DNA from: Streptomyces sp. NBC_01465
Lineage (GTDB): Bacteria; Actinomycetota; Actinomycetes; Streptomycetales; Streptomycetaceae
DNA length: 64,000 nt
Direction of reading: 5' to 3'
NCBI RefSeq assembly: GCF_036227325.1
Contig: NZ_CP109467.1
Coordinates: 3,720,001 to 3,784,000 of the forward strand
A program made the translations under genes and the position numbers. The notes beneath the pieces are model-generated. The model had not been told where the DNA came from. It did not search any database and saw only the letters and a list, made by a program, of their open reading frames with translations. Each line of letters starts with the position of its first letter. Within the stretch, counting starts at the first letter, position 1. Below, one piece after another: positions 1 to 64,000 of this stretch.

Positions 1-176
1 TTCGGGGCGGCGATGTCCGTACCCGCCAGGCCCGCCCGGGTCAGCCCGAGGAAGGCGTCCTGGACGATGTCCTCGGAGTCACCGACGGAACCCGTCATTC
101 CGTACGCGATGGAGAACAGCAGCGGCCGATACCCGGCCACGCCTGCCTCAACTGCCGTCCCACTCGACCCCGTCAC
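1..176 (-). CDS. ECF sigma factor, SigJ/ECF41-like (N-terminal part only)
   Basis: Only the first 58 codons are in the window; the gene runs off the left edge. The start is GTG at 174-176, with a strong GGGAGGGG ribosome site just upstream. The translation contains YRPLLFSIAYGMTGSV followed by DSEDIVQDAFL, which is the sigma region 2 signature of the SigJ/ECF41 group. This group binds core RNA polymerase and usually carries a C-terminal SnoaL-like domain, not visible here. The gene diverges from an AhpD-like and a DoxX-like gene, the kind of partner ECF41 genes are known to sit beside. The family call is firm; the ECF41 subgroup is inferred from context. Confidence 0.8.
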   Translation of the reverse strand, partial: MTGSSGTAVEAGVAGYRPLLFSIAYGMTGSVGDSEDIVQDAFLGLTRAGLAGTDIAAP

Positions 177-254
177 GGAACCCCTCCCACCGACTCGTCT
201 CGCCCCGCAGCGTATCCGGCACTCCCCCAAGGAGACGCAGGTCACATCCACGGC

Positions 255-281
255 CGTCACAGGCGGCCGGGGTGCTCTGTC
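255..281 (+). promoter_or_regulatory. Candidate ECF41-type promoter
   Basis: CGTCACA at 255-261 and TGTC at 278-281 are separated by 16 bp. This resembles the published ECF41 consensus (TGTCACA, about 16 bp, CGTC) with one mismatch in each box. It lies 39 bp upstream of the AhpD-like start, in the spacer shared with the divergent sigma gene. Confidence 0.45.
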
Positions 282-320
282 TTAGAGGGGTGACAGCGAA
301 CAACGACACAGGAGTTCACG

Positions 321-794
321 ATGACTGCTCGTATCAACCCGATGGCCAGCCCGATCGCGGCGAAGGCCATGAAGCACCTCATCGCCTCGCACCACGCGCT
401 CGCGGAGTCGACGGTGCCCGCGGCGACGCGCGAACTGGTGATGATCCGCGCGAGCCAGATCAACGGCTGCTCGGGCTGCCTCGACATGCACACCAAGGAA
501 GCCGCGCACGCGGGCGAGACGACGACACGCCTGAACCTGGTCGCGGCCTGGCGCGAGGCCACGGTCTTCACCGACGCCGAGCGTGCGGCCCTGGAACTGA
601 CCGAGCAGGGCACCCGCATCGCGGACGGGGCGGGCGGTGTGTCGGACGAGGCCTGGGAGAACGCGGCCAAGCACTACGACGAGGACGAACTCGCGGCCCT
701 GGTCATCGTCATCGCCCTCATCAACTCCTTCACGCGCATGAACGTCATCACCCGCCAGCCGGGCGGCAACTACCGCGCCGGCCAGCTCGGCTGA
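321..794 (+). CDS. AhpD-like carboxymuconolactone decarboxylase family protein
   Basis: The 157-residue product belongs to the AhpD/carboxymuconolactone decarboxylase fold, whose members act as alkylhydroperoxidases or thiol-disulfide reductases. The redox motif is C50-S-G-C53, followed by LDMH with a conserved His57, which matches the family active site. The ATG at 321 has AGGAG about 7 bp upstream. A DoxX-like gene follows after 28 bp, so the two are probably one transcript. They diverge from the ECF sigma gene, and the candidate ECF41 promoter lies just upstream. The likely role is in a sigma-controlled redox or detoxification response; the substrate is unknown. Confidence 0.88.
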   Translation: MTARINPMASPIAAKAMKHLIASHHALAESTVPAATRELVMIRASQINGCSGCLDMHTKEAAHAGETTTRLNLVAAWREATVFTDAERAALELTEQGTRIADGAGGVSDEAWENAAKHYDEDELAALVIVIALINSFTRMNVITRQPGGNYRAGQLG

Positions 795-822
795 CCCGCT
801 CGCCCCGGCAAGGAGAAACCCG

Positions 823-1182
823 ATGAACACCGCACTGTGGATCGTCGCCGGACTGCTGGCCGTCGTCTTCACGACCGGCAGCGCCTCCAAACTGTTCATG
901 TCCCGGGAGAAGATCATCGCCTTCCCCGGCGGGAGCTGGGCCGAGGACTTCGGCGCGGGCTCCATCAAGTCGATCGGAGCCGTGGAATTCCTGGCCGCAC
1001 TGGGCCTGGTCCTGCCCGCCGCACTGGACATCGCACCGGTCCTGGTCCCTGTCGCGGCGGTCGGGGTGGCCGTGCTGATGACGGGCGCGGCCCTCGTACG
1101 CCTCCGCCGCCACGACCTCGCCATCGCCGTCGACCTCGTCTACCTCGCCCTGGCCGTCTTCGTCGCGTGGGGGCGCTTCTGA
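823..1182 (+). CDS. DoxX-like integral membrane protein
   Basis: This 119-residue protein is almost entirely hydrophobic, with about four membrane segments near residues 1-17, 47-62, 66-88 and 98-115. The layout is that of the DoxX-like family, small quinone- or redox-associated membrane proteins. ATG 823 is preceded by AAGGAG. It follows the AhpD-like gene by 28 bp and is probably co-transcribed with it. DoxX and CMD proteins recur together beside ECF41 sigma factors, so a shared regulon is likely. The biochemical activity is not known. Confidence 0.8.
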   Translation: MNTALWIVAGLLAVVFTTGSASKLFMSREKIIAFPGGSWAEDFGAGSIKSIGAVEFLAALGLVLPAALDIAPVLVPVAAVGVAVLMTGAALVRLRRHDLAIAVDLVYLALAVFVAWGRF

Positions 1183-1256
1183 CCCGGATCCCGCCCACGG
1201 ACCGACCGTGGCAGAGTGAGCCGCCGATCATCGAACTCGGCCCGGAGGCACCCGAC

Positions 1257-1433
1257 ATGGCGCACGCGCGCAGCCCGCGACACCTCGTCTTCACCGACGT
1301 CGACGAGACCCTCATCAGCGCCAAGAGCATGCTGGAGATCCTCCGGCTCCACCTGCTGCTCACGCACGGCGATGCGGGCCACGCGGAGTACGAGCGGGCC
1401 CGCGAGCGGTTCGCCGCGGCGTACGCCCGATGA
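1257..1433 (+). pseudogene. Truncated HAD-family phosphatase N-terminus
   Basis: ATG 1257 follows a GGAGG site. The product is only 58 residues and contains the HAD motif I sequence FTDVDETLI (DxDxT) near residue 12, then the start of a helical cap. It stops at TGA 1431-1433. Family members exceed 200 residues and need motifs II-IV, so no activity is expected. Codon use looks normal up to the stop. The next 130 bp shows no continuation that I can see in another frame, so this reads as a deletion remnant rather than a single frameshift. Confidence 0.6.
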
Positions 1434-1571
1434 CCCGCACCGCACGCCCGCCACGCCCTGACGGCCACACCTCACTTACCGCCTCCCGCTGACTAGCCTG
1501 ACGGCAACGGATGTCGAGAACGCACACCCGGCTCCGTCCCAGTCACACAGCGGAAGAGGGAGAGAACAGGC

Positions 1572-2012
1572 ATGACGATTCAGCGGATGGACAACGTAGG
1601 CATCGTGGTCGCGGACATGGATGCAGCCATCGCGTACTTCGTGGAACTCGGCCTGGAGCTGGAGGGCAGGACGGAGGTCAAGGGCCAAGTCGCCGACCGG
1701 TGCACCGGCCTCGACGGCGTCCACTGCGACATCGCGATGCTCAGGACCCCGGACGGCCACAGCCGCCTGGAACTGTCGAGCTACCGCACCCCCGCACCGA
1801 TCACCCCCGCGCAGCGCAACCAGCCGCACAACATCCTGGGCACGCACCGCGTGATGTTCGCCGTCGACGACATCGAGGACACGGTGGCCCGCCTGCGCCC
1901 GCACGGCGGCGAACTCGTAGGCGAGATGGCCCGCTTCGAGGACAGCTACCTGCTCTGCTACGTCCGCGGCCCGGAGGGCATCATCGTGGGCCTGGCCGAG
2001 CAACTGACCTGA
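1572..2012 (+). CDS. VOC (glyoxalase/bleomycin-resistance fold) family protein
   Basis: This 146-residue protein has the two beta-alpha-beta-beta-beta modules of the vicinal oxygen chelate fold. The first begins at MDNVGIVVADMDAAIAYF, the second at THRVMFAVDDIEDTVARL, and it ends with YVRGPEGIIVGLAEQL. Family members use paired His/Glu metal ligands for lyase, dioxygenase or drug-binding roles. Candidate ligands are Glu in RLELSSY and Glu in GPEGII, but no substrate can be assigned. ATG 1572 follows a purine-rich GGAAGAGGGAG tract. It stands alone between the HAD remnant and the MarR gene. Confidence 0.85.
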   Translation: MTIQRMDNVGIVVADMDAAIAYFVELGLELEGRTEVKGQVADRCTGLDGVHCDIAMLRTPDGHSRLELSSYRTPAPITPAQRNQPHNILGTHRVMFAVDDIEDTVARLRPHGGELVGEMARFEDSYLLCYVRGPEGIIVGLAEQLT

Positions 2013-2082
2013 TCCCTCACCACAGTTGAATGATTTCTGATGTTGACGACCGCACGACAAGTGCTACTCTCGCGTCAAAATT

Positions 2083-2094
2083 TTCAACGTTGAA
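2083..2094. promoter_or_regulatory. Perfect palindrome upstream of the MarR gene (candidate operator)
   Basis: TTCAACGTTGAA is a perfect 12-bp palindrome ending 9 bp before the GTG start of the MarR gene. A GTTGAA half-site recurs at 2025-2030. MarR proteins typically bind such palindromes over their own promoter, so autorepression is the simplest reading. Confidence 0.55.
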
Positions 2095-2103
2095 GGGTCC
2101 CTT

Positions 2104-2619
2104 GTGGAGCGCGACGCCGTCGACCTCATCGTGGAACAGTGGGCGCACGCCCGCCCCGACCTCGACGCGTCGCCCGTGCACGTTCTCGGCCGCCTATCCC
2201 GGGCGACCCGCATCGTCGAGCGCGAGTTCCAGTCGCTCTTCAGTGAATTCGGCCTGCAGATAGGCGAGTTCGACGTCCTCGGAACACTCCTCCGCGCCGG
2301 CACCTCCGGCCGCATGACCGCGGGAGAGCTGGCCCGCCACGCGATGAAGACGGCCGGCGCCATCACCAACCGGCTCGACCGGCTCGTCGCCAAGGGCTAC
2401 GTCACACGCGACCTCGACCCCGCCAACCGCCGCACGGTCGTCGTCGCCCTCACCCCCGCGGGCCGCGAGCTCATCGACCGCGTCGTCGTCGCCCACTTAG
2501 AAAACTCACGGCGACTGCTCACCGCGCTCGACCCGCACCGGCAGGGCGACCTCGCCGCCACCCTGCGCACCCTGCTGATCGGCCTCGGCGACAACGCCGG
2601 CGCGGCAGACGAGACCTGA
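2104..2619 (+). CDS. MarR-family transcriptional regulator
   Basis: The GTG start at 2104 gives 171 residues. A winged helix-turn-helix spans about residues 45-115, with LQIGEFDVLGTLLRAG and TAGELARHAMKTAGAITNRL as recognition region and KGYVTRDLDPANRRTVVVAL as the wing, all typical of MarR dimers. A TTA leucine codon at 2497-2499 (residue 132) makes translation potentially dependent on the bldA tRNA. A perfect palindrome lies in the leader. The DUF3291-like gene follows after 45 bp in the same direction and is a plausible target. The ligand is unknown. Confidence 0.88.
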   Translation: MERDAVDLIVEQWAHARPDLDASPVHVLGRLSRATRIVEREFQSLFSEFGLQIGEFDVLGTLLRAGTSGRMTAGELARHAMKTAGAITNRLDRLVAKGYVTRDLDPANRRTVVVALTPAGRELIDRVVVAHLENSRRLLTALDPHRQGDLAATLRTLLIGLGDNAGAADET

Positions 2620-2664
2620 GCAAACCCCCCGGCAAGCACCACGCCACTACCGAGGAGTACGTCG

Positions 2665-3087
2665 ATGCCCACCCTGCCCTGGACCACCCCCAGCTCTCCC
2701 GAAGGCCACGAGACGGCGCTGATCATGGCGTCGCGCTTCGAGGTCCGGAGCCCCAAGGACGTACCCCGGTTCTTCCTCAACTCGCTCGCGGCCTGGCGCC
2801 AGGTCCGCAAGGCTCCGGGCTGCTTCGGCGCCTCGCTCGTCGCCCGGCCCGTCAAGCGGACGTTCCAGACGCTGTCCGCCTGGGAAAGCCGCGAGCAGCT
2901 CATGACGTACGTCCGGACGGAGCCGCACCGCTCGATCATGAAGTCGATGCGCCCCACGATGAGAGATTCGACGTTCGTGTACTGGGACGCCTCCGCCGCC
3001 GATCTCCCGATCAGCTGGGCCGAGGCCGGAAGACGACTCGACGAACAGTCGGCCGGACATGAAAAAGCCCCAGGTCACGGCGAGTGA
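2665..3087 (+). CDS. DUF3291/antibiotic-biosynthesis-monooxygenase-like protein
   Basis: The 140-residue product has a ferredoxin-like alpha-beta pattern: IMASRFEVRSPKDVPRFF, then FGASLVARPVKRTFQTLSAWESREQLMTYV and HRSIMKSMRP. This resembles DUF3291 and ABM-type small oxygenases or binding proteins. It follows the MarR gene closely. The last dozen codons, from AGHEKAP to the stop, lie inside the first tRNA-derived att repeat, so the C-terminus is encoded by what is elsewhere the tRNA-Thr terminator. That tail may be ancestral, because the terminator would be convergent in the empty chromosome, or a product of element insertion. The exact enzyme function is not assignable. Confidence 0.7.
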   Translation: MPTLPWTTPSSPEGHETALIMASRFEVRSPKDVPRFFLNSLAAWRQVRKAPGCFGASLVARPVKRTFQTLSAWESREQLMTYVRTEPHRSIMKSMRPTMRDSTFVYWDASAADLPISWAEAGRRLDEQSAGHEKAPGHGE

Positions 3088-3146
3088 GTCCTGGGGTGAT
3101 TCCGAGCCGCCTTCGGGATTCGAACCCGAGACCTACGCATTACGAG
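3055..3146 (+). repeat. att repeat copy 1 (tRNA-Thr 3' end plus terminator)
   Basis: This roughly 92-bp segment matches 7631-7721, 9698-9788 and 36288-36378 almost base for base. It contains the tRNA-Thr terminator hairpin and the last 41 nt of the tRNA, up to and including the anticodon loop. It differs from the others by a single base in the A-run/C-run junction (AAAAAGCCCC). It marks the left outer edge of the island, and its right flank (CACGGTAGCG) is unlike those of copies 2 and 3. Confidence 0.85.
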
Positions 3147-3991
3147 CACGGTAGCGATCATGCCGACGCGTGTTGAACGATCGCATTAGATCCCGTCTTC
3201 GCAGATCAGGGCACCTGCCACCGTCCTGCTGTGCAGGCCCCGTGCCGCACCGTCCAAAGGCGTCCGCGCTCCCCCTGCGCTCCCCTGAGTGCGCTTCGCG
3301 GCTACGGCACGCCAGGCATCCACCTCCATCTCGGTCACAAGTGCCTCTTGTTCGCTCCCGACAAGGCGGGGAGCGCGGTTTCAACGCGGCAAGCCGTATC
3401 GGGTGCTTGGTGCTTCCCGGTCTGGGGGTGTTTACGAAAAGGCGCACGAGCGCCGCACCAGACACTCCCGACGGTCATCCCTCTGGGGGAAGGCACCCGG
3501 CCGGAGGTCGGTTTCGGCGTGGTCGCGTGATGCCCGGTCCGATGCCAGGTGACGCCGTAACGGCCTTCGCCGTGGCCCTCTTGCGCGGCTGCCTCGTCAC
3601 CCGCGGCCCGGCCATCGGCGCGATCCCGACCAACTCCGGGCTGGTGGTTTTCGGACCGCTCTTCGATGCTGATGCCCCTCCACCGTCAACCCGTCAGTCG
3701 GGAGTTCATACCGCTTGGGGAATCTTCGTTTGGTCTGCGGGTTCGGTTCAGGGGCTGCTGGCCTGATCGCGACTGCTTCAGGGATGGTGCGAGGTTGCCG
3801 GTGGCCGCCCGAGCGGCTCGGTGAATCCCTTGAGCGAGCCGGGGGGCGCCACCCTCCGCCCCTCAGGTCGAGGCCGGCGATGCCGGAACGCTCCCTCGCA
3901 GTGGCGGAAAAACGATCCAGCTCGGACAACGCTCACTACGTTCCGCGTCTGATTCACTACGCCTCGTATTCGGTGAGATGAGTGGAGACGC
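3147..3991. other. 845-bp stretch without a supported gene
   Basis: I see open frames but none with a coherent protein pattern, good codon bias and a ribosome site. A short tract around 3410-3500 has weak inverted repeats. No FMN-riboswitch core could be aligned upstream of the RibB-like gene. The stretch may hold decayed element DNA and the promoter of the downstream operon. Confidence 0.5.
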
Positions 3992-4627
3992 ATGATGCTC
4001 GATGCTGTGGAAGTTGCGGTCGCGGAGTTCGCGGCGGGCCGCCCGGTCGTGGTGGTCGATGACGAGGACCGCGAGAACGAGGGCGATCTGATCGTCGCGG
4101 CATCGGAGATGACCGCCGAGATCATGGCGTTCATCATCCGCCACACCGGCGGTGTGGTGTGCGTGGCGATGGAGGGCGCGGACCTGGACCGGCTGGAGCT
4201 GCCACCGATGTGCAGCGACAACCAGGACCCCAAGGGGACGGCGTTCACGGTGTCCACCGATGCGCTGGGGTGTTCCACGGGAATCTCGGCTGCCGATCGG
4301 GCGCTGACGGTCCGCACACTGGGCGATCCGTCCGCGCTGCCCGGGCAGTTCATGCGGCCGGGGCACGTGTACCCGCTGCGCGCCGCCGAGGGCGGCCTGT
4401 TGTCCCGGCGCGGTCACACCGAGGCCGGGGTGGAGCTGGCCCGGCTGGCCGGGCTGGCGCCGGCAGCGGCCATCTCGGAGGTCATCAACGACGACGGCAC
4501 GATGACTCGGCTGCCGCAGTTGCGGCTGTTCGCCGACGAGCACGATCTCAAGCTGATCTCGATCGAGCAGCTCGTCGCCTTCCAGGAGCGTGCCCTGACC
4601 GACTCGGCCCCCGTAGGCAGGGGTTGA
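3992..4627 (+). CDS. ribB: RibB-like 3,4-dihydroxy-2-butanone 4-phosphate synthase
   Basis: The family converts ribulose 5-phosphate to L-3,4-dihydroxy-2-butanone 4-phosphate and formate. At 211 residues this is a stand-alone RibB, not the RibBA fusion used in the main riboflavin operon of actinobacteria. Signature motifs are intact: DEDRENEGD at 24-32, TGISAADR near 96-103, RPGHVYPLRA around 122-131, and RRGHTEAG at 139-146. These supply the metal and phosphate ligands. A HAD phosphatase gene starts on the base after its stop, followed by an SDR and an alditol oxidase, so it probably feeds a dedicated pathway. It sits between two att repeats, which suggests acquisition with a mobile element. 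Confidence 0.9.
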   Translation: MMLDAVEVAVAEFAAGRPVVVVDDEDRENEGDLIVAASEMTAEIMAFIIRHTGGVVCVAMEGADLDRLELPPMCSDNQDPKGTAFTVSTDALGCSTGISAADRALTVRTLGDPSALPGQFMRPGHVYPLRAAEGGLLSRRGHTEAGVELARLAGLAPAAAISEVINDDGTMTRLPQLRLFADEHDLKLISIEQLVAFQERALTDSAPVGRG

Positions 4628-5386
4628 GTGTCCCCGGTGGAAGGCGTACGACCCACCGCACCCGGCCCGAACGTCGCAACAGCGATGACCGGGCTGTCCG
4701 GTGAGGTCCTCCCCGGCATCGGGGGTGTGGTGTTCGACCTGGATGACACCCTGCTGGCCAGTGGGCCGGTGTGGGTGGAGTGCTGGCGCGAGCACTGTGA
4801 GCGGGCCGGACGCCCGTGGAGTCCTGAAGTCGCCTCCCGGTGTGTGGGGTCGGGGCAGTGGAGTGAGCACCTGGCCGACTGGTGCGGCGGCGATGCGGCC
4901 CAGTTGGAGGCGTCGTGCACCGACTACATGGTCGTCGCGCTCGCGGAAGGCCGTGTCGAGCCGCTCGACGGAGCGTTGGAACTGATCGCCACAGCGGCGG
5001 ACCGAGTGCCCGTCGCACTGGCCTCGGCGGCACCGCGCCGGTTCGTGGACGCGGCCGTAGCCGCCTTCGAGTTGGGCCGATTCCTGCAGGCCATCGCGTA
5101 CGCCGACGAGGTCACCCACGGCAAACCCGCACCCGACATCTACCTCCGTGCGGCCCGGCGCCTGCAGCTGCCTCCCGGCCGGTGCGTGGCGGTGGAGGAC
5201 TCCGGCAGCGGAATCCTCGCGGCATACCGTGCCGGCCTGCAGGTTCTGGCCGTCCCCAACAGGGCGCACCCGCCGGCACCAGAGGCACTGCAGTTGGCGG
5301 CTCACCGTGCCGACACCGGCTCGGTGGCCGTGAAGATCCTCATTGATCTCCTTGACCGGACCGCGGAACCAGGCGGGCTCACGTGA
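4628..5386 (+). CDS. HAD-superfamily sugar-phosphate phosphatase (beta-PGM-like subfamily)
   Basis: The GTG start follows the ribB stop with no gap and gives 252 residues. Motif I is VVFDLDDTLLASG (D37 nucleophile, D39 acid/base). Motif II is the Ser in VALASAAPRRFV, motif III the Lys in HGKPAPDIYLRAA, and motif IV the acidic pair in VAVEDSGSGILAA. This is the full set for a phosphatase or phosphoglucomutase with a helical cap at about 50-110. Because it is coupled to ribB, dephosphorylation of the four-carbon product is a reasonable inference, but the substrate has not been shown. ATG at 4685 is an alternative start. Confidence 0.85.
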   Translation: MSPVEGVRPTAPGPNVATAMTGLSGEVLPGIGGVVFDLDDTLLASGPVWVECWREHCERAGRPWSPEVASRCVGSGQWSEHLADWCGGDAAQLEASCTDYMVVALAEGRVEPLDGALELIATAADRVPVALASAAPRRFVDAAVAAFELGRFLQAIAYADEVTHGKPAPDIYLRAARRLQLPPGRCVAVEDSGSGILAAYRAGLQVLAVPNRAHPPAPEALQLAAHRADTGSVAVKILIDLLDRTAEPGGLT

Positions 5387-6138
5387 TCAACCAGCTCTTC
5401 GACGTCAACGGCCGTACGGCCCTGATCACCGGCGCCACGCGCGGCATCGGGCTCACGTTCGCCCGCGCCCTGGCCGAGGCCGGCTGCCGGGTCGTACTCA
5501 ACGGACGCGACCGGGCCCGGCTCGAGGAGGTCGCCTCGGACCTGCCGGGCCAGGTGCACACCAGCCCCTTCGACGTCAGCGACCCGGCAGCGGTCGAGCG
5601 GGCGATCGCCGGGGTCGAGGAGCAGGTCGGGGAACTGGACATCCTGGTGAACAACGCCGGCATCCACCCCCGGGGCCCGCTCACCGAACTCACCGACGCC
5701 CACTGGTTGCAGACGCTGGACACGAACGTCACCGGCGCGTTCCTGACGGGCCGCGCCGCCGCCCGCCGCATGGTCCCGCGTGGCCGCGGAAAGATCATCA
5801 ACGTCTGCTCCATCCGCTCCGACCTCGCCGCCCCCGGCACGGCCGCGTACACCACCAGCAAGGGCGCGCTGAAGATGCTCACCAAGAGCATGTGCGCCGA
5901 TCTGGCCCCGTACGGCATCCAGGTCAACGGCATCGGCCCCGGCCGGATCGTCACCGACATGACCCGCGCCCAGTTCGACGACAAGGACCACCACGCCCAG
6001 GTGTGCGCCCGTACCCCGGCCGGCCGTTGGGGGCAGCCCGAGGACCTGGTCGGCGCCCTCATCTACCTTGCCTCGCCCGCTTCCGCGTACGTCAACGGGC
6101 ACATCCTGTGCGTCGACGGCGGACTGACCAGCGTCTGA
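5383..6138 (+). CDS. Short-chain dehydrogenase/reductase (gluconate 5-dehydrogenase-like)
   Basis: The 251-residue classical SDR starts at GTG 5383 and overlaps the upstream stop by 4 bp (GTGA), implying translational coupling. The Rossmann motif TGATRGIG is at 16-23 and NNAG at 90-93. The catalytic set is N115, S143, Y156 and K160, and it ends with NGHILCVDGGLTSV, typical of polyol or ketose dehydrogenases. An arginine after the second strand (NGRDRARL) suggests NADP(H). It probably oxidises or reduces a hydroxyl/keto group on the product of the two preceding enzymes. Confidence 0.88.
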   Translation: MINQLFDVNGRTALITGATRGIGLTFARALAEAGCRVVLNGRDRARLEEVASDLPGQVHTSPFDVSDPAAVERAIAGVEEQVGELDILVNNAGIHPRGPLTELTDAHWLQTLDTNVTGAFLTGRAAARRMVPRGRGKIINVCSIRSDLAAPGTAAYTTSKGALKMLTKSMCADLAPYGIQVNGIGPGRIVTDMTRAQFDDKDHHAQVCARTPAGRWGQPEDLVGALIYLASPASAYVNGHILCVDGGLTSV

Positions 6139-6240
6139 TCCCGGGCCGGCGCTTCCCTTCGAACCCACAAGCACCGTCCGGCCTGACCAGGCCCGGCACT
6201 CCACCACCGCGCAACGGCGCGCGAGACGAGGTACCGCACA

Positions 6241-7511
6241 TGACCGAGAAGCTGACCAACTGGGCCGGAAACGTGGCCTTCCGCGCACAGGAGATCAACC
6301 GGCCCATCTCCCTCAGGGAACTGCAGCACACGGTGGCACGCAGCTCCAAGGTGCGCGCCCTGGGCAGCCGGCACTCCTTCAGCGACATCGCGGACACCGG
6401 CCGGACCTTGGTGTGCTTGGACGACCTGCCGCCCCTGTTCGAGATCGACTCCGCGGCCGCCACCGTCCGTATCACCGCGAGCATGCGCTACGCGGAGCTG
6501 GGGCGACGCCTGCACGAACAGGGCTGGGCCCTGCACAACCTCGCCTCACTGCCCCACATCTCCGTCGCCGGAGCCTGCGCCACGGGCACCCACGGCTCGG
6601 GTGACGCCAACGGGAACCTGGCGACCGCCGTCACGGCGCTGCAGATGGTCACCGCAGACGGCGAGGTGGCCGAGCTCGACCGCGACCAGGACGAGGACCG
6701 CTTCCACGGCACCGTCGTGGCACTGGGCGCCCTGGGGATCGTGACCCAGGTGACCCTCGACCTCGTGCCCACCTTCGAGGTGGAGCAGTACGTCTACCAG
6801 GACCTGCCCTTCGAGGCGCTGACCGAGCACTTCGCCGAGATCTTCGCCAGCGCCTACAGCGTGAGCCTCTTCACCGACTGGAGCGGCCCCCGCATCAACC
6901 AGATGTGGCTCAAGCGCAAGCAGGACGACACCGGTTCGCCCCTCCCGGGGACCCATTGGCTCGGCGCACGCCTGTCGGACATCCCGCTCAACCCGCTGCC
7001 CGGCATGTCCCCGGTCCACGCCACCCAGCAACTCGGCGAGGCCGGTCCCTGGCACGAGCGACTGCCGCACTTCCGCTCCGACTTCACCCCTGGCTACGGC
7101 AACGAACTGCAGTCCGAGAACTTCGTACCCCGCCGGCACGCCGTCGCCGCCCTGCGCGCCCTGGACGACATCCGCGCCCACATCGCGCCCCTCGTGCAGA
7201 TCTCCGAGGTCCGCACCATCGCCGCGGACGAGCTGTGGATGAGCCCCGCTCACCAACAGGACATCGTGGCCTTCCACTTCACGTGGACCAACGACACCAC
7301 AGCGGTCCTGCCCGTCCTGGCCATGATCGAGGAACGCCTGGCCCCGTATGCGTCCAGGCCACACTGGGGAAAGCTCTTCACCACCTCGTCCGCCACCCTG
7401 CAGTCGCGCTATCCGCGTTTGCCGGACTTCCGGAAGCTGGCCCGCCACTGGGACCCGACCGGGAAGTTCACCAACGACTTCCTCGACCGCACCGTCTTCG
7501 CGGACCTCTGA
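6241..7511 (+). CDS. aldO: FAD-dependent alditol oxidase (AldO-like)
   Basis: The 423-residue protein aligns by eye end to end with Streptomyces coelicolor AldO, which oxidises the terminal CH2OH of alditols to an aldehyde, releasing H2O2. LGSRHSFSDI contains His45, equivalent to the histidine that carries FAD covalently, and ASLPHISVAGACATGTHGSG is the family FAD-binding segment. Residues reported for the AldO active site are retained as E-x-R in SEVRTIAAD, Thr in HFTWTNDT and Lys in PHWGKLF. ATG 6241 lies 102 bp after the SDR stop. No signal peptide is seen, so it is cytoplasmic. It completes a ribB-HAD-SDR-aldO series. Confidence 0.9.
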
Positions 7512-7630
7512 ACCCTGCGTACGATGCCGATCCCTCAGCACCCGGTCCGCCCTGCTGGCTTGGCTGTCGGGGTGGCGTGATTGCGCACAAGGCGCACGGA
7601 GGCGCCCGCCCCTCGGCCCTAGAACGCCCC

Positions 7631-7721
7631 GGACATGAAAAACCCCAGGTCACGGCGAGTGAGTCCTGGGGTGATTCCGAGCCGCCTTCGGGATTCGAAC
7701 CCGAGACCTACGCATTACGAG
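7631..7721 (+). repeat. att repeat copy 2 (tRNA-Thr 3' end plus terminator)
   Basis: A 91-bp copy in the same orientation as the other three. The right flank GGCCTGCAAGATC resembles that of copy 3, so the segments starting at 7.7 and 9.8 kb have related left ends. It separates the ribB-aldO segment from the Uma2 segment. Confidence 0.88.
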
Positions 7722-7830
7722 GGCCTGCAAGATCGTTACGGGTGGTTCTGGGGCGTCCCGATGGATGACGTTTCAGCTGGTCAGAAGCGTATGACCATGA
7801 CTGCCGATCCGGCCTCGTGCCGCCCAGTCC

Positions 7831-7850
7831 GCTCACGCAGGGCTCACGCA
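7831..7850 (+). repeat. Paired GCTCACGCA repeats, candidate integrase arm sites (segment 2)
   Basis: GCTCACGCA occurs at 7831-7839 and 7842-7850, an 11-bp period. The same pair with the same spacing lies at 9906-9925 and 36225-36244, always close to an att repeat. This is what arm-type binding sites of a tyrosine integrase would look like. Confidence 0.6.
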
Positions 7851-7879
7851 AATTGGCATGCCGCTCGCCGGCGTGGGAC

Positions 7880-8446
7880 TCAGATGCGACCGAGGTCGAC
7901 TTTGACCGGGAAGGGCGCCGAGACCTTGACGACACCGGTGAACACGTCCCCGTCCCGGTAGGCCCTGGTAGCCGGATCGAGCACGTAGGTGTACACCAGC
8001 GGGACCCCGGTCGCAGCCTGCTCGACCCGCCAGTAGAAGGCGATGCCGGCCTTCGCGTACTGGTCCGCCTTCACGATCCGGTCGGTGGTCTCCGACCCTG
8101 GCGAGACAACCTCCACGACCAGCAGCACATGCTCCGGCCGGGTGGGCGAGACATCGATCGTGTCCGCGCGATACACGACAACATCCGGACGCCGATTGGT
8201 GAGCGGAACATCCTGCAGACGGACGTCGAAGTCGGTATCGGCGTTCCACTCCGGCTCCGCGGCAGCCTCCAAGGCATTCGCCAGAATCCGGGCGAGCCGG
8301 TTGTGGCGCTTGGACGCACTGGGGCTCACGACGACCATCCCGTCCACGATCTCGATCCCCGCACACTGCTCCTCGGACCAAGAGTCGTACTGCTCCGCAG
8401 TGATCTGCTCGTGCATCCACGCAGGAGCCACCGTCTCGGCAGTCAT
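7880..8446 (-). CDS. Uma2-family putative endonuclease
   Basis: ATG at 8444-8446 is preceded by AGGAGG and gives 188 residues. The protein has the Uma2 (DUF820) arrangement: an EIVDGMVVVSPSASKRHNRL segment, then RRPDVVVYRAD, LLVVEVVSPGSETTDRIVKADQYAKAGIAFYW and a C-terminal strand region. The D and E-x-V residues match the PD-(D/E)xK nuclease core of the family. Uma2 genes are abundant as solitary genes in streptomycetes and cyanobacteria, and their role is unclear. It is the best preserved gene of the short second segment. Confidence 0.85.
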   Translation of the reverse strand: MTAETVAPAWMHEQITAEQYDSWSEEQCAGIEIVDGMVVVSPSASKRHNRLARILANALEAAAEPEWNADTDFDVRLQDVPLTNRRPDVVVYRADTIDVSPTRPEHVLLVVEVVSPGSETTDRIVKADQYAKAGIAFYWRVEQAATGVPLVYTYVLDPATRAYRDGDVFTGVVKVSAPFPVKVDLGRI

Positions 8447-8629
8447 GACGCACCTCCTGGACACCATGCAAGCGGGCCCGATCCCGCTGCGTTCAGCGTA
8501 CTGCCCCAGCCCCTGACCGTGCTCGGAAGATGTGCCCAGCGCGAGAGGCGTTGAAGGTGTTGCCCTGGGCGAGGAGCGCGCGACACTGGGCCGAGGCGTG
8601 AGGCCCGCTCCCATCTTCCAAAGGGGCTG

Positions 8630-9256
8630 ATGAGGATCATGTTCAAGCGTGCCCCGGAGAGAACTGCGCAGAAGGCTGCTGCACACGAGGAAAAGCAGCA
8701 GGCTCGTACGGAAGCCGCCGAACAGCGGCAGGCGGACAAGGAAGCACTGAAGGACTGGCGCAAGTTGCACCCTGCCGAGAAGACGATGAACACCGCTGCA
8801 ATGATGCGCCTTTGGCCGTCCTCCAAGTTCGGCGTGACTGGGCAAGGACCAGTACTCGGCGGCCAGGCCGAGTTCGTCAACGCTGGCGCTCACAAAGCGT
8901 GGACGGCAACCAGGCTCGCTGGCGGAGTTGCAACGGGCGGTATCTCAGCCTTGGCGGGACGCAAGAACAAAGGCGCGGCTGTCATCAATGTGACCTTCGG
9001 CAACGGAGCTGCACAGACGTACAACGTAAAACCAGACTCCACGACCCTGCGAGCGGCCAACCAGTACGTGAATGCATTCAACGTGCTCGCTTCGCAGTTG
9101 GCCGGCGAAATGGGCTCTGCTTCATCGCCCGAAGCAGTTCAACCCAAGCCCCAGTCAGTGGCCGACGAACTCGGCAAGCTCAAGGCCCTCGTCGATCAAG
9201 GCGCTCTGACGCAGGACGAGTTCGATCAACAGAAGGCGCGGCTGCTCGGGACGTAG
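8630..9256 (+). CDS. SHOCT-domain protein of unknown function
   Basis: The 208-residue product has three parts. The N-terminus (about 1-45) is highly charged and rich in Ala, Lys, Glu and Gln, predicted helical. The middle is a beta-rich GAAVINVTFGNGAAQTYNV region. The C-terminus, ADELGKLKALVDQGALTQDEF, is a clear SHOCT domain (short C-terminal oligomerisation module). ATG 8630 or ATG 8639 could be the start; AAGGGG at 8621 and TGAGG at 8631 favour different choices. Such proteins are common but uncharacterised. Base composition is less GC-rich than the core genes. Confidence 0.7.
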   Translation: MRIMFKRAPERTAQKAAAHEEKQQARTEAAEQRQADKEALKDWRKLHPAEKTMNTAAMMRLWPSSKFGVTGQGPVLGGQAEFVNAGAHKAWTATRLAGGVATGGISALAGRKNKGAAVINVTFGNGAAQTYNVKPDSTTLRAANQYVNAFNVLASQLAGEMGSASSPEAVQPKPQSVADELGKLKALVDQGALTQDEFDQQKARLLGT

Positions 9257-9697
9257 GCTGTCTTCAAAACTCCTGCCTGCCTCGCACCCCCATCGGGCGG
9301 ATGCCGAGAGCCTGGCGACGCCCCGCTGTCCGCGTGACGCTCGGATGCCGCGAACAACCGCGGGACCTCCTTGAGTCCGATGGCCGGCAGCAGGTCATCC
9401 ACGTCATCGACCGACCAGCCGCGCCGCTCGGCCTTGAACTCCTTCAGCCGCAGGGTATCGACCTCGCGCATGCCCTTCTCGGCCATCAACAAGACGGTCA
9501 GCAGGAACCAGCACGGGTTGCTGGAGACGACGTAGTCAGGCTCGGGCAGGGCCCCACGAATGCACCACAACTGGGAGGTTTGCCGCTCGCCCCCGCCTTC
9601 GTCACCTACGCGCCTCCCGCCCACTCCTTCACAGTCAGGCTGTGCTGGACCCTGCACTTCCACGACATCCCGGTCGTGCGGCTCGGCACGCGCCCCG
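9257..9697. other. Region with a degenerate minus-strand coding remnant
   Basis: No intact gene is supported. On the minus strand an open stretch at about 9310-9585 reads like genuine protein (LLTVLLMAEKGMREVDTLRL, then GWSVDDVDDLLPAIGLKEVPRLF) but lacks a convincing start and runs into att sequence. I do not recognise the family. It is probably the decayed right end of segment 2. The last 40 bp (9659-9698) closely resemble 36249-36288. Confidence 0.4.
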
Positions 9698-9788
9698 GGC
9701 ATGAAAAAACCCCAGGTCACGGCGAGTGAGTCCTGGGGTGATTCCGAGCCGCCTTCGGGATTCGAACCCGAGACCTACGCATTACGAG
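9698..9788 (+). repeat. att repeat copy 3, left end of the intact element
   Basis: A 91-bp copy identical to 36288-36378 by eye. The similarity to copy 4 continues about 40 bp further left, so copies 3 and 4 share element-end sequence. Recombination between them would excise the 26.6-kb segment with the integrase. Confidence 0.88.
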
Positions 9789-9905
9789 GGCCTTCAAGAT
9801 CATGACGCGCAGTGCTCCGTGATCACGCTCGATCCGGCTTCACCTGGCCAGAAGGTCGCGACTTCGCCCACCGTGCCGTCCGGTCCGCAGGGAGCCGCCC
9901 CGTCC

Positions 9906-9925
9906 GCTCACGCATCGCTCACGCA
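9906..9925 (+). repeat. Paired GCTCACGCA repeats, candidate left-arm integrase sites
   Basis: Two GCTCACGCA copies, at 9906-9914 and 9917-9925, lie about 118 bp inside the left att of the intact element. They match the pair at 36225-36244 inside the right end, which gives the two arms of a joined attP. Confidence 0.6.
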
Positions 9926-9967
9926 AGCGGGGTGTCTGGCAGCGCCACAGGGCGCCACCCTGTCCGC

Positions 9968-10693
9968 TCACCCATGAGGGCGCCGCCGCGCAAGGAACTC
10001 GACGATTGCTGTAGCGGCGTCGGCAAGATCAGCCAACCCGACGCCGACCAGGACCTCATCATCAGATGATCGCATGGAATATAGGCCATTAACCTGCAAT
10101 TCGATGCAAATCTCACCCGCATCTCTATCGAAGGGGTCGACGGCCAAACGCAATACCTCATGAGAGAAGAACGGAAACAGCTCACTCAGGCGGGGCCTTG
10201 AGTGCAGTGCGGCCACCATCTCACGGCGAGAGTCGTAGGTATCTTCCGAAAGGAGGATGTTCCAAGCAGTCTCCACAGGCGTGCCGCGCTCATAACCTTC
10301 AGCCATTTTGGAAAAATCAATGAACGGAAATCGCTCCTGCAGAGGCGCAAGTAGCACCCCGCTCCGCCAGGCGTCAATGACATCCGCTAGGTCTTCAAGC
10401 GTGGTCGCGCTCCCGTATGCCCATACGAAATCGCCTGCAGCACTGTCAATGGAAATCGAAAAGGCCCTCCTATTCAAGACCGTGCTAACCCTGATAGGTC
10501 CGCGACTCGAATCAGCCTCGACAGTTCGATACACACTGAGCCCTTGCTCCGAACCGGGTCGCACGTCACCCAGGTCGAGGCTCCGCTCTTCGGCGACACG
10601 GCGAAGTGCCCGAGATAGACCACCGAACTCGACAAGTTCTGGATAAAACTTCGCGTCTGGAGCTTCAGCAAAACTCGCCCCCTGCATGCCCAT
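9968..10693 (-). CDS. DUF6193-like protein, candidate immunity or orphan element gene
   Basis: I place the start at ATG 10691-10693 (about 241 residues), because FYPELVEFGGLSRALRRVA resembles the N-terminus of DUF6193-type proteins. The frame stays open to a TTG at 10831 and on to the stop of the preceding gene. The C-terminal half (RPRLSELFPFFSHEVLRLAV, then IELQVNGLYSM) fits that family, which occurs beside toxins and specialised-metabolite genes. It is last in the minus-strand run LamG - RHS toxin - small protein - this gene, so an immunity role is plausible. The extra in-frame upstream sequence could be a remnant of another toxin tip. Family recognition is tentative. Confidence 0.5.
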   Translation of the reverse strand: MGMQGASFAEAPDAKFYPELVEFGGLSRALRRVAEERSLDLGDVRPGSEQGLSVYRTVEADSSRGPIRVSTVLNRRAFSISIDSAAGDFVWAYGSATTLEDLADVIDAWRSGVLLAPLQERFPFIDFSKMAEGYERGTPVETAWNILLSEDTYDSRREMVAALHSRPRLSELFPFFSHEVLRLAVDPFDRDAGEICIELQVNGLYSMRSSDDEVLVGVGLADLADAATAIVEFLARRRPHG

Positions 10694-10894
10694 CAGCTTG
10701 CACTGCTGGTAGCGAGCCTGGGCCGACGAGGACCCGCCGCCCCGCTCCAGGCACTCCTCGACGCCGTCACCACCGACAGACCCCTTTATCTCTACCACCG
10801 GATTTAACGATCTACCGACAGCTATCTGCAAGCAGCAGTATCCAGCCCGGTTACCCGCTACCGAGACTAATAAGTCGAGAAACCCCAGCAGGCA

Positions 10895-11272
10895 TCAATC
10901 CGGGATTGATTCCAGGATGTCGAGTGCCGACATTCCAACTTCAATGACTACTTGAAACGAATAGGAGTCATCACACATGGAGAATTCCACTTGCTGCGAC
11001 ATGCGGCTCCTGAACCACGCCACGAGGACTACCACCCCGTGAAGCGGTCCATCGATGTAGAGACATGTGCCCGCCTTGTTGAGCCATGCTTCCACCTCAT
11101 CGCCTTCGATATCGCAAGTCCATCGCAATCCTCGACCTTCGATCCCGGAATCCGATGGCGTGGACTCCTGGATTTCCGCGCTCGGCCAGTCATCGAGGAG
11201 GTGCGAGGATAGCTCTGCTTGCTCGACGCGCCACTCGGATTCCTCGTCATCTGCGAAGACAAGGCATGTCAT
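10895..11272 (-). CDS. Small acidic protein downstream of RHS toxin, candidate immunity protein
   Basis: The start ATG 11270-11272 lies 24 bp after the toxin stop codon and gives 125 residues. The protein is acidic (many Asp/Glu in DDEESEWRVEQAEL and CDIEGDEVEAWL), with a likely beta-sandwich pattern ending in FQVVIEVGMSALDILESI. I do not recognise a named family. Position, size and acidity are typical of cognate immunity proteins that neutralise basic nuclease tips. The local DNA is clearly less GC-rich than the upstream toxin body, in step with the toxin tip. Confidence 0.65.
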   Translation of the reverse strand: MTCLVFADDEESEWRVEQAELSSHLLDDWPSAEIQESTPSDSGIEGRGLRWTCDIEGDEVEAWLNKAGTCLYIDGPLHGVVVLVAWFRSRMSQQVEFSMCDDSYSFQVVIEVGMSALDILESIPD

Positions 11273-11296
11273 CCCTGCGCCTCACTCTTTCCGCAC

Positions 11297-14200
11297 TCAC
11301 TGGACCACCGACACCGCGCCCGGTACCCCATACTTGCTCATCATCCCTTCGAAATATGGTACAGCTGCACTCGTATTGGTAATGATTCTGAGGTTCGTGT
11401 ACCGGTTTTCGCCATCTCCGATCACAGCCGCATAGCGTCGCATCTCATTCTCAATGTCGGCATCGATGAATCCTTGCACCTTAGCATTCTTGATGCCCGG
11501 GGGAACAAATGGGCTCGATTTTCCGCTGACGAACTTCGCATCGAGAATAGAGTCACCGTCAACCCCATCTGCCCAAATCTTCTCGCCTCCACCGTGCAGG
11601 CGCACTTCAATCATTCCAGTTGTGGACATCTGGTAATCGCGACTCGCGCCCTTGCCGACAGCAATCCTTAGATTGCTGCTTCCACAAGCATTATGTACGA
11701 GGACCGGCGTCTCGCCAGTCAGCACATAGTACGTGTGGAGCTGCTCGACGGTGAGGTTGTACATGTCGGCAGAGCCAGTTCGCACCACTGCGCCAAGGAG
11801 GGTCGCCCCCGGGCCAGATTCCACCTTGAGGGCGTGCCCCGGGATCAGCTCTGCAGCTGGCACCCAAGCATGGATCGTTTCGTCCCAGAATGGGTGATTA
11901 GACGTGGTGTGTAGCGTTTTAACTCGATCATTTTTGCCGCCGATTGCGAGGTCGATAAGATCGCTATCGTGATGCACAAGTCTTGCTGTAACGGTTCGCG
12001 CACCTCGGTGTCGCCCGCTTGTCGGATCAGCGCTTTCTACCTCGTCTCCGGGCTTGATCTCGCTGATCGATTTCTTTCCCCCTCCCTTCATTAGCACCTT
12101 GGTGGAGGGGGTGAAGCTGCAGATCGCCCTGGCGGCTTTGGTGAGCGCTCCAAGAAATCTCACGGAACCAATCTCGACTCCACCAACATCAAAGGTAGAA
12201 ATCGCTTCGCCCTCAACGTCGCATTCCGCATCGTTTCCCATTTTGCATCGAATGTCGGGAACAATGAGTGTCATGTCGCCGATTGCCGACAGCAGCTCTT
12301 TGCCCATTTGCTTGTCTGCGTCGATTTCCGCTTGGGTGTAGCAGACGTCGTATTTCGGGTTGGCGCTGACTGGGTTTCCGTAGCACTGGTTTTTCGTAAA
12401 GAAGTAGTCGTAGAGCTTCTTCTCTTTCTTCTTCTGCTTTTCGGTGGGCTCGGAATTCTTGCCCATCTGGTATCCGTGCTTGACGCCGGGCTTGCAGTAG
12501 GGGTCCGCGGCGCTGGGGCACCAGGCGCCGTTCCCGCGGGCGTTGCCGTGGACGTCGCAGTTGTCGGAGCGGCCGTTGCGGCAGTAGTAGAGGCCGGTGG
12601 GGTCCGCGTAGGAAATGGGGCTGCTGTTGCTGTAGCTGTAGCCGTTGATCTGTTGTGGCGCGCCGAGGTCCATGACGGGGTCGGCTGAGAGGAAGCGGCC
12701 GGTGTTGGTGTCGTAGGTGCGGGCGCCGAGCTGGGTGAGGCCGGTGGTGTCGTCGATGGTGCCGCCGACGTATCCGTGCTCTCCGGGCCAGTTGGTGGGG
12801 CTCTTCCCGCGGGCTGTGCCGAAGGGGGTGGAGCGGCGCTGCTGCATGGTCAGGTCGGTGGAGTTGACGGCTAGTTGGGCGGTGCCGTTCTGGTCGCCGA
12901 GGAGGAAGGAGAGTTTGTTGTCGTCGGTGCGGATGGCCTGGTTGCCGCCGCCGAGGTCGTAGTAGCGGGTGGCCGTGGGGGTTGTGGCGCCCTTGGTGAG
13001 GGTGAGTTCGGTGGTGCCGAGGTACAGGGTGGTGGCGGAGTCTGTGCGGCGCAGGAGTCGGTTGTCGTCGGCGCCGTAGACGTAGGACGTGGTCTTGGTG
13101 CCGCCGCTGCCGTCGGGTTGGGTGACCTTGGCGAGGTGGCCTTCGTCGTCCCAGAGGAGGGTCTGCTGGTCGCCGGCGATGGTGCGGGTGTCGGTATTGC
13201 CTGCGAAGTCGTAGTGGTACTTGTCGGCGGAGATCCCGGTGGGCCCGGTGGTGTCGACCTCGGAGAGCGCGTGCGGGTGGGCCGCCTTGGACGGCGGGTA
13301 GACGTAGGAGTGCTTGACGTCCTTGGTGCTGTCGCCGCCGGCGTCGTGGTCGGTCTCTGCCGTGCGGTTGCCGGTGAGGTCGTAGCCGAAGGACTGCCAG
13401 TACGGGGCCGGGCCGCCCAGGACGGTGCCGCTGGGGGTGCTCGCGCAGGTGGTGGTCGGCTGGGCCCATGCCTCGGTCAGGCGGCCGAGGTAGTCGTAGG
13501 TGTAGCACTGGTTGTCGGTGCCGTCGCGGGAGACGTCCGCGATCGAGGTGATCGTGCCGGCTTCGTTGTAGCTGTAGGTGGCGGACTTGTCGGTGCCCGC
13601 GACGTCCTCGCGGTTGACGCTGGAGTTGGACAGGCGCTGGGTACCCCACTGGTAGGTGTTGGTGACCTGCGCCTTCTTCGCCCCGAGTGCCTGATACGAG
13701 TACTGCAGCGGCTTGCCGGTGAGGCTGTAGATCGCGTCCGTGAGGTAGGTGGCGCCGCCGGTGCCGGTGAGCTTCTTGGTGCGCATCACATCGTCGTAGG
13801 TCGGCGTGATGACCTCAGAGGTGAGGCTGCCGGCCGCAGGGTAGCTGGCGGACTGGGTGGTGCCGTCGAGGTTGTACTTGGTGTTCGACTGGTAGGAGCC
13901 GGCAAGGCCCCCTTCGGACGCCGGGATCGTGACGGTGGTGCGGTTGGGGCGGTAGAGGGTGTCGTAGAGGCTGTACGTGGTGGTGTATGCATCACCGGTG
14001 GCTCCGCCGACGTAGCGGGTGGCGGTGGCGAGCTGGCCCTTGAAGCCGGTGGGGTCCCATACGTGCTTGGTCAGCAGTGGTCCGGAGGCGTCGCCGTCGT
14101 GGGACTCCGTTTCACGCCCCAGGCCGTCGTAGATGTGGGTGATGGTCTTGCTGCGGGAGTCGACGGTGTAGATCAGCTGGTTGCGGTCGTCGAAGTGCGA

Positions 14201-17200
14201 TGTGGAGTCGCCCTTGTCCGGGTCGTGGGTACTGGTCTGGTTGCCGCTCTGGTCGTAGCCGTAGCTCCAGACGTTGCCGGCCGCGTCGGTGAGCTTGGCG
14301 ACCTTGCCCGAGGGCCAGTAGTCGTAGTGCGTAGTGTCCGCGGCACCCGTGGGGGTGGTGCCGTGGTACTGCAGCAGGTCGGTGGTGTTGCCCCGTGCGT
14401 CGGTGACCGTGGTGGTGGGGGTTGCCCCCTGGGGCGGGGTGACGGAGGTCCGGTCGCCGAGGTAGCTGGTGAGGGTGGTGGACAGCACCTGGCCGCCGTC
14501 GCCGTTGCCCGCCACCTGCTGGGTCTTGATGGCGCGGCCCAGGCCGTCGTAGCTGTTCCAGGTCTGGGTCTCCACGTTCAGCGCGTCATCCAATGCGAGG
14601 AGCGTGGTCGAGGGGGCGTCAGTGTTGTAGTACGGCGCGAAATCCTTGACGTCCAGGCCCCGTTCGTCGAGGAACGTGTCCGTGATCAGGCGGCCGCCAT
14701 CCGGTCCTGGTTGCTGCGTCTGACGCTGGCGCAGGAAGCCGTCGAAGAGGGTGTAGCTGGTGCGCTGCGATCCGTCGTTCTTGAGGGTCTTGGTGCCGAC
14801 CGCGACGGGGCTGCTGTCGGTGATGCTGTAGGTGTACTCGTAGTTGGGGGTGTCGTTGTTGGCCTTGGAGCGGTTGGGCAGCCACACCTTCAGGTTGCGG
14901 CCCAGTGCGTCATAGGTGGTTTCGGTGCGCTTGTTGTTGGTGTCCAGCGCGACCGTCGGCAGGCCGCGCAGCGTGTCGTAGGTCGTGGTGGTGGACTGCG
15001 CCGTGGTGGCATCGCCAGCGGTGGCGGGCGCACCGGTCACCTTAGTCGTCGTGGGGAAGCCGGTGGCGGGGGTGTAGACGGTGGTCGTGGTGCGACCGTC
15101 CGAGCGCTTGGTGCGGACAGGAGCCGTGTCCTCGGTGGCGGTGACCGTGCCAGTGATGTCCGTGACGGTCAGCGGCCTGCCGTACGAGTCATAGGTGGTG
15201 CCGGATTCCAGGTAGGTCGCGGTCGTGCCGTTGTGCGACTTGAGCGTCGCGGTGTTGCTGACCTCGCCCTTGGTGGGGGCTGCCCCATATGCCTGGCCGT
15301 CGTAGGCGGTGCGGACGTCGGAGAGGACGTCCTTGGTGCGGTCGGGGGTGTCCGCGCAGGCCACGGCGACCGTCTCGATCCGGGAGGGTTTGTTCAGGAT
15401 CCAGTCGGTGGCGTTGTCGGCGTAGGTGGTGCGGGTGCACTGGTTGTCCGTCGCGGTGGAGGTGTCCCCCGCATCGTTCTGGACGATGACGCGGCCCGCG
15501 GTGTTCTCATGGGTATAGGAGACGTAAGTCTGCCGCCATTTACTGCCCGCGCCATCGTCGAGGGACATCCAGGCGTACGTGTGCTGCGTACCGGTCAGGT
15601 TGGCCGTAGTGGTGCCCCAGGAGCGGACGCGCTTGGCCGTCTCGTAGTGCCAGGGCGTGCTGACGGTCTTACTCAGTATCTTGCCGCCCGGCCCGCTGTA
15701 GCTCTCGCTCTTGTACTCATAACCGGCAGCCGAATCATGATCAGTGATGGTGCCGCCGTTGTCATCCGAAACTGTGACGGACTTGGTGACAGGTTTAGGG
15801 TCGCTGACCAAGCTCGCCCTATCGCCGTCCATGCCGCGCAGGTAGTAGTGGTCGGTCTGCGACTTCATCCCGACCGGGTCCTGGCCGCCGGTCTGCACCC
15901 GCACATGCGCGTAACCGCGCCAACTCGACCAGGTCTTGTACTTCTCCTTGCTCAGCCCGTCATCATCATCGAAATGCCAGGCCGCGCCGTCCAGATAGGA
16001 ATAGCGGGTGACCATGTCCGGGGAAGATTTTGTGCGGTCGGTCTGGGTGACCGCGTCAACTACGTACTTGTTGAACCACTGCAGTGTGGGATCTTCATGG
16101 CCTGCTTTGGTGTAGTACACCGGGAAGCACCGGGTGGTATTGGTTTGCGGGGTCGGCAAATTGGCCGCGTCGCAGGTTGCGGCGGAGTAGGTGACATCCG
16201 TCTGCCCGCCGGACTCGTCTGCGATCGTCGACAGCCGTTCCTTGATAAACGGTGAGGTGTCGTCCTCATGCGTGTCCAGTCGGTTGGCGCGCTGGTCGTA
16301 GCCGAAAGTCACCTTCGGCAGCGGGACGTTGGGGGAGGCCGACTTACCCGTGTGCTGGATAGAAGCCAGGAGCAACTGGTAGTCGATATCGGCCATGCCC
16401 CACCTGTGCGTCAGCGTCCACGAGTCCACGGGGGTATACGTTCCTGCGGGCTGCAGGACCTCGGTGGTCACGTCCGTGAGGCGCTTGCGGGTCCAGAAGC
16501 TCGGCGAGTACGACTTCGTGCAGTCGACACCGGACTTGCAGTTCAAGTCCCACGGTGTGTCGTACCAGTAGAACGACTTGTCCTCGATCGTCGAGGCGTC
16601 GCAGGTCACTCCGGTCTCCGGCAGGCACCGCTCGGAGGAGGTGAAGTCCACCATGGCCAGGGCCTTGGCGGTGTACACCGATGACGACTTCAGCCCGTAC
16701 TCGATGCGGTCCAATGACCCGCCGCGGTCATAGACCGTTTCGTCGGCCGGCTTGAGGTTGCGGGCGTAGTAGTTGGTTTCCTTGTCGTAGTAGTACGCGA
16801 TCGCGTTCCCGTGCACATCGACGGCGTAGTCGAGGTTCCACTTCCATGCCTGCTGACACCAAGAGTCGGCAAACGTCGCAGCATGGCAGGGCTCATCGGT
16901 GTCGTCGCCGTACACCGGAACGGTCCAGGTGGAGTCGGTGGTCTCATTGCCACTCGCCCAACCCTCCAGCTTGTTGTAGCCGAAGTAGTAGCGGGTGCCG
17001 TCGGTGGTGGTAACACGCCAGTACTCGTCGTTGTGCGCACCGTTGGAACGGACGTCGGTGGAGGAGCCGTAGATCCGGTCGACCTTGGTGCCGTCGTCAC
17101 CCTTGATCTTGAACGTGTCCTTGCCGGTCGAGATCAGCTCGCCCGAGTGCCCGTTGAAGGACAACGAGGCGTTGTCGTAGGCCCAGCACACATCGCCCGG

Positions 17201-18229
17201 CTTGCTGCCGTCGGCGTTCTTGATCCCGTCGTCGGCGCACGGCTTGTAGGCGCGCTCGATAGACCCCGGCCACAGGTTGAATCCGTCACCGGCCCAGGAG
17301 GACTGATTGTTGGAGTTCGCCGTACGGCCGTCGATCCCACCAGAGGAGTAGCTGAGGCCGACCTTGGGCGCGAGCTTCCCCGGCACGCCGGGCACGGGCA
17401 TGTCGTAGGACCACGAGAAGTCACCCGTGTTGAGGTTCGTGTCCCAGGCCGAGGAGGCCGACAACTGGCTGGCCGTGTAGTCACCGGAGGCGCTGGAGGT
17501 ACCGGTAGTTGCCGCGAGCACCATCGGCGCGGCAGCGACACTCGGCGATGTGGCCACGGGCAGTGCGGAGGCGGTGAGGGTATGTGTGGTGGTGTCGTTG
17601 TCCGTGGCTACCGGTGTGGCGCTCGTGCAGTTCTTGCTGCCGGGGCTGGTCGCCGCGCAGGCGGGCAGGCGCACCAGTTTCAGGCGGGCCGCATACGAAC
17701 CCCCATATGCCTGGGCGAAGGCGGAGTAGTCCACCTTGACACCAACCGCGTTGCCTGCGGCGCCTTGTTGGGGCTGGAGAGTGAACAGCAGGCCGTCGAT
17801 CCCGGCGTGCTTGGCCGTCGTCTCGTCCAGGACACGCACGGTGGTCTTGCCCGACAGCGGGGTGCGGTCAGCTGTCGCCCCCTTGGTCGAAGGTGTCTTG
17901 CCCTGCGTCTTCGGGACGGTGAGCGCGATCGGCAGACTGCCGGCCGCTGCGGGAGACTTGGCGCTCGGGGTGAGGGTCACGGTGGCCGAGCCGGCCTTGG
18001 CCCAGGTGTGCTTGGGTGCCTTTGCGGGCACCCGCGGTTCACTGTCCGCGGGGCGGGGCTTCATCTGCACCCCGTGACCGGTCAGCGGCTTTTCCGAAGC
18101 CGGCACCTTGGCCAGGGTGCTTGCCTGCGCGCTCTCGGCGACCGTGGCCTGCAGCAATGCGCCGATCAATACCGTCGAGACCGATAGTGCGATCCTGCGG
18201 CGTATCCGCGTGGCCGTCTTGGCTGCCAT
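11297..18229 (-). CDS. Secreted YD-repeat (RHS) polymorphic toxin with HINT and nuclease-like tip
   Basis: ATG 18227-18229 with GAGGGA upstream gives 2310 residues; an upstream in-frame start at 18286 is less likely. Residues 1-35 form a signal peptide (RRRIALSVSTVLIGALLQATVA). A SpvB-like part (GKLAPKVGLSYSSGG) is followed by many YD repeats and the RHS core end GYVGGTIDDTTGLTQLGART through NGYSYSNSSPISYADPTGL. A HINT module spans about 2037-2180, beginning CSFTPSTKVLM and ending TPVLVHN. The last 130 residues form the tip; ILDAKFV supplies a D-x-K pair suggesting a restriction-endonuclease-fold (Tox-REase-like) DNase. Autocleavage by HINT would free the tip. The tip is AT-richer than the body. 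A candidate immunity gene follows directly. Confidence 0.88.
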   Translation of the reverse strand: MAAKTATRIRRRIALSVSTVLIGALLQATVAESAQASTLAKVPASEKPLTGHGVQMKPRPADSEPRVPAKAPKHTWAKAGSATVTLTPSAKSPAAAGSLPIALTVPKTQGKTPSTKGATADRTPLSGKTTVRVLDETTAKHAGIDGLLFTLQPQQGAAGNAVGVKVDYSAFAQAYGGSYAARLKLVRLPACAATSPGSKNCTSATPVATDNDTTTHTLTASALPVATSPSVAAAPMVLAATTGTSSASGDYTASQLSASSAWDTNLNTGDFSWSYDMPVPGVPGKLAPKVGLSYSSGGIDGRTANSNNQSSWAGDGFNLWPGSIERAYKPCADDGIKNADGSKPGDVCWAYDNASLSFNGHSGELISTGKDTFKIKGDDGTKVDRIYGSSTDVRSNGAHNDEYWRVTTTDGTRYYFGYNKLEGWASGNETTDSTWTVPVYGDDTDEPCHAATFADSWCQQAWKWNLDYAVDVHGNAIAYYYDKETNYYARNLKPADETVYDRGGSLDRIEYGLKSSSVYTAKALAMVDFTSSERCLPETGVTCDASTIEDKSFYWYDTPWDLNCKSGVDCTKSYSPSFWTRKRLTDVTTEVLQPAGTYTPVDSWTLTHRWGMADIDYQLLLASIQHTGKSASPNVPLPKVTFGYDQRANRLDTHEDDTSPFIKERLSTIADESGGQTDVTYSAATCDAANLPTPQTNTTRCFPVYYTKAGHEDPTLQWFNKYVVDAVTQTDRTKSSPDMVTRYSYLDGAAWHFDDDDGLSKEKYKTWSSWRGYAHVRVQTGGQDPVGMKSQTDHYYLRGMDGDRASLVSDPKPVTKSVTVSDDNGGTITDHDSAAGYEYKSESYSGPGGKILSKTVSTPWHYETAKRVRSWGTTTANLTGTQHTYAWMSLDDGAGSKWRQTYVSYTHENTAGRVIVQNDAGDTSTATDNQCTRTTYADNATDWILNKPSRIETVAVACADTPDRTKDVLSDVRTAYDGQAYGAAPTKGEVSNTATLKSHNGTTATYLESGTTYDSYGRPLTVTDITGTVTATEDTAPVRTKRSDGRTTTTVYTPATGFPTTTKVTGAPATAGDATTAQSTTTTYDTLRGLPTVALDTNNKRTETTYDALGRNLKVWLPNRSKANNDTPNYEYTYSITDSSPVAVGTKTLKNDGSQRTSYTLFDGFLRQRQTQQPGPDGGRLITDTFLDERGLDVKDFAPYYNTDAPSTTLLALDDALNVETQTWNSYDGLGRAIKTQQVAGNGDGGQVLSTTLTSYLGDRTSVTPPQGATPTTTVTDARGNTTDLLQYHGTTPTGAADTTHYDYWPSGKVAKLTDAAGNVWSYGYDQSGNQTSTHDPDKGDSTSHFDDRNQLIYTVDSRSKTITHIYDGLGRETESHDGDASGPLLTKHVWDPTGFKGQLATATRYVGGATGDAYTTTYSLYDTLYRPNRTTVTIPASEGGLAGSYQSNTKYNLDGTTQSASYPAAGSLTSEVITPTYDDVMRTKKLTGTGGATYLTDAIYSLTGKPLQYSYQALGAKKAQVTNTYQWGTQRLSNSSVNREDVAGTDKSATYSYNEAGTITSIADVSRDGTDNQCYTYDYLGRLTEAWAQPTTTCASTPSGTVLGGPAPYWQSFGYDLTGNRTAETDHDAGGDSTKDVKHSYVYPPSKAAHPHALSEVDTTGPTGISADKYHYDFAGNTDTRTIAGDQQTLLWDDEGHLAKVTQPDGSGGTKTTSYVYGADDNRLLRRTDSATTLYLGTTELTLTKGATTPTATRYYDLGGGNQAIRTDDNKLSFLLGDQNGTAQLAVNSTDLTMQQRRSTPFGTARGKSPTNWPGEHGYVGGTIDDTTGLTQLGARTYDTNTGRFLSADPVMDLGAPQQINGYSYSNSSPISYADPTGLYYCRNGRSDNCDVHGNARGNGAWCPSAADPYCKPGVKHGYQMGKNSEPTEKQKKKEKKLYDYFFTKNQCYGNPVSANPKYDVCYTQAEIDADKQMGKELLSAIGDMTLIVPDIRCKMGNDAECDVEGEAISTFDVGGVEIGSVRFLGALTKAARAICSFTPSTKVLMKGGGKKSISEIKPGDEVESADPTSGRHRGARTVTARLVHHDSDLIDLAIGGKNDRVKTLHTTSNHPFWDETIHAWVPAAELIPGHALKVESGPGATLLGAVVRTGSADMYNLTVEQLHTYYVLTGETPVLVHNACGSSNLRIAVGKGASRDYQMSTTGMIEVRLHGGGEKIWADGVDGDSILDAKFVSGKSSPFVPPGIKNAKVQGFIDADIENEMRRYAAVIGDGENRYTNLRIITNTSAAVPYFEGMMSKYGVPGAVSVVQ

Positions 18230-18278
18230 GAAGTGTTCCCTCACTGTGTTCGTCTCCTTGCCGTGCAGGCCATATGAG

Positions 18279-18293
18279 CCCCGCACGGCGGGG
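18279..18293. other. GC hairpin in the leader of the RHS gene
   Basis: CCCCGC - ACG - GCGGGG lies 50 bp upstream of the toxin start. It could be an attenuating leader hairpin or chance in GC-rich DNA. An AT-richer tract with AAAGT-TCTG-ACTTT (18308-18321) is adjacent. Confidence 0.25.
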
Positions 18294-18343
18294 AGCCCCC
18301 ATCAAAGAAAGTTCTGACTTTGCTTCATGTCCGACCACGTCTG

Positions 18344-18380
18344 ACCGGGTGGGGCGGCTGGACCCGCCGCCCCACCCGGT
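18344..18380. terminator. Strong hairpin between the LamG and RHS genes
   Basis: A perfect 15-bp stem (ACCGGGTGGGGCGGC with its complement) has a 7-base loop and starts 9 bp after the LamG stop codon. There is no U-tract, as is usual for streptomycete hairpin terminators. It suggests that the RHS gene has its own promoter or depends on read-through. Confidence 0.6.
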
Positions 18381-18388
18381 GCTTCAGG

Positions 18389-21300
18389 TCACGGGCCCGG
18401 GGTGGTAGCGAGCTCGTCGCCGTTGGCCAGCTCGGCGATTTGGGTGTCGCTGGCTGCGCCCTGGAAGAGCCACAGGTCGTCGATGGCGCCGCTGAAGTAC
18501 TCGCCCCAGGTGCTGACGCCGGTCATCGTCCGGCCCAGCTGGAGCCCCTTCGTCGCAGCGAACGGACGCACCGCCGAGTTCCACGAGACCTTCTCGGTAC
18601 AGGTGGGGTCGTCGGGTTCGCCGTTGTCGTCGTCGTCCGCGCACAGGTTCTGCTGCAGCTGGCCGTCGACGTACAGGCGCACCTGTCCGGCGAGGGCGTC
18701 GTAGACGAGCGCGATGTGGTTCCAGGACATGTTGTTCTGGAAGTTCGTATGCTCGGCGATCGCGGTGGTGGCGGTGGCGGAATCGGCATTGGCCATGACC
18801 ACCTGCCAGCGTCCCGCATTCGCCGGATCTGTCGCGTCTGGCACGTACCTCACCGAGAGGGCGTTGGCGGTGGTCCCGCCCATACTCATCACCGTCACTG
18901 GCTTGGTGGGCCGGCCTGGTGTGGTCACCCACGCGCTCGCGGTGAAGCTGGTGCTGGTGTCGATCGGTGCGGCTGCTGTGGTCGCGTAGCCGTTGCTGGT
19001 GCCGTCGAGGAGTAGGCCACCGGTGCCGACCATGTTGTTGCTTCCGCTGGCATCGATTTGAGCGCCGGTGCCCAGGGTGAGCGGGTGCTGTGCAGTGGTT
19101 GCCTCGTCGGCGGAGACTGCGGGAGTGCCCGCGGATGCGTCGAGTCTCCACCGGCCCTTGACCAGGGGACGCACCTGGTAGAGCTTGGCGATCTCCGCAT
19201 CGGTCAGGATCCGGTCGTACATCTGCACGTCGTCGATCTGGCCCTTGAAGTACTGGCTGACCGTGCCGGCCTGGGAGAGCGCCCCGATCATGACCGGGCC
19301 GCCCGCATACCAGGCGTCGGGGTTGGCTTTCGCCCCGACCAGTTTTCCGTTGACGTACAGGCGCAGTTCGTCGGTCACGGCGTCGCGTACGCCCACCAGG
19401 TAGGACCACTCGCCCGGGGTGGCCTTCGCCGCAGCGCCCTGGGCGATGTAATTGTTCGTCGCGGTGGCAGTGTCGGCGGTCGGCTGGCTGAAGGTCCAGC
19501 CCACGGACGGGGAGAAGTACAGGCCCGGTCCGCCGCGGTTCGTGCCGATCTGGTTGACGACCATGTTGTTGGTGGTGGGGAGAGTGGACGGCAGCTTCGC
19601 CCACGCGGAATACGTGACGCTGCGCCGGGTCTCCATGTGCGGGCCGTCGGTGGCCGCGTAGTCGTTCACTCCGTCCAGCGTCAGCGCCTTTCCGTACACC
19701 CCGGCGTCCCCCGCCTTGAGACCACCGGAGAACACCGCGGGATTGACGTCAGCGGGCCCATTCACCTCGGTCGTCGCAGTGCCGTCGTCCGCCGTGGCGG
19801 GCTCGTCCAGGCGGAAGTGCGAGACGGCGGGGCGGCCGGTGCCGATCGACCGCTTGTTGAAGAGATTGACCACGTCCCCATCGGACAACGGCTTGTCGAA
19901 CAGCTTCACGTCATCGACCAGGCCGGGGAAGAACTTCGAGGGGCCCGCCCCGCCGTAGGAGCTGGCACCGATCTGCAGTCCCCGCCGGGCGTTCCAGTAC
20001 GCGGTACGCGGCGTGGTACCCACCAAGACGCCGTTCACATACAGGCGCAGCACCTGGTCACCCAGGGCGGCGACCCCCACCAGATGAGTCCACTGCCCGG
20101 CGGTGGCACCGCCGGCCTGCGCGGCCATGGCCTTGGTCGGGGTTGCCGTCGTGGTGTCGGCCGAATAGTCGGCGAAGACCCAGCGATTGTCAGTCTTGGA
20201 GTAGTACAGGTCGAAGCCCGGTCGGTTGTTGCCCAGTTGGGCGACGGACACCGCATCGGTATCAGGCATCTTGGAGAGGTTCACCCAGGCGGAGACGGAG
20301 AAGGACTCGCCTGTTTCTACCGCGGAGATGTCGGTGTCCGCGTAGTCGTCGGTGCCGTCGAGTTGCAGCGCCCCGTCCAGGGTGCCGGCCGCCCCTGTTT
20401 GGGCTCCTTGCTCGAGCGTCGCGGTGCGCTCCTGGGCGCTGCCCTCGGCCTGGGTGGCGCCGTCCGGCTCATCCAGTTTCCACTGGGCGCGCGAGGGCTG
20501 GCCGGACCTCACCCGGAACTTGTAGGTGGAGACCTCGGTCTTTCCCACGTTGCCCGCGCTGTCGAAGGCGGAGGCGGTGATGAACTGCAGCCCCGAGTCG
20601 GTCGGCGCGATGCTGACGTTGACCGCCGCACCACTGGTGGTCGTCACCGTGTGCTTGGTGCAGTCCGGGTCGCTGTTGATGCCGTAGCAGTACTTCACCA
20701 CATCCGTAGAGGATTTCCCGATAGTGAAGCTGCCGTAACGGCCCGGCCCGTCATACCCCGCGTCCGTGGGGTCACCGGTCATCACACCCGGGTAGTCACC
20801 CGAGACGATCGCCGGACCCGCCGGAATCGTCGTGTCGATCGTGAAGTAGCAGGCGGTCGCCGCACCGGTCTGCGACCACGGCGAATACTGCGCCCCGTCA
20901 TAGGCACGGGCATACCAGGCCAGCGACTTGTTCAGCGGGACAGTGGTCGGCAGGGTGATCGTGAAGGGCGAGCCGGACGCCTTGGCCGTGGTCAGCGAGG
21001 AGGTCCAACGGGTAGCGAAACCCTTGCTGTCCCCGGTGTCCCAGGACACGGCGAACTGCACCTGCACCGGCTCATTGTCCGGATCGGTCGCCACCGCCGT
21101 CACCGAAGGCCGCGAGCGCACCCAGTCCTGGGTGGACGGACCATCGCAGTCGCCGCCCGGACTCATGGACAGTTTCGACATCGGGATCTGGTTCGGCGGC
21201 TTGTTGTACTTCACCCGCAGATACGCGTCGTCGGAGAACCGCTTCCACCCGTATTTGTCGGTCTCCGTGCCGGCCCGCAGCCCGAAGTAGGTGTACGCCG

Positions 21301-22738
21301 AGTTGTGCGCGGCGGCGTACTTCACCCCGTTGATCGCGTTGAACTCCACGTCCGCACCCGGGCACCCGCTGCCACCACCGTAGGCGACATCCCGGGAATC
21401 CAGCTTCTCTAGCCAGTTGTCATCCGAGCTGTTCCACGTCGTCGACGAATCGAACGCCTTCGCCCGCCACAGCTCAACCGACCGCCCGTCACACGAAGCC
21501 GAATGAGTCTCGTGCGCGATGAACTGCGCACTCAGGATGGTCTTACCCGCGAACGCCGAGGTGCTGACCTTGTAGAAAAGCCGCTTGAGGTCATAGGGGG
21601 CGCAGTAGTCCCACGCGCAGTCACCGACACCCGCATCGGAATCACCGTTGAAGCGATACTGGGGGCTGCTCGCCCAGTATCGGGAGACCATCGTCCAGTC
21701 CCCCGCCTTGGGGGTATAGGTTTTCGGATCGATGTAGACGGGCCAGTTGGTCTTGGCATCGGTGAGCATCGACTGGTCGGGGGTCAGCGTCAGCTGTGAC
21801 CCGTCCGCGCTCACCGCCGTGCCGATCGGTGCAATCTGCGAAGCATCCGTCGGACCCTGGGCCGCATCGTCAGCCAAGGTGCTGTCCGCTGCCGCGGCCA
21901 GGCCGGTCTTCGTGCTCTGCGTGGCAACCGATGTGGTGCCCGAGTCCCACATCACCGGCTTCGGTGCGGCGAACACCAGCCCGCCCGCCGCAGTGTCGGT
22001 GGCCTGCAGCCCGCCGTCCGCGGTCGTGCCCACCGTCAGACCCTGGGTGTCCACACCCAGCTTCAGCTCGGCCAGCTCCGGGCTCGCGGCCGCGGCCGCC
22101 GTCCGCACCACCAGCAACTCCGAGAAGCCATCGGTGTCCGACCGCAACTGCAGGTCCACATCCGGCACCGTCGGCAGCACGTTCTTGTACAGAGCCGTGT
22201 CACCGCTCAACTCCGGCACGGGCAACGGCGTCGGCCAGGTATAGGCGAGCGTGCGCCCCGCCTGCTCCAACTGTGCCATCGGGCCAGTACCGCCACCGGA
22301 AAACGTGATCCCGGTCGCCGCCGCATTCGGCGCAACCGAACCATCCGCCCGCTTGGCAAGGGTGTTGTCGATGTCCTTCCACACCCCGCCGACCCGAGTA
22401 CGGACCGGGCGCAGATGCTGCACCGCCTCCAACTGGCCGTCCGGCGTGGCATACGTCTCGCTCGACTCGTCCCGCATCGACGTGATCTCCACGTTCGCGC
22501 CACCGGACTCCGCCGCATCCAGGGCCGCTTGCTGTGTCAGCGCGGACTTCACCGGCTTCGCCCCGCCGGCAAGCGCGGCCGGGTGTGCCGCGGCATGCGC
22601 CACCCCGTCAAGGCCCGCCTGAGGCACCAAGCCCACCAGCACCGCCAGTGCGGCGGTCGCCGTGAGCATCCCGCCTCTCACACGCCATGCAGAAATACGC
22701 ACCCCGAAGCCCCCACCCCAGTTACACATCAACTTCAC
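18389..22738 (-). CDS. Large secreted protein with three LamG (concanavalin-like) domains
   Basis: The start is GTG 22738, or ATG three codons later; the product is 1449 residues. An N-terminal export signal (GMLTATAALAVLVGLVPQAG) precedes an AHPAALAGG cleavage region. Residues about 330-510 form a CBM/DNRLRE-like beta module (QYRFNGDSDAGVG, WNSSDDNWLEKL), followed by a Big/FN3-like part. Three LamG jellyroll domains follow at about 760-930, 970-1140 and 1200-1440, each with the RLYVNG or RLYVDG hairpin signature. It lies directly upstream of the YD-repeat toxin in the same orientation, a pairing common in streptomycetes. It probably binds surface glycans or helps toxin presentation; enzymatic motifs are absent. 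Confidence 0.85.
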   Translation of the reverse strand: MKLMCNWGGGFGVRISAWRVRGGMLTATAALAVLVGLVPQAGLDGVAHAAAHPAALAGGAKPVKSALTQQAALDAAESGGANVEITSMRDESSETYATPDGQLEAVQHLRPVRTRVGGVWKDIDNTLAKRADGSVAPNAAATGITFSGGGTGPMAQLEQAGRTLAYTWPTPLPVPELSGDTALYKNVLPTVPDVDLQLRSDTDGFSELLVVRTAAAAASPELAELKLGVDTQGLTVGTTADGGLQATDTAAGGLVFAAPKPVMWDSGTTSVATQSTKTGLAAAADSTLADDAAQGPTDASQIAPIGTAVSADGSQLTLTPDQSMLTDAKTNWPVYIDPKTYTPKAGDWTMVSRYWASSPQYRFNGDSDAGVGDCAWDYCAPYDLKRLFYKVSTSAFAGKTILSAQFIAHETHSASCDGRSVELWRAKAFDSSTTWNSSDDNWLEKLDSRDVAYGGGSGCPGADVEFNAINGVKYAAAHNSAYTYFGLRAGTETDKYGWKRFSDDAYLRVKYNKPPNQIPMSKLSMSPGGDCDGPSTQDWVRSRPSVTAVATDPDNEPVQVQFAVSWDTGDSKGFATRWTSSLTTAKASGSPFTITLPTTVPLNKSLAWYARAYDGAQYSPWSQTGAATACYFTIDTTIPAGPAIVSGDYPGVMTGDPTDAGYDGPGRYGSFTIGKSSTDVVKYCYGINSDPDCTKHTVTTTSGAAVNVSIAPTDSGLQFITASAFDSAGNVGKTEVSTYKFRVRSGQPSRAQWKLDEPDGATQAEGSAQERTATLEQGAQTGAAGTLDGALQLDGTDDYADTDISAVETGESFSVSAWVNLSKMPDTDAVSVAQLGNNRPGFDLYYSKTDNRWVFADYSADTTTATPTKAMAAQAGGATAGQWTHLVGVAALGDQVLRLYVNGVLVGTTPRTAYWNARRGLQIGASSYGGAGPSKFFPGLVDDVKLFDKPLSDGDVVNLFNKRSIGTGRPAVSHFRLDEPATADDGTATTEVNGPADVNPAVFSGGLKAGDAGVYGKALTLDGVNDYAATDGPHMETRRSVTYSAWAKLPSTLPTTNNMVVNQIGTNRGGPGLYFSPSVGWTFSQPTADTATATNNYIAQGAAAKATPGEWSYLVGVRDAVTDELRLYVNGKLVGAKANPDAWYAGGPVMIGALSQAGTVSQYFKGQIDDVQMYDRILTDAEIAKLYQVRPLVKGRWRLDASAGTPAVSADEATTAQHPLTLGTGAQIDASGSNNMVGTGGLLLDGTSNGYATTAAAPIDTSTSFTASAWVTTPGRPTKPVTVMSMGGTTANALSVRYVPDATDPANAGRWQVVMANADSATATTAIAEHTNFQNNMSWNHIALVYDALAGQVRLYVDGQLQQNLCADDDDNGEPDDPTCTEKVSWNSAVRPFAATKGLQLGRTMTGVSTWGEYFSGAIDDLWLFQGAASDTQIAELANGDELATTPGP

Positions 22739-23373
22739 AGATTCCAGCGGACCTTACGCCCGCCCTACGTGAGCAGGTCAAGCCCGAGAGCTACGTCCTC
22801 CAGAACCCCAGCCGACACCAGATGGAAAGCGCTTTACCTTTCGCGACGGACCAGGCAATCGGCATGGAAGATCACTGCACGCCCGATTTAGCTCAGCCAC
22901 ATACATGGACATCTCGACCAGTCACCGCCCGCTCCCCCGACGTCCGCCAGCCACACGCAGCCACACCTGACGAGAAACGACCATGCAGAATCTTGACCTC
23001 CAGTTGACGCGACCTTGGTGCTGCTATCGGTCAGCAAACCGGTGGCGGCTCCTTGCGGAATGTCATCGCACGCCCCGTTCACGACGCAATCGCGTCTTCG
23101 CCAGTCGATCCGACCCCGGCAAGTGGCGGTGTTCGGCGCGTCGGGTGGGGGGCACTGCGTTGGAGACGGCAGCATTCCGGGTGTCAGCCACCGTCGTACA
23201 CAGGCCAGTCGGCCACCGACGCCAGCAATGGCAACGGCTGGGTCCACCCCTGGCACGCTTCCCCGCAGTACGAATCGCGGCGCGTGGCGTCCGGGCATCT
23301 TGCGGCTGTCGCCTTCGACAGGATGCCCACGCCCGTCGCGGCAGGGCCCCCGGCTGTCTGCCGGGCGGCCGGT
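22739..23373. other. 635-bp intergenic region, promoter side of the LamG gene
   Basis: No frame looks like a real gene. The perfect palindrome AAAGCGCTTT lies at 22826-22835, about 90 bp upstream of the LamG start. The remainder separates the LamG/RHS unit from the graspetide genes and, in the minus direction, is the downstream region of the methyltransferase gene. Confidence 0.5.
22826..22835. promoter_or_regulatory. AAAGCGCTTT palindrome upstream of the LamG gene
   Basis: A perfect 10-bp palindrome with central CG, inside GGAAAGCGCTTTACC. LacI-family regulators bind sites of this form. It stands out in an otherwise GC-rich region and is positioned to control the LamG promoter. Confidence 0.35.
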
Positions 23374-24495
23374 TCAGTCCCAGGTGAGAGTGTGCCCCGA
23401 GGAGCCGATCTGGAGGCGCAGCCTCTCCGGCGGGGGCTCCCCCGCCAATTTCCAGTCCTCGATGCTGCCGGTGATCTTGTCCCAGAGGCGTTCAGGGCCG
23501 CCCTGGCGGGCCAGCCATCGGCCGTCGTCCTGGAAGACCGTTGCCCAGGCTCCGGATGTCACGTCGATGAGCAGGTGTTCCGTGCGGCCATCGCGCTCCA
23601 GGACGAGGTGTTGGGTGCTCGGGGCGGCGAACTGGGCGATGAACCGGGGTGTCCAGTCGGCCAGCATGCTCGCGCCCATCGAAGTCGGTTCCATCGCGGC
23701 CGCGGTCAGGTTGGGCAGGATGCCGAGTGGTGGCGGTTGGTGGGCGCGCGCGAGCATGAACGAAACCTGTCCGCCGAGGAAGGGGCCGCTTGCGGTGCCG
23801 TCCTCGGCGACGGTGAGGCGGACCAGTTCGGAGGCGTGCATCCACCCGCCGACCGTCACCAGGATTTCCCCGCCTGGCTTGGTCTGTTCGATCCAGGCAG
23901 GCGGGACGGTGCGCACACCGCAGGTGGCGATGATGCGGTCGTACAGGCCCCCGTCGGCGTGCCCGGCGAGGCCGTCCCCAACGATCCGCAGCGGCCGGCT
24001 TCCAATGCCTGCCAGTGCCATTGCGGCGCGTGCCGAGACCTCCGGATCGACCTCGATCGTGGTCACGTTCTCCTCACCCACTACGCGTGACAGCAGGGCT
24101 GTTGAGTATCCGGTTCCGGTGCCGATCTCCAGGATCCGCATGCCGTGCGTCGCGTGCAGCTCTTCCAGCATGCGCACCACGAGGCTCGGCAGGGTAGAAG
24201 AGGAGGTCGGAGCAGCGGCGATACGGCCGTCCAACTGTTCAGGGAAGACCGCTCCAGCGACCTGGGTGACCAGGGTGGTGTCCTCATAGATCGCGGCAAG
24301 TCCGCCGTCGGCGGCCGGGGTTACGGGCCGGTACCAGCCGCCTCCCTCGTGCTCGAACCAGCCGCGGGAAAGAAATGCCTCGCGGGGGACCGAGGCGACG
24401 GCGTCCTGCCATGCGGGGGTGCGCAGGGCTCGGGATTTGGTGATCCTCTGGACCAGTTCGGCGCGCAGGAGCTCGGATGTGGGGTGGTCAGTCAC
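23374..24495 (-). CDS. PIMT-like methyltransferase of the graspetide cluster
   Basis: The 373-residue product has a SAM-binding Rossmann core, [21 protein letters not shown] then [10 protein letters not shown], preceded by the PIMT-type substrate segment (TLVTQVAG) and with a long C-terminal extension. It resembles the protein-L-isoaspartate methyltransferase homologues that accompany ATP-grasp RiPP ligases. In characterised systems these methylate an Asp of the cyclised peptide, which then closes to an aspartimide. Its ATG overlaps the ligase stop by 8 bp, so the two are translationally coupled. Modification of the adjacent precursor peptide is strongly implied by context. General protein repair by PIMT is the alternative, but the extension and linkage argue against it. 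Confidence 0.85.
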
Positions 24496-25453
24496 GTGGG
24501 GGCTCTCCGTTCTCCAGGAGGTCGGCGACCGCTGTGGTGATGGGGAGGTCGGCCGCCGCTTCCAGCCATGCCCATTGGCCGTTGGGGTTGCACTCCAGGA
24601 ACCACCAGGTGCCGTCTGCGGTCACGGCGAAATCAAAGGACCCGAATTGGAGGCCGAAGTACGCCAGGAACTGAAGCAGTGCGCTCCTGATGTCTGGAGG
24701 GCACTGCACGGCTTCGTAGCGAAGATTTCGGTACTGCGCGCGCCAGTCAACGACGCCGGGCGGGGACGTGATCCGGGCGCAGAACACTTCGGTGCCCACG
24801 ACGACAGCGCGCACATCCGCGGTCTTGGGTACCTGGGCCTGGAACAGGTGGGCGCAGTGGCCCACGGTCTCGTCGATCTCGCCGGGGTCCACCGGTGATG
24901 CCCAGATTCCGGCGGGCTCTCCGTCCACCTCGTAGGCGGCGGCGTGCAGCGGCTTGTAGATCGTCGCCTGTTCGGCGGTGAACGACTTGGCTTCTGCCGG
25001 GTCGCTGGTGATCAGCGTCGCGGGCACGGTGAGTCCGGCCCGGCAAGCAGTCGCCAACTGGGCGGGCTTGTATTCGGCCCGTGCGATCGCCAAGGGGTGG
25101 CTCAGGTACAGGCAGCCGGAGAGCGCGCCGAGGACGCCGCCCAGGCCCCGCCGGTTCTCCCGTGCTGCGAACGCGGCGTCTTGAGTATCGTCGGCCGGGG
25201 CGTAAATGTTCGGTCGGCGGTGGTAGAGCGCGCGCACCCCGCCGAGGTCCGCGGTGCGTCCCTCCCTGCCCAGGGTTCCGGTCCATCCGCTTGGTCCCAG
25301 GCTGGCGCGGAGGACAGCGGGGCTGGGGAAGTCCCGGCCGGGGTCGAGCCGTAGGACAGGCACCCGGCGTCGGTTCAGTTCATGGATGACCAGATCCGCG
25401 GTCGCGTCTTCGTTCTGGGTGGAGATCAGCACCGGGCGCCTGTCCGTGCTCAT
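24488..25453 (-). CDS. tgmB: ATP-grasp graspetide ligase (TgmB-like)
   Basis: ATG 25451-25453 overlaps the stop of the precursor gene (ATGA) and gives 321 residues. The protein has the pre-ATP-grasp part ([20 protein letters not shown]), the lysine of [16 protein letters not shown], and the metal-binding end [20 protein letters not shown] with Glu and Asn. These are typical of the RimK-like ligases that form ester or amide links between Asp/Glu and Ser/Thr/Lys side chains. Family members recognise the conserved leader of TgmA-type precursors. The order precursor - ligase - methyltransferase, all coupled, defines the cluster. Confidence 0.9.
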
Positions 25454-25731
25454 TGGCCGTCGTCCGTCTCGTCCTGCTCTGCGTCGTGGCCGGTGTCGGG
25501 GTCGACTTTCCCGTCCTTGCTCACCTGCGTCGGTGGGTAGGTGTTGACCGACGTGCCGTGCTTGCCGAACTCCACCGGGAGCATCTGCCCGTCGCTTCCG
25601 ATCCATCGGCCGGTCTGCGTCTGTGGGTCAAGTCCCCCGTACTGCCAGGGTGTTGCCTCGCCATTGCTGAGCGGGGCCATGCGCTGCATACCCCAAGGGG
25701 TTGCCGTCTGATGGGCGGGCTGCTGGTGCAT
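25450..25731 (-). CDS. tgmA: Graspetide precursor peptide (TgmA-like)
   Basis: ATG 25729-25731 has GGAGG four bases upstream, and the peptide is 93 residues. The N-terminal half shows the ATP-grasp-target leader pattern: TPWGMQRM at 11-18, then YGGLDPQTQTGRW at 31-43 and FGKHGTS near 55-61. The C-terminal part from about residue 60 is rich in Thr/Ser/Lys donors and Asp/Glu acceptors (TQVSKDGKVDPDTGHD, then EQDETDD), as expected for side-chain macrocyclisation. An Asp-Gly pair at 73-74 is a possible aspartimide site for the PIMT-like enzyme. No protease or dedicated exporter is visible nearby. A longer upstream frame exists but lacks any ribosome site. Confidence 0.85.
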   Translation of the reverse strand: MHQQPAHQTATPWGMQRMAPLSNGEATPWQYGGLDPQTQTGRWIGSDGQMLPVEFGKHGTSVNTYPPTQVSKDGKVDPDTGHDAEQDETDDGQ

Positions 25732-25891
25732 TGTGCCTCCTCGGTTGTGATGGAGAGTGCTGCGAACCCGGCCCCGGCGTGGTCCTGCCGGGACATTGCC
25801 ACCGAGGCCGGGCGCCTGGACCCGTCTCCTGTCGGGGCCGCCCATCGCGGTGGGGGAGCCATGGCGGAGACCTCCCGGCAGGAGACGGGGG

Positions 25892-26005
25892 TCATGGGGG
25901 TGTGGAGGCGAGCCCTGCACCGATGACGAACCCGCAGGAAGCCGAGATCGCGATGATGAGCAGAGGCCCTGCGTAGCGGCCCACGTAGGTTGCCCATCGC
26001 CTCAT
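25892..26005 (-). CDS. 37-residue single-pass membrane peptide
   Basis: ATG 26003-26005 with GGAGG 9 bp upstream encodes 37 residues: a basic N-terminus (MRRWATYVGRY) followed by one hydrophobic helix (GPLLIIAISASCGFVIGAGL). Its start overlaps the stop of the upstream gene (ATGA), so translation is coupled. It lies 160 bp upstream of the graspetide precursor and could be co-transcribed. A role in peptide export, sensing or self-protection is only a guess. It is short enough to be missed by standard gene calling. Confidence 0.65.
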   Translation of the reverse strand: MRRWATYVGRYAGPLLIIAISASCGFVIGAGLASTPP

Positions 26006-26268
26006 GGCCGGACCTCCGCGTACGGGTTGCCTCGCCGGGGCTCCACACGCCAGAACGTCTCGGTGAGGAGCTTGAAGCCGCGGTGGTCAGGGTTGCGTCC
26101 GGTGTGGTCCAGGGCCCATGTCTGCGATGGGTTGCCGTCGTTGTCGGCGGCCGGGGACTCGGCCTGACACGTCATGCATGTCATTTGGAAGATCGCTACG
26201 GGAACGCCTTCGCCGTTGTCTCCGCTGAGGGTCCATTCCGCGTGGGCCTGGAACGCGCGGGTACTCAT
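26002..26268 (-). CDS. Small CxxC protein of unknown function, graspetide neighbourhood
   Basis: ATG 26266-26268 overlaps the preceding stop as ATGA and gives 88 residues (MSTRAFQAHAEW to YAEVRP). The sequence QMTCMTCQAES has a C-x-x-C pair, and the rest is polar with HRGFKLLTETFWRVEP near the end. It resembles small DUF-type proteins often encoded beside HTH regulators in streptomycetes, but I cannot name it with confidence. It is the middle gene of a coupled three-gene run that ends with a membrane peptide. Confidence 0.65.
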   Translation of the reverse strand: MSTRAFQAHAEWTLSGDNGEGVPVAIFQMTCMTCQAESPAADNDGNPSQTWALDHTGRNPDHRGFKLLTETFWRVEPRRGNPYAEVRP

Positions 26269-26486
26269 GCCCGGCCCCCGTTGCGACTGCGGGCATTCGC
26301 CTCTGCGACGCGGGCGCTCAACAGCTCTGCCATACAGACCGGCTCGACCTGTTCGGGCCTCGCGTCCCACTCCTTGCCACCGTTGACGGGCCGGAGCTGA
26401 ACGTACGGTCCTTCGTGCCCTCTCACTTCACCGACGCGACCCGTGGCACCGTCGCGGACGAGCTCACCGACAGGGAGTGCACTCAC
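26265..26486 (-). CDS. 73-residue conserved-type hypothetical protein
   Basis: I choose GTG 26484-26486 because GGGGAGG precedes it; a longer frame to 26615 has no ribosome site. The product (VGELVRDGATGRVGEVRGHE and PVNGGKEWDARPEQVEPV) looks like a small beta-barrel domain seen beside streptomycete HTH genes. It is the first gene of the minus-strand unit that diverges from the HTH/TPR regulator. Function unknown. Confidence 0.6.
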   Translation of the reverse strand: MSALPVGELVRDGATGRVGEVRGHEGPYVQLRPVNGGKEWDARPEQVEPVCMAELLSARVAEANARSRNGGRA

Positions 26487-26650
26487 GCGATCCGCCTCCC
26501 CGGCCCGCCGATGACCACAATTCGCCGCGTCGCCGCTCTCGGCTCGTCCCGCTCCTCCGTCATCACCTCTGGTCCCCTCGCTTGGCTGGATCGCATACGA
26601 AGAGCTAACCCCCACCGCCCCCAGGACGGGTAGCTTGGAAAGGAGGCCGG

Positions 26651-26662
26651 GGCATTAATGCC
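26651..26662. promoter_or_regulatory. Perfect palindrome in the divergent regulator promoter
   Basis: GGCATTAATGCC is a perfect 12-bp palindrome 23 bp upstream of the regulator ATG (26686), followed by a partial repeat ATTAAC. It lies in the roughly 200-bp spacer shared with the minus-strand small genes, a natural operator position for the HTH protein. Confidence 0.5.
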
Positions 26663-26685
26663 ATTAACACTGGCGGGAGTTGGTA

Positions 26686-28026
26686 ATGGCGGATCGTGCG
26701 CGCACCCCCAATACAGGACTCAGGAGCCTGCTTGACCAGGCGAATTGGTCCGAGCGGCAACTCGCACAACAGGTGAACCGGCTCGGCACCGAGACCGGAC
26801 TCAAGCTCACCTACCAACAGCCCGCAGTGGCCCACTGGCTCAACGGCGCGCAGCCGCGAGAGCAGGTCAGGCCGCTGATTCTGGCCGCGTTCGAACGAAA
26901 ACTCGGCCGCCCCGTCACCCACGCCGAAGCCGGGCTCACGCCACCCGCCACCACGGAATCGGATGACACTGTCGAGGAACTGATCGACCTCACAAGGGCG
27001 GACATGGACCCAACCCGTCGCAAGCTGGTGACCGCCGGCATCTTCAGCGCGGCGTTAGTGGTGCCTCTCTTCGAGAGCCTGACCGCGCACGCCGACGAAC
27101 CGGTCTCACCGGGCAAGAAGACCGTGCGCATCGGTGAGGCCCAGGTCCGCGCCGTACGCACGATGACCGACCGGATCGCCGACATCCTCGACGAGCTCGG
27201 CGCAGGCCACGCACGCCCCATGGCAGCCGCGTTCCTGACCAACACCGTCGGCCCATGGCTCAAGGCCGAAGCCTCCCAGCAAGACCGCAAAGACATGCTC
27301 GCCGCGGCATCCGACCTCGTGTACCTCACCGGTTGGATGGCCATGTACGAGCGGGCCCATGGCCTCGGTCAGACCTACTACGTCAAGGCCCTGCGCCTGG
27401 CCGCCGACGCGGAGGACCATGTCACCTACTGCCGCACCCTGCGCGGAATGAGCCTTCAGGCATCCAACCTCCGACACGGCCAACTGGCCCTGAATCTCGC
27501 CGACTCCGCCGCGGAGGCCGCCCCCTCGGCCGGTCCGCGCCTGGTCGCCTTCCTCCGCGGCCAGCAGGCCCACGCCGAGGCCATGGTGGGCAACAAAACC
27601 GCAGCGTTCTCCAGACTGCGGGAGACCGAGACAGCCCTGTCCAAGGCGGACAACCGGCGCGACGCGATCGGCGGCTACGACAAGACCGCCTACCTGTTCC
27701 ACGTCTCACACGTACTGAACGAGACCGGGGATCTGCCCGGCTCGATCAAGGCCCTGCAGAACTCGCTGCGCATCCAGGCCCCCAACGAGCGGCAAGGCCG
27801 CGTCCACGCGTATGCCGTACTCGCTCAACGCCAGTACGAACACGGACACCTGGACGCGGCATGCGCCTCGTGGGGCCGCTTCCTTGATGAGTACGAGCAC
27901 ATCTCATCAGCGCGCGGAGATGAGCACTTCGACACCATGCGCAAGAGGCTGCGCACACACTCCACTGTGCGCTCAGTACGGGAACTGGCAGGCCGAGCCC
28001 ACGAGGTCGCCACCCTCAAGAACTGA
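26686..28026 (+). CDS. Helix-turn-helix regulator with TPR-like C-terminal domain
   Basis: ATG 26686 with GGGAG at the right distance gives 446 residues. The N-terminal DNA-binding domain (SERQLAQQVNRLG, then TYQQPAVAHWLNGAQP) is Xre-like. A segment near 115-130 (TAGIFSAALVVPLF) is hydrophobic and followed by an all-helical TPR-type region (residues about 180-420), as in regulators that respond to peptides or partner proteins. A TTA codon at 27055-27057 (residue 124) suggests bldA-dependent expression. It diverges from the small genes and graspetide locus and is their most likely regulator. Confidence 0.82.
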   Translation: MADRARTPNTGLRSLLDQANWSERQLAQQVNRLGTETGLKLTYQQPAVAHWLNGAQPREQVRPLILAAFERKLGRPVTHAEAGLTPPATTESDDTVEELIDLTRADMDPTRRKLVTAGIFSAALVVPLFESLTAHADEPVSPGKKTVRIGEAQVRAVRTMTDRIADILDELGAGHARPMAAAFLTNTVGPWLKAEASQQDRKDMLAAASDLVYLTGWMAMYERAHGLGQTYYVKALRLAADAEDHVTYCRTLRGMSLQASNLRHGQLALNLADSAAEAAPSAGPRLVAFLRGQQAHAEAMVGNKTAAFSRLRETETALSKADNRRDAIGGYDKTAYLFHVSHVLNETGDLPGSIKALQNSLRIQAPNERQGRVHAYAVLAQRQYEHGHLDAACASWGRFLDEYEHISSARGDEHFDTMRKRLRTHSTVRSVRELAGRAHEVATLKN

Positions 28027-28074
28027 ATGCGGCCCGCGTCCTCAGCCGGCCCGCCGGCCCCGCCGAACCGCCCC

Positions 28075-29808
28075 TCAGCGCTTCCGTTGCTGCTGAGCGG
28101 CCTCTCGCGTAGTGGCCAAGGGTGACTGTTCGTCCCGCTGCGGCTGTCGGGAGAACCCGGCTGCCATGGTCGAGCGTTGGCGGGCGGCTTCGGCTCGCCG
28201 GTTGGTTGCGGGGTGGTGGCCGGTGTGCTGAATGCGGGTGATCAAGACGCGAGCGGGCTGGCGGGCGGTGTCCAACTCGCGGTGCACCGCAGCCTCCTTG
28301 AGGAGTCGGTGGGGTTCATGGCCGCGACCTTCGGCGTCGGCGAGGACCGTGGCGAGCGCGGGCCAAGCGGAATCAGCGAGGATGCGCTCAGCCTGGTCGG
28401 GGATGGCATTGCGTACGTCACTGGCCAGGGTGAAGCGGGCCTGCTCCTTGGGCGAGCGGACTTCGAGGTCGGCGAGCACCGGCAGGAGCGCGGTGTTGGC
28501 AGCAGCCTGGAGGTGCTGGACGGCTTGGCGGGCGGCGTCTGCCTGGTGGGCGTGTCCCTTGGCCTCGTGCCAGCGTCCGGCGAGGATCGCGGCCCAGACG
28601 AGGGCTGCGACCAAAGCGGCCAGGGCGCTGCCGTCGGGGCCGGTGGCCGTGTGCACGATGTCGCGGGCCGCACGGCGCAGAGTGCCGGCGGCGCGGTCTT
28701 CCGCCCGTATCCGAGATCGCTCAGCGCGGGCGAACACCCGTGCAGCGGCATGGAGTTCTGCACGCTGGTGAGTTGGTGCCCGTTGGGCAGTGGCTTCGAT
28801 GAGTTCACCGAGAGCGGCGATGTGGGCCTGGGCCCGCGCGTCCCCTCCGTCGCCTGTGCTGGTTTCGGTGAGGTCGGTGTGGAAGGTGTCGAGGGCGTCG
28901 GTGGCTTGCCGCCAGGGAGTGGTGGGCTGGTTGCGGCGGGCGGTGGGGTGTTCTTCGGGGACGACGCTTTCCAGTCGGGCCTTGAGCTTGGGCAGGGAAA
29001 GGTCGGGGGCGATCCTCCCGCCCGGGTGGTAGATCTGCTCGCCGTCCTTGTTCACGTCGCCGGGTCGGCCGACCGCGTAGCCGAGGAGGTCTCCGGACGG
29101 GCCGCGCCTGGGCTTGACGGCGATGCCCTCGGCTTCGAGGTAGGCGAGGAGTTCCTCGGCGCTGCGGGCGTGGGGGATGGCGGCTCGGATGCCGGCCTCC
29201 AGCCACTGCTTGCTGGGCTGTTCCCAGCCCAGGCGCTCGGCCTTGTGCATCTCACCCTGGGTGGGGCGGCGAGTGGCGGTACGGTCGCCCTTCTTCAACT
29301 GCCGTAGCCCGTAGTCCTTTTCGACCTGGCGGCAGGCGTCGCCGACGCGGATGCCGCTGTCGTGGAGCTTGGGGCGGCGGCCGTCCTCGCGGACAGTGGT
29401 GGCCAGAATGTGGATGTGGTCGTCCGCGTGACGTACGGCGATCCACCGGCAGCCCAGGTCGTCGCCGGGCGGGGCAATGCCGGCGGCTTCGACAATGCGC
29501 TGGGCGATCTCGCCCCACTCCGTGTCGGAGAGGTAGCGGTCCTCGGGTGCGGCGCGCACGGGACAGTGCCAGACATGGTCGGTGACCGGTTCGCCGAACT
29601 CGCTGTTCCGCAGGCGTACGGGTGCGTCGAGGTGACGGCCGAGCTGGGTGAGGGTGGCGTTCTCGTCGCGGCCGGGGTCGGGCATGGCGAGCATCGCGAA
29701 GGCGGCGACGAGGTGCGGGTCGAGGTGTTCGTCCTGGCGGCCAGGTCCGTAGAGGTAGGCGAGCAGACCACGGGTGTTGGACCCGGCCCGTTTGATGGCG
29801 GCGATCAT
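28075..29808 (-). CDS. Relaxase/mobilisation nuclease
   Basis: The 577-residue product starts MIAAIKRAGSNTRGLLAYLYG, a relaxase N-terminus, and carries the three-histidine metal motif HADDHIH at 127-133 (HxDxxHxH). This motif is needed for nicking at oriT. Past residue 330 it is long, Ala/Arg-rich and helical. ATG 29806-29808 overlaps the mobC stop (ATGA). Together with MobC it would nick and lead single-stranded transfer of the element. Classic actinomycete conjugative elements use only a TraB translocase, so a relaxase points to mobilisation by a helper system. Confidence 0.88.
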   Translation of the reverse strand: MIAAIKRAGSNTRGLLAYLYGPGRQDEHLDPHLVAAFAMLAMPDPGRDENATLTQLGRHLDAPVRLRNSEFGEPVTDHVWHCPVRAAPEDRYLSDTEWGEIAQRIVEAAGIAPPGDDLGCRWIAVRHADDHIHILATTVREDGRRPKLHDSGIRVGDACRQVEKDYGLRQLKKGDRTATRRPTQGEMHKAERLGWEQPSKQWLEAGIRAAIPHARSAEELLAYLEAEGIAVKPRRGPSGDLLGYAVGRPGDVNKDGEQIYHPGGRIAPDLSLPKLKARLESVVPEEHPTARRNQPTTPWRQATDALDTFHTDLTETSTGDGGDARAQAHIAALGELIEATAQRAPTHQRAELHAAARVFARAERSRIRAEDRAAGTLRRAARDIVHTATGPDGSALAALVAALVWAAILAGRWHEAKGHAHQADAARQAVQHLQAAANTALLPVLADLEVRSPKEQARFTLASDVRNAIPDQAERILADSAWPALATVLADAEGRGHEPHRLLKEAAVHRELDTARQPARVLITRIQHTGHHPATNRRAEAARQRSTMAAGFSRQPQRDEQSPLATTREAAQQQRKR

Positions 29809-30542
29809 GCGGCGGCCTCTCCCTCGTCCGGCACGGCGGGCTCGCGCAGGGCCTCGGCGATCAGTTCCAGCAGTTGCTGGAGTTCGGTCAGGTGCTGGCG
29901 GATGTCGGGTGGGGTGAGGTCGCTGTTGAGGGCGCGGGCGATCTGGTTGACGTTCACGCCGATGCGGTTGAGCTGGCGCAGCACTTGGGCGCGGAACATG
30001 TGGGTGCGGCGGCGGTCCTCCGACAGGGGCAGGTTGGCGGTGAACCGGCCGTCGATGAAAGCGAGAGTGATGTCGGCAGCAAGGCCGGAGTCGCCTTTGT
30101 AGCCGTGCTCGGCGGCGGCCTCCAGGAGGCGGGCGTGCTCGTCAGTGGTGAAGCGCAGGGGGCCGACGCGAGCGGTGCGCTTGGTGCCGGTGTAGCGGCG
30201 AATCGTGGGCTGGGCGCTCTTCACGGTCGGCTCGCCGGCCACGGCAACGTCTTCACGTGTGGGGCGGAGGATCTCGTGCTGGACGGTGTGGAGCATGTCC
30301 GGGTCGGGGCCGCTCCCGGCCCCGACCTCCTGGTCCGGCGCCCCCTGGCGCTGGGCCGTCTCCGCCACCCCTGGGGCGGAGACCCCCGAAGACCGGCCAT
30401 GAGTCGGACTCGGGGTACTACTGGCTCCGCCAGGAGCAGCCCGTCCCAACGCCCGCCGCAAACGTTCCGTCAGTGTCAGGGACTTCGTGAACTGCAACGA
30501 CTCTTCGGAGGCGTCTCGAGGGTGGTGCAGGTCGTGCGGCAT
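29805..30542 (-). CDS. mobC: MobC-like relaxosome accessory protein
   Basis: The 245-residue product has a disordered, Pro/Ser-rich N-terminal half. From about residue 125 follows a MobC core: VGPLRFTTDEHARLLEAAAE, then RAQVLRQLNRIGVNVNQIAR and LTELQQLLELI. The LNRIGVNVNQIAR segment is a hallmark of MobC proteins, which bind near oriT and help the relaxase open the strands. It is translationally coupled to the relaxase. The 170 bp upstream contains two inverted-repeat structures that could be oriT. Confidence 0.85.
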   Translation of the reverse strand: MPHDLHHPRDASEESLQFTKSLTLTERLRRALGRAAPGGASSTPSPTHGRSSGVSAPGVAETAQRQGAPDQEVGAGSGPDPDMLHTVQHEILRPTREDVAVAGEPTVKSAQPTIRRYTGTKRTARVGPLRFTTDEHARLLEAAAEHGYKGDSGLAADITLAFIDGRFTANLPLSEDRRRTHMFRAQVLRQLNRIGVNVNQIARALNSDLTPPDIRQHLTELQQLLELIAEALREPAVPDEGEAAA

Positions 30543-30615
30543 GAGCGGCTCTCCGGAAGAGGCAGGGCGAGCGGGAGGCTCGACGGGGAACGTCTGGGAA
30601 TCGTTCGGCTGACCG

Positions 30616-30653
30616 CCACCCCATCCACAGGTGTGGACGGACGGGCGGGGTGG
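30616..30653. repeat. Inverted repeat upstream of mobC (candidate oriT part)
   Basis: CCACCCC at 30616-30622 pairs with GGGGTGG at 30647-30653, and an inner TCCACA-GG-TGTGGA hairpin lies between. It sits in the spacer between mobC and the DUF2637 gene, close to the mobilisation genes. Confidence 0.4.
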
Positions 30654-30660
30654 TAGTCGG

Positions 30661-30715
30661 TGACCGGAGCCGGGTGGTCGGAAGAGGTTCCGGCCACCCG
30701 GTCGGGTTCCGGTCA
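30661..30715. repeat. Nested inverted repeats, candidate oriT or terminator
   Basis: The outer arms TGACCGGA and TCCGGTCA (30661-30668, 30708-30715) enclose a cruciform-like hairpin. That hairpin has stems CCGGGTGG/CCACCCGG and CGGAA/TTCCG around a GAGG loop (30670-30701). It overlaps the stop codon of the DUF2637 gene. It may terminate that gene or serve as oriT; no U-tract is present. Confidence 0.45.
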
Positions 30716-31576
30716 GGCGTTGGCCGGATGGGTCTCGGTGGCGTTTTCGAATTCGGGCCGGAGGATGTTCATCACCTCGGTCAGCCGCTTGCTGCCGATC
30801 GTGAGTCCTTTGGCCTCAACTGCCTTGCGGACGACGGCGCGAGTGAGTTTGCCCTGGTCGGCTACCGCGACTCGGCCGGTCTCGACGAGTACCTCCAGCG
30901 GGGCGCCGGGCGGACGGCCTCCCCGCGGCCTGCGCTGCGCAACTTCCGTTGACGGTTCCGGGCACTGGGCGGATACCGCGGCGGGCAGCCCGCTGGGCTG
31001 GACTCGCTCAACCTGCTGGGTGGGCGCGGTGACCGGTGGTTTCGGTACCTGGACCGAAGCAGGCTCCGCGCTGCTGACGGAGCGGTCGACCAGCCGGTGG
31101 ATCTGGCCCATGAGCACGCTGAAGGCCAGCAGGGCTGCGGTCGGCGGCACCGCAGCCACCACGTAGTCGAGCAGCGGTATGTCGCGGCCATGACCGGTCC
31201 CATTGACCCCGGCCACGTTCAGCGCGATGGAGCCGAGCGATCCGGTCGCGGTCAGCGCGACGGCCGACAAGTCGCCCTCCCCGCGGAGGCCCGTGTGGAG
31301 CATGAGGAGTTCGCCCGCGACGATGAACGCGTCCAACGTTGCGGGCCAGGCCCACTGGCGTATCGGGGAGCCGCCCAGTCCGTGCTGGCCGGCCACCTCG
31401 GCAAGGTGCGCGTAGGACAGCCAGAACGCTCCGGCCGTCAGGGCAACGATCACGATGCCCGCCGTGATGAGCACGAACTGTTCGGCAGCATGCTTGGTCA
31501 CCTGCGGCCTTCGTGTGCCGGGCCGCTTGCGTGGAAACTTGCGGCGCATCTGGTGGCGAAGAGAAGAGAGTTTCAA
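30713..31576 (-). CDS. DUF2637 family membrane protein (Spd-like element protein)
   Basis: I choose TTG 31574-31576, with GGAG 8 bp upstream; ATG 31549 is an alternative. The 287-residue protein has a basic N-terminus, then membrane segments in AAEQFVLITAGIVIVALTAG, in the AWPATLDAFIVAGELLML region, and in LSAVALTATGSLGSIAL and YVVAAVPPTAALLAFSVL. A cytosolic tail ends with a small wHTH-like part (LTRAVVRKAVEAKGLTIGSK). DUF2637 proteins are encoded almost exclusively on actinomycete plasmids and integrative elements, where spread (Spd) functions are proposed. Confidence 0.8.
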   Translation of the reverse strand: MKLSSLRHQMRRKFPRKRPGTRRPQVTKHAAEQFVLITAGIVIVALTAGAFWLSYAHLAEVAGQHGLGGSPIRQWAWPATLDAFIVAGELLMLHTGLRGEGDLSAVALTATGSLGSIALNVAGVNGTGHGRDIPLLDYVVAAVPPTAALLAFSVLMGQIHRLVDRSVSSAEPASVQVPKPPVTAPTQQVERVQPSGLPAAVSAQCPEPSTEVAQRRPRGGRPPGAPLEVLVETGRVAVADQGKLTRAVVRKAVEAKGLTIGSKRLTEVMNILRPEFENATETHPANA

Positions 31577-31995
31577 GCGGACTACTCCTGGGGGTGCTGT
31601 GGGGCGTCTTGGCCGTCTCAGCCGTTGCAAGCGCAGGTCAGCGCGGGTACGGCAACCGCCATGGCGCTTCGTCCCGGCGAACGCCGCCACCGTCTTGTCC
31701 CTTCTCGGGACACGAAGCGGCGGGTCCTGGGCGGGCCCGGCCTCACGCGGGCCGTGTTCCGGGTCGGAACAGGGGCGGGTGCGCCTTCCGTCCCAGCGGT
31801 TAGGGCTGTGACCTGCGGCGATACGGCAGGGACGGCTGGGACGCGTCGAGACGGAACCGGGCGCCGTCTTGGCGGGAGGACGCGGTTGATGATCGTGTTG
31901 CCGTCTTGGGCCCGGCTGCCGTCTTGCGCGCACCCTGTCTGACCTGCGAGATCACGGCAGGGACGGCAAGGACGGCAACCGGGAGGAGTGCGGGC
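31577..31995. other. Repeat-rich non-coding region, candidate replication origin
   Basis: No gene is supported. One TGTCCC-N5-GGGACA palindrome lies at 31696-31712. Two related copies of TGACCTGCG followed by ACGGCAGGGACGGC lie at about 31809-31839 and 31940-31969. GCCGTCTTG recurs near 31863, 31903 and 31919. Together with the iterons in the adjacent gene end this looks like an origin. Confidence 0.45.
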
Positions 31996-33369
31996 TCAGC
32001 TCTCGCTGAGGCCAGCAGGTCTGCTGTCCCGAATCGGGACACGCGCGTTGTCCCCAGTCGGGACGGGCCGGTTGTCCCTGGTCGGGACAGTCGGGGTGTT
32101 CACTGGGTGAACGGTGGGGCAGTAGCGGCGCCAGGGGTCGAGGAACTTGTTGCGCATGTAGCCCTTGCGCTGCGTTCCGTCGGCGATGCGGACGTTGCCG
32201 GACTTGATGCCGTACTCGCGCAGCAACCCGCTGAGATCACGCGCGTCCAGTCCCCTGCGGCCCCACTCCACCCACGGGCTCTCGGCGTCCTGGCGCAGGA
32301 GGAAAAGGAGCTCCTCGGTGGTCAGGCTCTCCGGCTCGCCCCGGCCCGCGTAGATCCGGCGGATGTCGGCGAGGATCCGTGCCCCGCTGGGGTGGTCCTC
32401 CTCGGCCGCCACCTCGGCGGCGACCATCCGCGCGCACGCGATCCGCGCCAGCCGGGGCCACGCGCCGCCCGCGAGGTCGGCGACGATCACCAGGGGCTCC
32501 CAGGTGTCGGCGGCCCGGTCTTCGACCGGCAGGTCCGGCTCCAGGCTCGCCGCCTGCTCCAGCAGCGGCCCGGCCCACGCGGCGATGCGGTCGCGCAGCT
32601 CGTGCAGGCCCGGGATGTCCCGGCGGGAACGGAAGGGCTTGACCTTCTCGCCCTCGGCACGGCGCCGCATACGGATCACGACCGCCCGGTCCATGATCGT
32701 ATCGGGCAGGTCGCCGATCCCCGCGATCGCCGCCATCGCGAAGGTCGCGAACCGGTGCGGGGTGTGGTCGTTGCCCACCACCCTCGTCACGTAACGGCCC
32801 CGCTGGTGACCGGCGTTGAGCAGGCCGCGCGTCTCCTCGTTCTTCTCCGCGACCTTCGGGCCGAAGATCGTGTCCGCCTCGTCCACCAGCAGCGTCGGCG
32901 GATCATCCTCGGTGATGGACCGGAAGATCGCCGCCGGTGTGGTGTTGATGGTCAGCATCGGCTCGTGCACGATCTCGACCAGCACATCCAGCAGCCGCGA
33001 CTTGCCGCACCGCTTGGCCGGACCGACCACCGCCAGACGCGGCGCGTGCTGCCACGCACGCTGCAGATGCGTCGCCGCCGCCCACAGCGTCACCGCATCC
33101 AGCGCCTCCGGCGAGGGCAGAATCACGAACTTCGCTATCTCCGCACGCAGTTCATCCAGCAGGCCGGAGCCAGGTGTCGCCGCCGCATCGGGCATCGCTT
33201 CCAGCCCGCCCGGCGCAGCTTCCTCCCCGGGACCGGCGGCAGGCTCGGTACGGTCGGCGCCCTCAGTATTCGGACCGGCCAGGTGCGCGCCGGGCTGGCC
33301 GGGGATGGCCGTGGTCGGCCAGAGAGCCTGGGCAGGTGCGGAATGAGGCTCGGGTGTGGCAGGTTGCAT
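31996..33369 (-). CDS. DUF3631 AAA-type ATPase, probable replication protein of the element
   Basis: ATG 33367-33369 with GGAG upstream gives 457 residues. A Walker A motif (VVGPAKRCGKSRLLDVLV) and Walker B (LLVDEADTIF) form a helicase-like ATPase, followed by the DUF3631 domain, with FATFAMAAIAGIGDLPDTIMDR as sensor region. The C-terminal tail is an 8-residue repeat (RDNRPVPT, GDNARVPI, RDSRPAG), because 24-bp iterons lie in the coding sequence. DUF3631 proteins occur on actinobacterial phages, plasmids and integrative elements, often with replication genes. Here it is the only replication candidate, so it may act as initiator or loader at the adjacent repeats. Confidence 0.8.
   Translation of the reverse strand: MQPATPEPHSAPAQALWPTTAIPGQPGAHLAGPNTEGADRTEPAAGPGEEAAPGGLEAMPDAAATPGSGLLDELRAEIAKFVILPSPEALDAVTLWAAATHLQRAWQHAPRLAVVGPAKRCGKSRLLDVLVEIVHEPMLTINTTPAAIFRSITEDDPPTLLVDEADTIFGPKVAEKNEETRGLLNAGHQRGRYVTRVVGNDHTPHRFATFAMAAIAGIGDLPDTIMDRAVVIRMRRRAEGEKVKPFRSRRDIPGLHELRDRIAAWAGPLLEQAASLEPDLPVEDRAADTWEPLVIVADLAGGAWPRLARIACARMVAAEVAAEEDHPSGARILADIRRIYAGRGEPESLTTEELLFLLRQDAESPWVEWGRRGLDARDLSGLLREYGIKSGNVRIADGTQRKGYMRNKFLDPWRRYCPTVHPVNTPTVPTRDNRPVPTGDNARVPIRDSRPAGLSES
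32025..32113. repeat. Four 24-bp-spaced palindromic iterons inside the DUF3631 gene
   Basis: TGTCCC-N5-GGGACA (17 bp) begins at 32025, 32049 (last base G) and 32073. A diverged TGTTCA-N5-TGAACG begins at 32097 in the same 24-bp register. A fifth unit lies outside the gene at 31696. The strict spacing is characteristic of plasmid replication iterons or cooperative operators. Confidence 0.7.
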
Positions 33370-33605
33370 GGAGCAGCTCCTCTTCCGGCGGCTTTGGGCA
33401 CGCAGGCCCGAGCCGCGCAGGGCGTTCGTGGGATTACGGGCGATGAGGCGTTCGGAGCCTCCGACGTTGGCGCGTCGGGGGCTCACCCCTTTCTCGCGGG
33501 CACTCGGGCACCGCGAGGGACCACGGACAGTACGGTCACACCCGCCCGCAGTCCAGCGTTTCTGTGTCAGCTCAGCGCAGAAGCGCCTGCTATGCGCACG
33601 CCCGC

Positions 33606-33836
33606 TCATGCGGCAAGGCCCAACAGGGCCAACAGGTCGGCGGTCACCACCCGGTAGGCGTTCCCCAGCCGCAGCACCTTGCACGGGTACAGACCGCGCT
33701 TCGCGAGCTCGTACCCCTTGCTCCGCCCCAGACCCAGCGCCCGATTGCCGGTCTCCAGGTCAACGGCCACCGGCAGCGCCAGCAGCTCCTCCCGCGTCAT
33801 GCCCTTTGCCTGCTCGGCGAGTTCGTTCTCCTGCAT
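33606..33836 (-). CDS. xis: Excisionase-like small DNA-binding protein
   Basis: ATG 33834-33836 with GGAG 6 bp upstream gives 76 residues; a longer frame reaches TTG 33893. LPVAVDLETGNRALGLGRSK followed by GYELAKRGLYPCKVLRLGNA is a MerR-like winged helix of the AlpA/HTH_17 type, used by Xis proteins to bend att DNA. It diverges from the Xre-integrase pair across about 95 bp. An excisionase role is inferred from fold and position. Confidence 0.8.
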   Translation of the reverse strand: MQENELAEQAKGMTREELLALPVAVDLETGNRALGLGRSKGYELAKRGLYPCKVLRLGNAYRVVTADLLALLGLAA

Positions 33837-33921
33837 GCGCGCTCCGTCCATGACACAGCTCTCGGCGAACACGGCGATCGCGTTCGTCTCCAAGCCACGG
33901 AATCAACGTTAGGAAAGCTAA

Positions 33922-33938
33922 TGTGTCTTCATGACACA
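33922..33938. promoter_or_regulatory. Inverted repeat over the Xre gene start codon
   Basis: TGTGTC-TTCAT-GACACA is perfect in both 6-bp arms, and the start codon lies partly in its spacer. A second short repeat, TTAG-GAAAG-CTAA, precedes it at 33910-33922. TAATGT at 33919-33924 could be a -10 box for a leaderless transcript. Binding here by the Xre protein would block its own and the integrase expression. Confidence 0.45.
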
Positions 33939-34617
33939 ACACGATTCCGATGCTGAGTACGAGGACGATGACGACGTCCCCGAGTGGACCGACCACGTCA
34001 TGGCCACCGTGGCCGCAGAGGTCCGACGCCGAAGGAAGGAGCTGCGCATGAGCGCCCAGGACCTCGCCGAGCGATGTGAAGAGCTCGGCCACCCCATCCC
34101 GCGCAACGTCATCGCCAACATGGAATCCGGCCGCCGCTCCAACCTGCCCCTGGTCGACGTCATGGTCCTGGCCAAAGCCCTGCGCACCAACCCGATCTGC
34201 CTCATCTACCCGATCGGGTACATCCCCGAAGTCCAGCGACTCCCCTACGAGGACCGCATCGCCCCCTGGAACGCCATGACCTGGTTCATCGCCCAGGACA
34301 ACGGCTCCCTGGCCGACCGCGACATGCTCCGCTACCAGCAAGAACACATCCAGGCCATCGCCGCGGCGCGCTCCGCGATCGCCAGCGAGAGCTACGCGCA
34401 GTACGCGGTCAACCGGGCAACCGATGCCACCCAACGAGCGAAGGCCCTACGCGAACAGGCCACCAGCCTGGAGCAGATCGAAAACGCCAAGCAACGCCTG
34501 CGCGTAGCCCGCTCCTTCATCCGCCGAGACCGCGGCCTCCTCCCCTACCTGCCACCCGAACTCACCGACATCGACCCACCCGAAACCGACGACGACACCG
34601 AGGAGTTTGACCTTTGA
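33931..34617 (+). CDS. Xre-family regulator upstream of the integrase
   Basis: The 228-residue product has an acidic N-terminus (EYEDDDDVPEW). A helix-turn-helix follows: VRRRRKELRMSAQDLAERCE and HPIPRNVIANMESGRRSNL at about 33-75. The rest is helical up to an acidic C-terminus. The integrase start overlaps its stop (TTGA), so the two are coupled. Such Xre-int pairs let the element tie integration and excision to the repressor state. A palindrome over its start codon suggests autoregulation. Confidence 0.85.
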   Translation: MTQHDSDAEYEDDDDVPEWTDHVMATVAAEVRRRRKELRMSAQDLAERCEELGHPIPRNVIANMESGRRSNLPLVDVMVLAKALRTNPICLIYPIGYIPEVQRLPYEDRIAPWNAMTWFIAQDNGSLADRDMLRYQQEHIQAIAAARSAIASESYAQYAVNRATDATQRAKALREQATSLEQIENAKQRLRVARSFIRRDRGLLPYLPPELTDIDPPETDDDTEEFDL

Positions 34618-36209
34618 AGGGCTCTGCCTACCGCCGCTGTTCCTGCCGTGACCCGAAGTCCGGCAAGGAGCTCGGCACTTCCTGCCCCAAGCGCAACAGC
34701 AGGAACCACTGCACCTACTCCATACGCCAGGAGCTGCCGCCGCGCGAAGACGGCAGCCGCAGGTCCTTCGCCCGTGGCGGCTACGACAGCCGCAAGGCCG
34801 CCCAGGCCGACCTCGACCATGTCCGCGCTCTCCTCGGCCTGGCCAAGTCGGATGATCCCGAGGGCATCGAGCTCCTTGCCGCGATGCTGGCGGAGGTCAG
34901 CAGCGAGAAGGTTCCCCTGCCACAGGTCGAGGAGACGAGGCGGCGTCTCAACGCCGGCCAGGACCTCATCGGCAGCCTGACGGTGAGCGAGTGGCTCGAC
35001 CAGTGGCTGGCGGGCAAGCGCATACGGAAGTCCGGCCTGAACCGCTACGAGACCGACATCCGCATGCACCTCAAGCCGCGCATAGGGAGCCGGCGCCTCG
35101 ACCGGCTGCGCGTCAGCCACCTCAGCGAGATGTTCACCGACATCCGCGACGCCAACGCCCAGATCCTGGAGCAGAACGCCCAACGGCGAACTGCGATCGA
35201 CGAGTTGGCGGCAGTGCCGTGGAAGGGGACGGACAATCGCGCCCGCCGCAAGGCGATGAAGGCCGCTATCGATGCGATGCCGCCCTTCCGGCGCATCACT
35301 GGCCCCTCCACCCGCCAGCACATCAAGGCAACGCTGCGCGCCGCACTGAACGATGCGATCGGTCAGCAGATCATCACCTTCAACCCGGCCGCCCACGTCG
35401 AGATCGACTCCGTACGCAAGCCGAAGGCTCTTGTCTGGACGGACGAGCGCGTCGCCAAGTGGCAGCAGACCGGCGAGAAGCCGTCTCCCGTCATGGTCTG
35501 GACGCCCGAACAGACCGGCGCCTTCCTCGACTTCGTCGCCACCGACCGGCTGTACGCCATGTGGCACCTGATCGCCTTCCGCGGCCTGCGACGCGGCGAG
35601 GCATGCGGCCAGCCCTGGTCGGAGACCAACCTCGACATCCACTCCCTCACCGTCTCCTCCCAACTCGTCCAGGACGGATGGGAGGTCGAGACGTCCGAGC
35701 CCAAGACCGACAGCGGCTTCCGCGTCGTAGCGCTCGACGACGACACCGTCGAGGTCCTGGAGCGCCACCGCAAGCAGCAGGACGCGGACCGCGAGGAGTG
35801 GGCGACGGCCTGGGTGGACACCGGCCTGGTCTTCACTCAGGCCGATGGCTCCTGGCTCCACCCCGGCAAGGTGACCGACCTCTTCGAGCGCCTCGTCGCC
35901 GCCTCTGGTCTTCCGCCGATCCGGCTTCACGACCTCCGGCACGGTGCGGCCACGCTCATGCTCGCCGCCGGCATCGACGTCAAGATCGTCTCCGACACCC
36001 TCGGGCACAGCGACACCCGCATCACGCGGGACATCTACCAGAGCGTCCTGCCCCACGTCGGCAAGAGCGCGGCCGAGGCCACCGCCAAGCTGGTCCCCCT
36101 CCAGCGCAGGACCGAGGCCGAGCAGGCGGCCCGCAAGGCCGCGAAGGCCGCCAAGAAGGCGAAGGCCATGAGCAAGAAGAAGGGCAAGGCGAAGAGGCCC
36201 AAGAAGTAG
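34614..36209 (+). CDS. int: Tyrosine site-specific integrase of the tRNA-Thr element
   Basis: TTG 34614 has GAGGAG 8 bp upstream and overlaps the Xre stop, giving 531 residues. The N-terminus carries a Cys-rich arm-binding part (RRCSCRDPKSGKELGTSC) and a core-binding domain at about 125-290. The catalytic domain shows Arg in AFRGLRRGEACG, HDLRHGAAT, LGHSDTRITRDIY and the nucleophile Tyr near residue 475. The tail is Lys/Ala-rich. It lies 78 bp from the att copy joined to the intact tRNA-Thr, the normal position for an integrase that targets that tRNA. Confidence 0.93.
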   Translation: MKGSAYRRCSCRDPKSGKELGTSCPKRNSRNHCTYSIRQELPPREDGSRRSFARGGYDSRKAAQADLDHVRALLGLAKSDDPEGIELLAAMLAEVSSEKVPLPQVEETRRRLNAGQDLIGSLTVSEWLDQWLAGKRIRKSGLNRYETDIRMHLKPRIGSRRLDRLRVSHLSEMFTDIRDANAQILEQNAQRRTAIDELAAVPWKGTDNRARRKAMKAAIDAMPPFRRITGPSTRQHIKATLRAALNDAIGQQIITFNPAAHVEIDSVRKPKALVWTDERVAKWQQTGEKPSPVMVWTPEQTGAFLDFVATDRLYAMWHLIAFRGLRRGEACGQPWSETNLDIHSLTVSSQLVQDGWEVETSEPKTDSGFRVVALDDDTVEVLERHRKQQDADREEWATAWVDTGLVFTQADGSWLHPGKVTDLFERLVAASGLPPIRLHDLRHGAATLMLAAGIDVKIVSDTLGHSDTRITRDIYQSVLPHVGKSAAEATAKLVPLQRRTEAEQAARKAAKAAKKAKAMSKKKGKAKRPKK

Positions 36210-36224
36210 ATCGCCGAGCCCTCC

Positions 36225-36244
36225 GCTCACGCATCGCTCACGCA
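36225..36244 (+). repeat. Paired GCTCACGCA repeats, candidate right-arm integrase sites
   Basis: Copies at 36225-36233 and 36236-36244 (11-bp period) lie just after the integrase stop and about 44 bp from the att repeat. They match the left-arm pair at 9906-9925. Confidence 0.6.
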
Positions 36245-36287
36245 AGCCCTTCCACGGCATCCCCGTCGTGCGGCTCGGCGCGCCCCG

Positions 36288-36378
36288 GGCATGAAAAAAC
36301 CCCAGGTCACGGCGAGTGAGTCCTGGGGTGATTCCGAGCCGCCTTCGGGATTCGAACCCGAGACCTACGCATTACGAG
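36288..36378 (+). repeat. att repeat copy 4, fused to the intact tRNA-Thr
   Basis: This copy includes the tRNA terminator and the tRNA 3' 41 nt, and here alone the sequence continues into a complete tRNA. It is the right end of the 26.6-kb element and the reconstituted attachment site. Confidence 0.88.
36300..36328 (-). terminator. tRNA-Thr rho-independent terminator
   Basis: On the minus strand, CCCCAGG and CCTGGGG form a 7-bp stem followed by six T residues, 9 nt after the tRNA 3' end. The same hairpin is carried by all four att copies. Confidence 0.85.
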
Positions 36379-36410
36379 TGCGTTGCTCTGGCCAACTGAG
36401 CTAAGGCGGC
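36338..36410 (-). tRNA. tRNA-Thr (anticodon CGT)
   Basis: The 73-nt cloverleaf has acceptor stem GCCGCCT/AGGCGGC, D arm GCTC...GAGC, anticodon stem ACGCA/TGCGT with loop CTCGTAA, and T arm TCGGG-TTCGAAT-CCCGA. The anticodon CGT reads ACG threonine codons. CCA is not encoded. It is the target of the adjacent integrase; its 3' part is duplicated at the other three att copies. Confidence 0.95.
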
Positions 36411-36508
36411 GCGCCGTCTTCCACACCATGGTGCGGTCAGCAGCGGGGCCAAGTCTACAGGGTTTAACACCGTGCTCCGGACCACCCCCGGATCACCTCC
36501 GCCCCAGG

Positions 36509-37975
36509 TCAGCCGCAGAGGCCCCGGGCTCCCGGATCGCACGGGTAGTTGCCTGCCGCGGTGATCGCCGATTCGCCGTGCGGGCCTGCCAGGCGGTCCA
36601 GGAAGGCGGCGGCCGGGGAGCCTGCGGGCGGGCGGCCGCGGGTGTAGGCGTACTCGATGGACCAGTACGGGTAGCGGCCCGATTTCAGGGCGTCGAGCGA
36701 CGGGGTCACCCGGTTCAGCGCCACGGCGAGGGTGTGCGCGCGGGCAGTGGAGGCGGCCGCTCCGGCGTCCGCGTAGCCGATGGCGCCGGGGGTGGTGTCC
36801 ACCGCGGTGAGGAGTTCGTCCGTGGTGGGGCGTTCGCAGCGGATCGTGGGGAGGGAGAGGTCGCGGTCGGCCTTACGGCAGTCGCCCGAGGTCGTCGGGG
36901 GTTCCGGGTGGTTGGCGAGGATCTTGGACTCGAATATCTGGCGGCTGCCGGAGTCGCCGTTGCGGCCCACCAGGCGTACGGGGAGGTCCGCGCCGCCCAG
37001 GGCCTTCCAGTTGCGGACGCGGCCCGCGTAGAGGTCGCGTAGCTGCGGGAGCGTGAGGCTGTCGATCTTCGCCGAGCGGTTGACCACCACCCGGAAGACC
37101 GTGACCGCCACCGGGGCGCCGGTCAGGCCCGACTCGTTGCCCGGCAGACGGGTGTCGCTGAAGGCGATCCGGGCGGACGTGGTGACCGAGCGGATGCCCG
37201 CCGCGCTGCCGTCCAGCTCGACCTTGATCTCGGGGGCGTGCGGGCAGGCGGCGGCGTACGACGTCACCGCGCGGTCCAGGACCGGCTTGAAGGCGGTGGA
37301 GCCGGTGACCGTGAGGGGGCCGCTCGGGCAGCTGGAAGGGGCGGCGGAGCGCGGGGCCGCCACGTAACCGGCCAGGAAACCCAGGCCCAGGGTGAGCAGC
37401 AGGGCGGAGTTGCGGAACGCCTTGGCGCGCTCCAGGCGGGCATGGCCGCGGACGATGTCGCCCCCGCCTATATGGCCGTTGAGGCGGATGTCGCCGCCGT
37501 GCGGGCCGTCGAGGAGCATCAGGAGCTTGAAGTGGTCCTTGCGCTTCATCGCGAAGCGCGGGATCGGCAGCCGCTCGCCCGTGGCGTGCAGGCCCGGCGG
37601 GCTGCGCAGGGTGTCGAGGAGGACGTCGCGCTCGACCTCGACCGGCTCGACGTGGATGAGGGTGCGGCCGGGGAACCGTACGTACAGCGAATGCTCTATG
37701 TCCTCGGTGCGGAGCTCCTGGAAGCCGACGTTCTCGATCCGCAGGAGGACGAGGCTGGCCGATTCGCCCGGGGAGCCGTCCGAGGGGCCCGTGCCGGGCG
37801 GGCGGAGGCGGACCGCGCCGCCGGGGCCGTCACGGATGATGCTGATGGGGATGTTGAGCTGGACGCGGTACGCGATGCGGTGGCGCAGGCGGTAGTACTG
37901 CCACAGGCCCGTGCAGGCCGAGGCGAGGACGGTCGCGATGACCGCCCAGAGCGCCTGGGTGAGTTCCGTCGACAT
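36509..37975 (-). CDS. Membrane-anchored PstS-like substrate-binding protein
   Basis: The 488-residue product has an N-terminal membrane helix (LTQALWAVIATVLASACTGLW), a beta-rich cytosolic part to about 185, and a second helix (NSALLLTLGLGFLAGYVAAP). The C-terminal half is a PBP-like domain with phosphate-binding signatures (LTVTGSTAFKPVLDRA, GSAAGIRSV, RNGDSGSRQIFES, GAIGYADAG). It is probably a sensor or scavenging binding protein, not a classical lipoprotein PstS, because there is no lipobox. It is the first core gene beyond the tRNA. Confidence 0.8.
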   Translation of the reverse strand: MSTELTQALWAVIATVLASACTGLWQYYRLRHRIAYRVQLNIPISIIRDGPGGAVRLRPPGTGPSDGSPGESASLVLLRIENVGFQELRTEDIEHSLYVRFPGRTLIHVEPVEVERDVLLDTLRSPPGLHATGERLPIPRFAMKRKDHFKLLMLLDGPHGGDIRLNGHIGGGDIVRGHARLERAKAFRNSALLLTLGLGFLAGYVAAPRSAAPSSCPSGPLTVTGSTAFKPVLDRAVTSYAAACPHAPEIKVELDGSAAGIRSVTTSARIAFSDTRLPGNESGLTGAPVAVTVFRVVVNRSAKIDSLTLPQLRDLYAGRVRNWKALGGADLPVRLVGRNGDSGSRQIFESKILANHPEPPTTSGDCRKADRDLSLPTIRCERPTTDELLTAVDTTPGAIGYADAGAAASTARAHTLAVALNRVTPSLDALKSGRYPYWSIEYAYTRGRPPAGSPAAAFLDRLAGPHGESAITAAGNYPCDPGARGLCG

Positions 37976-38032
37976 CCCCTAATCCCCCGAATTCCCCGTC
38001 CCCCTGTGCCGAGAGGGTCGACGGTAATCGGC

Positions 38033-38079
38033 GGAACTCCCGCCCCAGCGGCCCCTGAGGGGCCGGGAGCGGGAGTTCC
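38033..38079. terminator. Hairpin after the Tap-like peptidase gene
   Basis: GGAACTCCCGC pairs with GCGGGAGTTCC (11 bp), with an inner GGCCCC-TGAG-GGGCC stem. It lies just past the stop of the minus-strand peptidase gene. Confidence 0.65.
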
Positions 38080-38109
38080 GGAGAGTTTTGAGGGTGCGTC
38101 AGCTTCCGT

Positions 38110-39660
38110 TCACCGGCAGGTCTTCCCGTCCGCCGGAACCTTGCCTTCCAGGAGGTAGGTGTTGATCGCCGTGTCGATGCAGTCGCTGCCGCGGCCGTAC
38201 GCCGTGTGGCCGTCCCCCTCGTACGTGAGGAGCGTGCCCGAATCCAGCTGCGCGGCAAGGGACTTGGCCCACTTGTACGGGGTCGCCGGGTCGCGGGTCG
38301 TGCCCACCACCACGATCGGGGCGGCGCCCTTCGCCGCGATGCGGTGCGGGCTGCCGGTCGCCGGGGTCGGCCAGTACGTGCAGTTCAAGGAGGCCCAGGC
38401 GAAGCCCTCGCCGAAGACCGGGGAGGCCTTCTCGAAGGAGGGCAGGGCCAGGGTGACGGCGTCGGGGCCGGTGAAGGAGGGCGGCGAGTCGAGGCAGTTG
38501 ACGGCGGCGTTGGCGAACATCAGGTTCGAGTAACTGCCGTTCTCCTGGCGCTCGTAGTAGGAGTCCGCGAGGGAGAGCAGGCCGGCGCCGTCGTCGTTCA
38601 TCGCGCGGGTGAGGGCGGCGCGCAGCTCGGGCCAGGCGGCCTCGTCGTACATCGCGGCGATCACACCGGTGGTGGCGAGGGATTCGCCGAGCGTGCGCGA
38701 CTGGCCGGTGGGGACGGGCTGCGCGTCGAGCTTCTTGAAGAACGCCTTCAGGTTCGCCGACGCGTCCGCCACGGACGTGGTGCCCAGCGGGCAGTCCTTG
38801 TGCGTGATGCAGTCCGCGGCAAAGGACTTGAAGGCGGTCTCGAAGCCGGCCGTCTGGTCGCGGTTCATCTCGATGGCGGGCAGCGAGGGGTCCATCGCGC
38901 CGTCCAGGACGAGGCGGCCGACGCGGTCGGGGAAGAGCTCGGCGTAGGTCGCGCCGAGGAAGGTGCCGTACGAGGCGCCGAGGTAGTGGAGCTTGTCGTC
39001 GCCGAGCACCGCCCTGAGGATGTCCATGTCGCGGGCCGCCTCGACCGTGGAGACATGGGGCAGGACGGTGGCGGAGCGCTTCTCGCAGCCCTTCGCGAAG
39101 TCCTTGAGGGACGTGGTGAGTTGGCGGGTCTCCGCCGCGTCGTCCGGGGTCTGGTCGACCTCCGTGTACGCGTCCATCTCCTTGCCCGTCAGGCATTCGA
39201 CGGGCTCGCTGCGGGCCACACCGCGCGGGTCGACGGCCACCATGTCGTAGCGCGCCCGGACCTGGGCGGGGTAGCCGATCCCCGCGTACCCCTGGAGGTA
39301 GTCGACCGCCGAGCCGCCGGGGCCGCCCGGATTGACCAACAGCGAGCCGATCTTCTTCCCCGGGCCCGTGGCCTTCTTCCGGGAGACGGCGAGCTTGATG
39401 TCGCCCGAGGCGCGCTGGGAGTAGTCGAGCGGGGCCTTCATGGTGGAGCACTCGAAACCAGGGGCGCCGCAGTCGCGCCAGGTCAGCTTCTGCGCGTAGT
39501 ACGTGGCGAGGGCGGCGGCCGGAGCCGCCTTGGACGACCCGGTCGCGGTCGCCGACGCCGAGGCGCTCGGGGTCGAACTCCCCGACGTACAGCCGGAGAT
39601 GAGCAGGCCGGCCGTGGCCAGCGTGGTCGCGAGGGTGGAGAGCAGGCGCCTGGTGTCCAT
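38110..39660 (-). CDS. Tap/SlpD-like secreted alpha/beta-hydrolase lipoprotein
   Basis: ATG 39658-39660 gives 516 residues with a lipoprotein signal (LATAGLLISGC, lipobox LISGC) and a Ser/Ala-rich linker. The hydrolase domain shows the oxyanion segment LLVNPGGPGGSAVDYL, then RYDMVAVDPRGVARSEPVEC and the nucleophile elbow LGASYGTFLGATYAEL. A C-terminal Tap-type domain follows (VVVGTTRDPATPYKWAKSLA, then YEGDGHTAYGRGSDC with the catalytic His). It is related to mycelium-associated tripeptidyl aminopeptidases (SlpD/SlpE) of Streptomyces lividans and acts on the outer membrane face. Confidence 0.88.
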   Translation of the reverse strand: MDTRRLLSTLATTLATAGLLISGCTSGSSTPSASASATATGSSKAAPAAALATYYAQKLTWRDCGAPGFECSTMKAPLDYSQRASGDIKLAVSRKKATGPGKKIGSLLVNPGGPGGSAVDYLQGYAGIGYPAQVRARYDMVAVDPRGVARSEPVECLTGKEMDAYTEVDQTPDDAAETRQLTTSLKDFAKGCEKRSATVLPHVSTVEAARDMDILRAVLGDDKLHYLGASYGTFLGATYAELFPDRVGRLVLDGAMDPSLPAIEMNRDQTAGFETAFKSFAADCITHKDCPLGTTSVADASANLKAFFKKLDAQPVPTGQSRTLGESLATTGVIAAMYDEAAWPELRAALTRAMNDDGAGLLSLADSYYERQENGSYSNLMFANAAVNCLDSPPSFTGPDAVTLALPSFEKASPVFGEGFAWASLNCTYWPTPATGSPHRIAAKGAAPIVVVGTTRDPATPYKWAKSLAAQLDSGTLLTYEGDGHTAYGRGSDCIDTAINTYLLEGKVPADGKTCR

Positions 39661-39753
39661 CCCCGGAGCGTAGTCGGCTGCTGACGGGCGGTGCGCGTTC
39701 GCGCTCGTACGAGTGAGACGGTCAACGCCTCCCACCTGGCGTCGGCCCGCGCG

Positions 39754-40965
39754 TCAGCCCGCGCGCAGCGCCACCGCCATCGCCTCGACCGCCAGGAGCG
39801 GGGCCACGTTCCGGTCCAGGGCGCGGCGGCAGGCGGTGATCGCCTCGATGCGGCGCAGGGTGCGCTCGGGGCCCGAGGCGCGGGCGATCCGGTCGAGGGA
39901 GTCGCGTACGTCCTCGTTGGAGATGGCCACTCCGGAGCGGAACTGCAGGGCCAGCACGTCCCGGTAGAAGCCGGTGAGATCGGTCAGGGCGAGGTCGAGA
40001 CTGTCGCGCTGCGTACGGGTCTTGCGGCGCTTCTGCCGGTCCTCCAGCTCCTTCATCGCCCCTGCGGTGCCGCGGGGCATCCGGCCCCCCGCGGACGCGC
40101 CGAGCGCAGCCTTCAGATCCTCGGTCTCCTTCTCGTCGACCTCCTCCGCCATCTGCTTGGCGTCGTCGCTCGCCGCGTCGATCAGCTCCTGGGCGGCCTT
40201 GAGACAGCCGCCGATGTCCTCGACGCGGAGCGGCATCTTGAGGACGGCGGCACGCCGGGCCTTGGTGCGGTCGTCGGTGGCGAGGCGGCGGGCGCGCCCG
40301 ATGTGCCCCTGGGTGGCGCGGGACGCGGCGAGCGCCGCCTGCGGGTCGATGCCGTCACGGCGGACGAGCAGGTCGGCGACGGCTTCGACGGGCGGCGTAC
40401 GGAGCGTGAGGTGGCGGCAGCGGGAGCGGATGGTGGGCAGCACGTCCTCCAGGGAGGGCGCGCAGAGCAGCCAGACCGTACGGGGAGCGGGCTCCTCGAC
40501 GGCCTTGAGAAGGACGTTGCCCGCGCCCTCGGTGAGGCGGTCGGCGTCCTCCAGGACGATGACCTGCCAGCGGCCCGTGGCCGGGGAGAGCTGGGCGCGG
40601 CGGACCAGGTCGCGGGTCTCCTTCACACCGATGGAGAGGAGGTCGGTACGGACGACCTCGACATCGGCATGGCTGCCCACCATGGCGGTGTGACACCCGT
40701 CGCAGAACCCGCAGCCGGGGGCGCCGCCGAGGGCACGGTCGGGGCTGACGCACTGCAGGGCGGCGGCGAAGGCACGGGCTGCGGTGGACCGCCCGGACCC
40801 CGGCGGCCCGGTGAAGAGCCAGGCGTGGGTCATCGTCGACTTGGACACGTCGGGGGCGGTCCCGCCGGTGGCCGCGGCGGTGACGAGCGCGTCGGCGTCG
40901 CGGGCGGCGGAGGCCAGCTGCGCCTGGACCCGGTCCTGCCCGACGAGGTCGTCCCATACGGCCAT
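39754..40965 (-). CDS. holB: DNA polymerase III delta' subunit
   Basis: ATG 40963-40965 with AAAGGGG upstream gives 403 residues. The clamp-loader AAA+ core includes FTGPPGSGRSTAARAFA (P-loop), a zinc-binding CGFCDGC, LEDADRLTEGAGNVLLKAVE and RSRCRHLTLRTPP. The C-terminal helical part belongs to the delta' collar. It helps load the beta clamp during replication. It sits next to the thymidylate kinase gene, a common bacterial tmk-holB order. Confidence 0.9.
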   Translation of the reverse strand: MAVWDDLVGQDRVQAQLASAARDADALVTAAATGGTAPDVSKSTMTHAWLFTGPPGSGRSTAARAFAAALQCVSPDRALGGAPGCGFCDGCHTAMVGSHADVEVVRTDLLSIGVKETRDLVRRAQLSPATGRWQVIVLEDADRLTEGAGNVLLKAVEEPAPRTVWLLCAPSLEDVLPTIRSRCRHLTLRTPPVEAVADLLVRRDGIDPQAALAASRATQGHIGRARRLATDDRTKARRAAVLKMPLRVEDIGGCLKAAQELIDAASDDAKQMAEEVDEKETEDLKAALGASAGGRMPRGTAGAMKELEDRQKRRKTRTQRDSLDLALTDLTGFYRDVLALQFRSGVAISNEDVRDSLDRIARASGPERTLRRIEAITACRRALDRNVAPLLAVEAMAVALRAG

Positions 40966-41047
40966 GGTGGTCGCCCCTTTGGTGGCTCTGCTGGTGCGTT
41001 GTGCGTTGCTACGGGTCCCATTGTGGGGCAGGGGTCTGACAATCGGG

Positions 41048-41167
41048 GACGGGCTGAATTTCAGCCCGTCCGGCGCTTGAGGACACGCGGCCGAAGGTCG
41101 CGTACGGGGGCGCAGGGGGCGAAGCCCCCGCAAGCGGGGTCCCGGGGGTCTGGGGCGGAGCCCCAGC
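41048..41167. repeat. Streptomyces-type extragenic palindromic repeats
   Basis: A palindrome GACGGGCTGAA-T-TTCAGCCCGTC (41048-41070) is followed by GGGGGC-GAA-GCCCCC and CTGGGGC-GGA-GCCCCAG hairpins. The same motif family (CCGTCCGGCGnTTGAGGAC, then hairpins with GNA loops) recurs near 44353-44417. These are dispersed intergenic repeats and may terminate the tmk transcript. Confidence 0.6.
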
Positions 41168-41209
41168 TTCGGGAAGGGGCGGGATCGGGGAAAACCTCCC
41201 CGCCCCCGA

Positions 41210-44200
41210 CTAGCGCCGCCCCCGGCCCCCGCGTCCGCGCCCTTCGTCCTCGTCCCGGTCGCCCAGCAACTCGTCCGCCAGCGACGGCAGATCGTCCAGC
41301 GGGGTCTCCTCCGCCCAGTCGGACCGCGGCCGCGGCCTGCTCGGGTCGACCTTGGGGATCTCGCGGGTGCGTTCGTTCGCGCTCTCCGGCGCGGACTGCG
41401 CGGACCCCGCCTCGTCACGGAAAAAGCCGGGCGGCACCCGGTCCTCCCGTACGGGCGGAAGCACCGCGGTCTCCTCCGCGTCCGGGACCTTCGGGATCAC
41501 CGCGGTCTCGTCGGCGTCCGGGACCCGCGGCATGACCGTGGTCTCCTCCGAGTCCTCCGCAGGAGCGGGAGCAGGACTCCGCACCGGCTGCGTGATCTCG
41601 TTCGCCCCGACGACCGGCGTCTCGACCGTCGTCTCGGCATCCGAAGCCTCCGCAGCCGCGGCAGCACCCTCCGCCGCCGAACTCTGCGCAGCCGCAGCCG
41701 CGGCGACCGAAGCCGACTCCGCGAGCCGCCTCGCCTCCTCGGCCCGCAGCAGCGCCTCCTCCGCCTTGCGCTGCTTCTCGCGGCGGCGTTCGTCCGCCTC
41801 CGCGCGCAGCCGGTCCTCTTCTTCCTTCTGCCGGCGCAGCCGCTCCTGCTCCGCGGCGCGAGCCCGCTCCTCGGCCTCCCGGCGTACCCGCTCCTCCTCG
41901 GCGAGACGGCGCGCCTCCTCGGCCCGGAGCCTGGCCTCCTCGGCCTGGCGCTCCTCCTCGCGGCGGCGCGCCTCCTCCAGCTCGATGCGCTTGCGCTCCT
42001 CCTCCTCGGCGCGGAGCTTCTCCAGCTGGGCCTGGCGCTCGCGCTCGAGCCGCTCCTCCTCCGCCTTGCGCGCGGCCTCCTCCTCGGCGAGGCGCTTGGC
42101 CTCGGCCTCGGCAGCCCTGCGTGCGTCCTCCTTGGCCTTGACCTCGGCCTCGGAGAGCGGAAGGAGCTGGTCGAGTCGGTGCCGTACGACAGTCGTGATC
42201 GACTCCGGCTCCTGCCCGGCGTCCACCACCAGATAACGCCCCGCGTCAGCAGCGGCCAAGGTCAGGAAGCCGGTCCGCACCCGCTGGTGGAACTCCATCG
42301 GCTCCGACTCGAGCCGGTCCGGCGCCTCCGTGAAGCGCTCGCGCGCGGTCTCGGGCGAGACGTCGAGCAGCACCGTCAGATGCGGTACGAGACCGTGGGT
42401 CGCCCAGCGGTTGATGCGGGCGATCTCGGTCGGGGAGAGGTCCCGGCCCGCGCCCTGATAGGCCACGGACGAGTCGATGTAGCGGTCGGTGATGACGATC
42501 GCGCCGCGCTCCAGGGCGGGCCGTACGACCGAATCGACGTGCTCCGCACGGTCGGCGGCGTACAACAGCGCCTCCGCACGATTCGACAGACCCGCGCTCG
42601 ACACATCCAGCAGGATCGACCGCAGCCGCTTCCCGATCGGCGTCGCACCCGGCTCCCGCGTCACGACGACCTCGTGACCCTTGGCGCGGATCCACTCCGC
42701 GAGCGCCTCGACCTGCGTGGACTTGCCGGCGCCGTCGCCGCCCTCCAGGGCGATGAAGAAGCCGGTGGCCGACTGGGCCAGCGCCGGGTCGTCGCCGCCG
42801 GTGAGCGCGTCGCGCAGATCGCGGCGGAGCGGGACGCCGGAGCGGTCGTCGGTCTTGGCGAGTACGAGGGCTGCGACCGGCAGCAGCAGTGCGCCGACCA
42901 GCATCAGCGTGAACGCGGCCCCGCCGTGGGCGAAGACGAACGTGCCGTTGCCGAGGTGGTGCGGGCCGATCGCGCCGGCCAGCAGCGGGGCGACGATCGC
43001 GCCGAGCGCGACGGCGACCCGTACGACGGCCTGGAGGTGCTCGGTGGTCCGCGCGCGGCGGAACTCCTCGGTCTCCAGGTCGATCAGCGTGTGCGCGGTG
43101 GCGGCGGCGACTCCGGCCGAGTAACCGGCGAGCGTCCCGATGAGCAGGACGGTCGCCAGGTCGGGGACGAGGCCCATGGCGAGCAGTGCGACACCGGTGA
43201 GCGCGATGGCGATGGCGAGGAGCCGTCGGCGCGAAAGCGCGGGCAGCACAGCAGCCGCACTACGAATCCCGACACCCACGCCGCCGGTCAGCACCAGGAT
43301 CAGCAGCGAGAAGGCGACAGGCCCGCCGTGCAGATCGATGGCGTGCAGAACCGAAACAGCAGCGGCGGAAGCAATGGCTCCGGCGACAGCGGCACCCGCC
43401 AGCACAAGCAGCGGGGTCGCCCCGGTGCGCCCGTTGTCGGGACCGCTCCCGGCCGACGGCCGACGCAGGCCCTCCAGCGGGGAGCGCGGCCGGGGCGTCT
43501 GACCGCCGGGCAGCTCCAGGAAGTACAGCGTCGATACGGAGGCGCCGAAGAGCCCCGCGGCGACGTACGACCCGAGCGCGGCCTGGTGCAGCGAGAACCA
43601 GTCGATCCCGGTCCCGAGCAGCCGCCCGATCAGCGTCGCGACGAGAAGCGCGGCGGCGGCGAGGGGGATCGCCGCGAAGGCCGTACGGAGAGACAGCCGG
43701 CGCAGGGCGTCCAGGTGGTCGGGCAGCGGGCGCACGGCGGCGCCCTCGATGGGCGGGGCCGGGAGCAGGGCGGGTGCCGCACTCTCCTTGGCCACGGTCC
43801 AGAAGCGTTCGGCGACTCCGCCGAGGAAGACGGTGACCAGGAGGAAGGCGAGGGCCCTGTCCGGGGTCCAGTCGATCCACAGCGGTGCGACGACGAGCAG
43901 CGCGAGCCGGAGCCCGTCGGCGCCGATCATGGTCCAGCGCCGGTCCAGCGGCCCACCGGGCGCGGTCAGCGCGGACACGGGCCCGAGCAACACCGCCCCG
44001 AAGAGCAGCGTGGCCAGCACGCGGGCGCCGAAGACGGCGGTGACGGCGAGGGCGACACCGCGGTATCCGCCCCCGAATGATCCTTGCGTGATGGCCGCCT
44101 GCAACGACAGCAGCAGAAGCACGAGGAGGGCGAGTGCATCGCCGGTTGCACCGACGAGATGCGCGCTCCACAACCGCCTGAGCGGGGGGAAACGCAGCAA

Positions 44201-44284
44201 TGCCCGTACGGCGCGCTCGCGTGAGTCTGCGGCTAGTTCGTCGGAGTTGGGGCTCACGACCGTTGGCTGCTCGGCTCGCGTCAT
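41210..44284 (-). CDS. tmk: MFS-type transporter fused to thymidylate kinase with coiled-coil tail
   Basis: The 1024-residue product has three parts. Residues about 25-490 form some 12 membrane helices of MFS type. Residues about 505-715 form dTMP kinase: FFIALEGGDGAGKSTQ (P-loop), VVVTREPGATPIGKRL (DR/E motif) and ITDRYIDSSVAYQGAGR. Residues about 720-870 are a long Glu/Arg/Ala coiled coil, followed by an acidic, Pro-rich tail. dTMP kinase makes dTDP and is essential; no other tmk is seen here. The fusion is typical of streptomycetes, and why the kinase is membrane-anchored is unknown. The tail may bind partners. Confidence 0.92.
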   Translation of the reverse strand: MTRAEQPTVVSPNSDELAADSRERAVRALLRFPPLRRLWSAHLVGATGDALALLVLLLLSLQAAITQGSFGGGYRGVALAVTAVFGARVLATLLFGAVLLGPVSALTAPGGPLDRRWTMIGADGLRLALLVVAPLWIDWTPDRALAFLLVTVFLGGVAERFWTVAKESAAPALLPAPPIEGAAVRPLPDHLDALRRLSLRTAFAAIPLAAAALLVATLIGRLLGTGIDWFSLHQAALGSYVAAGLFGASVSTLYFLELPGGQTPRPRSPLEGLRRPSAGSGPDNGRTGATPLLVLAGAAVAGAIASAAAVSVLHAIDLHGGPVAFSLLILVLTGGVGVGIRSAAAVLPALSRRRLLAIAIALTGVALLAMGLVPDLATVLLIGTLAGYSAGVAAATAHTLIDLETEEFRRARTTEHLQAVVRVAVALGAIVAPLLAGAIGPHHLGNGTFVFAHGGAAFTLMLVGALLLPVAALVLAKTDDRSGVPLRRDLRDALTGGDDPALAQSATGFFIALEGGDGAGKSTQVEALAEWIRAKGHEVVVTREPGATPIGKRLRSILLDVSSAGLSNRAEALLYAADRAEHVDSVVRPALERGAIVITDRYIDSSVAYQGAGRDLSPTEIARINRWATHGLVPHLTVLLDVSPETARERFTEAPDRLESEPMEFHQRVRTGFLTLAAADAGRYLVVDAGQEPESITTVVRHRLDQLLPLSEAEVKAKEDARRAAEAEAKRLAEEEAARKAEEERLERERQAQLEKLRAEEEERKRIELEEARRREEERQAEEARLRAEEARRLAEEERVRREAEERARAAEQERLRRQKEEEDRLRAEADERRREKQRKAEEALLRAEEARRLAESASVAAAAAAQSSAAEGAAAAAEASDAETTVETPVVGANEITQPVRSPAPAPAEDSEETTVMPRVPDADETAVIPKVPDAEETAVLPPVREDRVPPGFFRDEAGSAQSAPESANERTREIPKVDPSRPRPRSDWAEETPLDDLPSLADELLGDRDEDEGRGRGGRGRR

Positions 44285-44352
44285 CCGCCCAGCCTATCCG
44301 GAGCGGACAACTCCCCGTGGGCCGCACCCGAACAACTGTCCTGCCACATCAA

Positions 44353-44417
44353 GCCGTCCGGCGATTGAGGACCGGGGGTCCGGGGGCAGAGCCCCCGAAC
44401 TGGGGGCCCCGCCCGAC
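44353..44417. terminator. Hairpin repeat downstream of topA
   Basis: CGGGGGC-AGA-GCCCCCG (44381-44397) with flanking GGGTCC and GGGCCCC, in the spacer between topA and the tmk fusion. It is a copy of the dispersed repeat seen at 41.1 kb and probably ends topA transcription. Confidence 0.55.
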
Positions 44418-44447
44418 CCCGGCCTCTACCGGAACGTGACGTACGCC

Positions 44448-47285
44448 CTACTCGTCAACCCCGGTCGCCGCCTTCGCGGTCGCCTTCTTCGCCGGAGCCT
44501 TCTTCGCAGCGGTGGTCTTCTTCGCCGCAGTCTTCTTGGCAGCCGTACCCGAAGCCGTCTTCTTCGCCGCGGCCTTCTTGGCAGGGGCCTTCTTCGCCGG
44601 CGCCTTCTTGGCCGCCGTCTTCTTCTTCACCGGCCCCTTGGCCCGCTTCTCGGCCAGCAGCTCGTAACCGCGCTCGGGCGTGATCTCCTCGACGCTGTCC
44701 CCGGTCCGCAGGGTGGCGTTGGTCTCGCCGTCGGTGACGTACGCACCGAAGCGCCCGTCCTTCACGACGACCGGCGCCCCGCTCACGGGGTCGGTGCCCA
44801 GCTCCTTCAGCGGGGGCTTGGCCGCGGCCCGGCCCCGCTGCTTGGGCTGCGCGTAGATCGCCAGCGCCTCTTCGAGCGTGATCGAGAAGAGCTGGTCCTC
44901 CTCGGTCAGCGACCGCGAGTCCGTGCCCTTCTTCAGATACGGGCCGTACCGCCCGTTCTGCGCGGTGATCTCGACACCTTCCGCGTCGACGCCCACCACG
45001 CGCGGCAGCGACATCAGCTTCAGCGCATCGTCCAGCGTCACCGTGTCGAGCGTCATCGACTTGAACAGCGACGCCGTCCGCGGCTTGACCGCGTTCTTCC
45101 CGGTCTTGGGCGTGCCCTCGGGCAGCACCTCGGTCACATACGGCCCGTACCGGCCGTCCTTCGCCACGATCTGGTTCCCGGAGACCGGGTCCGCGCCCAG
45201 CTCGAAGTCACCGCTCGGCTTGGCGAGCAGTTCCTCCGCGTACTCGACGGTCAGCTCGTCGGGCGCCATGTCGTCGGGCACATCGGCGCGCTGATGGTTC
45301 TCGGAGTCCTTCTCGCCGCGCTCGATGTACGGGCCGTAGCGCCCGACCCGCAGCACGATCCCGTCGCCCACGGGGAACGAGGAGATCTCCCGGGCGTCGA
45401 TCGCACCCAGGTCGGTGACGAGCTCCTTGAGCCCGCCGAGGTGGTCCCCGTCACCGTTGCCGGCGGCCGAAGCAGCGCCCGCGCCCTCGTCGCCCTCGCC
45501 GAAGTAGAAACGCTTCAGCCACGGCACCGCCTGGGCCTCGCCCTGCGCGATGCGGTCGAGGTCGTCCTCCATCTTGGCGGTGAAGTCGTAGTCGACGAGC
45601 CGTCCGAAGTGCGTCTCGAGCAGATTGACCACGGCGAAGCTCAGGAAGGACGGCACGAGCGCCGTGCCCTTCTTGAACACATACCCGCGATCAAGAATCG
45701 TCCCGATGATCGAGGCGTACGTCGAAGGACGCCCGATCTCGCGCTCTTCGAGCTCCTTGACGAGCGAGGCCTCCGTGTAGCGGGCCGGCGGCTTCGTCGC
45801 GTGCCCGTCCACCGAGATCTCCTCGGCCGACAGCGCGTCGCCCTCCGCGACCTGCGGGAGGCGCCGCTCGCGGTCGTCGAGCTCCGCGTTCGGGTCGTCG
45901 GCGCCTTCCACGTACGCCTTCATGAAGCCGTGGAAGGTGATCGTCTTGCCGGATGCGGAGAACTCGGCGACCCGGCCGTCGTTCGAGGTGCCCGCGATCT
46001 TCACGGTGACGGAGTTGCCGACGGCGTCCTTCATCTGGGAGGCGACGGTCCGCTTCCAGATGAGCTCGTACAGCCGGAACTGGTCGCCGCTGAGGCCGGT
46101 CTCGGCCGGGGTGCGGAAGCGGTCGCCCGAGGGACGGATCGCCTCGTGCGCCTCCTGCGCGTTCTTGACCTTCCCGGCGTACGTACGCGGCTTGTCCGGG
46201 AGGTAGTCGGCGCCGTAGAGCTGCGTGACCTGCGCACGGGCCGCCGTGATCGCGGTCTCGGAGAGCGTCGTGGAGTCCGTACGCATATAGGTGATGAAGC
46301 CGTTCTCGTACAGCTTCTGCGCCACCTGCATGGTCGCCTTCGCCCCGAAGCCCAGCTTGCGGGAGGCCTCCTGCTGGAGCGTCGTCGTACGGAAGGGGGC
46401 GTACGGCGAGCGGCGGTACGGCTTGGACTCGACCGAGCGCACCGCGAACGCGGTGTCGGCCAGCGCGGCGGCCAGGGCCCGCGCATTGGCCTCGTCCAGG
46501 TGCAGGACGTCGGACTTGAGCTGCCCTGTTGAGTTGAAGTCGCGACCCTGCGCCACCCGGCGCCCGTCGACACTGTTCAGCCGGGCCAGCAGGGTCGACG
46601 GGTCGGAGGCGTCGCCCTTGCGGCCGGTGGAGAACGTACCGGTCAGGTCCCAGTACTCAGCAGAACGAAAAGCGATGCGCTCGCGTTCCCGCTCGACGAC
46701 AAGTCGTGTGGCGACGGACTGGACACGGCCGGCGGACAGCCGCGGCATGACCTTCTTCCACAGGACCGGCGAGACCTCGTAGCCGTAGAGACGGTCGAGG
46801 ATGCGGCGGGTCTCCTGGGCGTCGACCATGCGCGTGTTCAGCTCGCGCGGGTTGGCGACGGCGGCCCGGATCGCGTCCTTGGTGATCTCGTGGAAGACCA
46901 TCCGGTGGACCGGGACCTTGGGCTTCAGGACTTCCTGCAGGTGCCACGCGATGGCTTCGCCCTCGCGGTCCTCATCGGTGGCGAGGAAGAGTTCGTCGGA
47001 CTCGGCCAGCAGCTCCTTGAGCTTCCTGACCTGCGCCTTCTTGTCTGCGTTGACGACGTAGATGGGCTGGAAGTCGTTCTCGACATCCACGCCGAGGCGG
47101 CGCACCTCGCCGGTGTACTTGTCGGGTACCTCGGCGGCGCCGTTCGGGAGGTCGCGGATGTGCCCGACGCTCGCCTCGACGATGTAACCCGGGCCGAGAT
47201 AGCCCTTGATCGTCTTCGCCTTGGCGGGCGACTCGACAATGACGAGTCGGCGGCCGCCGTGTGCGGTCTCGCTGGTCGGGGACAA
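44448..47285 (-). CDS. topA: DNA topoisomerase I
   Basis: TTG 47283-47285 gives 945 residues. The TOPRIM domain starts at LVIVESPAKAKTIKGYL with the DEDREGEAIAWHL metal motif. The active-site Tyr lies in FITYMRTDSTTLS. Four C-terminal topoisomerase repeats contain GRYGPY or GRFGAY motifs. The tail of about 60 residues is Lys/Ala-rich (KKTAAKKAPAKKAP), as in other actinobacterial TopA proteins, where it aids processivity and nucleoid binding. It relaxes negative supercoils and is essential in Streptomyces. The start has only a weak purine-rich site. Confidence 0.96.
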   Translation of the reverse strand: MSPTSETAHGGRRLVIVESPAKAKTIKGYLGPGYIVEASVGHIRDLPNGAAEVPDKYTGEVRRLGVDVENDFQPIYVVNADKKAQVRKLKELLAESDELFLATDEDREGEAIAWHLQEVLKPKVPVHRMVFHEITKDAIRAAVANPRELNTRMVDAQETRRILDRLYGYEVSPVLWKKVMPRLSAGRVQSVATRLVVERERERIAFRSAEYWDLTGTFSTGRKGDASDPSTLLARLNSVDGRRVAQGRDFNSTGQLKSDVLHLDEANARALAAALADTAFAVRSVESKPYRRSPYAPFRTTTLQQEASRKLGFGAKATMQVAQKLYENGFITYMRTDSTTLSETAITAARAQVTQLYGADYLPDKPRTYAGKVKNAQEAHEAIRPSGDRFRTPAETGLSGDQFRLYELIWKRTVASQMKDAVGNSVTVKIAGTSNDGRVAEFSASGKTITFHGFMKAYVEGADDPNAELDDRERRLPQVAEGDALSAEEISVDGHATKPPARYTEASLVKELEEREIGRPSTYASIIGTILDRGYVFKKGTALVPSFLSFAVVNLLETHFGRLVDYDFTAKMEDDLDRIAQGEAQAVPWLKRFYFGEGDEGAGAASAAGNGDGDHLGGLKELVTDLGAIDAREISSFPVGDGIVLRVGRYGPYIERGEKDSENHQRADVPDDMAPDELTVEYAEELLAKPSGDFELGADPVSGNQIVAKDGRYGPYVTEVLPEGTPKTGKNAVKPRTASLFKSMTLDTVTLDDALKLMSLPRVVGVDAEGVEITAQNGRYGPYLKKGTDSRSLTEEDQLFSITLEEALAIYAQPKQRGRAAAKPPLKELGTDPVSGAPVVVKDGRFGAYVTDGETNATLRTGDSVEEITPERGYELLAEKRAKGPVKKKTAAKKAPAKKAPAKKAAAKKTASGTAAKKTAAKKTTAAKKAPAKKATAKAATGVDE

Positions 47286-47499
47286 CGTGGCTCTTCTCTC
47301 CGGTCGGCACTGTGCGGTCAGTCGTGCGGTGACGCTGCGGAGTGTGACGGTACAACCCGCCCCCGTGTCAAACGGCTAAAGCCCGCAACGGCCACTCGAA
47401 CGGTAACCCGACTACCGACAATTCCGCCGCCCGGACCGATTCACTGCCTCAGGTGACACCCCGTGCCCGCAGTATCGACGCTCCGGAGAGGCCTTTGTC

Positions 47500-47697
47500 T
47501 CAGATCCGGGCGAAGCACCACACTCCGAGGGCGAGAAAGGCCACGCCGAAGAGCGCGGCGAGCACGGCGGAGGCCGTGGGGCTCACTCCGTGCGCGACCG
47601 GCGCACGGTGCAGGGTGCGCGCCCCCGTCCACAGCAGCAGTGCGCCGCCGAACAGCACGAACACCGTCCCCGCGAAGATCGCTGGCGTGCTCTCCAT
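47500..47697 (-). CDS. Small two-helix membrane protein
   Basis: ATG 47695-47697 gives 65 residues with two membrane segments (AIFAGTVFVLFGGALLLW and ASAVLAALFGVAFLALGVWCF). No family is recognised. It lies alone between topA and the kinase gene, on the minus strand. Confidence 0.6.
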   Translation of the reverse strand: MESTPAIFAGTVFVLFGGALLLWTGARTLHRAPVAHGVSPTASAVLAALFGVAFLALGVWCFARI

Positions 47698-47858
47698 GAC
47701 ACTTCCCACCCCATCCTTCCCGACCCCGTGTACCCAGGAACGCGACGCTGGCAGCCCCCGGACGCGCCAGGGACACGACAAGGCGTCGACGGTGCGAACT
47801 ACGGGTGAACGCCGGAAGCGGGCGCACGCCCACGTGCCGTACGCCACTCACCCCCGAC

Positions 47859-49643
47859 TCACCCCTGCGCCTGCGCGACCGTCCCCGCCGCGTCCTTGCC
47901 GTCCGCCCTGGCGACCGTGCAGATCACCTTGGTGAATCCGGCGTTCCAGTCGTTCTCCGACGGCAGCCAGCCGAGCATCACCTTGTCCGCCCCGGGCGCC
48001 CAGCTCGATTCGTACGCGTTGCCGCAGAGCTTGGTGCCGCTGTCGACGGCCTTTTTGCGGCTCATGCCCTGCGGCGTCGGTATGGAGGCGACCACCTGCT
48101 CGGTGTGCGGTTTCGAGCAGTCCGTCAGAGGCGCCTCGTAGGTGTCGTCCTTCGGGATGTACCTCCAGCAGTCCCCCACGGACATCGCGCCCGCATCGGG
48201 AAGTGCCGCCACATCCTTGGCGGTCTGGGTCCTGCAGCGGTCGGCCCCCTCCCGGCCGGCGGTGGCGGCGTCGGGGAACTTCTCCACCGTCATCACCTGT
48301 CCGTCCGGCCAGGCCTCCGCGCAGTTCACCGCCCCCAGATTCGGCGTCCCCTTGAAGGCCTCGCCCGGCCAGACCGCGCTGACGCACTGCCCCGCCGTCG
48401 TCCCGTACGGAAAGACAGGACCCGTGGCGGACACCGAAGCCGACGCCGATGCCGAACCAGCCGCGCCGGTGGGCGACTTGCCCGCCTTCGCGTCCTTGTC
48501 GCCGTTCCCTCCTCCGCCGAGCGCGAGCGCCGTCCACACGCCCCCGCCGAGCGCCAGAACAACGGCAGCGACCACCGCCAGGACGATCATCTTCCGGCGT
48601 GCCGGACGAGGTGCTTCCGGCACCGTGACCGGCGCGCTGTACGGGTTCCAGCCGTCGTACGCCGCCTGGGGCGTCACCGCAGGCGGCAGCCCCTGCGGGG
48701 GCGTGCCCGCCGGGGTACTCGGACCGGGCAGCGGCACCCCCATCGGCGGCGCGGGCCCGAACCCCGCGACCGGCCCCTGCGCCACCCTCTCCAGCGCCCG
48801 CGCCGCCGCCTCGGGCGCCGTCCGCCGCACCGGGTCCTTGTTCAGCAGACCGTGCAGTACGGGGGCGAGTTCACCGGCGCGCACCAGCGGCGCGGGATCC
48901 TCCGTGAGCAGCGCGGTCAGGGTCGCGTACGCGTCCTCGCGGTCGTAGGCGCCGTGCCCCTCGACCGTCAGATACAGGGTCGCGCCGAGCGAGAACAGAT
49001 CGGCGGCGGGCGTCGGCGGCTCCCCGCGCGCCCGCTCCGGCGCCAGGAACCCCGGCGTGCCCAGGATCCCCGCGGTCGAAGTCAGCCTGGGCTCCCGGGA
49101 CTCGGGCTGCAGGGCGATCCCGTAGTCGGTCAGCAGGACCCGCCCGTACGGACTGCCCGACACATCGGGTGCCAGCAGAATATTGGCCGGTTTCACATCC
49201 CGGTGGAGGATCCCGATCCGGTGCCCGGCCATCAGCGCGTCGAGTACGGCGAGCCCGATCCTGGCCGTCTCGGCGGGCGGCAGCGGCCCTGACTGCCGTA
49301 CCAGCGCCTGCAGATCGATCGCCTCGGGCACGAACTCCATGACGATTCAGGGGAGTTCATCATGAACCACCACATCGTGGACGGTCGCGACATACGGATG
49401 CCCACGGAGCCGCGCCGCATGCCGGGCCTCGCTGCGCGCCCGCGCGATCCGCGAGGCCCGCTCGCCCGCGTCCATCACCCCGCCGCCCGGGACGGCGATC
49501 TCCTTGATGGAGACCTCGCACGCCAATTCCTGGTCGTACGCGAGCCAGACCCGTCCCATCCCGCCCGCGCCGAGCTTGCGCAGCAGCCGGTAGCGCCCGG
49601 CGACGATCCTGCCCTCGCCCCGATCCGGCGTCTCCCCCACCAT
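47859..49643 (-). pseudogene. Ser/Thr protein kinase interrupted by one in-frame TGA
   Basis: Reading from ATG 49641-49643 through TGA 49347-49349 gives one continuous frame of about 594 codons. Before the TGA lie the glycine loop GAGGMGRVW and the ATP-binding Lys (SIKEIAV). After it come HRDVKPANILL, a DYG in place of DFG, and the activation segment. A membrane helix (MIVLAVVAAVVLALGG) and a Cys-containing extracellular domain follow. The TGA replaces a position that is normally Trp (LP-W-IVMEF), so a single G-to-A change explains it. No other damage is seen. It could be a recent null allele, a sequencing error, or read-through. Confidence 0.8.
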
Positions 49644-49733
49644 GGCGCCTCCCCCGAGACAGCACTCCCCGCACCCTTAAGACGGTAGCCGCGAAGCCAC
49701 CCCCCACAGGACCCCTTTAACGGGCAAACCCGC

Positions 49734-51257
49734 TCACTCCACCCCCGCCCCTCCCACCGGCTCCAGGAAGCCCTCCTCCACCAGGAGCCTGATCGCCTGG
49801 GGCGTACGGTCCCTGAGTACGACCGGGTCCTCCTCCAGCAACTGCGCGATGGCGTCCAGAATCTGCCCGGCCGTCAGCGTCCCGTCGCACACCCCGGCGA
49901 ACCCGGCCCCGACCGAGTCCACCTTCGTCGCCCGCCGCATACCGCGGTTCTGACGGAGGATCACATGCTCCGGGTCCTCGGCCCCGGCCAGCCCGACCTG
50001 CTCCTGCACCACTTCCTCCACCAGCCGGAACCGGTCGGCCAGCAGCGCCGCATCGTCGTGCGCCCGCAGATACGCCTGCCGCGCGAAGTGCGCCCGTACG
50101 GCTTCGCCCAGCGGCTGCTCGACGGGGTGCGGCCACTCCTCCGTCACGATCGAGGGCCGCTCGGCCCCCGACTTGTAGAGCGTGATCCACCCGAAGCCCA
50201 CGGCCCGGGTCTTGCGCGCCTCGAACTCGTCGAGCCACGCCTCGTACCGCGCCGCGTACTCCGCGGGGTCCGTCCGGTGATCCCCGCTGTCCCGCAGCCA
50301 CAGCTCCGCGTACTGCGTGATGTCCTGCACCTCGCGCTGCACGATCCACGCATCGCACCCGCGCGGCACCCACGACCGCAGCCGCTCCTGCCACTCCTCG
50401 CCGTCCACGTGCTGCCAGTTGGCGAGGAACTGCGCGTAACCCCCCTCGTTCAACCGCTCCCCTGCCCCCTGAACGAGCGAGCGGCACAGATCGTCCCCGC
50501 CCATCCCGCCGTCCCGGTAGGTCAGCCGGGCCCCCGGCGAGATCACGAAGGGCGGGTTGGAGACGATCAGGTCGTACGTCTCGCCCTCGACCGGCTCGAA
50601 GAGCGAACCCACCCGCAGATCGGCCTCCCCGGCCCCCGACAGCGCCAGCGTGAGCCGGGTGAAGTCCAGTGCCCGCGGATTGAGGTCCGTGGCCGTCACG
50701 CTCGTCGCGTGCTGCGCGGCGTGCAGCGCCTGGATGCCGGACCCGGTGCCGAGGTCCAGGGCCGTCCCGACAGGCGTACGCACGGTGATTCCGGCGAGTG
50801 TGGTGGACGCCCCGCCGACCCCCAGCACAACCCCTTCGCCGTGCCCGCTCGCCCCGCCGGCCCCGCCGACCGCGCACCCCAGGTCGGAGACGATGAACCA
50901 GTCCTGCCCCTCGGGCCCGCCGTACGGCCGCACATCCACCGTCGCCCGTACGTCACCGCCACCGGCCCCCTCCCGTACGAGCCACCCCTCGTCGAGGCAG
51001 AGCTCCAGCGGAAGCGCGCCGGCGGCCCGCCCGGCCGCCACGGACTCCTGCAGCAGGAACAGGCGCACCAGCGTCTCGAGCGGACTGTCGCCACGCGTGG
51101 CCCGCAACGCGGGCACCGTCTCGCTGCGGGCCAGCGCGGCGTACGCGGGCGCGCCGAGCAGATCGAGCAGCCCGTCGGCGGTGAAGGCGGCCGCGAGCAG
51201 GGCCTCGCGCAGCTCGGAGGAACGGTCGGACGCGGGAAGACTGCTGGTCGTACTCAC
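49734..51257 (-). CDS. SAM-dependent methyltransferase with N5-Gln methyltransferase motif
   Basis: GTG 51255-51257 gives 507 residues. An N-terminal helical domain (about 1-150) precedes a methyltransferase core with ALDLGTGSGIQALHAAQ, then VTATDLNPRALDFTRL and the NPPF signature VSNPPFVISPGARL. NPPF/NPPY enzymes methylate Gln, Asn or bases. The C-terminal 180 residues include a DUF7059/winged-helix-like part. The conserved position between the kinase and hppA suggests a core function, but the substrate is not known. Confidence 0.85.
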   Translation of the reverse strand: MSTTSSLPASDRSSELREALLAAAFTADGLLDLLGAPAYAALARSETVPALRATRGDSPLETLVRLFLLQESVAAGRAAGALPLELCLDEGWLVREGAGGGDVRATVDVRPYGGPEGQDWFIVSDLGCAVGGAGGASGHGEGVVLGVGGASTTLAGITVRTPVGTALDLGTGSGIQALHAAQHATSVTATDLNPRALDFTRLTLALSGAGEADLRVGSLFEPVEGETYDLIVSNPPFVISPGARLTYRDGGMGGDDLCRSLVQGAGERLNEGGYAQFLANWQHVDGEEWQERLRSWVPRGCDAWIVQREVQDITQYAELWLRDSGDHRTDPAEYAARYEAWLDEFEARKTRAVGFGWITLYKSGAERPSIVTEEWPHPVEQPLGEAVRAHFARQAYLRAHDDAALLADRFRLVEEVVQEQVGLAGAEDPEHVILRQNRGMRRATKVDSVGAGFAGVCDGTLTAGQILDAIAQLLEEDPVVLRDRTPQAIRLLVEEGFLEPVGGAGVE

Positions 51258-51301
51258 CCGTCCATTGTGTCCGCCCGCACTGACAACCACCGACAGGAGC
51301 A

Positions 51302-51344
51302 GCACTGCGGCCCGGCACCCCCCATGGGTGCCGGGCCGCAGTGC
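51302..51344. terminator. Perfect 19-bp hairpin between methyltransferase and lipoprotein genes
   Basis: GCACTGCGGCCCGGCACCC pairs fully with its complement around a CCCAT loop. It lies 28 bp past the lipoprotein stop codon on the minus strand. There is no U-tract. Confidence 0.75.
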
Positions 51345-51371
51345 CGGTCGCAGAGACCTGAGCGAAAGCCG

Positions 51372-51959
51372 CTACGACTTGCCGGCGGACGCCGAGGGCG
51401 AGGCCGAAGACGTCTGCACCTTGCAGCCGGGCTGCTTGGCGAGCGCCTTGCCGACGTCGCCCTGCTGCAGCTTCTCGACGGCGCCGCTGCCGGACTTGTT
51501 GATCGCGTCCAGGCCGTCGGAGACCTTGGCCAGACCGTCGGCGAACTTCTGCTGGTCGCCGGTGTCCAGCGCGTTGACCTGCTTCACCAGCGCCGCGTAG
51601 GCCGCCGAAGCGGTGTTGAGCTCCTTCACGGCGTTCTTCTGCAGGGTCTCGCCGTCGTCCACGGGCGGTGCGCCCGCCTTGTCCAGAGCCGTGGCGATGG
51701 CCTTGTCCGCGTCGGACAGGTCCTGGAACGCGGCCGCGTCGGCCTTCTGGATGTCCGCGGGCTTGCCGTCCGCCGCGGTGGAGATGATCGCCTGGTTCGC
51801 CTTCGCGCTCTTCGCCAACTGCGGCTGGATCTGCCCGCAGAGCGACTTGGCCCAGTCGTCGAGTTTCTTGTTGCCGTCATCGCTGCTGCATCCCGACAGA
51901 GACAGCGACAGCACCAGTACCGCACCGCCGGACAGTGCGGCAGCAAGCTTCTTGTTCAC
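51372..51959 (-). CDS. Small secreted lipoprotein
   Basis: GTG 51957-51959 encodes 195 residues. A signal peptide (LAAALSGGAVLVLSLSLSGC) ends in the lipobox LSGC. The mature part is helical, rich in Ala, Lys, Asp and Gln (QPQLAKSAKANQAII, DLSDADKAIATAL), with one further Cys pair possible. The C-terminus is Ser/Ala-rich. Function unknown. It lies between the methyltransferase and hppA, flanked by hairpins. Confidence 0.8.
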   Translation of the reverse strand: MNKKLAAALSGGAVLVLSLSLSGCSSDDGNKKLDDWAKSLCGQIQPQLAKSAKANQAIISTAADGKPADIQKADAAAFQDLSDADKAIATALDKAGAPPVDDGETLQKNAVKELNTASAAYAALVKQVNALDTGDQQKFADGLAKVSDGLDAINKSGSGAVEKLQQGDVGKALAKQPGCKVQTSSASPSASAGKS

Positions 51960-52086
51960 CGGATTGGTCCCTTCCAAGGCTCTCGGCCCCGGAACATACA
52001 CGCCAAGTGGGCTACATTCGCGTGTCGTACACCCGTTCCGTCCGGTATTGAAGCCATTTGCACCAAGCAGGCGGGGGGAGACAAGG

Positions 52087-52127
52087 CTCACCACCACCCC
52101 GCAGTACTGCCGCGGAATGGTGGTGAG
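52087..52127. terminator. Hairpin downstream of hppA
   Basis: CTCACCACCA pairs with TGGTGGTGAG (10 bp), 25 bp past the hppA stop on the minus strand. It probably ends hppA transcription. Confidence 0.6.
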
Positions 52128-52151
52128 GACGGTGCGGATATGACGCGGACG

Positions 52152-54494
52152 CTACGAAACCACCGCCGGATCCGGCGACTTGGCCACGTGCTCGTTGTTC
52201 TCCTCGTCGCCCACGGCGATCCCGCGCCGCTTGGACACGTACACCGCGCCCACGATGACGACGATGGCGACGGTCGCCACGATCGCCCGCACCCCGGCGC
52301 TGGAGTCCGCGCCGTAACTGAACTTGACGACCGCGGGCGCGATCAGCAGCGCCACCAGGTTCATCACCTTCAGCAGCGGGTTGATCGCGGGCCCCGCGGT
52401 GTCCTTGAACGGGTCGCCGACCGTGTCGCCGATGACGGTCGCCGCATGGGCCTCGCTGCCCTTGCCGCCGTGGTGCCCGTCCTCGACGAGTTTCTTGGCG
52501 TTGTCCCACGCACCACCGGAGTTGGCCAGGAACACGGCCATCAGGGTGCCGGTGCCGATCGCTCCCGCGAGGAACGAGCCGAGTGCGCCCACGCCCAGCG
52601 TGAAGCCGACCGCGATCGGCGCCAGCACCGCGAGCAGGCCGGGCGTGGCGAGTTCCCGCAGCGCGTCCCGGGTGCAGATGTCGACGACGCGCCCGTACTC
52701 CGGCTCCTCGGTGTAGTCCATGATCCCGGGATGCTCGCGGAACTGCCGCCGCACCTCGTAGACCACGGCCCCCGCCGAGCGCGCCACCGCGTTGATCGCC
52801 AGCCCCGAGAAGAGGAAGACGACCGCGGCGCCGAACATCAGCCCGACCAGGTTGTTGGGCTGGGAGATGTCCAGACTCAGGCCCAACTCCCCGGACTTGG
52901 CGTGCACGTCCTCCACCGCGGTGGCGATCGCGTCGCGGTACGAACCGAACAGCGCAGAGGCGGCGAGCACGGCCGTGGCGATCGCGATGCCCTTGGTGAT
53001 GGCCTTGGTGGTGTTGCCGACGGCGTCCAGGTCGGTGAGCACCTGCGCTCCCGCTCCTTCGACGTCCCCGGACATCTCGGCGATGCCCTGGGCGTTGTCG
53101 GAGACCGGCCCGAAGGTGTCCATGGCGACGATGACGCCCACAGTGGTGAGCAGACCGGTGCCGGCCAGGGCCACCGCGAAGAGGGCGAGCATGATCGACG
53201 TACCACCGAGCAGGAAGGCCCCGTACACCCCGAGGCCGATGAGCAGCGCGGTGTAGACGGCGGATTCGAGCCCGATGGAGATCCCGGCGAGCACGACGGT
53301 CGCAGCGCCCGTCAGCGAGGACTTGCCGATGTCCCTGACGGGGCGCCGGCTGGTCTCGGTGAAGTACCCGGTGAGCTGCTGGATCAGGGCGGCCATGACG
53401 ATCCCGATGGCCACGGCGACGAGCGCGAGGACCCTCGGGTCTCCGCTGTGGCCGCTGATCTCGAGGTCGGTGACGCCCTTCAAGTCGGCGTAGGAGGACG
53501 GCAGATAGGCGTAGACCGCGACCGCCACGAGGGCGAGCGAGATCACCGCGGAGATGAAGAATCCGCGGTTGATGGCCGACATTCCGCTGCGGTCGGCGCG
53601 CCGCGGGGCGACCGCGAAGATGCCGATCATCGCGGTGACCACGCCGATCGCCGGGACGATCAGCGGAAAGGCAAGACCGTAGTTGCCGAAGGCCGCCTTG
53701 CCGAGGATGAGGGCGGCGACGAGCGTGACGGCGTACGACTCGAAGAGGTCCGCCGCCATGCCCGCGCAGTCGCCGACGTTGTCGCCCACGTTGTCGGCGA
53801 TGGTGGCGGCGTTACGGGGATCGTCCTCGGGGATGCCCTGCTCGACCTTGCCGACCAGGTCGGCGCCGACGTCGGCGGCCTTGGTGAAGATGCCGCCGCC
53901 GACCCTCATGAACATGGCGATGAGGGCCGCGCCGAGTCCGAAGCCCTCAAGCACCTTGGGGGCGTTGGCCGCGTAGATCAGAACAACGGTGGAGGCACCG
54001 AGCAGACCGAGGCCCACCGTGAACATGCCGACCACACCGCCCGTGCGAAAAGCGATCTTCATTGCTTTGTGGGAGACAGCAGTGAGATCTTTTTCCGCCT
54101 CACCCTCCCCGGGGGTCGCTTCTCGCGCAGCAGCAGCAACCCTCACATTCGCCCGTACGGCCAGACGCATGCCGATGTAGCCGGTGACCGCGGAGAATAC
54201 CGCGCCCACCAGGAAGAACAACGAACGCCCAATGCGCTGCGACCAGTTGTCCGAGGGGAGCAGGAAGAGCAGGAAGAACACGACCACGGCGAAGACGCCG
54301 AGTGTGCGCAACTGCCGTCCCAGATAGGCATTCGCGCCTTCCTGCACGGCTGCCGCGATCTTCTTCATGGAGTCGGTGCCCTCGCCCGCCGCCAGTACCT
54401 GGCGCACCAGCAGCTGGGCGACGAGCAGGGCCGCCACAGCCACCACGGCGACGACGATCACGATGATGCGGTTGTCGTGGGTCAGTACCGCCAT
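52152..54494 (-). CDS. hppA: Membrane proton-pumping pyrophosphatase
   Basis: ATG 54492-54494 with AGGAGG gives 780 residues and about 16-17 membrane helices. Catalytic loops are present: DVGADLVGKVEQGIPEDDPR, DNVGDNVGDCAGMAADLFES and DNAQGIAEM. GNTTKAITKG has Lys where K+-dependent enzymes have Ala, which marks the K+-independent, proton-pumping class. It hydrolyses PPi and pumps H+ across the cytoplasmic membrane, driving biosynthetic reactions. Confidence 0.95.
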   Translation of the reverse strand: MAVLTHDNRIIVIVVAVVAVAALLVAQLLVRQVLAAGEGTDSMKKIAAAVQEGANAYLGRQLRTLGVFAVVVFFLLFLLPSDNWSQRIGRSLFFLVGAVFSAVTGYIGMRLAVRANVRVAAAAREATPGEGEAEKDLTAVSHKAMKIAFRTGGVVGMFTVGLGLLGASTVVLIYAANAPKVLEGFGLGAALIAMFMRVGGGIFTKAADVGADLVGKVEQGIPEDDPRNAATIADNVGDNVGDCAGMAADLFESYAVTLVAALILGKAAFGNYGLAFPLIVPAIGVVTAMIGIFAVAPRRADRSGMSAINRGFFISAVISLALVAVAVYAYLPSSYADLKGVTDLEISGHSGDPRVLALVAVAIGIVMAALIQQLTGYFTETSRRPVRDIGKSSLTGAATVVLAGISIGLESAVYTALLIGLGVYGAFLLGGTSIMLALFAVALAGTGLLTTVGVIVAMDTFGPVSDNAQGIAEMSGDVEGAGAQVLTDLDAVGNTTKAITKGIAIATAVLAASALFGSYRDAIATAVEDVHAKSGELGLSLDISQPNNLVGLMFGAAVVFLFSGLAINAVARSAGAVVYEVRRQFREHPGIMDYTEEPEYGRVVDICTRDALRELATPGLLAVLAPIAVGFTLGVGALGSFLAGAIGTGTLMAVFLANSGGAWDNAKKLVEDGHHGGKGSEAHAATVIGDTVGDPFKDTAGPAINPLLKVMNLVALLIAPAVVKFSYGADSSAGVRAIVATVAIVVIVGAVYVSKRRGIAVGDEENNEHVAKSPDPAVVS

Positions 54495-54640
54495 TCGTCC
54501 TCCTTGACGCTTGACGCGCAAAGCTCAAGATGTGGACGGATTGTAGGGAGCGGAACCTGATCAAAACAGTGTGCTGCAAAATGGAATTGACCTTCGACTT
54601 AATGGGCCAGAACCATTCACACCCATTAAGGATCTAGAAG

Positions 54641-54669
54641 AAAAGAAAAAGGCCCTGCTCAGCAGGGCC
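54641..54669 (-). terminator. Rho-independent terminator of the bldG operon
   Basis: On the minus strand, GGCCCTGC-TGA-GCAGGGCC (8-bp stem) is followed by TTTTTCTTTT. It lies 28 bp after the anti-sigma stop codon. This is one of the few U-tract terminators in the window. Confidence 0.85.
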
Positions 54670-54696
54670 ATAAAAAGAATCAAGAAACGCAGGGGT

Positions 54697-55158
54697 TTAC
54701 GGAAGAACCGTCGCAGGAGTTGTCGGCCAGCTCATCCGGATGACGCCCCCGGCCTCACCGGAGGTCACTTCCACGTCGTCGACGAGACCGCTGATGACCG
54801 CGAGACCCATCTCGTCCTCGCCGTCGTCCTCGGAGCCGTCGATGTCGGCCACGGACGGATCGGAGGCGCTGCGCGCACCGGGAACCGAAGCAGCTCCGCC
54901 GCCCTGGCCCGGGACCTCGTCCCCGACCTCGATGGAGAACGCCTTCTCCTCCTCGGTCAGCACGACCCGTACGGGCGCCGCGATGCCGTGCGTACGGTGC
55001 AGACCGACCGCCCGGGAACACGCCTCTCCGACCGCGAGCCTGACCTCGTCGAGGACCGCCTCGTCCACCCCGGCCCTGCGTGCCACGGCGGCCGCCACCA
55101 GACGGGCCGTCCTGACGTGTTCGGGCTGGGCGCTGAAGCGGAGTTCAACGGTTGCCAT
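54697..55158 (-). CDS. BldG-partner anti-sigma factor (RsbW-like)
   Basis: ATG 55156-55158 gives 153 residues of a GHKL/HATPase_c serine kinase-anti-sigma type. It opens ATVELRFSAQPEHVRTARL. An N-box-like VRLAVGEACSRAV and a G-box-like DEMGLAVISGLVDDVEV follow, with an acidic Ser-rich insert at about 95-120. In S. coelicolor the gene after bldG encodes an anti-sigma factor that BldG sequesters. The same order and spacing occur here, with the terminator after it. Confidence 0.88.
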   Translation of the reverse strand: MATVELRFSAQPEHVRTARLVAAAVARRAGVDEAVLDEVRLAVGEACSRAVGLHRTHGIAAPVRVVLTEEEKAFSIEVGDEVPGQGGGAASVPGARSASDPSVADIDGSEDDGEDEMGLAVISGLVDDVEVTSGEAGGVIRMSWPTTPATVLP

Positions 55159-55266
55159 GCGATCCCCCTCAGACCTGCGGACGTTCAGACGTGCGGGTGT
55201 TGCGAACGTGCATCCCAGGGGACCGGGCTGGGAGCCCGGCACCCCTGCGTTCTCTTCCGGAAGCCG

Positions 55267-55620
55267 TCAGTCAGTGGCTGCGACGGCTTCGTCGACCGTG
55301 GTGTGAATGGGGAACACCTTGGTCAGACCGGTGATGCGGAAGATCTTGAGAATGCGCTCCTGGTTGCAGACCAGGCGCAGCGAGCCCTCATGGGCACGCA
55401 CACGCTTCAGACCGCCAACGAGCACGCCGAGTCCGGTGGAGTCGAGGAAGTCCACGCCCTCCATGTCGACGACCAGGTGGTAGCTGCCGTCGTTCACCAA
55501 CTCGACCAACTGCTCGCGCAGCTTGGGCGCGGTATATACATCAATCTCGCCACCGACCTCGACGACCGTACGGTCGCCACCAGGGCCGGACACATTGCGA
55601 GTCGACAGGGACAGGTCCAC
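55267..55620 (-). CDS. bldG: Anti-anti-sigma factor BldG
   Basis: GTG 55618-55620 with GGAG upstream gives 117 residues of a STAS domain nearly identical to S. coelicolor BldG as I recall it. It includes [20 protein letters not shown] and [20 protein letters not shown]. Ser61 in DSTG corresponds to the phosphorylated Ser57. The difference is a small GPG insertion near residue 12. BldG binds several anti-sigma factors and is needed for aerial hyphae and antibiotic production. It is followed by its partner gene 108 bp on. Confidence 0.96.
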
Positions 55621-55701
55621 GGATCCTCCAGCACCTTGCTATCGAGCGGCCGTCCCCTCGGGAACTCCCCGGCGGAGCCAGGGAACGGATCGCCAGCCGC
55701 G

Positions 55702-58158
55702 ATGGCATTCAATCACTTACCAGCAGCCATGCACGACGCCTTGGGACCATTGTCCGTCACGCCAGTGACACACTCGGTGCCGATGGCCACGAATCACCGT
55801 CCCAGACGACCCACTGCGGGCACAGGCGTTCGGCCTGCCCCCCGTGAGGTTCTCGACCGGCTCGCGGCGGGGCCGAGCCGGTCTGCGCGCATCACTCATA
55901 CGGAGCACTTGCCCCCGCGTGCGGGAACCCATGCCGTCTGGCCGGACCGCATCCGGCCGGAAGTGATCAACGCCATCCAGTCGAGTGGCATCGAGCACCC
56001 CTGGACCCACCAGGCGACTGCCGCGGAGCACGCCCTGGACGGCGAATCCGTGGTCATCGCCACCGGCACCGCCTCCGGCAAGTCCCTCGCCTACCTCGCC
56101 CCCGTCCTCTCGACCCTCCTCGACGGCTCCGAGGCCCCCAACGGCCGCGGCGCGACCGCCCTCTACCTCGCCCCCACCAAGGCTCTGGCCGCCGACCAGC
56201 GCCGCTCGGTCAAGGAGCTCGCCGCCCCGCTCGGCAACGCGATCCGCCCCGCGGTGTACGACGGGGACACCCCCGTCGAGGAGCGCGAGTGGGTGCGCCA
56301 GTACGCGAACTACGTCCTCACCAACCCCGACATGCTGCACCGCGGGATACTGCCCTCCCACCCCCGCTGGGCCTCCTTCCTGCGCGCCCTGCGCTACGTC
56401 GTGATCGACGAGTGCCACACCTACCGCGGCGTCTTCGGCTCCCACGTCGCCCAGATCCTGCGCCGACTGCGCCGCCTCTGCGCCCGCTACGGCTCGGAGC
56501 CCGTCTTCCTCCTCGCCTCGGCCACCGCCGCCGACCCCGCGGTCGCGGCGGGCCGCCTCACCGGCCTGCCGGTGAAGGAGGTCGCCGACGACGCCTCGCC
56601 CCGCGGCGAACTGGTCTTCGCCCTCTGGGAGCCCCCGCTCACCGACCTCCACGGCGAACAGGGCGCCCCCGTGCGCCGTACCGCCACCGCGGAAACCGCC
56701 GACCTCCTCACCGACCTCACCGTCCAGGGCGTGCGCTCGGTCGCTTTCGTACGCTCCCGACGCGGCGCCGAACTGATCTCCGTCATCGCCCAGGAACGCC
56801 TCGCTGAGGTCGACCGCACCCTGGCCCGCCGCGTCGCCGCCTACCGGGGCGGCTACCTCCCCGAGGAACGCCGCGCCCTGGAACGCGCCCTGCACTCCGG
56901 TGAACTCCTCGGCCTGGCCGCCACCACCGCCCTCGAACTCGGCATCGACGTCTCCGGCCTCGACGCCGTGATCATCGCCGGCTATCCCGGCACCCGCGCC
57001 TCGCTCTGGCAACAGGCCGGACGGGCAGGCCGCGCGGGTCAGGGCGCCCTGGCGATCCTGGTCGCCCGCGACGACCCGCTGGACACGTATCTCGTCCACC
57101 ACCCCGAGGCGCTCTTCGACCAGCCGGTCGAGTCCACCGTCCTGGACCCCGACAACCCCTACGTCCTGGCCCCCCATCTCTGCGCGGCCGCCTCCGAGAT
57201 CCCGCTCACCGCGGCCGACCTGAAGCTCTTCGGCCCGGCGAGCGCCGACCTGATGCCCCAGCTGGAAGGGGCCAAGCTGCTCCGCCGCCGGGGCGCGTCC
57301 TGGTACTGGACCCGCCGCGAGCGGGCCGCCGACCTCGCCGACATCCGGGGCGAGGGCGGTCGCCCCGTCCAGATCGTCGAGGCCGGCACGGGCCGCCTCC
57401 TGGGCACGGTCGACGAGGGCTCCGCCCACACCGCCGTCCACGACGGCGCGGTCCACCTCCACCAGGGCCGTACGTATCTGGTGAAACACCTGGACCTGGA
57501 GGACTCGGCCGCCCTCGTCGAGGAGGCCAACCCGCCCTACTCCACGACCGCCCGCGACACGACGGCCATCTCCGTCCTGGAGACCGAGACCGAGATCCCC
57601 TGGGGATCGGGCCGCCTCTGCTACGGCTCCGTGGAGGTCACCCATCAGGTCGTCTCCTTCCTCCGCCGCAAGCTCATCACCGGCGAGGTGCTCGGCGAGT
57701 CCAAGCTCGACCTCCCTCCCCGCACCCTGCGCACCCGCGCCGTCTGGTGGACGGTCACCGAGGACCAGCTGGACGCCGCCCGCATCAACCCGGAGATCCT
57801 CGGCGGCGCCCTCCACGCCGCCGAACACGCCTCCATCGGGATGCTCCCGCTCTTCGCCACCTGCGACCGCTGGGACATCGGCGGCGTCTCCATCCCCCTC
57901 CATCCCGACACCCTCCTTCCCACGGTCTTCGTGTACGACGGTCATCCCGGCGGCGCCGGATTCGCCGAACGCGCCTTCCACACGGCCAGGGAGTGGCTCA
58001 CAGCGACCCGCCAGGCCATCGCCTCCTGCGAGTGCGACGCGGGCTGCCCGTCGTGCATCCAGTCCCCCAAGTGCGGCAACGGCAACGACCCCCTGCACAA
58101 ACGCGGCGCCATCCGCCTCCTCACGGAACTGCTGCGGGAGGCCCCGCCCGGGCCCTGA
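55702..58158 (+). CDS. DEAD/DEAH helicase with C-terminal Cys cluster (MrfA-like), TTA codon at residue 6
   Basis: ATG 55702 gives 818 residues (MAFNHLPAAMHDALGP). The helicase core shows ATGTASGKSLAYLAPVL (Walker A), IDECHTYRGVFGSHVAQIL (DECH), VRSRRGAELISVIAQ and YPGTRASLWQQAGRAGRAG (motif VI). The C-terminal DUF1998 region has CECDAGCPSCIQSPKCGNGN, the Zn-binding cluster of MrfA-type DNA-repair helicases. Codon 6 is TTA (55717-55719), so translation should need the bldA tRNA. It diverges from bldG with 81 bp between starts and overlaps the convergent TadE-like gene by 38 bp. Confidence 0.92.
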   Translation: MAFNHLPAAMHDALGPLSVTPVTHSVPMATNHRPRRPTAGTGVRPAPREVLDRLAAGPSRSARITHTEHLPPRAGTHAVWPDRIRPEVINAIQSSGIEHPWTHQATAAEHALDGESVVIATGTASGKSLAYLAPVLSTLLDGSEAPNGRGATALYLAPTKALAADQRRSVKELAAPLGNAIRPAVYDGDTPVEEREWVRQYANYVLTNPDMLHRGILPSHPRWASFLRALRYVVIDECHTYRGVFGSHVAQILRRLRRLCARYGSEPVFLLASATAADPAVAAGRLTGLPVKEVADDASPRGELVFALWEPPLTDLHGEQGAPVRRTATAETADLLTDLTVQGVRSVAFVRSRRGAELISVIAQERLAEVDRTLARRVAAYRGGYLPEERRALERALHSGELLGLAATTALELGIDVSGLDAVIIAGYPGTRASLWQQAGRAGRAGQGALAILVARDDPLDTYLVHHPEALFDQPVESTVLDPDNPYVLAPHLCAAASEIPLTAADLKLFGPASADLMPQLEGAKLLRRRGASWYWTRRERAADLADIRGEGGRPVQIVEAGTGRLLGTVDEGSAHTAVHDGAVHLHQGRTYLVKHLDLEDSAALVEEANPPYSTTARDTTAISVLETETEIPWGSGRLCYGSVEVTHQVVSFLRRKLITGEVLGESKLDLPPRTLRTRAVWWTVTEDQLDAARINPEILGGALHAAEHASIGMLPLFATCDRWDIGGVSIPLHPDTLLPTVFVYDGHPGGAGFAERAFHTAREWLTATRQAIASCECDAGCPSCIQSPKCGNGNDPLHKRGAIRLLTELLREAPPGP

Positions 58159-58468
58159 CCTCGGGCGCGTACGGCCCGAACGCGGCCCGTACGGTCACAT
58201 CCGCGATCTCCCCGTCCACCCCGCACCGCACGACCCGCGCCCCCTGCGCCGAGGCGACCCGAGCGGCGGCCGCACAGGCGTCCGCCTGCCCCCGCAGCGC
58301 CCGGTCGGCCGCGGCGAGCGCCGCCAGATCGGCGGCCCCGCCGGCCCGGTGCCGGGCGACGACCACCTGTCCCATGGCCAGTACGACGGCGAACACAACG
58401 CCCAGCGCGGTGGTCACCATGACGCCCCACACGGTCGCGAACCCCCGGTCCCCGCCTGCCCCGTTCAC
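58121..58468 (-). CDS. TadE-like secretion-neighbourhood protein
   Basis: GTG 58466-58468 gives 115 residues. It has a short basic N-terminus, one membrane helix (ALGVVFAVVLAMGQVVV), then an Ala/Arg-rich pseudopilin-like segment (GGAADLAALAAADRAL). This is the helicase/secretion-neighbourhood TadE-like protein found in actinobacterial Tad loci. Its start overlaps the end of the TadE gene by 4 bp, and its 3' end overlaps the convergent helicase gene. Confidence 0.85.
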   Translation of the reverse strand: MNGAGGDRGFATVWGVMVTTALGVVFAVVLAMGQVVVARHRAGGAADLAALAAADRALRGQADACAAAARVASAQGARVVRCGVDGEIADVTVRAAFGPYAPEVRARAGPPAAVP

Positions 58469-58824
58469 CGCTCCACCCCCACCTCGTCCTCGGCCAGCGC
58501 CGCGGCCTCGGCGCTGAGCGTCAGCCCCAGCGGACCCGGCCCCGGGGCCGGCGTGGCAACCCGCACCCGCCAGAGCTCCCCGGCCCGCTCCACCGTCACG
58601 GACGCCCCCCGCGGCGCCGCCGACCGGGCGGCGGCCACCGCAGCGTCCTCGGGCTCCGACCGCGCGGCCGCCCTAGCCCCGGCTCTCGCCGCATCCACGC
58701 ACTGGATCTGCTCGGCGGCCGCCATCAGCGCCCACACCAGCGCCAGCACGAACAGCACCAGCGCCGGGACGACCATCGCCGCCTCCGCGGTCACATAGCC
58801 CCGGTCCGCCTCAGAACGGCGCAT
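58465..58824 (-). CDS. TadE-family pseudopilin
   Basis: ATG 58822-58824 gives 119 residues. The hallmark EAAMVVPALVLFVLALVW (TadE helix with the preceding Gly-Tyr-x-Thr-Ala-Glu) is followed by a globular part. TadE pseudopilins assist assembly of Flp-type pili. It overlaps the upstream pilin gene by 14 bp. Confidence 0.88.
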   Translation of the reverse strand: MRRSEADRGYVTAEAAMVVPALVLFVLALVWALMAAAEQIQCVDAARAGARAAARSEPEDAAVAAARSAAPRGASVTVERAGELWRVRVATPAPGPGPLGLTLSAEAAALAEDEVGVER

Positions 58825-58999
58825 GGAGTGCCTTCTCCACAAGCCCCTGCAACGCGGCCGCCACCGACCCGCTCGTGACCACCTTGTAGAGCACCGCGGC
58901 GAAGGCGCACGCCGCGATCGTCCCCACCGCGTACTCCGACGTGGACATCCCCGTGTCCTTGCCGCCCGCCCGCACCCGGGCCCGCATCCAGTTCCACAT
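58811..58999 (-). CDS. Flp-type pilin, DUF4244 family
   Basis: The 62-residue peptide has a basic leader (WMRARVRAGGKDTGM), then STSEYAVGTIAACAFAAVLY as the pilin helix with Glu near its start, and a short tail. DUF4244 proteins are the presumed major pilins of the streptomycete Tad system. The call rests on helix pattern and operon position. Confidence 0.85.
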   Translation of the reverse strand: MWNWMRARVRAGGKDTGMSTSEYAVGTIAACAFAAVLYKVVTSGSVAAALQGLVEKALHAPF

Positions 59000-59038
59000 G
59001 TCAACAACCCCCTTGATCCGTACTGCACTTGCCGTGAC

Positions 59039-59809
59039 TCAGTTGCCGTACAACAGATGGCTCGCCAGGCCGATGACCACCGGCGCCACTCCCACTGCCA
59101 GGAAGGCCGGCAGAAAGCAGAGCCCCACCGGAGCCGTGATCAGCACCGACGCCCGCTGGGCGCGGGCCCTGGCCGCCCGGGCCTGCTCGGCCCGCAGCCC
59201 CGAGGCCAGCCGGGCCACCGGTCCGGCCGCCGGGGCTCCGGTGGACCCGGCCCGCTCCAGACAGCGGGCCAGCGCCGACGCCCCGGGTATCGCCCCGAAC
59301 CGCCCCCACGCCCGGGCCGGTTCACCACCGAGCCGCAGCTCCGCCGCCGTCTGCGCCAGCGCCTCGCCGACCCGCCCCCCGAGCGACTCCCCGACCGCCC
59401 CGGCCGCCTCGCGCGGACTCGCCCCGGCAGCGACACAGGCCGCCAACAGATCCGCGGCAAGCGGGAGTTCACCGGCCCCGACCTTCTCGCCACCCCCGGT
59501 AGGCCTGCGCCGTCGCTGCCACCGCCACACCCCACAGGCCGCGAACAGCCCGACCACACCCCCGGCCACCCCGCCCACCAGCACATATCCGGTGACCACG
59601 GCCCCCAGCGGCCCGCCCCATCGCCTCCCCCACACTCCGTACGCGGGCCGCCACCGAGGCCGCCGCTCGCGCTCCATCGCCAGGAGCGCGGCCATCCGCC
59701 GGCGCACCAGCCGGTCCCGGCGGCGCTCCTCCGCCTCGAAGACCAGCCACCCCAGGGCGGCCATCACGCACACCACCACCCCCAGCCTGTGGACAACTTC
59801 GCCGCTCAT
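59039..59809 (-). CDS. tadC: Tad platform protein TadC
   Basis: ATG 59807-59809 overlaps the tadB stop (ATGA) and gives 256 residues. A T2SSF domain is visible: LPLAADLLAACVAAGASPRE through GAPAAGPVARLASGLRAEQA, then a C-terminal membrane pair (VLITAPVGLCFLPAFLAVGV). It forms the inner-membrane platform with TadB. Confidence 0.9.
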   Translation of the reverse strand: MSGEVVHRLGVVVCVMAALGWLVFEAEERRRDRLVRRRMAALLAMERERRPRWRPAYGVWGRRWGGPLGAVVTGYVLVGGVAGGVVGLFAACGVWRWQRRRRPTGGGEKVGAGELPLAADLLAACVAAGASPREAAGAVGESLGGRVGEALAQTAAELRLGGEPARAWGRFGAIPGASALARCLERAGSTGAPAAGPVARLASGLRAEQARAARARAQRASVLITAPVGLCFLPAFLAVGVAPVVIGLASHLLYGN

Positions 59810-60654
59810 GCACACTCCCCCGCTCGTACGATCCGCCCGGCCCACACCAGCCCGGCCGCCTCCAGCGCCCCGCCCACCACCAGACAGCCGATCCCCGCCG
59901 GCGAGTGCAGCAGCGTCCGCAACGGGTCGGCGCCAAGACCCGTCCCCAGCAGCAGCCCCATCACCGGCAGCACGGCGAGAATCACCACGGTCGAGCGCGC
60001 CCCCGCCAATTCGGCGCGCAGATCGGCCCGTTGGTCCCGCTCCGCGCGCAACGCCCGCTCCAGGCCCTCGAGCCCGGCCGCGAGCCCCGCCCCGCCGTCC
60101 ACCGAGACCCGCCAGCAGGCCGCGACCCCGACCAGCCCCTCGGCGCCCGGTTCCCGCGCCGCCAGCCGCAGCGCACCGGGTACGTCGCCGCCGAACCGCG
60201 CCGCCGCCAGAACCGCCGCCTCCGCCCCGCTGAGCGCCCCCGAGTCCCGTCCCACGGCGAGCAACGCCTGCCCCGGCTGCCGCCCCGCCCGCAGCTCGCC
60301 CGCCATGGCCCCGCACAGCGCGATCACCGCATCGACCCGCCTCAACCTCACCCGCGCCTCAGCCGCCCGCCTCAACCGCCGCCCCACCAGGGGCACCGCC
60401 ACCGCACCCGCGATCAACGGCAGTACGGACTCGCCCAGTACGGCCACCACCACGGCCACCGGCAGACACAGCCACTCCCGCCGCAGCCGACGCCAGGCGG
60501 CCCACACGGGCGCCTTCCACACCGGCCCGGCAGCCTCCACCACCGCCCCGTCCGCGAGGAGCAGCCGCGCCCTCCGCAGCCCCTGGTCGCGGCCCACGAG
60601 CAGCCACAACGCCACCCCGGAACACAGCACCGCCGCGAACATCGCCCCGTTCAT
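59806..60654 (-). CDS. tadB: Tad platform protein TadB
   Basis: ATG 60652-60654 overlaps the tadA stop and gives 282 residues. It has two N-terminal membrane helices, the T2SSF core (VIALCGAMAGELRAGRQPGQ, GLEGLERALRAERDQRADLR) and two C-terminal helices (STVVILAVLPVMGLLLGTGL). It partners TadC in the pilus base. Confidence 0.9.
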   Translation of the reverse strand: MNGAMFAAVLCSGVALWLLVGRDQGLRRARLLLADGAVVEAAGPVWKAPVWAAWRRLRREWLCLPVAVVVAVLGESVLPLIAGAVAVPLVGRRLRRAAEARVRLRRVDAVIALCGAMAGELRAGRQPGQALLAVGRDSGALSGAEAAVLAAARFGGDVPGALRLAAREPGAEGLVGVAACWRVSVDGGAGLAAGLEGLERALRAERDQRADLRAELAGARSTVVILAVLPVMGLLLGTGLGADPLRTLLHSPAGIGCLVVGGALEAAGLVWAGRIVRAGECA

Positions 60655-61802
60655 CCCGCATCTCCCCCGATCATCGAGCGCAGCCGCTCCCAGCCCCGCT
60701 CGTGCACAAATCCCGCCGCACCCCACCGCAGCGCGGGCACGGTCACCACCAGCCCCGCCCGGTCCCGCTCCAGCACCCTGACCTCCGCGATCCGCCGCTG
60801 CCCCGCCCGGTCCCGTACGAGATGGACGACCACGGCCAACGCCGCCGCCAACTGGCTGTGCAGCGCCGCCCGGTCGAGCCCCGCAGCCGTCCCCAGCGCC
60901 TCCAGCCGCGCCGGCACATCGGCCGCCGCATTCGCATGGACCGTCCCGCAGCCCCCTTCATGGCCCGTGTTCAGAGCGGCCAGCAACTCGGTCACCTCGG
61001 CGCCCCGCACCTCCCCGACCACCAGCCGGTCGGGTCTCATCCGCAGCGCCTGCCGCACCAGGTCCTGGAGGGTCACCCGCCCGGCGCCCTCCTGGTTGGG
61101 CGGCCGCGACTCCAGCCGCACCACATGCGGATGGTCGGGCCGCAGCTCCGCCGAGTCCTCGGCCAGGACGATCCGCTCCCCCGCCCCGACCAGCCCCAGG
61201 AGCGAGGACAACAACGTGGTCTTGCCGCTGCCCGTCCCACCGCTGACCAGGAAGGAGACCCGGGCCCCGATCAGCGCCCGCAGCACCTCCTCGCCGCCCG
61301 GCGGAACCGTCCCCGCCGCCACCAGCTCGCCCAGCGTGAAAGCCTTCGGCCGCACCACCCGCAGCGAAAGGCACGTCGACCCGACGGCCACCGGCTCAAG
61401 CACCGCATGCATCCGCGTCCCGTCCGGCAGCCGTGCGTCCACCCACGGCCGCGCATCGTCAAGACGCCGCCCCGCCACCGCGGCCAGCCGCTGCGCCAGG
61501 CGCCGCACAGCGGCCGCGTCCGCGAAGACCACCCCCGTCAGCTCGAGCCCGCCGCCCCGGTCCACCCACACCCGGTCGGGCCCGGCCACCAGCACATCCG
61601 TCACGGAGGGATCGGCGAGCAGCGCCTGGAGCGGCCCCGTGCCCACCAGTTCCGAGCGCAACTCGTCGGCCGCACCCAGCACTTCGGCGTCCCCCAGCAA
61701 CCGCCCCTGCTCCCGCAACGCCTCCGCCACCCTGGCCGGAGTCGGCTCGGCCCCGCTCTCCGCCAGCCGCTGCCGTACCGCCTCCAGAAGTCCCGCACTC
61801 AT
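60651..61802 (-). CDS. tadA: Tad pilus assembly ATPase TadA
   Basis: The 383-residue secretion ATPase contains Walker A (VSGGTGSGKTTLLSSLLG), an Asp box (RIVLAEDSAELR), Walker B (MRPDRLVVGEVRGAEV) and a His box (HEGGCGTVHANAAADV). The N-terminal domain spans about 1-120. It powers pilus extrusion. Its start overlaps the ssd stop by 4 bp. Confidence 0.94.
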   Translation of the reverse strand: MSAGLLEAVRQRLAESGAEPTPARVAEALREQGRLLGDAEVLGAADELRSELVGTGPLQALLADPSVTDVLVAGPDRVWVDRGGGLELTGVVFADAAAVRRLAQRLAAVAGRRLDDARPWVDARLPDGTRMHAVLEPVAVGSTCLSLRVVRPKAFTLGELVAAGTVPPGGEEVLRALIGARVSFLVSGGTGSGKTTLLSSLLGLVGAGERIVLAEDSAELRPDHPHVVRLESRPPNQEGAGRVTLQDLVRQALRMRPDRLVVGEVRGAEVTELLAALNTGHEGGCGTVHANAAADVPARLEALGTAAGLDRAALHSQLAAALAVVVHLVRDRAGQRRIAEVRVLERDRAGLVVTVPALRWGAAGFVHERGWERLRSMIGGDAG

Positions 61803-62902
61803 GCCACCCCACCCCCGGCCAGCGCCTGCTCCCAGAAGGCCGTACAGAAGCGCGCCAGCGGCCCCCGCACCCGGCTTCCCGGCGGAGCCCCTCCGCCCTG
61901 CGCCTCCAACAGCCCTTCCTCCACAGGAAGTTCACCCGCGAGGGGAAGCGCCAGCGCGCGGGCGACCCACTCCTCGTCGAGCCCCGACCCATAGGGGCCG
62001 CGCACCACCGCCCGCAGATCCGTGAGCACCATGGACACCATCGAGGCGACCCGCCCGGCCGCCGCGACCGCCCGCAGCTCTCCCGGCACCACGAGCAGCC
62101 CCAGATCCAGCTGCGCCAGCGCCTCCGCCACGCTCTCGTCGACCCGCCGCGGCAGATCCACCACGACCACCCCGCCGCCCCTGCGCGCGGCCGCCAGCAC
62201 CGTGCGCATGGCGTCCGGCGCGATCATCACGGCGTCCTTGCGATCCCAGCTCAGCACCCGCAGTGCGTGAAGTTGCGGCAGCGATTCCTCCAGCGCGGCC
62301 CCGCCGACCCGCCCCTTGGACCGGGCGAAATCCGGCCACCGCCGCCCTTTCGCCTGCTCTCCGCCGAGAAGTACGTCCAGGCCGCCGCCGAGCGGATCCC
62401 CGTCGATCAGCATGGTCCGCTGCCCGCTGCGTGCGGCCGTGACCGCCAGCGCGCAGGCGAGCGTCGACGCCCCGGCCCCGCCGCGCCCGCCGATCACCCC
62501 GACGGTCAGCGCCTGCTTCCCGACCCCCTCGGCCACATCGGCGATCCGCTCGACGAGCCAGCCCTCCGCGTCGGGAAGCATCAGCACATGGTCGGCGCCG
62601 ATCTCCACGGCACGGCGCCAGACATCGGGATCGTCCTGGTCCTTGCCCACGAGATACACCCCGGGTCTGCGCACGGCACCGCGCACCCGGGACGCCGCAT
62701 CGCCGCCGACCAGGATCAGCGGCGCACCCTCCCAGTGGCCCTTACGGTCCGGCACCCCGTGATGGACTTCCGGTTCCGCTCCGGCCGCCGCGCACAGGCG
62801 CAGCAGGTCGTCCAGAAGTTCCGCATCCTCGGTGACGATCAGTGGTCCGCCCCTGCGTTCCCCTGCAGTCGACAGACGATCAGGCGTGATGGATCCAGCC
62901 AC
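61799..62902 (-). CDS. ssd: CpaE/Ssd-like ParA-type ATPase (septum-site determining family)
   Basis: The 367-residue product has a receiver-like N-terminal domain (about 20-125). A MinD/ParA-type ATPase follows, with VIGGRGGAGASTLACALAV as deviant Walker A (Ala in place of Lys), MLIDGDPLGGGLDVLLGG and VVVVDLPRR. It resembles actinobacterial Ssd proteins, first gene of Tad operons, which place the secretion apparatus or affect septation. The absence of the signature lysine is usual for the CpaE/Ssd branch. Confidence 0.88.
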   Translation of the reverse strand: MAGSITPDRLSTAGERRGGPLIVTEDAELLDDLLRLCAAAGAEPEVHHGVPDRKGHWEGAPLILVGGDAASRVRGAVRRPGVYLVGKDQDDPDVWRRAVEIGADHVLMLPDAEGWLVERIADVAEGVGKQALTVGVIGGRGGAGASTLACALAVTAARSGQRTMLIDGDPLGGGLDVLLGGEQAKGRRWPDFARSKGRVGGAALEESLPQLHALRVLSWDRKDAVMIAPDAMRTVLAAARRGGGVVVVDLPRRVDESVAEALAQLDLGLLVVPGELRAVAAAGRVASMVSMVLTDLRAVVRGPYGSGLDEEWVARALALPLAGELPVEEGLLEAQGGGAPPGSRVRGPLARFCTAFWEQALAGGGVA

Positions 62903-63356
62903 GATCTCCGCCCCCTCTCACTGCGATTGATTCGAGCCGCGAAGTTCGGGCTCGCAATCACCGTGCAGGGATCCTGGATATTGAGTGGATCTTGCTCAAA
63001 AACTGTGGACAAGCGAACGGTTGTGAATATGTCGGCCACTCTTACCGGTGACTTCCGGAGCGCAGCGCAACCGCTACACAACGTGACGAGTCTTGATGGT
63101 CAGAGGAAGGCGCCGGCACGGCGGAGCGCGAAGGAGACCGACGGGAAGAGAAAAGACACCGGAGCCGAAAATGCGTCCGGACATGCGACGACCCCAGCCG
63201 GGGGGGAGAGCTGGGGTCGTCCCCACGGTCGACTCGGGGGGGGAGGAGCCGAACCGGGGTAGCACGGTCGCGAACGATCCGTGACTTCCATGGTGTACCC
63301 GAAGGCCTTCTCAGGCAAACCCACGCGCCACAGAGTACGCCGAATGGTGGGCGCCT
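62903..63356. other. 454-bp divergent intergenic region
   Basis: No gene is supported. It holds the promoters of the ssd-tad operon (minus) and the HAD gene (plus). A 12-bp perfect hairpin lies at 63187-63221. A G-rich tract and a GGAGGAGCC repeat follow it. Confidence 0.5.
63187..63221. terminator. Perfect 12-bp hairpin in the ssd-HAD spacer
   Basis: GACGACCCCAGC pairs with GCTGGGGTCGTC around an 11-base G-rich loop. It stands between two divergent genes, where no terminator is expected for either, so it may end a small RNA or guard the HAD promoter. Confidence 0.5.
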
Positions 63357-64000
63357 ATGCTCGGCGTCGTGGAAAACCACTCCTCTCCGCGCACCGCAGC
63401 CTTCTTTGACCTCGACAAGACGGTCATCGCCAAATCGTCGACGCTGACCTTCAGCAAGTCCTTCTACCAAGGCGGACTGATCAACCGAAGGGCCGTGCTG
63501 CGCACCGCGTACGCACAGTTCGTCTTCCTCGCGGGCGGCGCCGACCACGACCAGATGGAGCGGATGCGCGAGTACCTCTCCGCGCTCTGCAAAGGCTGGA
63601 ACGTCCAGCAGGTCAAGGAGATCGTCGCCGAGACGCTCCACGACCTCATCGACCCGATCATCTACGACGAGGCGGCCTCCCTCATCGAGGAGCACCACGC
63701 CGCGGGCCGCGACGTGGTGATCGTCTCCACCTCCGGCGCCGAGGTCGTCGAGCCGATCGGCGAGCTTCTCGGCGCGGACCGCGTGGTGGCCACACGCATG
63801 GTCGTCGGCGAGGACGGCTGCTTCACCGGCGAGGTGGAGTACTACGCCTACGGACCCACCAAGGCGGAGGCCGTCAAGGAACTCGCCGCCTCCGAGGGCT
63901 ACGACCTGGCGCGCTGTTACGCGTACAGCGACTCCGCCACCGACGTCCCGATGCTCGCCTCCGTCGGCCATCCCTACGCGGTCAACCCCGACCGCGCGCT
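63357..64000 (+). CDS. HAD-IB family phosphatase (SerB-like), 3' end outside the window
   Basis: The start is ATG 63357 or GTG 63369. The visible 214 codons show motif I TAAFFDLDKTVIAKSSTLTF, motif II VIVSTSGAEVVEPI, motif III Lys in YGPTKAEAVKELA and motif IV CYAYSDSATDVPML, all of the HAD-IB phosphoserine-phosphatase-like class. A homologue is annotated in streptomycetes as an inhibitor of morphological differentiation. It is divergent from ssd. The substrate is unknown. Confidence 0.88.
   Translation, partial: MLGVVENHSSPRTAAFFDLDKTVIAKSSTLTFSKSFYQGGLINRRAVLRTAYAQFVFLAGGADHDQMERMREYLSALCKGWNVQQVKEIVAETLHDLIDPIIYDEAASLIEEHHAAGRDVVIVSTSGAEVVEPIGELLGADRVVATRMVVGEDGCFTGEVEYYAYGPTKAEAVKELAASEGYDLARCYAYSDSATDVPMLASVGHPYAVNPDRA

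Follow-up and report, generated by a model that had tools for sequence, protein, structure and literature searches.

Core copies and gene content of the tRNA-Thr(CGT) locus

According to ARAGORN, the window, a stretch of 64,000 nucleotides from Streptomyces sp. NBC_01465, contains a single tRNA, a minus-strand tRNA-Thr with anticodon CGT. Beside it lie four direct copies of an 84-nt core that corresponds to the anticodon-to-3' end of this tRNA plus the terminator (Table 1). An earlier note on this DNA had proposed four same-direction copies bounding units of 4.6, 2.1 and 26.6 kb, with a complete tRNA at the fourth only; the core starts are indeed spaced by 4575, 2067 and 26590 nt, and c4 alone runs on into the remainder of the tRNA. 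Base-by-base comparison shows that c2, c3 and c4 are identical over 84 nt and that c1 differs by one base.

A 133-nt query from the tRNA end yielded eight matches in the 9.1-Mb genome, namely the four cores and four lower-scoring tRNA genes (one tRNA-Thr(TGT) and three tRNA-Lys genes). The best non-core site in 124 kb of the same genome had 42/84 mismatches, which is chance level, and no degenerate further core exceeded chance in the 60 kb searched left of c1. A reading of the repeats as common dispersed sequence, or as duplications with no tie to recombination, was rejected, as the 9.1 Mb contain just four copies, all in one direction and beside the tRNA, and as the arm pairs described below stand at nearly fixed distances from the cores; its probability is close to nil.

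Table 1. Features of the array, in window coordinates
Feature	Position	Strand	Profile or program
Core copy c1, outermost, one mismatch	3063..3146	+	
Box GTCCAAAGGCGTC inside P' arm of unit 1 (13/13)	3252..3264	+	
Unit 1 P' arm pair, class C, CGCTCCCC twice, period 11	3267..3285	+	
Unit 1 3,4-dihydroxy-2-butanone-4-phosphate synthase (ribB type)	3992..4627	+	Pfam, NCBIfam
Unit 1 HAD-type hydrolase	4628..5386	+	Pfam, NCBIfam
Unit 1 SDR dehydrogenase	5383..6138	+	Pfam, NCBIfam
Unit 1 FAD-linked sugar-lactone-type oxidase, start approximate (from translation)	6240..7511	+	Pfam, NCBIfam
Core copy c2, same sequence as c4	7638..7721	+	
Unit 2 P' arm pair, class A, GCTCACGCA twice, period 11	7831..7850	+	
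Unit 2 Uma2-family protein	7880..8893	-	
Unit 2 SHOCT-domain frame, overlapping Uma2 frame	8630..9256	+	
Class A P-arm flank stub left of c3, 88% to 36246-36286, without arm pair	9654..9694	+	
Core copy c3, same sequence as c4	9705..9788	+	
Unit 3 P' arm pair, class A	9906..9925	+	
Unit 3 cargo, RHS-repeat/PT-HINT protein with Tox-REase-2 end	11297..18286	-	
Unit 3 cargo, Laminin_G_3-domain protein	18389..22738	-	
Unit 3 cargo, ATP-grasp peptide (graspetide-type) methyltransferase and maturase pair	23374..25606	-	TIGR04188, TIGR04187
Unit 3 NsdA-family regulator	26680..28026	+	
Unit 3 MobA/VirD2-type relaxase and MobC	28075..30542	-	PF03432, PF05713 (Pfam)
Unit 3 DUF2637 protein, matches PHROG labelled excisionase	30713..31933	-	
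Unit 3 DUF3631 protein	31996..33684	-	
Unit 3 HTH regulator	33931..34617	+	
Unit 3 tyrosine integrase, 531 aa, no internal stop	34614..36209	+	PF00589
Unit 3 P arm pair, class A	36225..36244	+	
Core copy c4, continuous with remainder of tRNA	36295..36378	+	
tRNA-Thr, anticodon CGT, intact, target gene	36336..36410	-	ARAGORN

In unit 1 (c1-c2), the oxidase stop codon lies 126 nt upstream of c2. The HAD protein has relatives at 24 loci (32-51% identity); a named pathway was sought there and discarded, as one of the 24 has an SDR relative and none a ribB or oxidase relative at E 1e-8. The left end of unit 2 (c2-c3) shares 90-92% protein identity over 208-209 aa with units of three other genomes, and Uma2 relatives occupy the equivalent position next to a class A P' arm in units of G046, G209 and G057; no Jet remnants were seen in unit 2. 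Judged from this anatomy, unit 2 appears to be the left end of a class A unit with its integrase-side end missing.

Unit 3 (c3-c4) carries its own integrase beside the att site, together with relaxase and mobilisation genes, as integrative mobilizable elements (IMEs) do. A Pfam profile search found a single PF00589 match in the whole genome, on the tRNA side of unit 3, so the claim that the integrase is confined to the last unit extends genome-wide as far as Pfam shows. The single match to the serine recombinase family PF00239 lies 200 kb away. The integrase translation has residues that we assign to the R, HxxR, GH and Y motifs. Among the Pfam-scanned frames of unit 3 there were no conjugation pore genes, nor the TraB or replicase families that would mark an AICE. 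Unit 3 is a complete-looking IME by its sequence, with both putative arms of one class. No replication role is shown here for its DUF3631 or NsdA-family proteins.

Arm pairs, outer flank and order of arrival

A tandem 10-mer pair of period 10-12 adjoins most cores. In the window, class A pairs stand right of c2, right of c3 and left of c4, and a class C pair right of c1. Units 1 and 2 keep cores and P' arms, and the integrase-side (P) arm is present in unit 3 and absent from both of them. These pairs suggest that units 2 and 3 share class A and that unit 1, with its class C pair and GTCCAAAGGCGTC box, belongs to a separate class.

The pairs were also compared in 62 units from 41 genomes, each unit at most 36 kb long; as the genomes were chosen for at least two cores on one contig, partly from the matches listed, and as related genomes are not independent, proportions in this set are not prevalence estimates. 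Of the 62 units, 59 have a P' pair, versus 9.8% of random windows, and the P' and P arms of the same unit agree better than mispaired arms. Similarity of arm pairs follows integrase identity (Spearman about 0.7, Mantel p 0.001) for 20 of the 25 integrases beside cores, the other five being left out because their pair was weak or their protein short; three parts of the integrase correlate alike with the arm pairs, so that N-terminal and catalytic contributions are not separable.

Very probably, the locus arose by tandem accretion at tRNA-Thr(CGT), with the units described above and the excisions predicted below. A tyrosine recombinase would insert each element by crossover within the stretch of the core that covers the anticodon loop, and every insertion would restore the tRNA 3' end and terminator while the left core stays behind. 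From this anatomy and the established model, we infer that the newest unit adjoins the tRNA. The unit 3 integrase is predicted to excise unit 3 via c3 x c4, or units 2 and 3 jointly via c2 x c4, and either event would leave the tRNA intact; excision of unit 1 on its own is unlikely, to judge from its arms.

Near-identical cores could in principle recombine in any pair, and tandem CIME-ICE transfer is reported in the available text of an IME review (PMC5704250); the three units could then have come at once as a composite circle (c1 x c4). The arms at c1 and c4, however, belong to different classes, and the same three units are shared by none of the arrays read, which makes such an arrival improbable.

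Accretion at one tRNA, as the earlier note had it, draws support from the near-identical cores, from similar arrays in many relatives and from the single-core loci of four others (G143, G004, G029 and G072), where the 20 kb analysed contain no DNA of units 1-3. The backbone shared with relatives stops near window coordinate -35,700 (G143, G004 and G015) or at -37,860 (G029 and G072), and the relatives' core follows 1.4 to 5.7 kb later; in the window strain, 38.8 kb without any core separate that backbone from c1. The proposed extent of 33 kb thus holds for the core-bounded units, but the non-syntenic stretch is longer by the 38.8 kb left of c1. Since this stretch differs from the relatives' backbone, the original empty site of the window strain is not directly visible.

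Positions 1400-3055, tried as the ancestral flank, were not shown to be backbone: counting the window's own, 79 of 150 genomes match this DNA, and in the 23 rows with both places on one contig, compared by eye, the nearest match lies 90 kb from tRNA-Thr. A 3.8-kb query of unit 1 DNA against 392 genomes (with no more than two candidates scored in each) gave, besides itself, listed matches of up to about 1.3 kb at 67-74% identity, each covering one or other single gene. Unit genes in place without att copies, the arrangement that the earlier note had set against accretion, were not seen among these listed matches.

Some observations count against this explanation. The flank left of c1 is not the relatives' backbone, units 1 and 2 fail the matched-arm test, with best P-arm matches of 7/10 and 8/10, respectively, and many tRNA-proximal units in other arrays have no integrase (see below).

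Integrase-less units in related arrays

At least two cores occur in 71 of the 246 sampled genomes of the genus, the window's own included. In the 62-unit set, with gene calls made from codon GC bias without a gene finder, 40 units have no tyrosine integrase, defined as no match at E 1e-3 to a purpose-made 21-seed profile (PF00589, run on five of the genomes, agrees there), and such units outnumber every other kind in these arrays. Matched arms are kept in 20 of the 37 that are testable, three of the 40 having too weak a P' pair. A full integrase is found in 16/33 tRNA-proximal units versus 1/29 others, and this sole distal case (G034_u1) ends at a contig end, which makes "distal" uncertain. 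Since 14 of the 33 tRNA-proximal units have no integrase, the rule that the newest unit carries one is only a tendency.

These counts bear on the description of units 1 and 2 as remnants. The missing integrase-side arm fits it, but a former integrase is unsupported, since units without one are so common in the arrays examined. Both units are flanked by att cores and have no integrase, as CIMEs do, and there is slightly less than an even chance that they are CIMEs, former integrative elements whose integration and transfer genes were deleted while the cores were kept. The three-step model in the available text of the IME review (PMC5704250) would account for them in this way, and decay is seen at the same site in relatives, where integrase frames with stops adjoin cores (G064 and G010) or units hold integrase fragments only (G108, G123, G164, G057d_u1 and G183_u1). 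Against this, no integrase trace occurs in any frame of at least 50 aa in units 1 and 2, no relaxase or other transfer gene is found among their Pfam-scanned frames, and attL/attR are not whole on both sides, as the integrase-side arms are missing.

Alternatively, units 1 and 2 may have entered as integrase-less cassettes, moved in trans by an integrase of the matching class, and later lost one end; we regard this origin, which is compatible with accretion, as possible, if somewhat doubtful. It is favored by the number of integrase-less units, including those next to the tRNA, and by the GTCCAAAGGCGTC box of unit 1, which occurs in 29/62 units, 27 without integrase, two with fragments and none with a full one. 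Moreover, G046 and G209 have integrase-less class A units with a Uma2 relative and Wadjet genes, and a PF00239 search of 16 genomes gave no match within their arrays. On the other hand, the box P' arm and a tRNA-side integrase are combined in three larger elements outside the 62-unit set (core distances of 77 kb in G057, 54 kb in G225, where the integrase frame is cut off by the edge of the analysed stretch, and 175 kb in G014), so that unit 1 could be a deletion derivative, and the loss of the integrase-side ends of units 1 and 2 has made their former state unreadable.

Of the 62 units, 21 share a type of end (mimic end) in which the crossover site recurs as a palindromic copy. An unrecognised recombinase common to these units was sought and not found: by BLASTP of the translated ends, each end recurs in at most nine of the 21 and no gene is shared. 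These common ends without a common gene also speak for a cassette origin. Falling a little short of even probability is the broader proposal that tRNA-Thr(CGT) serves in the genus as a docking array for integrase-less cassettes, which would have their core in common with integrative elements, whose interchangeable arm pairs would address them to matching integrases and some of which bear the palindromic end. If so, cassettes without a common gene would carry defence, toxin or metabolic cargo and depend on several helper integrases, and unit 1 would be a one-ended member.

One core with exchangeable arm pairs offers a natural series for matching integrases to the units they move. It also allows one to ask if islands without an integrase are mobile at all and, if so, whether in cis or in trans, a question that is hard to answer from CIME sequence alone. 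The relatives' cargo, which includes Wadjet genes, Gabija genes (helicase) and RHS proteins, ties the answer to the spread of defence and conflict genes; the frames between JetC and JetA in G046 and at the GajA position in G022 lie outside the scan.

Relation to known accretion systems

Accretion of the CIME/IME kind is an already known way of genome growth, and the available text of the IME review presents its model at a gene end (PMC5704250). The array resembles that model in its tandem shared cores, its one unit with an integrase and the newest unit beside the target gene, but here units 1 and 2 each lack one arm and the arm classes differ. We found no description of the arm classes or of the palindromic core copy.

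In Streptomyces, according to the available text of PMC9513070, tRNA-Thr is the site of an ICE whose direct repeats measure 93 nt and also of an AICE family, and AICEs have accreted at tRNA-Arg together with a remnant that lacks traB. The ICE has the same kind of target and nearly the same repeat length, its anticodon not being given in that text; unlike the AICEs, unit 3 is of the relaxase type. Similarly, the Dehalococcoides ssrA genomic islands (15 without an integration module) form multiple tandem islands bounded by an RNA-gene repeat, but with a serine recombinase and a 20-bp repeat in place of a tyrosine integrase and an 84-nt core, as far as the available text goes (PMC3146451). PAISt of Streptomyces turgidiscabies, in the available text of PMC4057263, differs in its target, bacA, with an 8-bp site, and is another case of modular island excision in Streptomyces.

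Core copies, gene content and flanks

The host genome is a single contig of 9.14 Mb, of which the window represents bases 3,720,001-3,784,000. Four same-direction copies of a tRNA-Thr 3' sequence had been claimed in the earlier note, and they are borne out by the cores c1 to c4 (see table); the base-by-base alignment that it proposed has revealed that c2, c3 and c4 are identical over 84 nt and that c1 has one mismatch. The core spans tRNA-Thr(CGT) from its anticodon loop to its 3' end and continues through a terminator-like hairpin, the latter read from the sequence. Also as claimed, only the fourth copy is joined to a complete tRNA, since c4 alone runs into its 5' half. No further core was found in 124 kb of the host genome, where the next closest site has 42 mismatches over 84 nt; genome-wide, the matches beyond the four cores were to tRNA-Thr (TGT) and three tRNA-Lys genes, with much lower scores.

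Cores, arm pairs and gene content of the three units between c1 and c4
Feature	Position	Distance from core (nt)	Strand or direction	Content
Core c1	3063		same as c2-c4	
Unit 1 pair right of c1, different from class A	3267 and 3278			CGCTCCCC
Unit 1 (c1-c2)			plus	four consecutive genes: ribB-type synthase, HAD hydrolase, SDR dehydrogenase, FAD-linked oxidase
Core c2	7638		same	
Class A pair right of c2		+108/+119		
Unit 2 (c2-c3)				Uma2-family gene, SHOCT-domain frame
Core c3	9705		same	
Class A pair right of c3		+116/+127		
Unit 3 (c3-c4), c3 side first				DUF6193 frame, RHS/PT-HINT gene, LamG gene
Unit 3, middle				graspetide-type maturase pair, then NsdA-family regulator
Unit 3, toward c4				relaxase, MobC, DUF2637 and DUF3631 proteins, HTH regulator, integrase
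Class A pair left of c4		-71/-60		
Core c4	36295		same	

The integrase of unit 3 is the only PF00589 match in the whole 9.1-Mb host genome, in agreement with the claim that the last unit alone has one; by contrast, four relatives searched in the same way have 13 to 21 such matches. No conjugation-pore gene was found among the unit 3 frames scanned, and unit 3 is therefore best called a mobilizable element.

The tRNA end is matched in 148 of 150 genus genomes, the host genome counted in. In 28 of the 29 loci read first (L013-L041, with L028 as the single exception), the tRNA match is followed within ~230 nt by a match to the window gene at 38,110; the right border of the array is therefore backbone, and the PBP-family gene at 36,509-37,975, which separates these two near neighbors in the window, is extra in the host genome. 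On the other side, backbone is common to the relatives G143, G004 and G015 as far as about -35,700 (window coordinate), with a core 1.4 to 4.1 kb beyond, and in G029 and G072 it extends to about -37,860, with a core 4.9 and 5.7 kb beyond; G015 has two cores and the other four genomes one each. In the window's genome, 38.8 kb without any core separates the relatives' backbone end from c1. Window positions 1400-3055 are matched in 79 of 150 genomes, but never within 90 kb of tRNA-Thr in the 23 rows compared. The array is thus foreign DNA, although its original outer junction is not visible in the host lineage.

Arm pairs and a proposed history

Tandem 10-mer pairs are found right of a core (P' arm) and left of the next one, on the integrase side (P arm). 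The class A pair, CGCTCACGCA or one base off with a spacing of 11 bp, recurs with almost unchanged placement in units of G067, G123, G046, G244, G183, G003 and G042, against a background rate of 0.075 per 400 nt. Other pairs accompany other integrase clades at tRNA-Thr(CGT). For the 20 of 25 core-adjacent integrases with a readable pair and sufficient length, pair similarity tracks integrase identity (Spearman 0.70 to 0.71, whichever of three protein parts is compared; Mantel p 0.001). Lambda-type integrases bind arm-type sites; the pairs fit such sites, and by analogy they would be bound by their integrases.

Stepwise insertion beside the tRNA would account for the order of the units, unit 1 probably being the oldest and unit 3 the newest. 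Because the core contains both the tRNA 3' end and the terminator, exchange of c4 with any other core would leave the tRNA whole and its terminator in place. Unit 3 is predicted to excise via c3 x c4 by its own integrase, and units 2 and 3 are predicted to excise jointly via c2 x c4 by the same enzyme, because the class A P' arm is kept at c2. In unit 1, one side bears arms of another class and the opposite side lacks them; no second PF00589 integrase occurs in the genome.

Accretion and CIMEs are described across PMC5704250, PMC3146451 and PMC9513070, the last of which also reports a Streptomyces ICE that has 93-nt repeats and a tRNA-Thr target; PMC4057263 deals with modular excision of the island PAISt in Streptomyces turgidiscabies. 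In the literature covered, which included few subscription papers, no title or abstract start mentioned arm classes at tRNA-Thr(CGT) or a core copy there; both may possibly be new.

Survey of related units

Cutting between neighboring cores yielded 62 units from 41 genomes, which were selected for having at least two cores on one contig, so that proportions are not prevalences; related genomes among them are not independent. A full integrase lies at the right end of 17 units, a fragment in five and none in 40. Full integrases are found in 16 of 33 tRNA-proximal units vs. 1 of 29 others (Fisher 5e-5), and units with a full integrase have a median length of 17.3 kb, those lacking any integrase one of 9.5 kb. 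A P' pair (at least 8 of 10) is present in 59 of 62 units, compared with 9.8% of random windows. Among the 37 of 40 integrase-less units in the matched-arm test (three fell outside it), P' and P arms agree at 9 of 10 or better in 20, vs. 5.3 expected by mispairing (permutation p 0.0002), and thus many of these units resemble complete elements that retain both ends. The other 17, the window's own units 1 and 2 among them, are below this level. Such agreement is found in 12 of 17 full-integrase units (3.9 expected). G057d_u1 and G108_u1 combine a P' arm of one class with a P arm of another and look chimeric.

A box, GTCCAAAGGCGTC (12 or 13 of 13), lies at +104 to +106 in 29 of 62 units, the rest matching at 9 or fewer. 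At the opposite end, to the left of the core and 20 to 75 nt away from it, 21 units have CTACGCATTACGATGCGTAG or a variant, a near-palindrome like the anticodon crossover with a shorter center (usually 6 bp, not 7); an arm pair generally lies farther from the core. Examples are the P ends in L103, L092 and L096, where the near-palindrome is separated from the core by about 50 nt. Box and copy co-occur in 20 units, the box is alone in nine and the copy in one. None of these 30 units has a full integrase (28 have none, two have fragments), vs. 17 of 32 others, and they have their ends in common but not their genes. The larger elements of G057, G225 and G014, outside the 62-unit set, combine the box with a tRNA-side integrase and lack the copy, so there are autonomous relatives, and one of these elements, that of G014, belongs to the same arm class as unit 1. 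The unit 1 box matches at 13 of 13, and the 40 nt from it onward agree at 35-36 positions with units of G218, G025 and G104 (random maximum 26). The other end of unit 1 is missing, its oxidase gene stopping 126 nt before c2.

Cargo and multiplicity of cores

Several integrase-less units carry defense-type genes: Wadjet JetA, JetC and JetD in G046 (PADLOC; a frame between JetC and JetA was outside the scan), Pfam counterparts of JetC and JetD with a relative of the G046 JetA in G209, Gabija GajB helicase and an AbiEii protein in G022, and JetD-type domains with a short JetC-type piece in G218. In ten further large proteins of such units, PADLOC found no complete known system, and weak or partial matches to mad3/mad8, PDC-S39 and 2OG. 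Relatives of the unit 2 Uma2 protein (90-92% identity over 208-209 aa) are encoded behind a class A P' arm in G046, G209 and G057, at distances from the core of 151 to 195 nt, vs. 159 nt in unit 2. Unit 3 RHS and LamG relatives were detected by BLASTP in integrase-less units of G141, G182, G183 and G228, where they recur jointly; in unit 3 they lie at the far end (11297-22738). The G141 units also have metabolic genes. G040d_u2, which has a class A P' arm and no integrase, encodes relatives of the HAD, oxidase and SDR proteins of unit 1 at 26-32% identity.

With a 38-nt core pattern and at most one mismatch, 246 genomes had no core in 34 cases (which may hide cores with more mismatches), one in 141, two in 47, three in 11 and four or more in 13. 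The highest number is seven, spread over several contigs, and several genomes have three to six same-strand cores in a row on one contig, such as four in G022 and six each in G228 and G079. In G104, G189, G064, G010 and G244, cores on one contig, some of them tandem, are separated by more than 1 Mb, and some are therefore away from the tRNA. A 78-nt match (95%) to the tRNA-core region is found on a 918-kb linear plasmid of Streptomyces atratus (L187, NZ_CP108277.1:516431-516508), with no integrase among the nearby listed features. In G141 (L045, oriented 13737-17687), a class A integrase has beside it a core of only 77.5% identity, at a distance of 4 kb from the true tRNA core.
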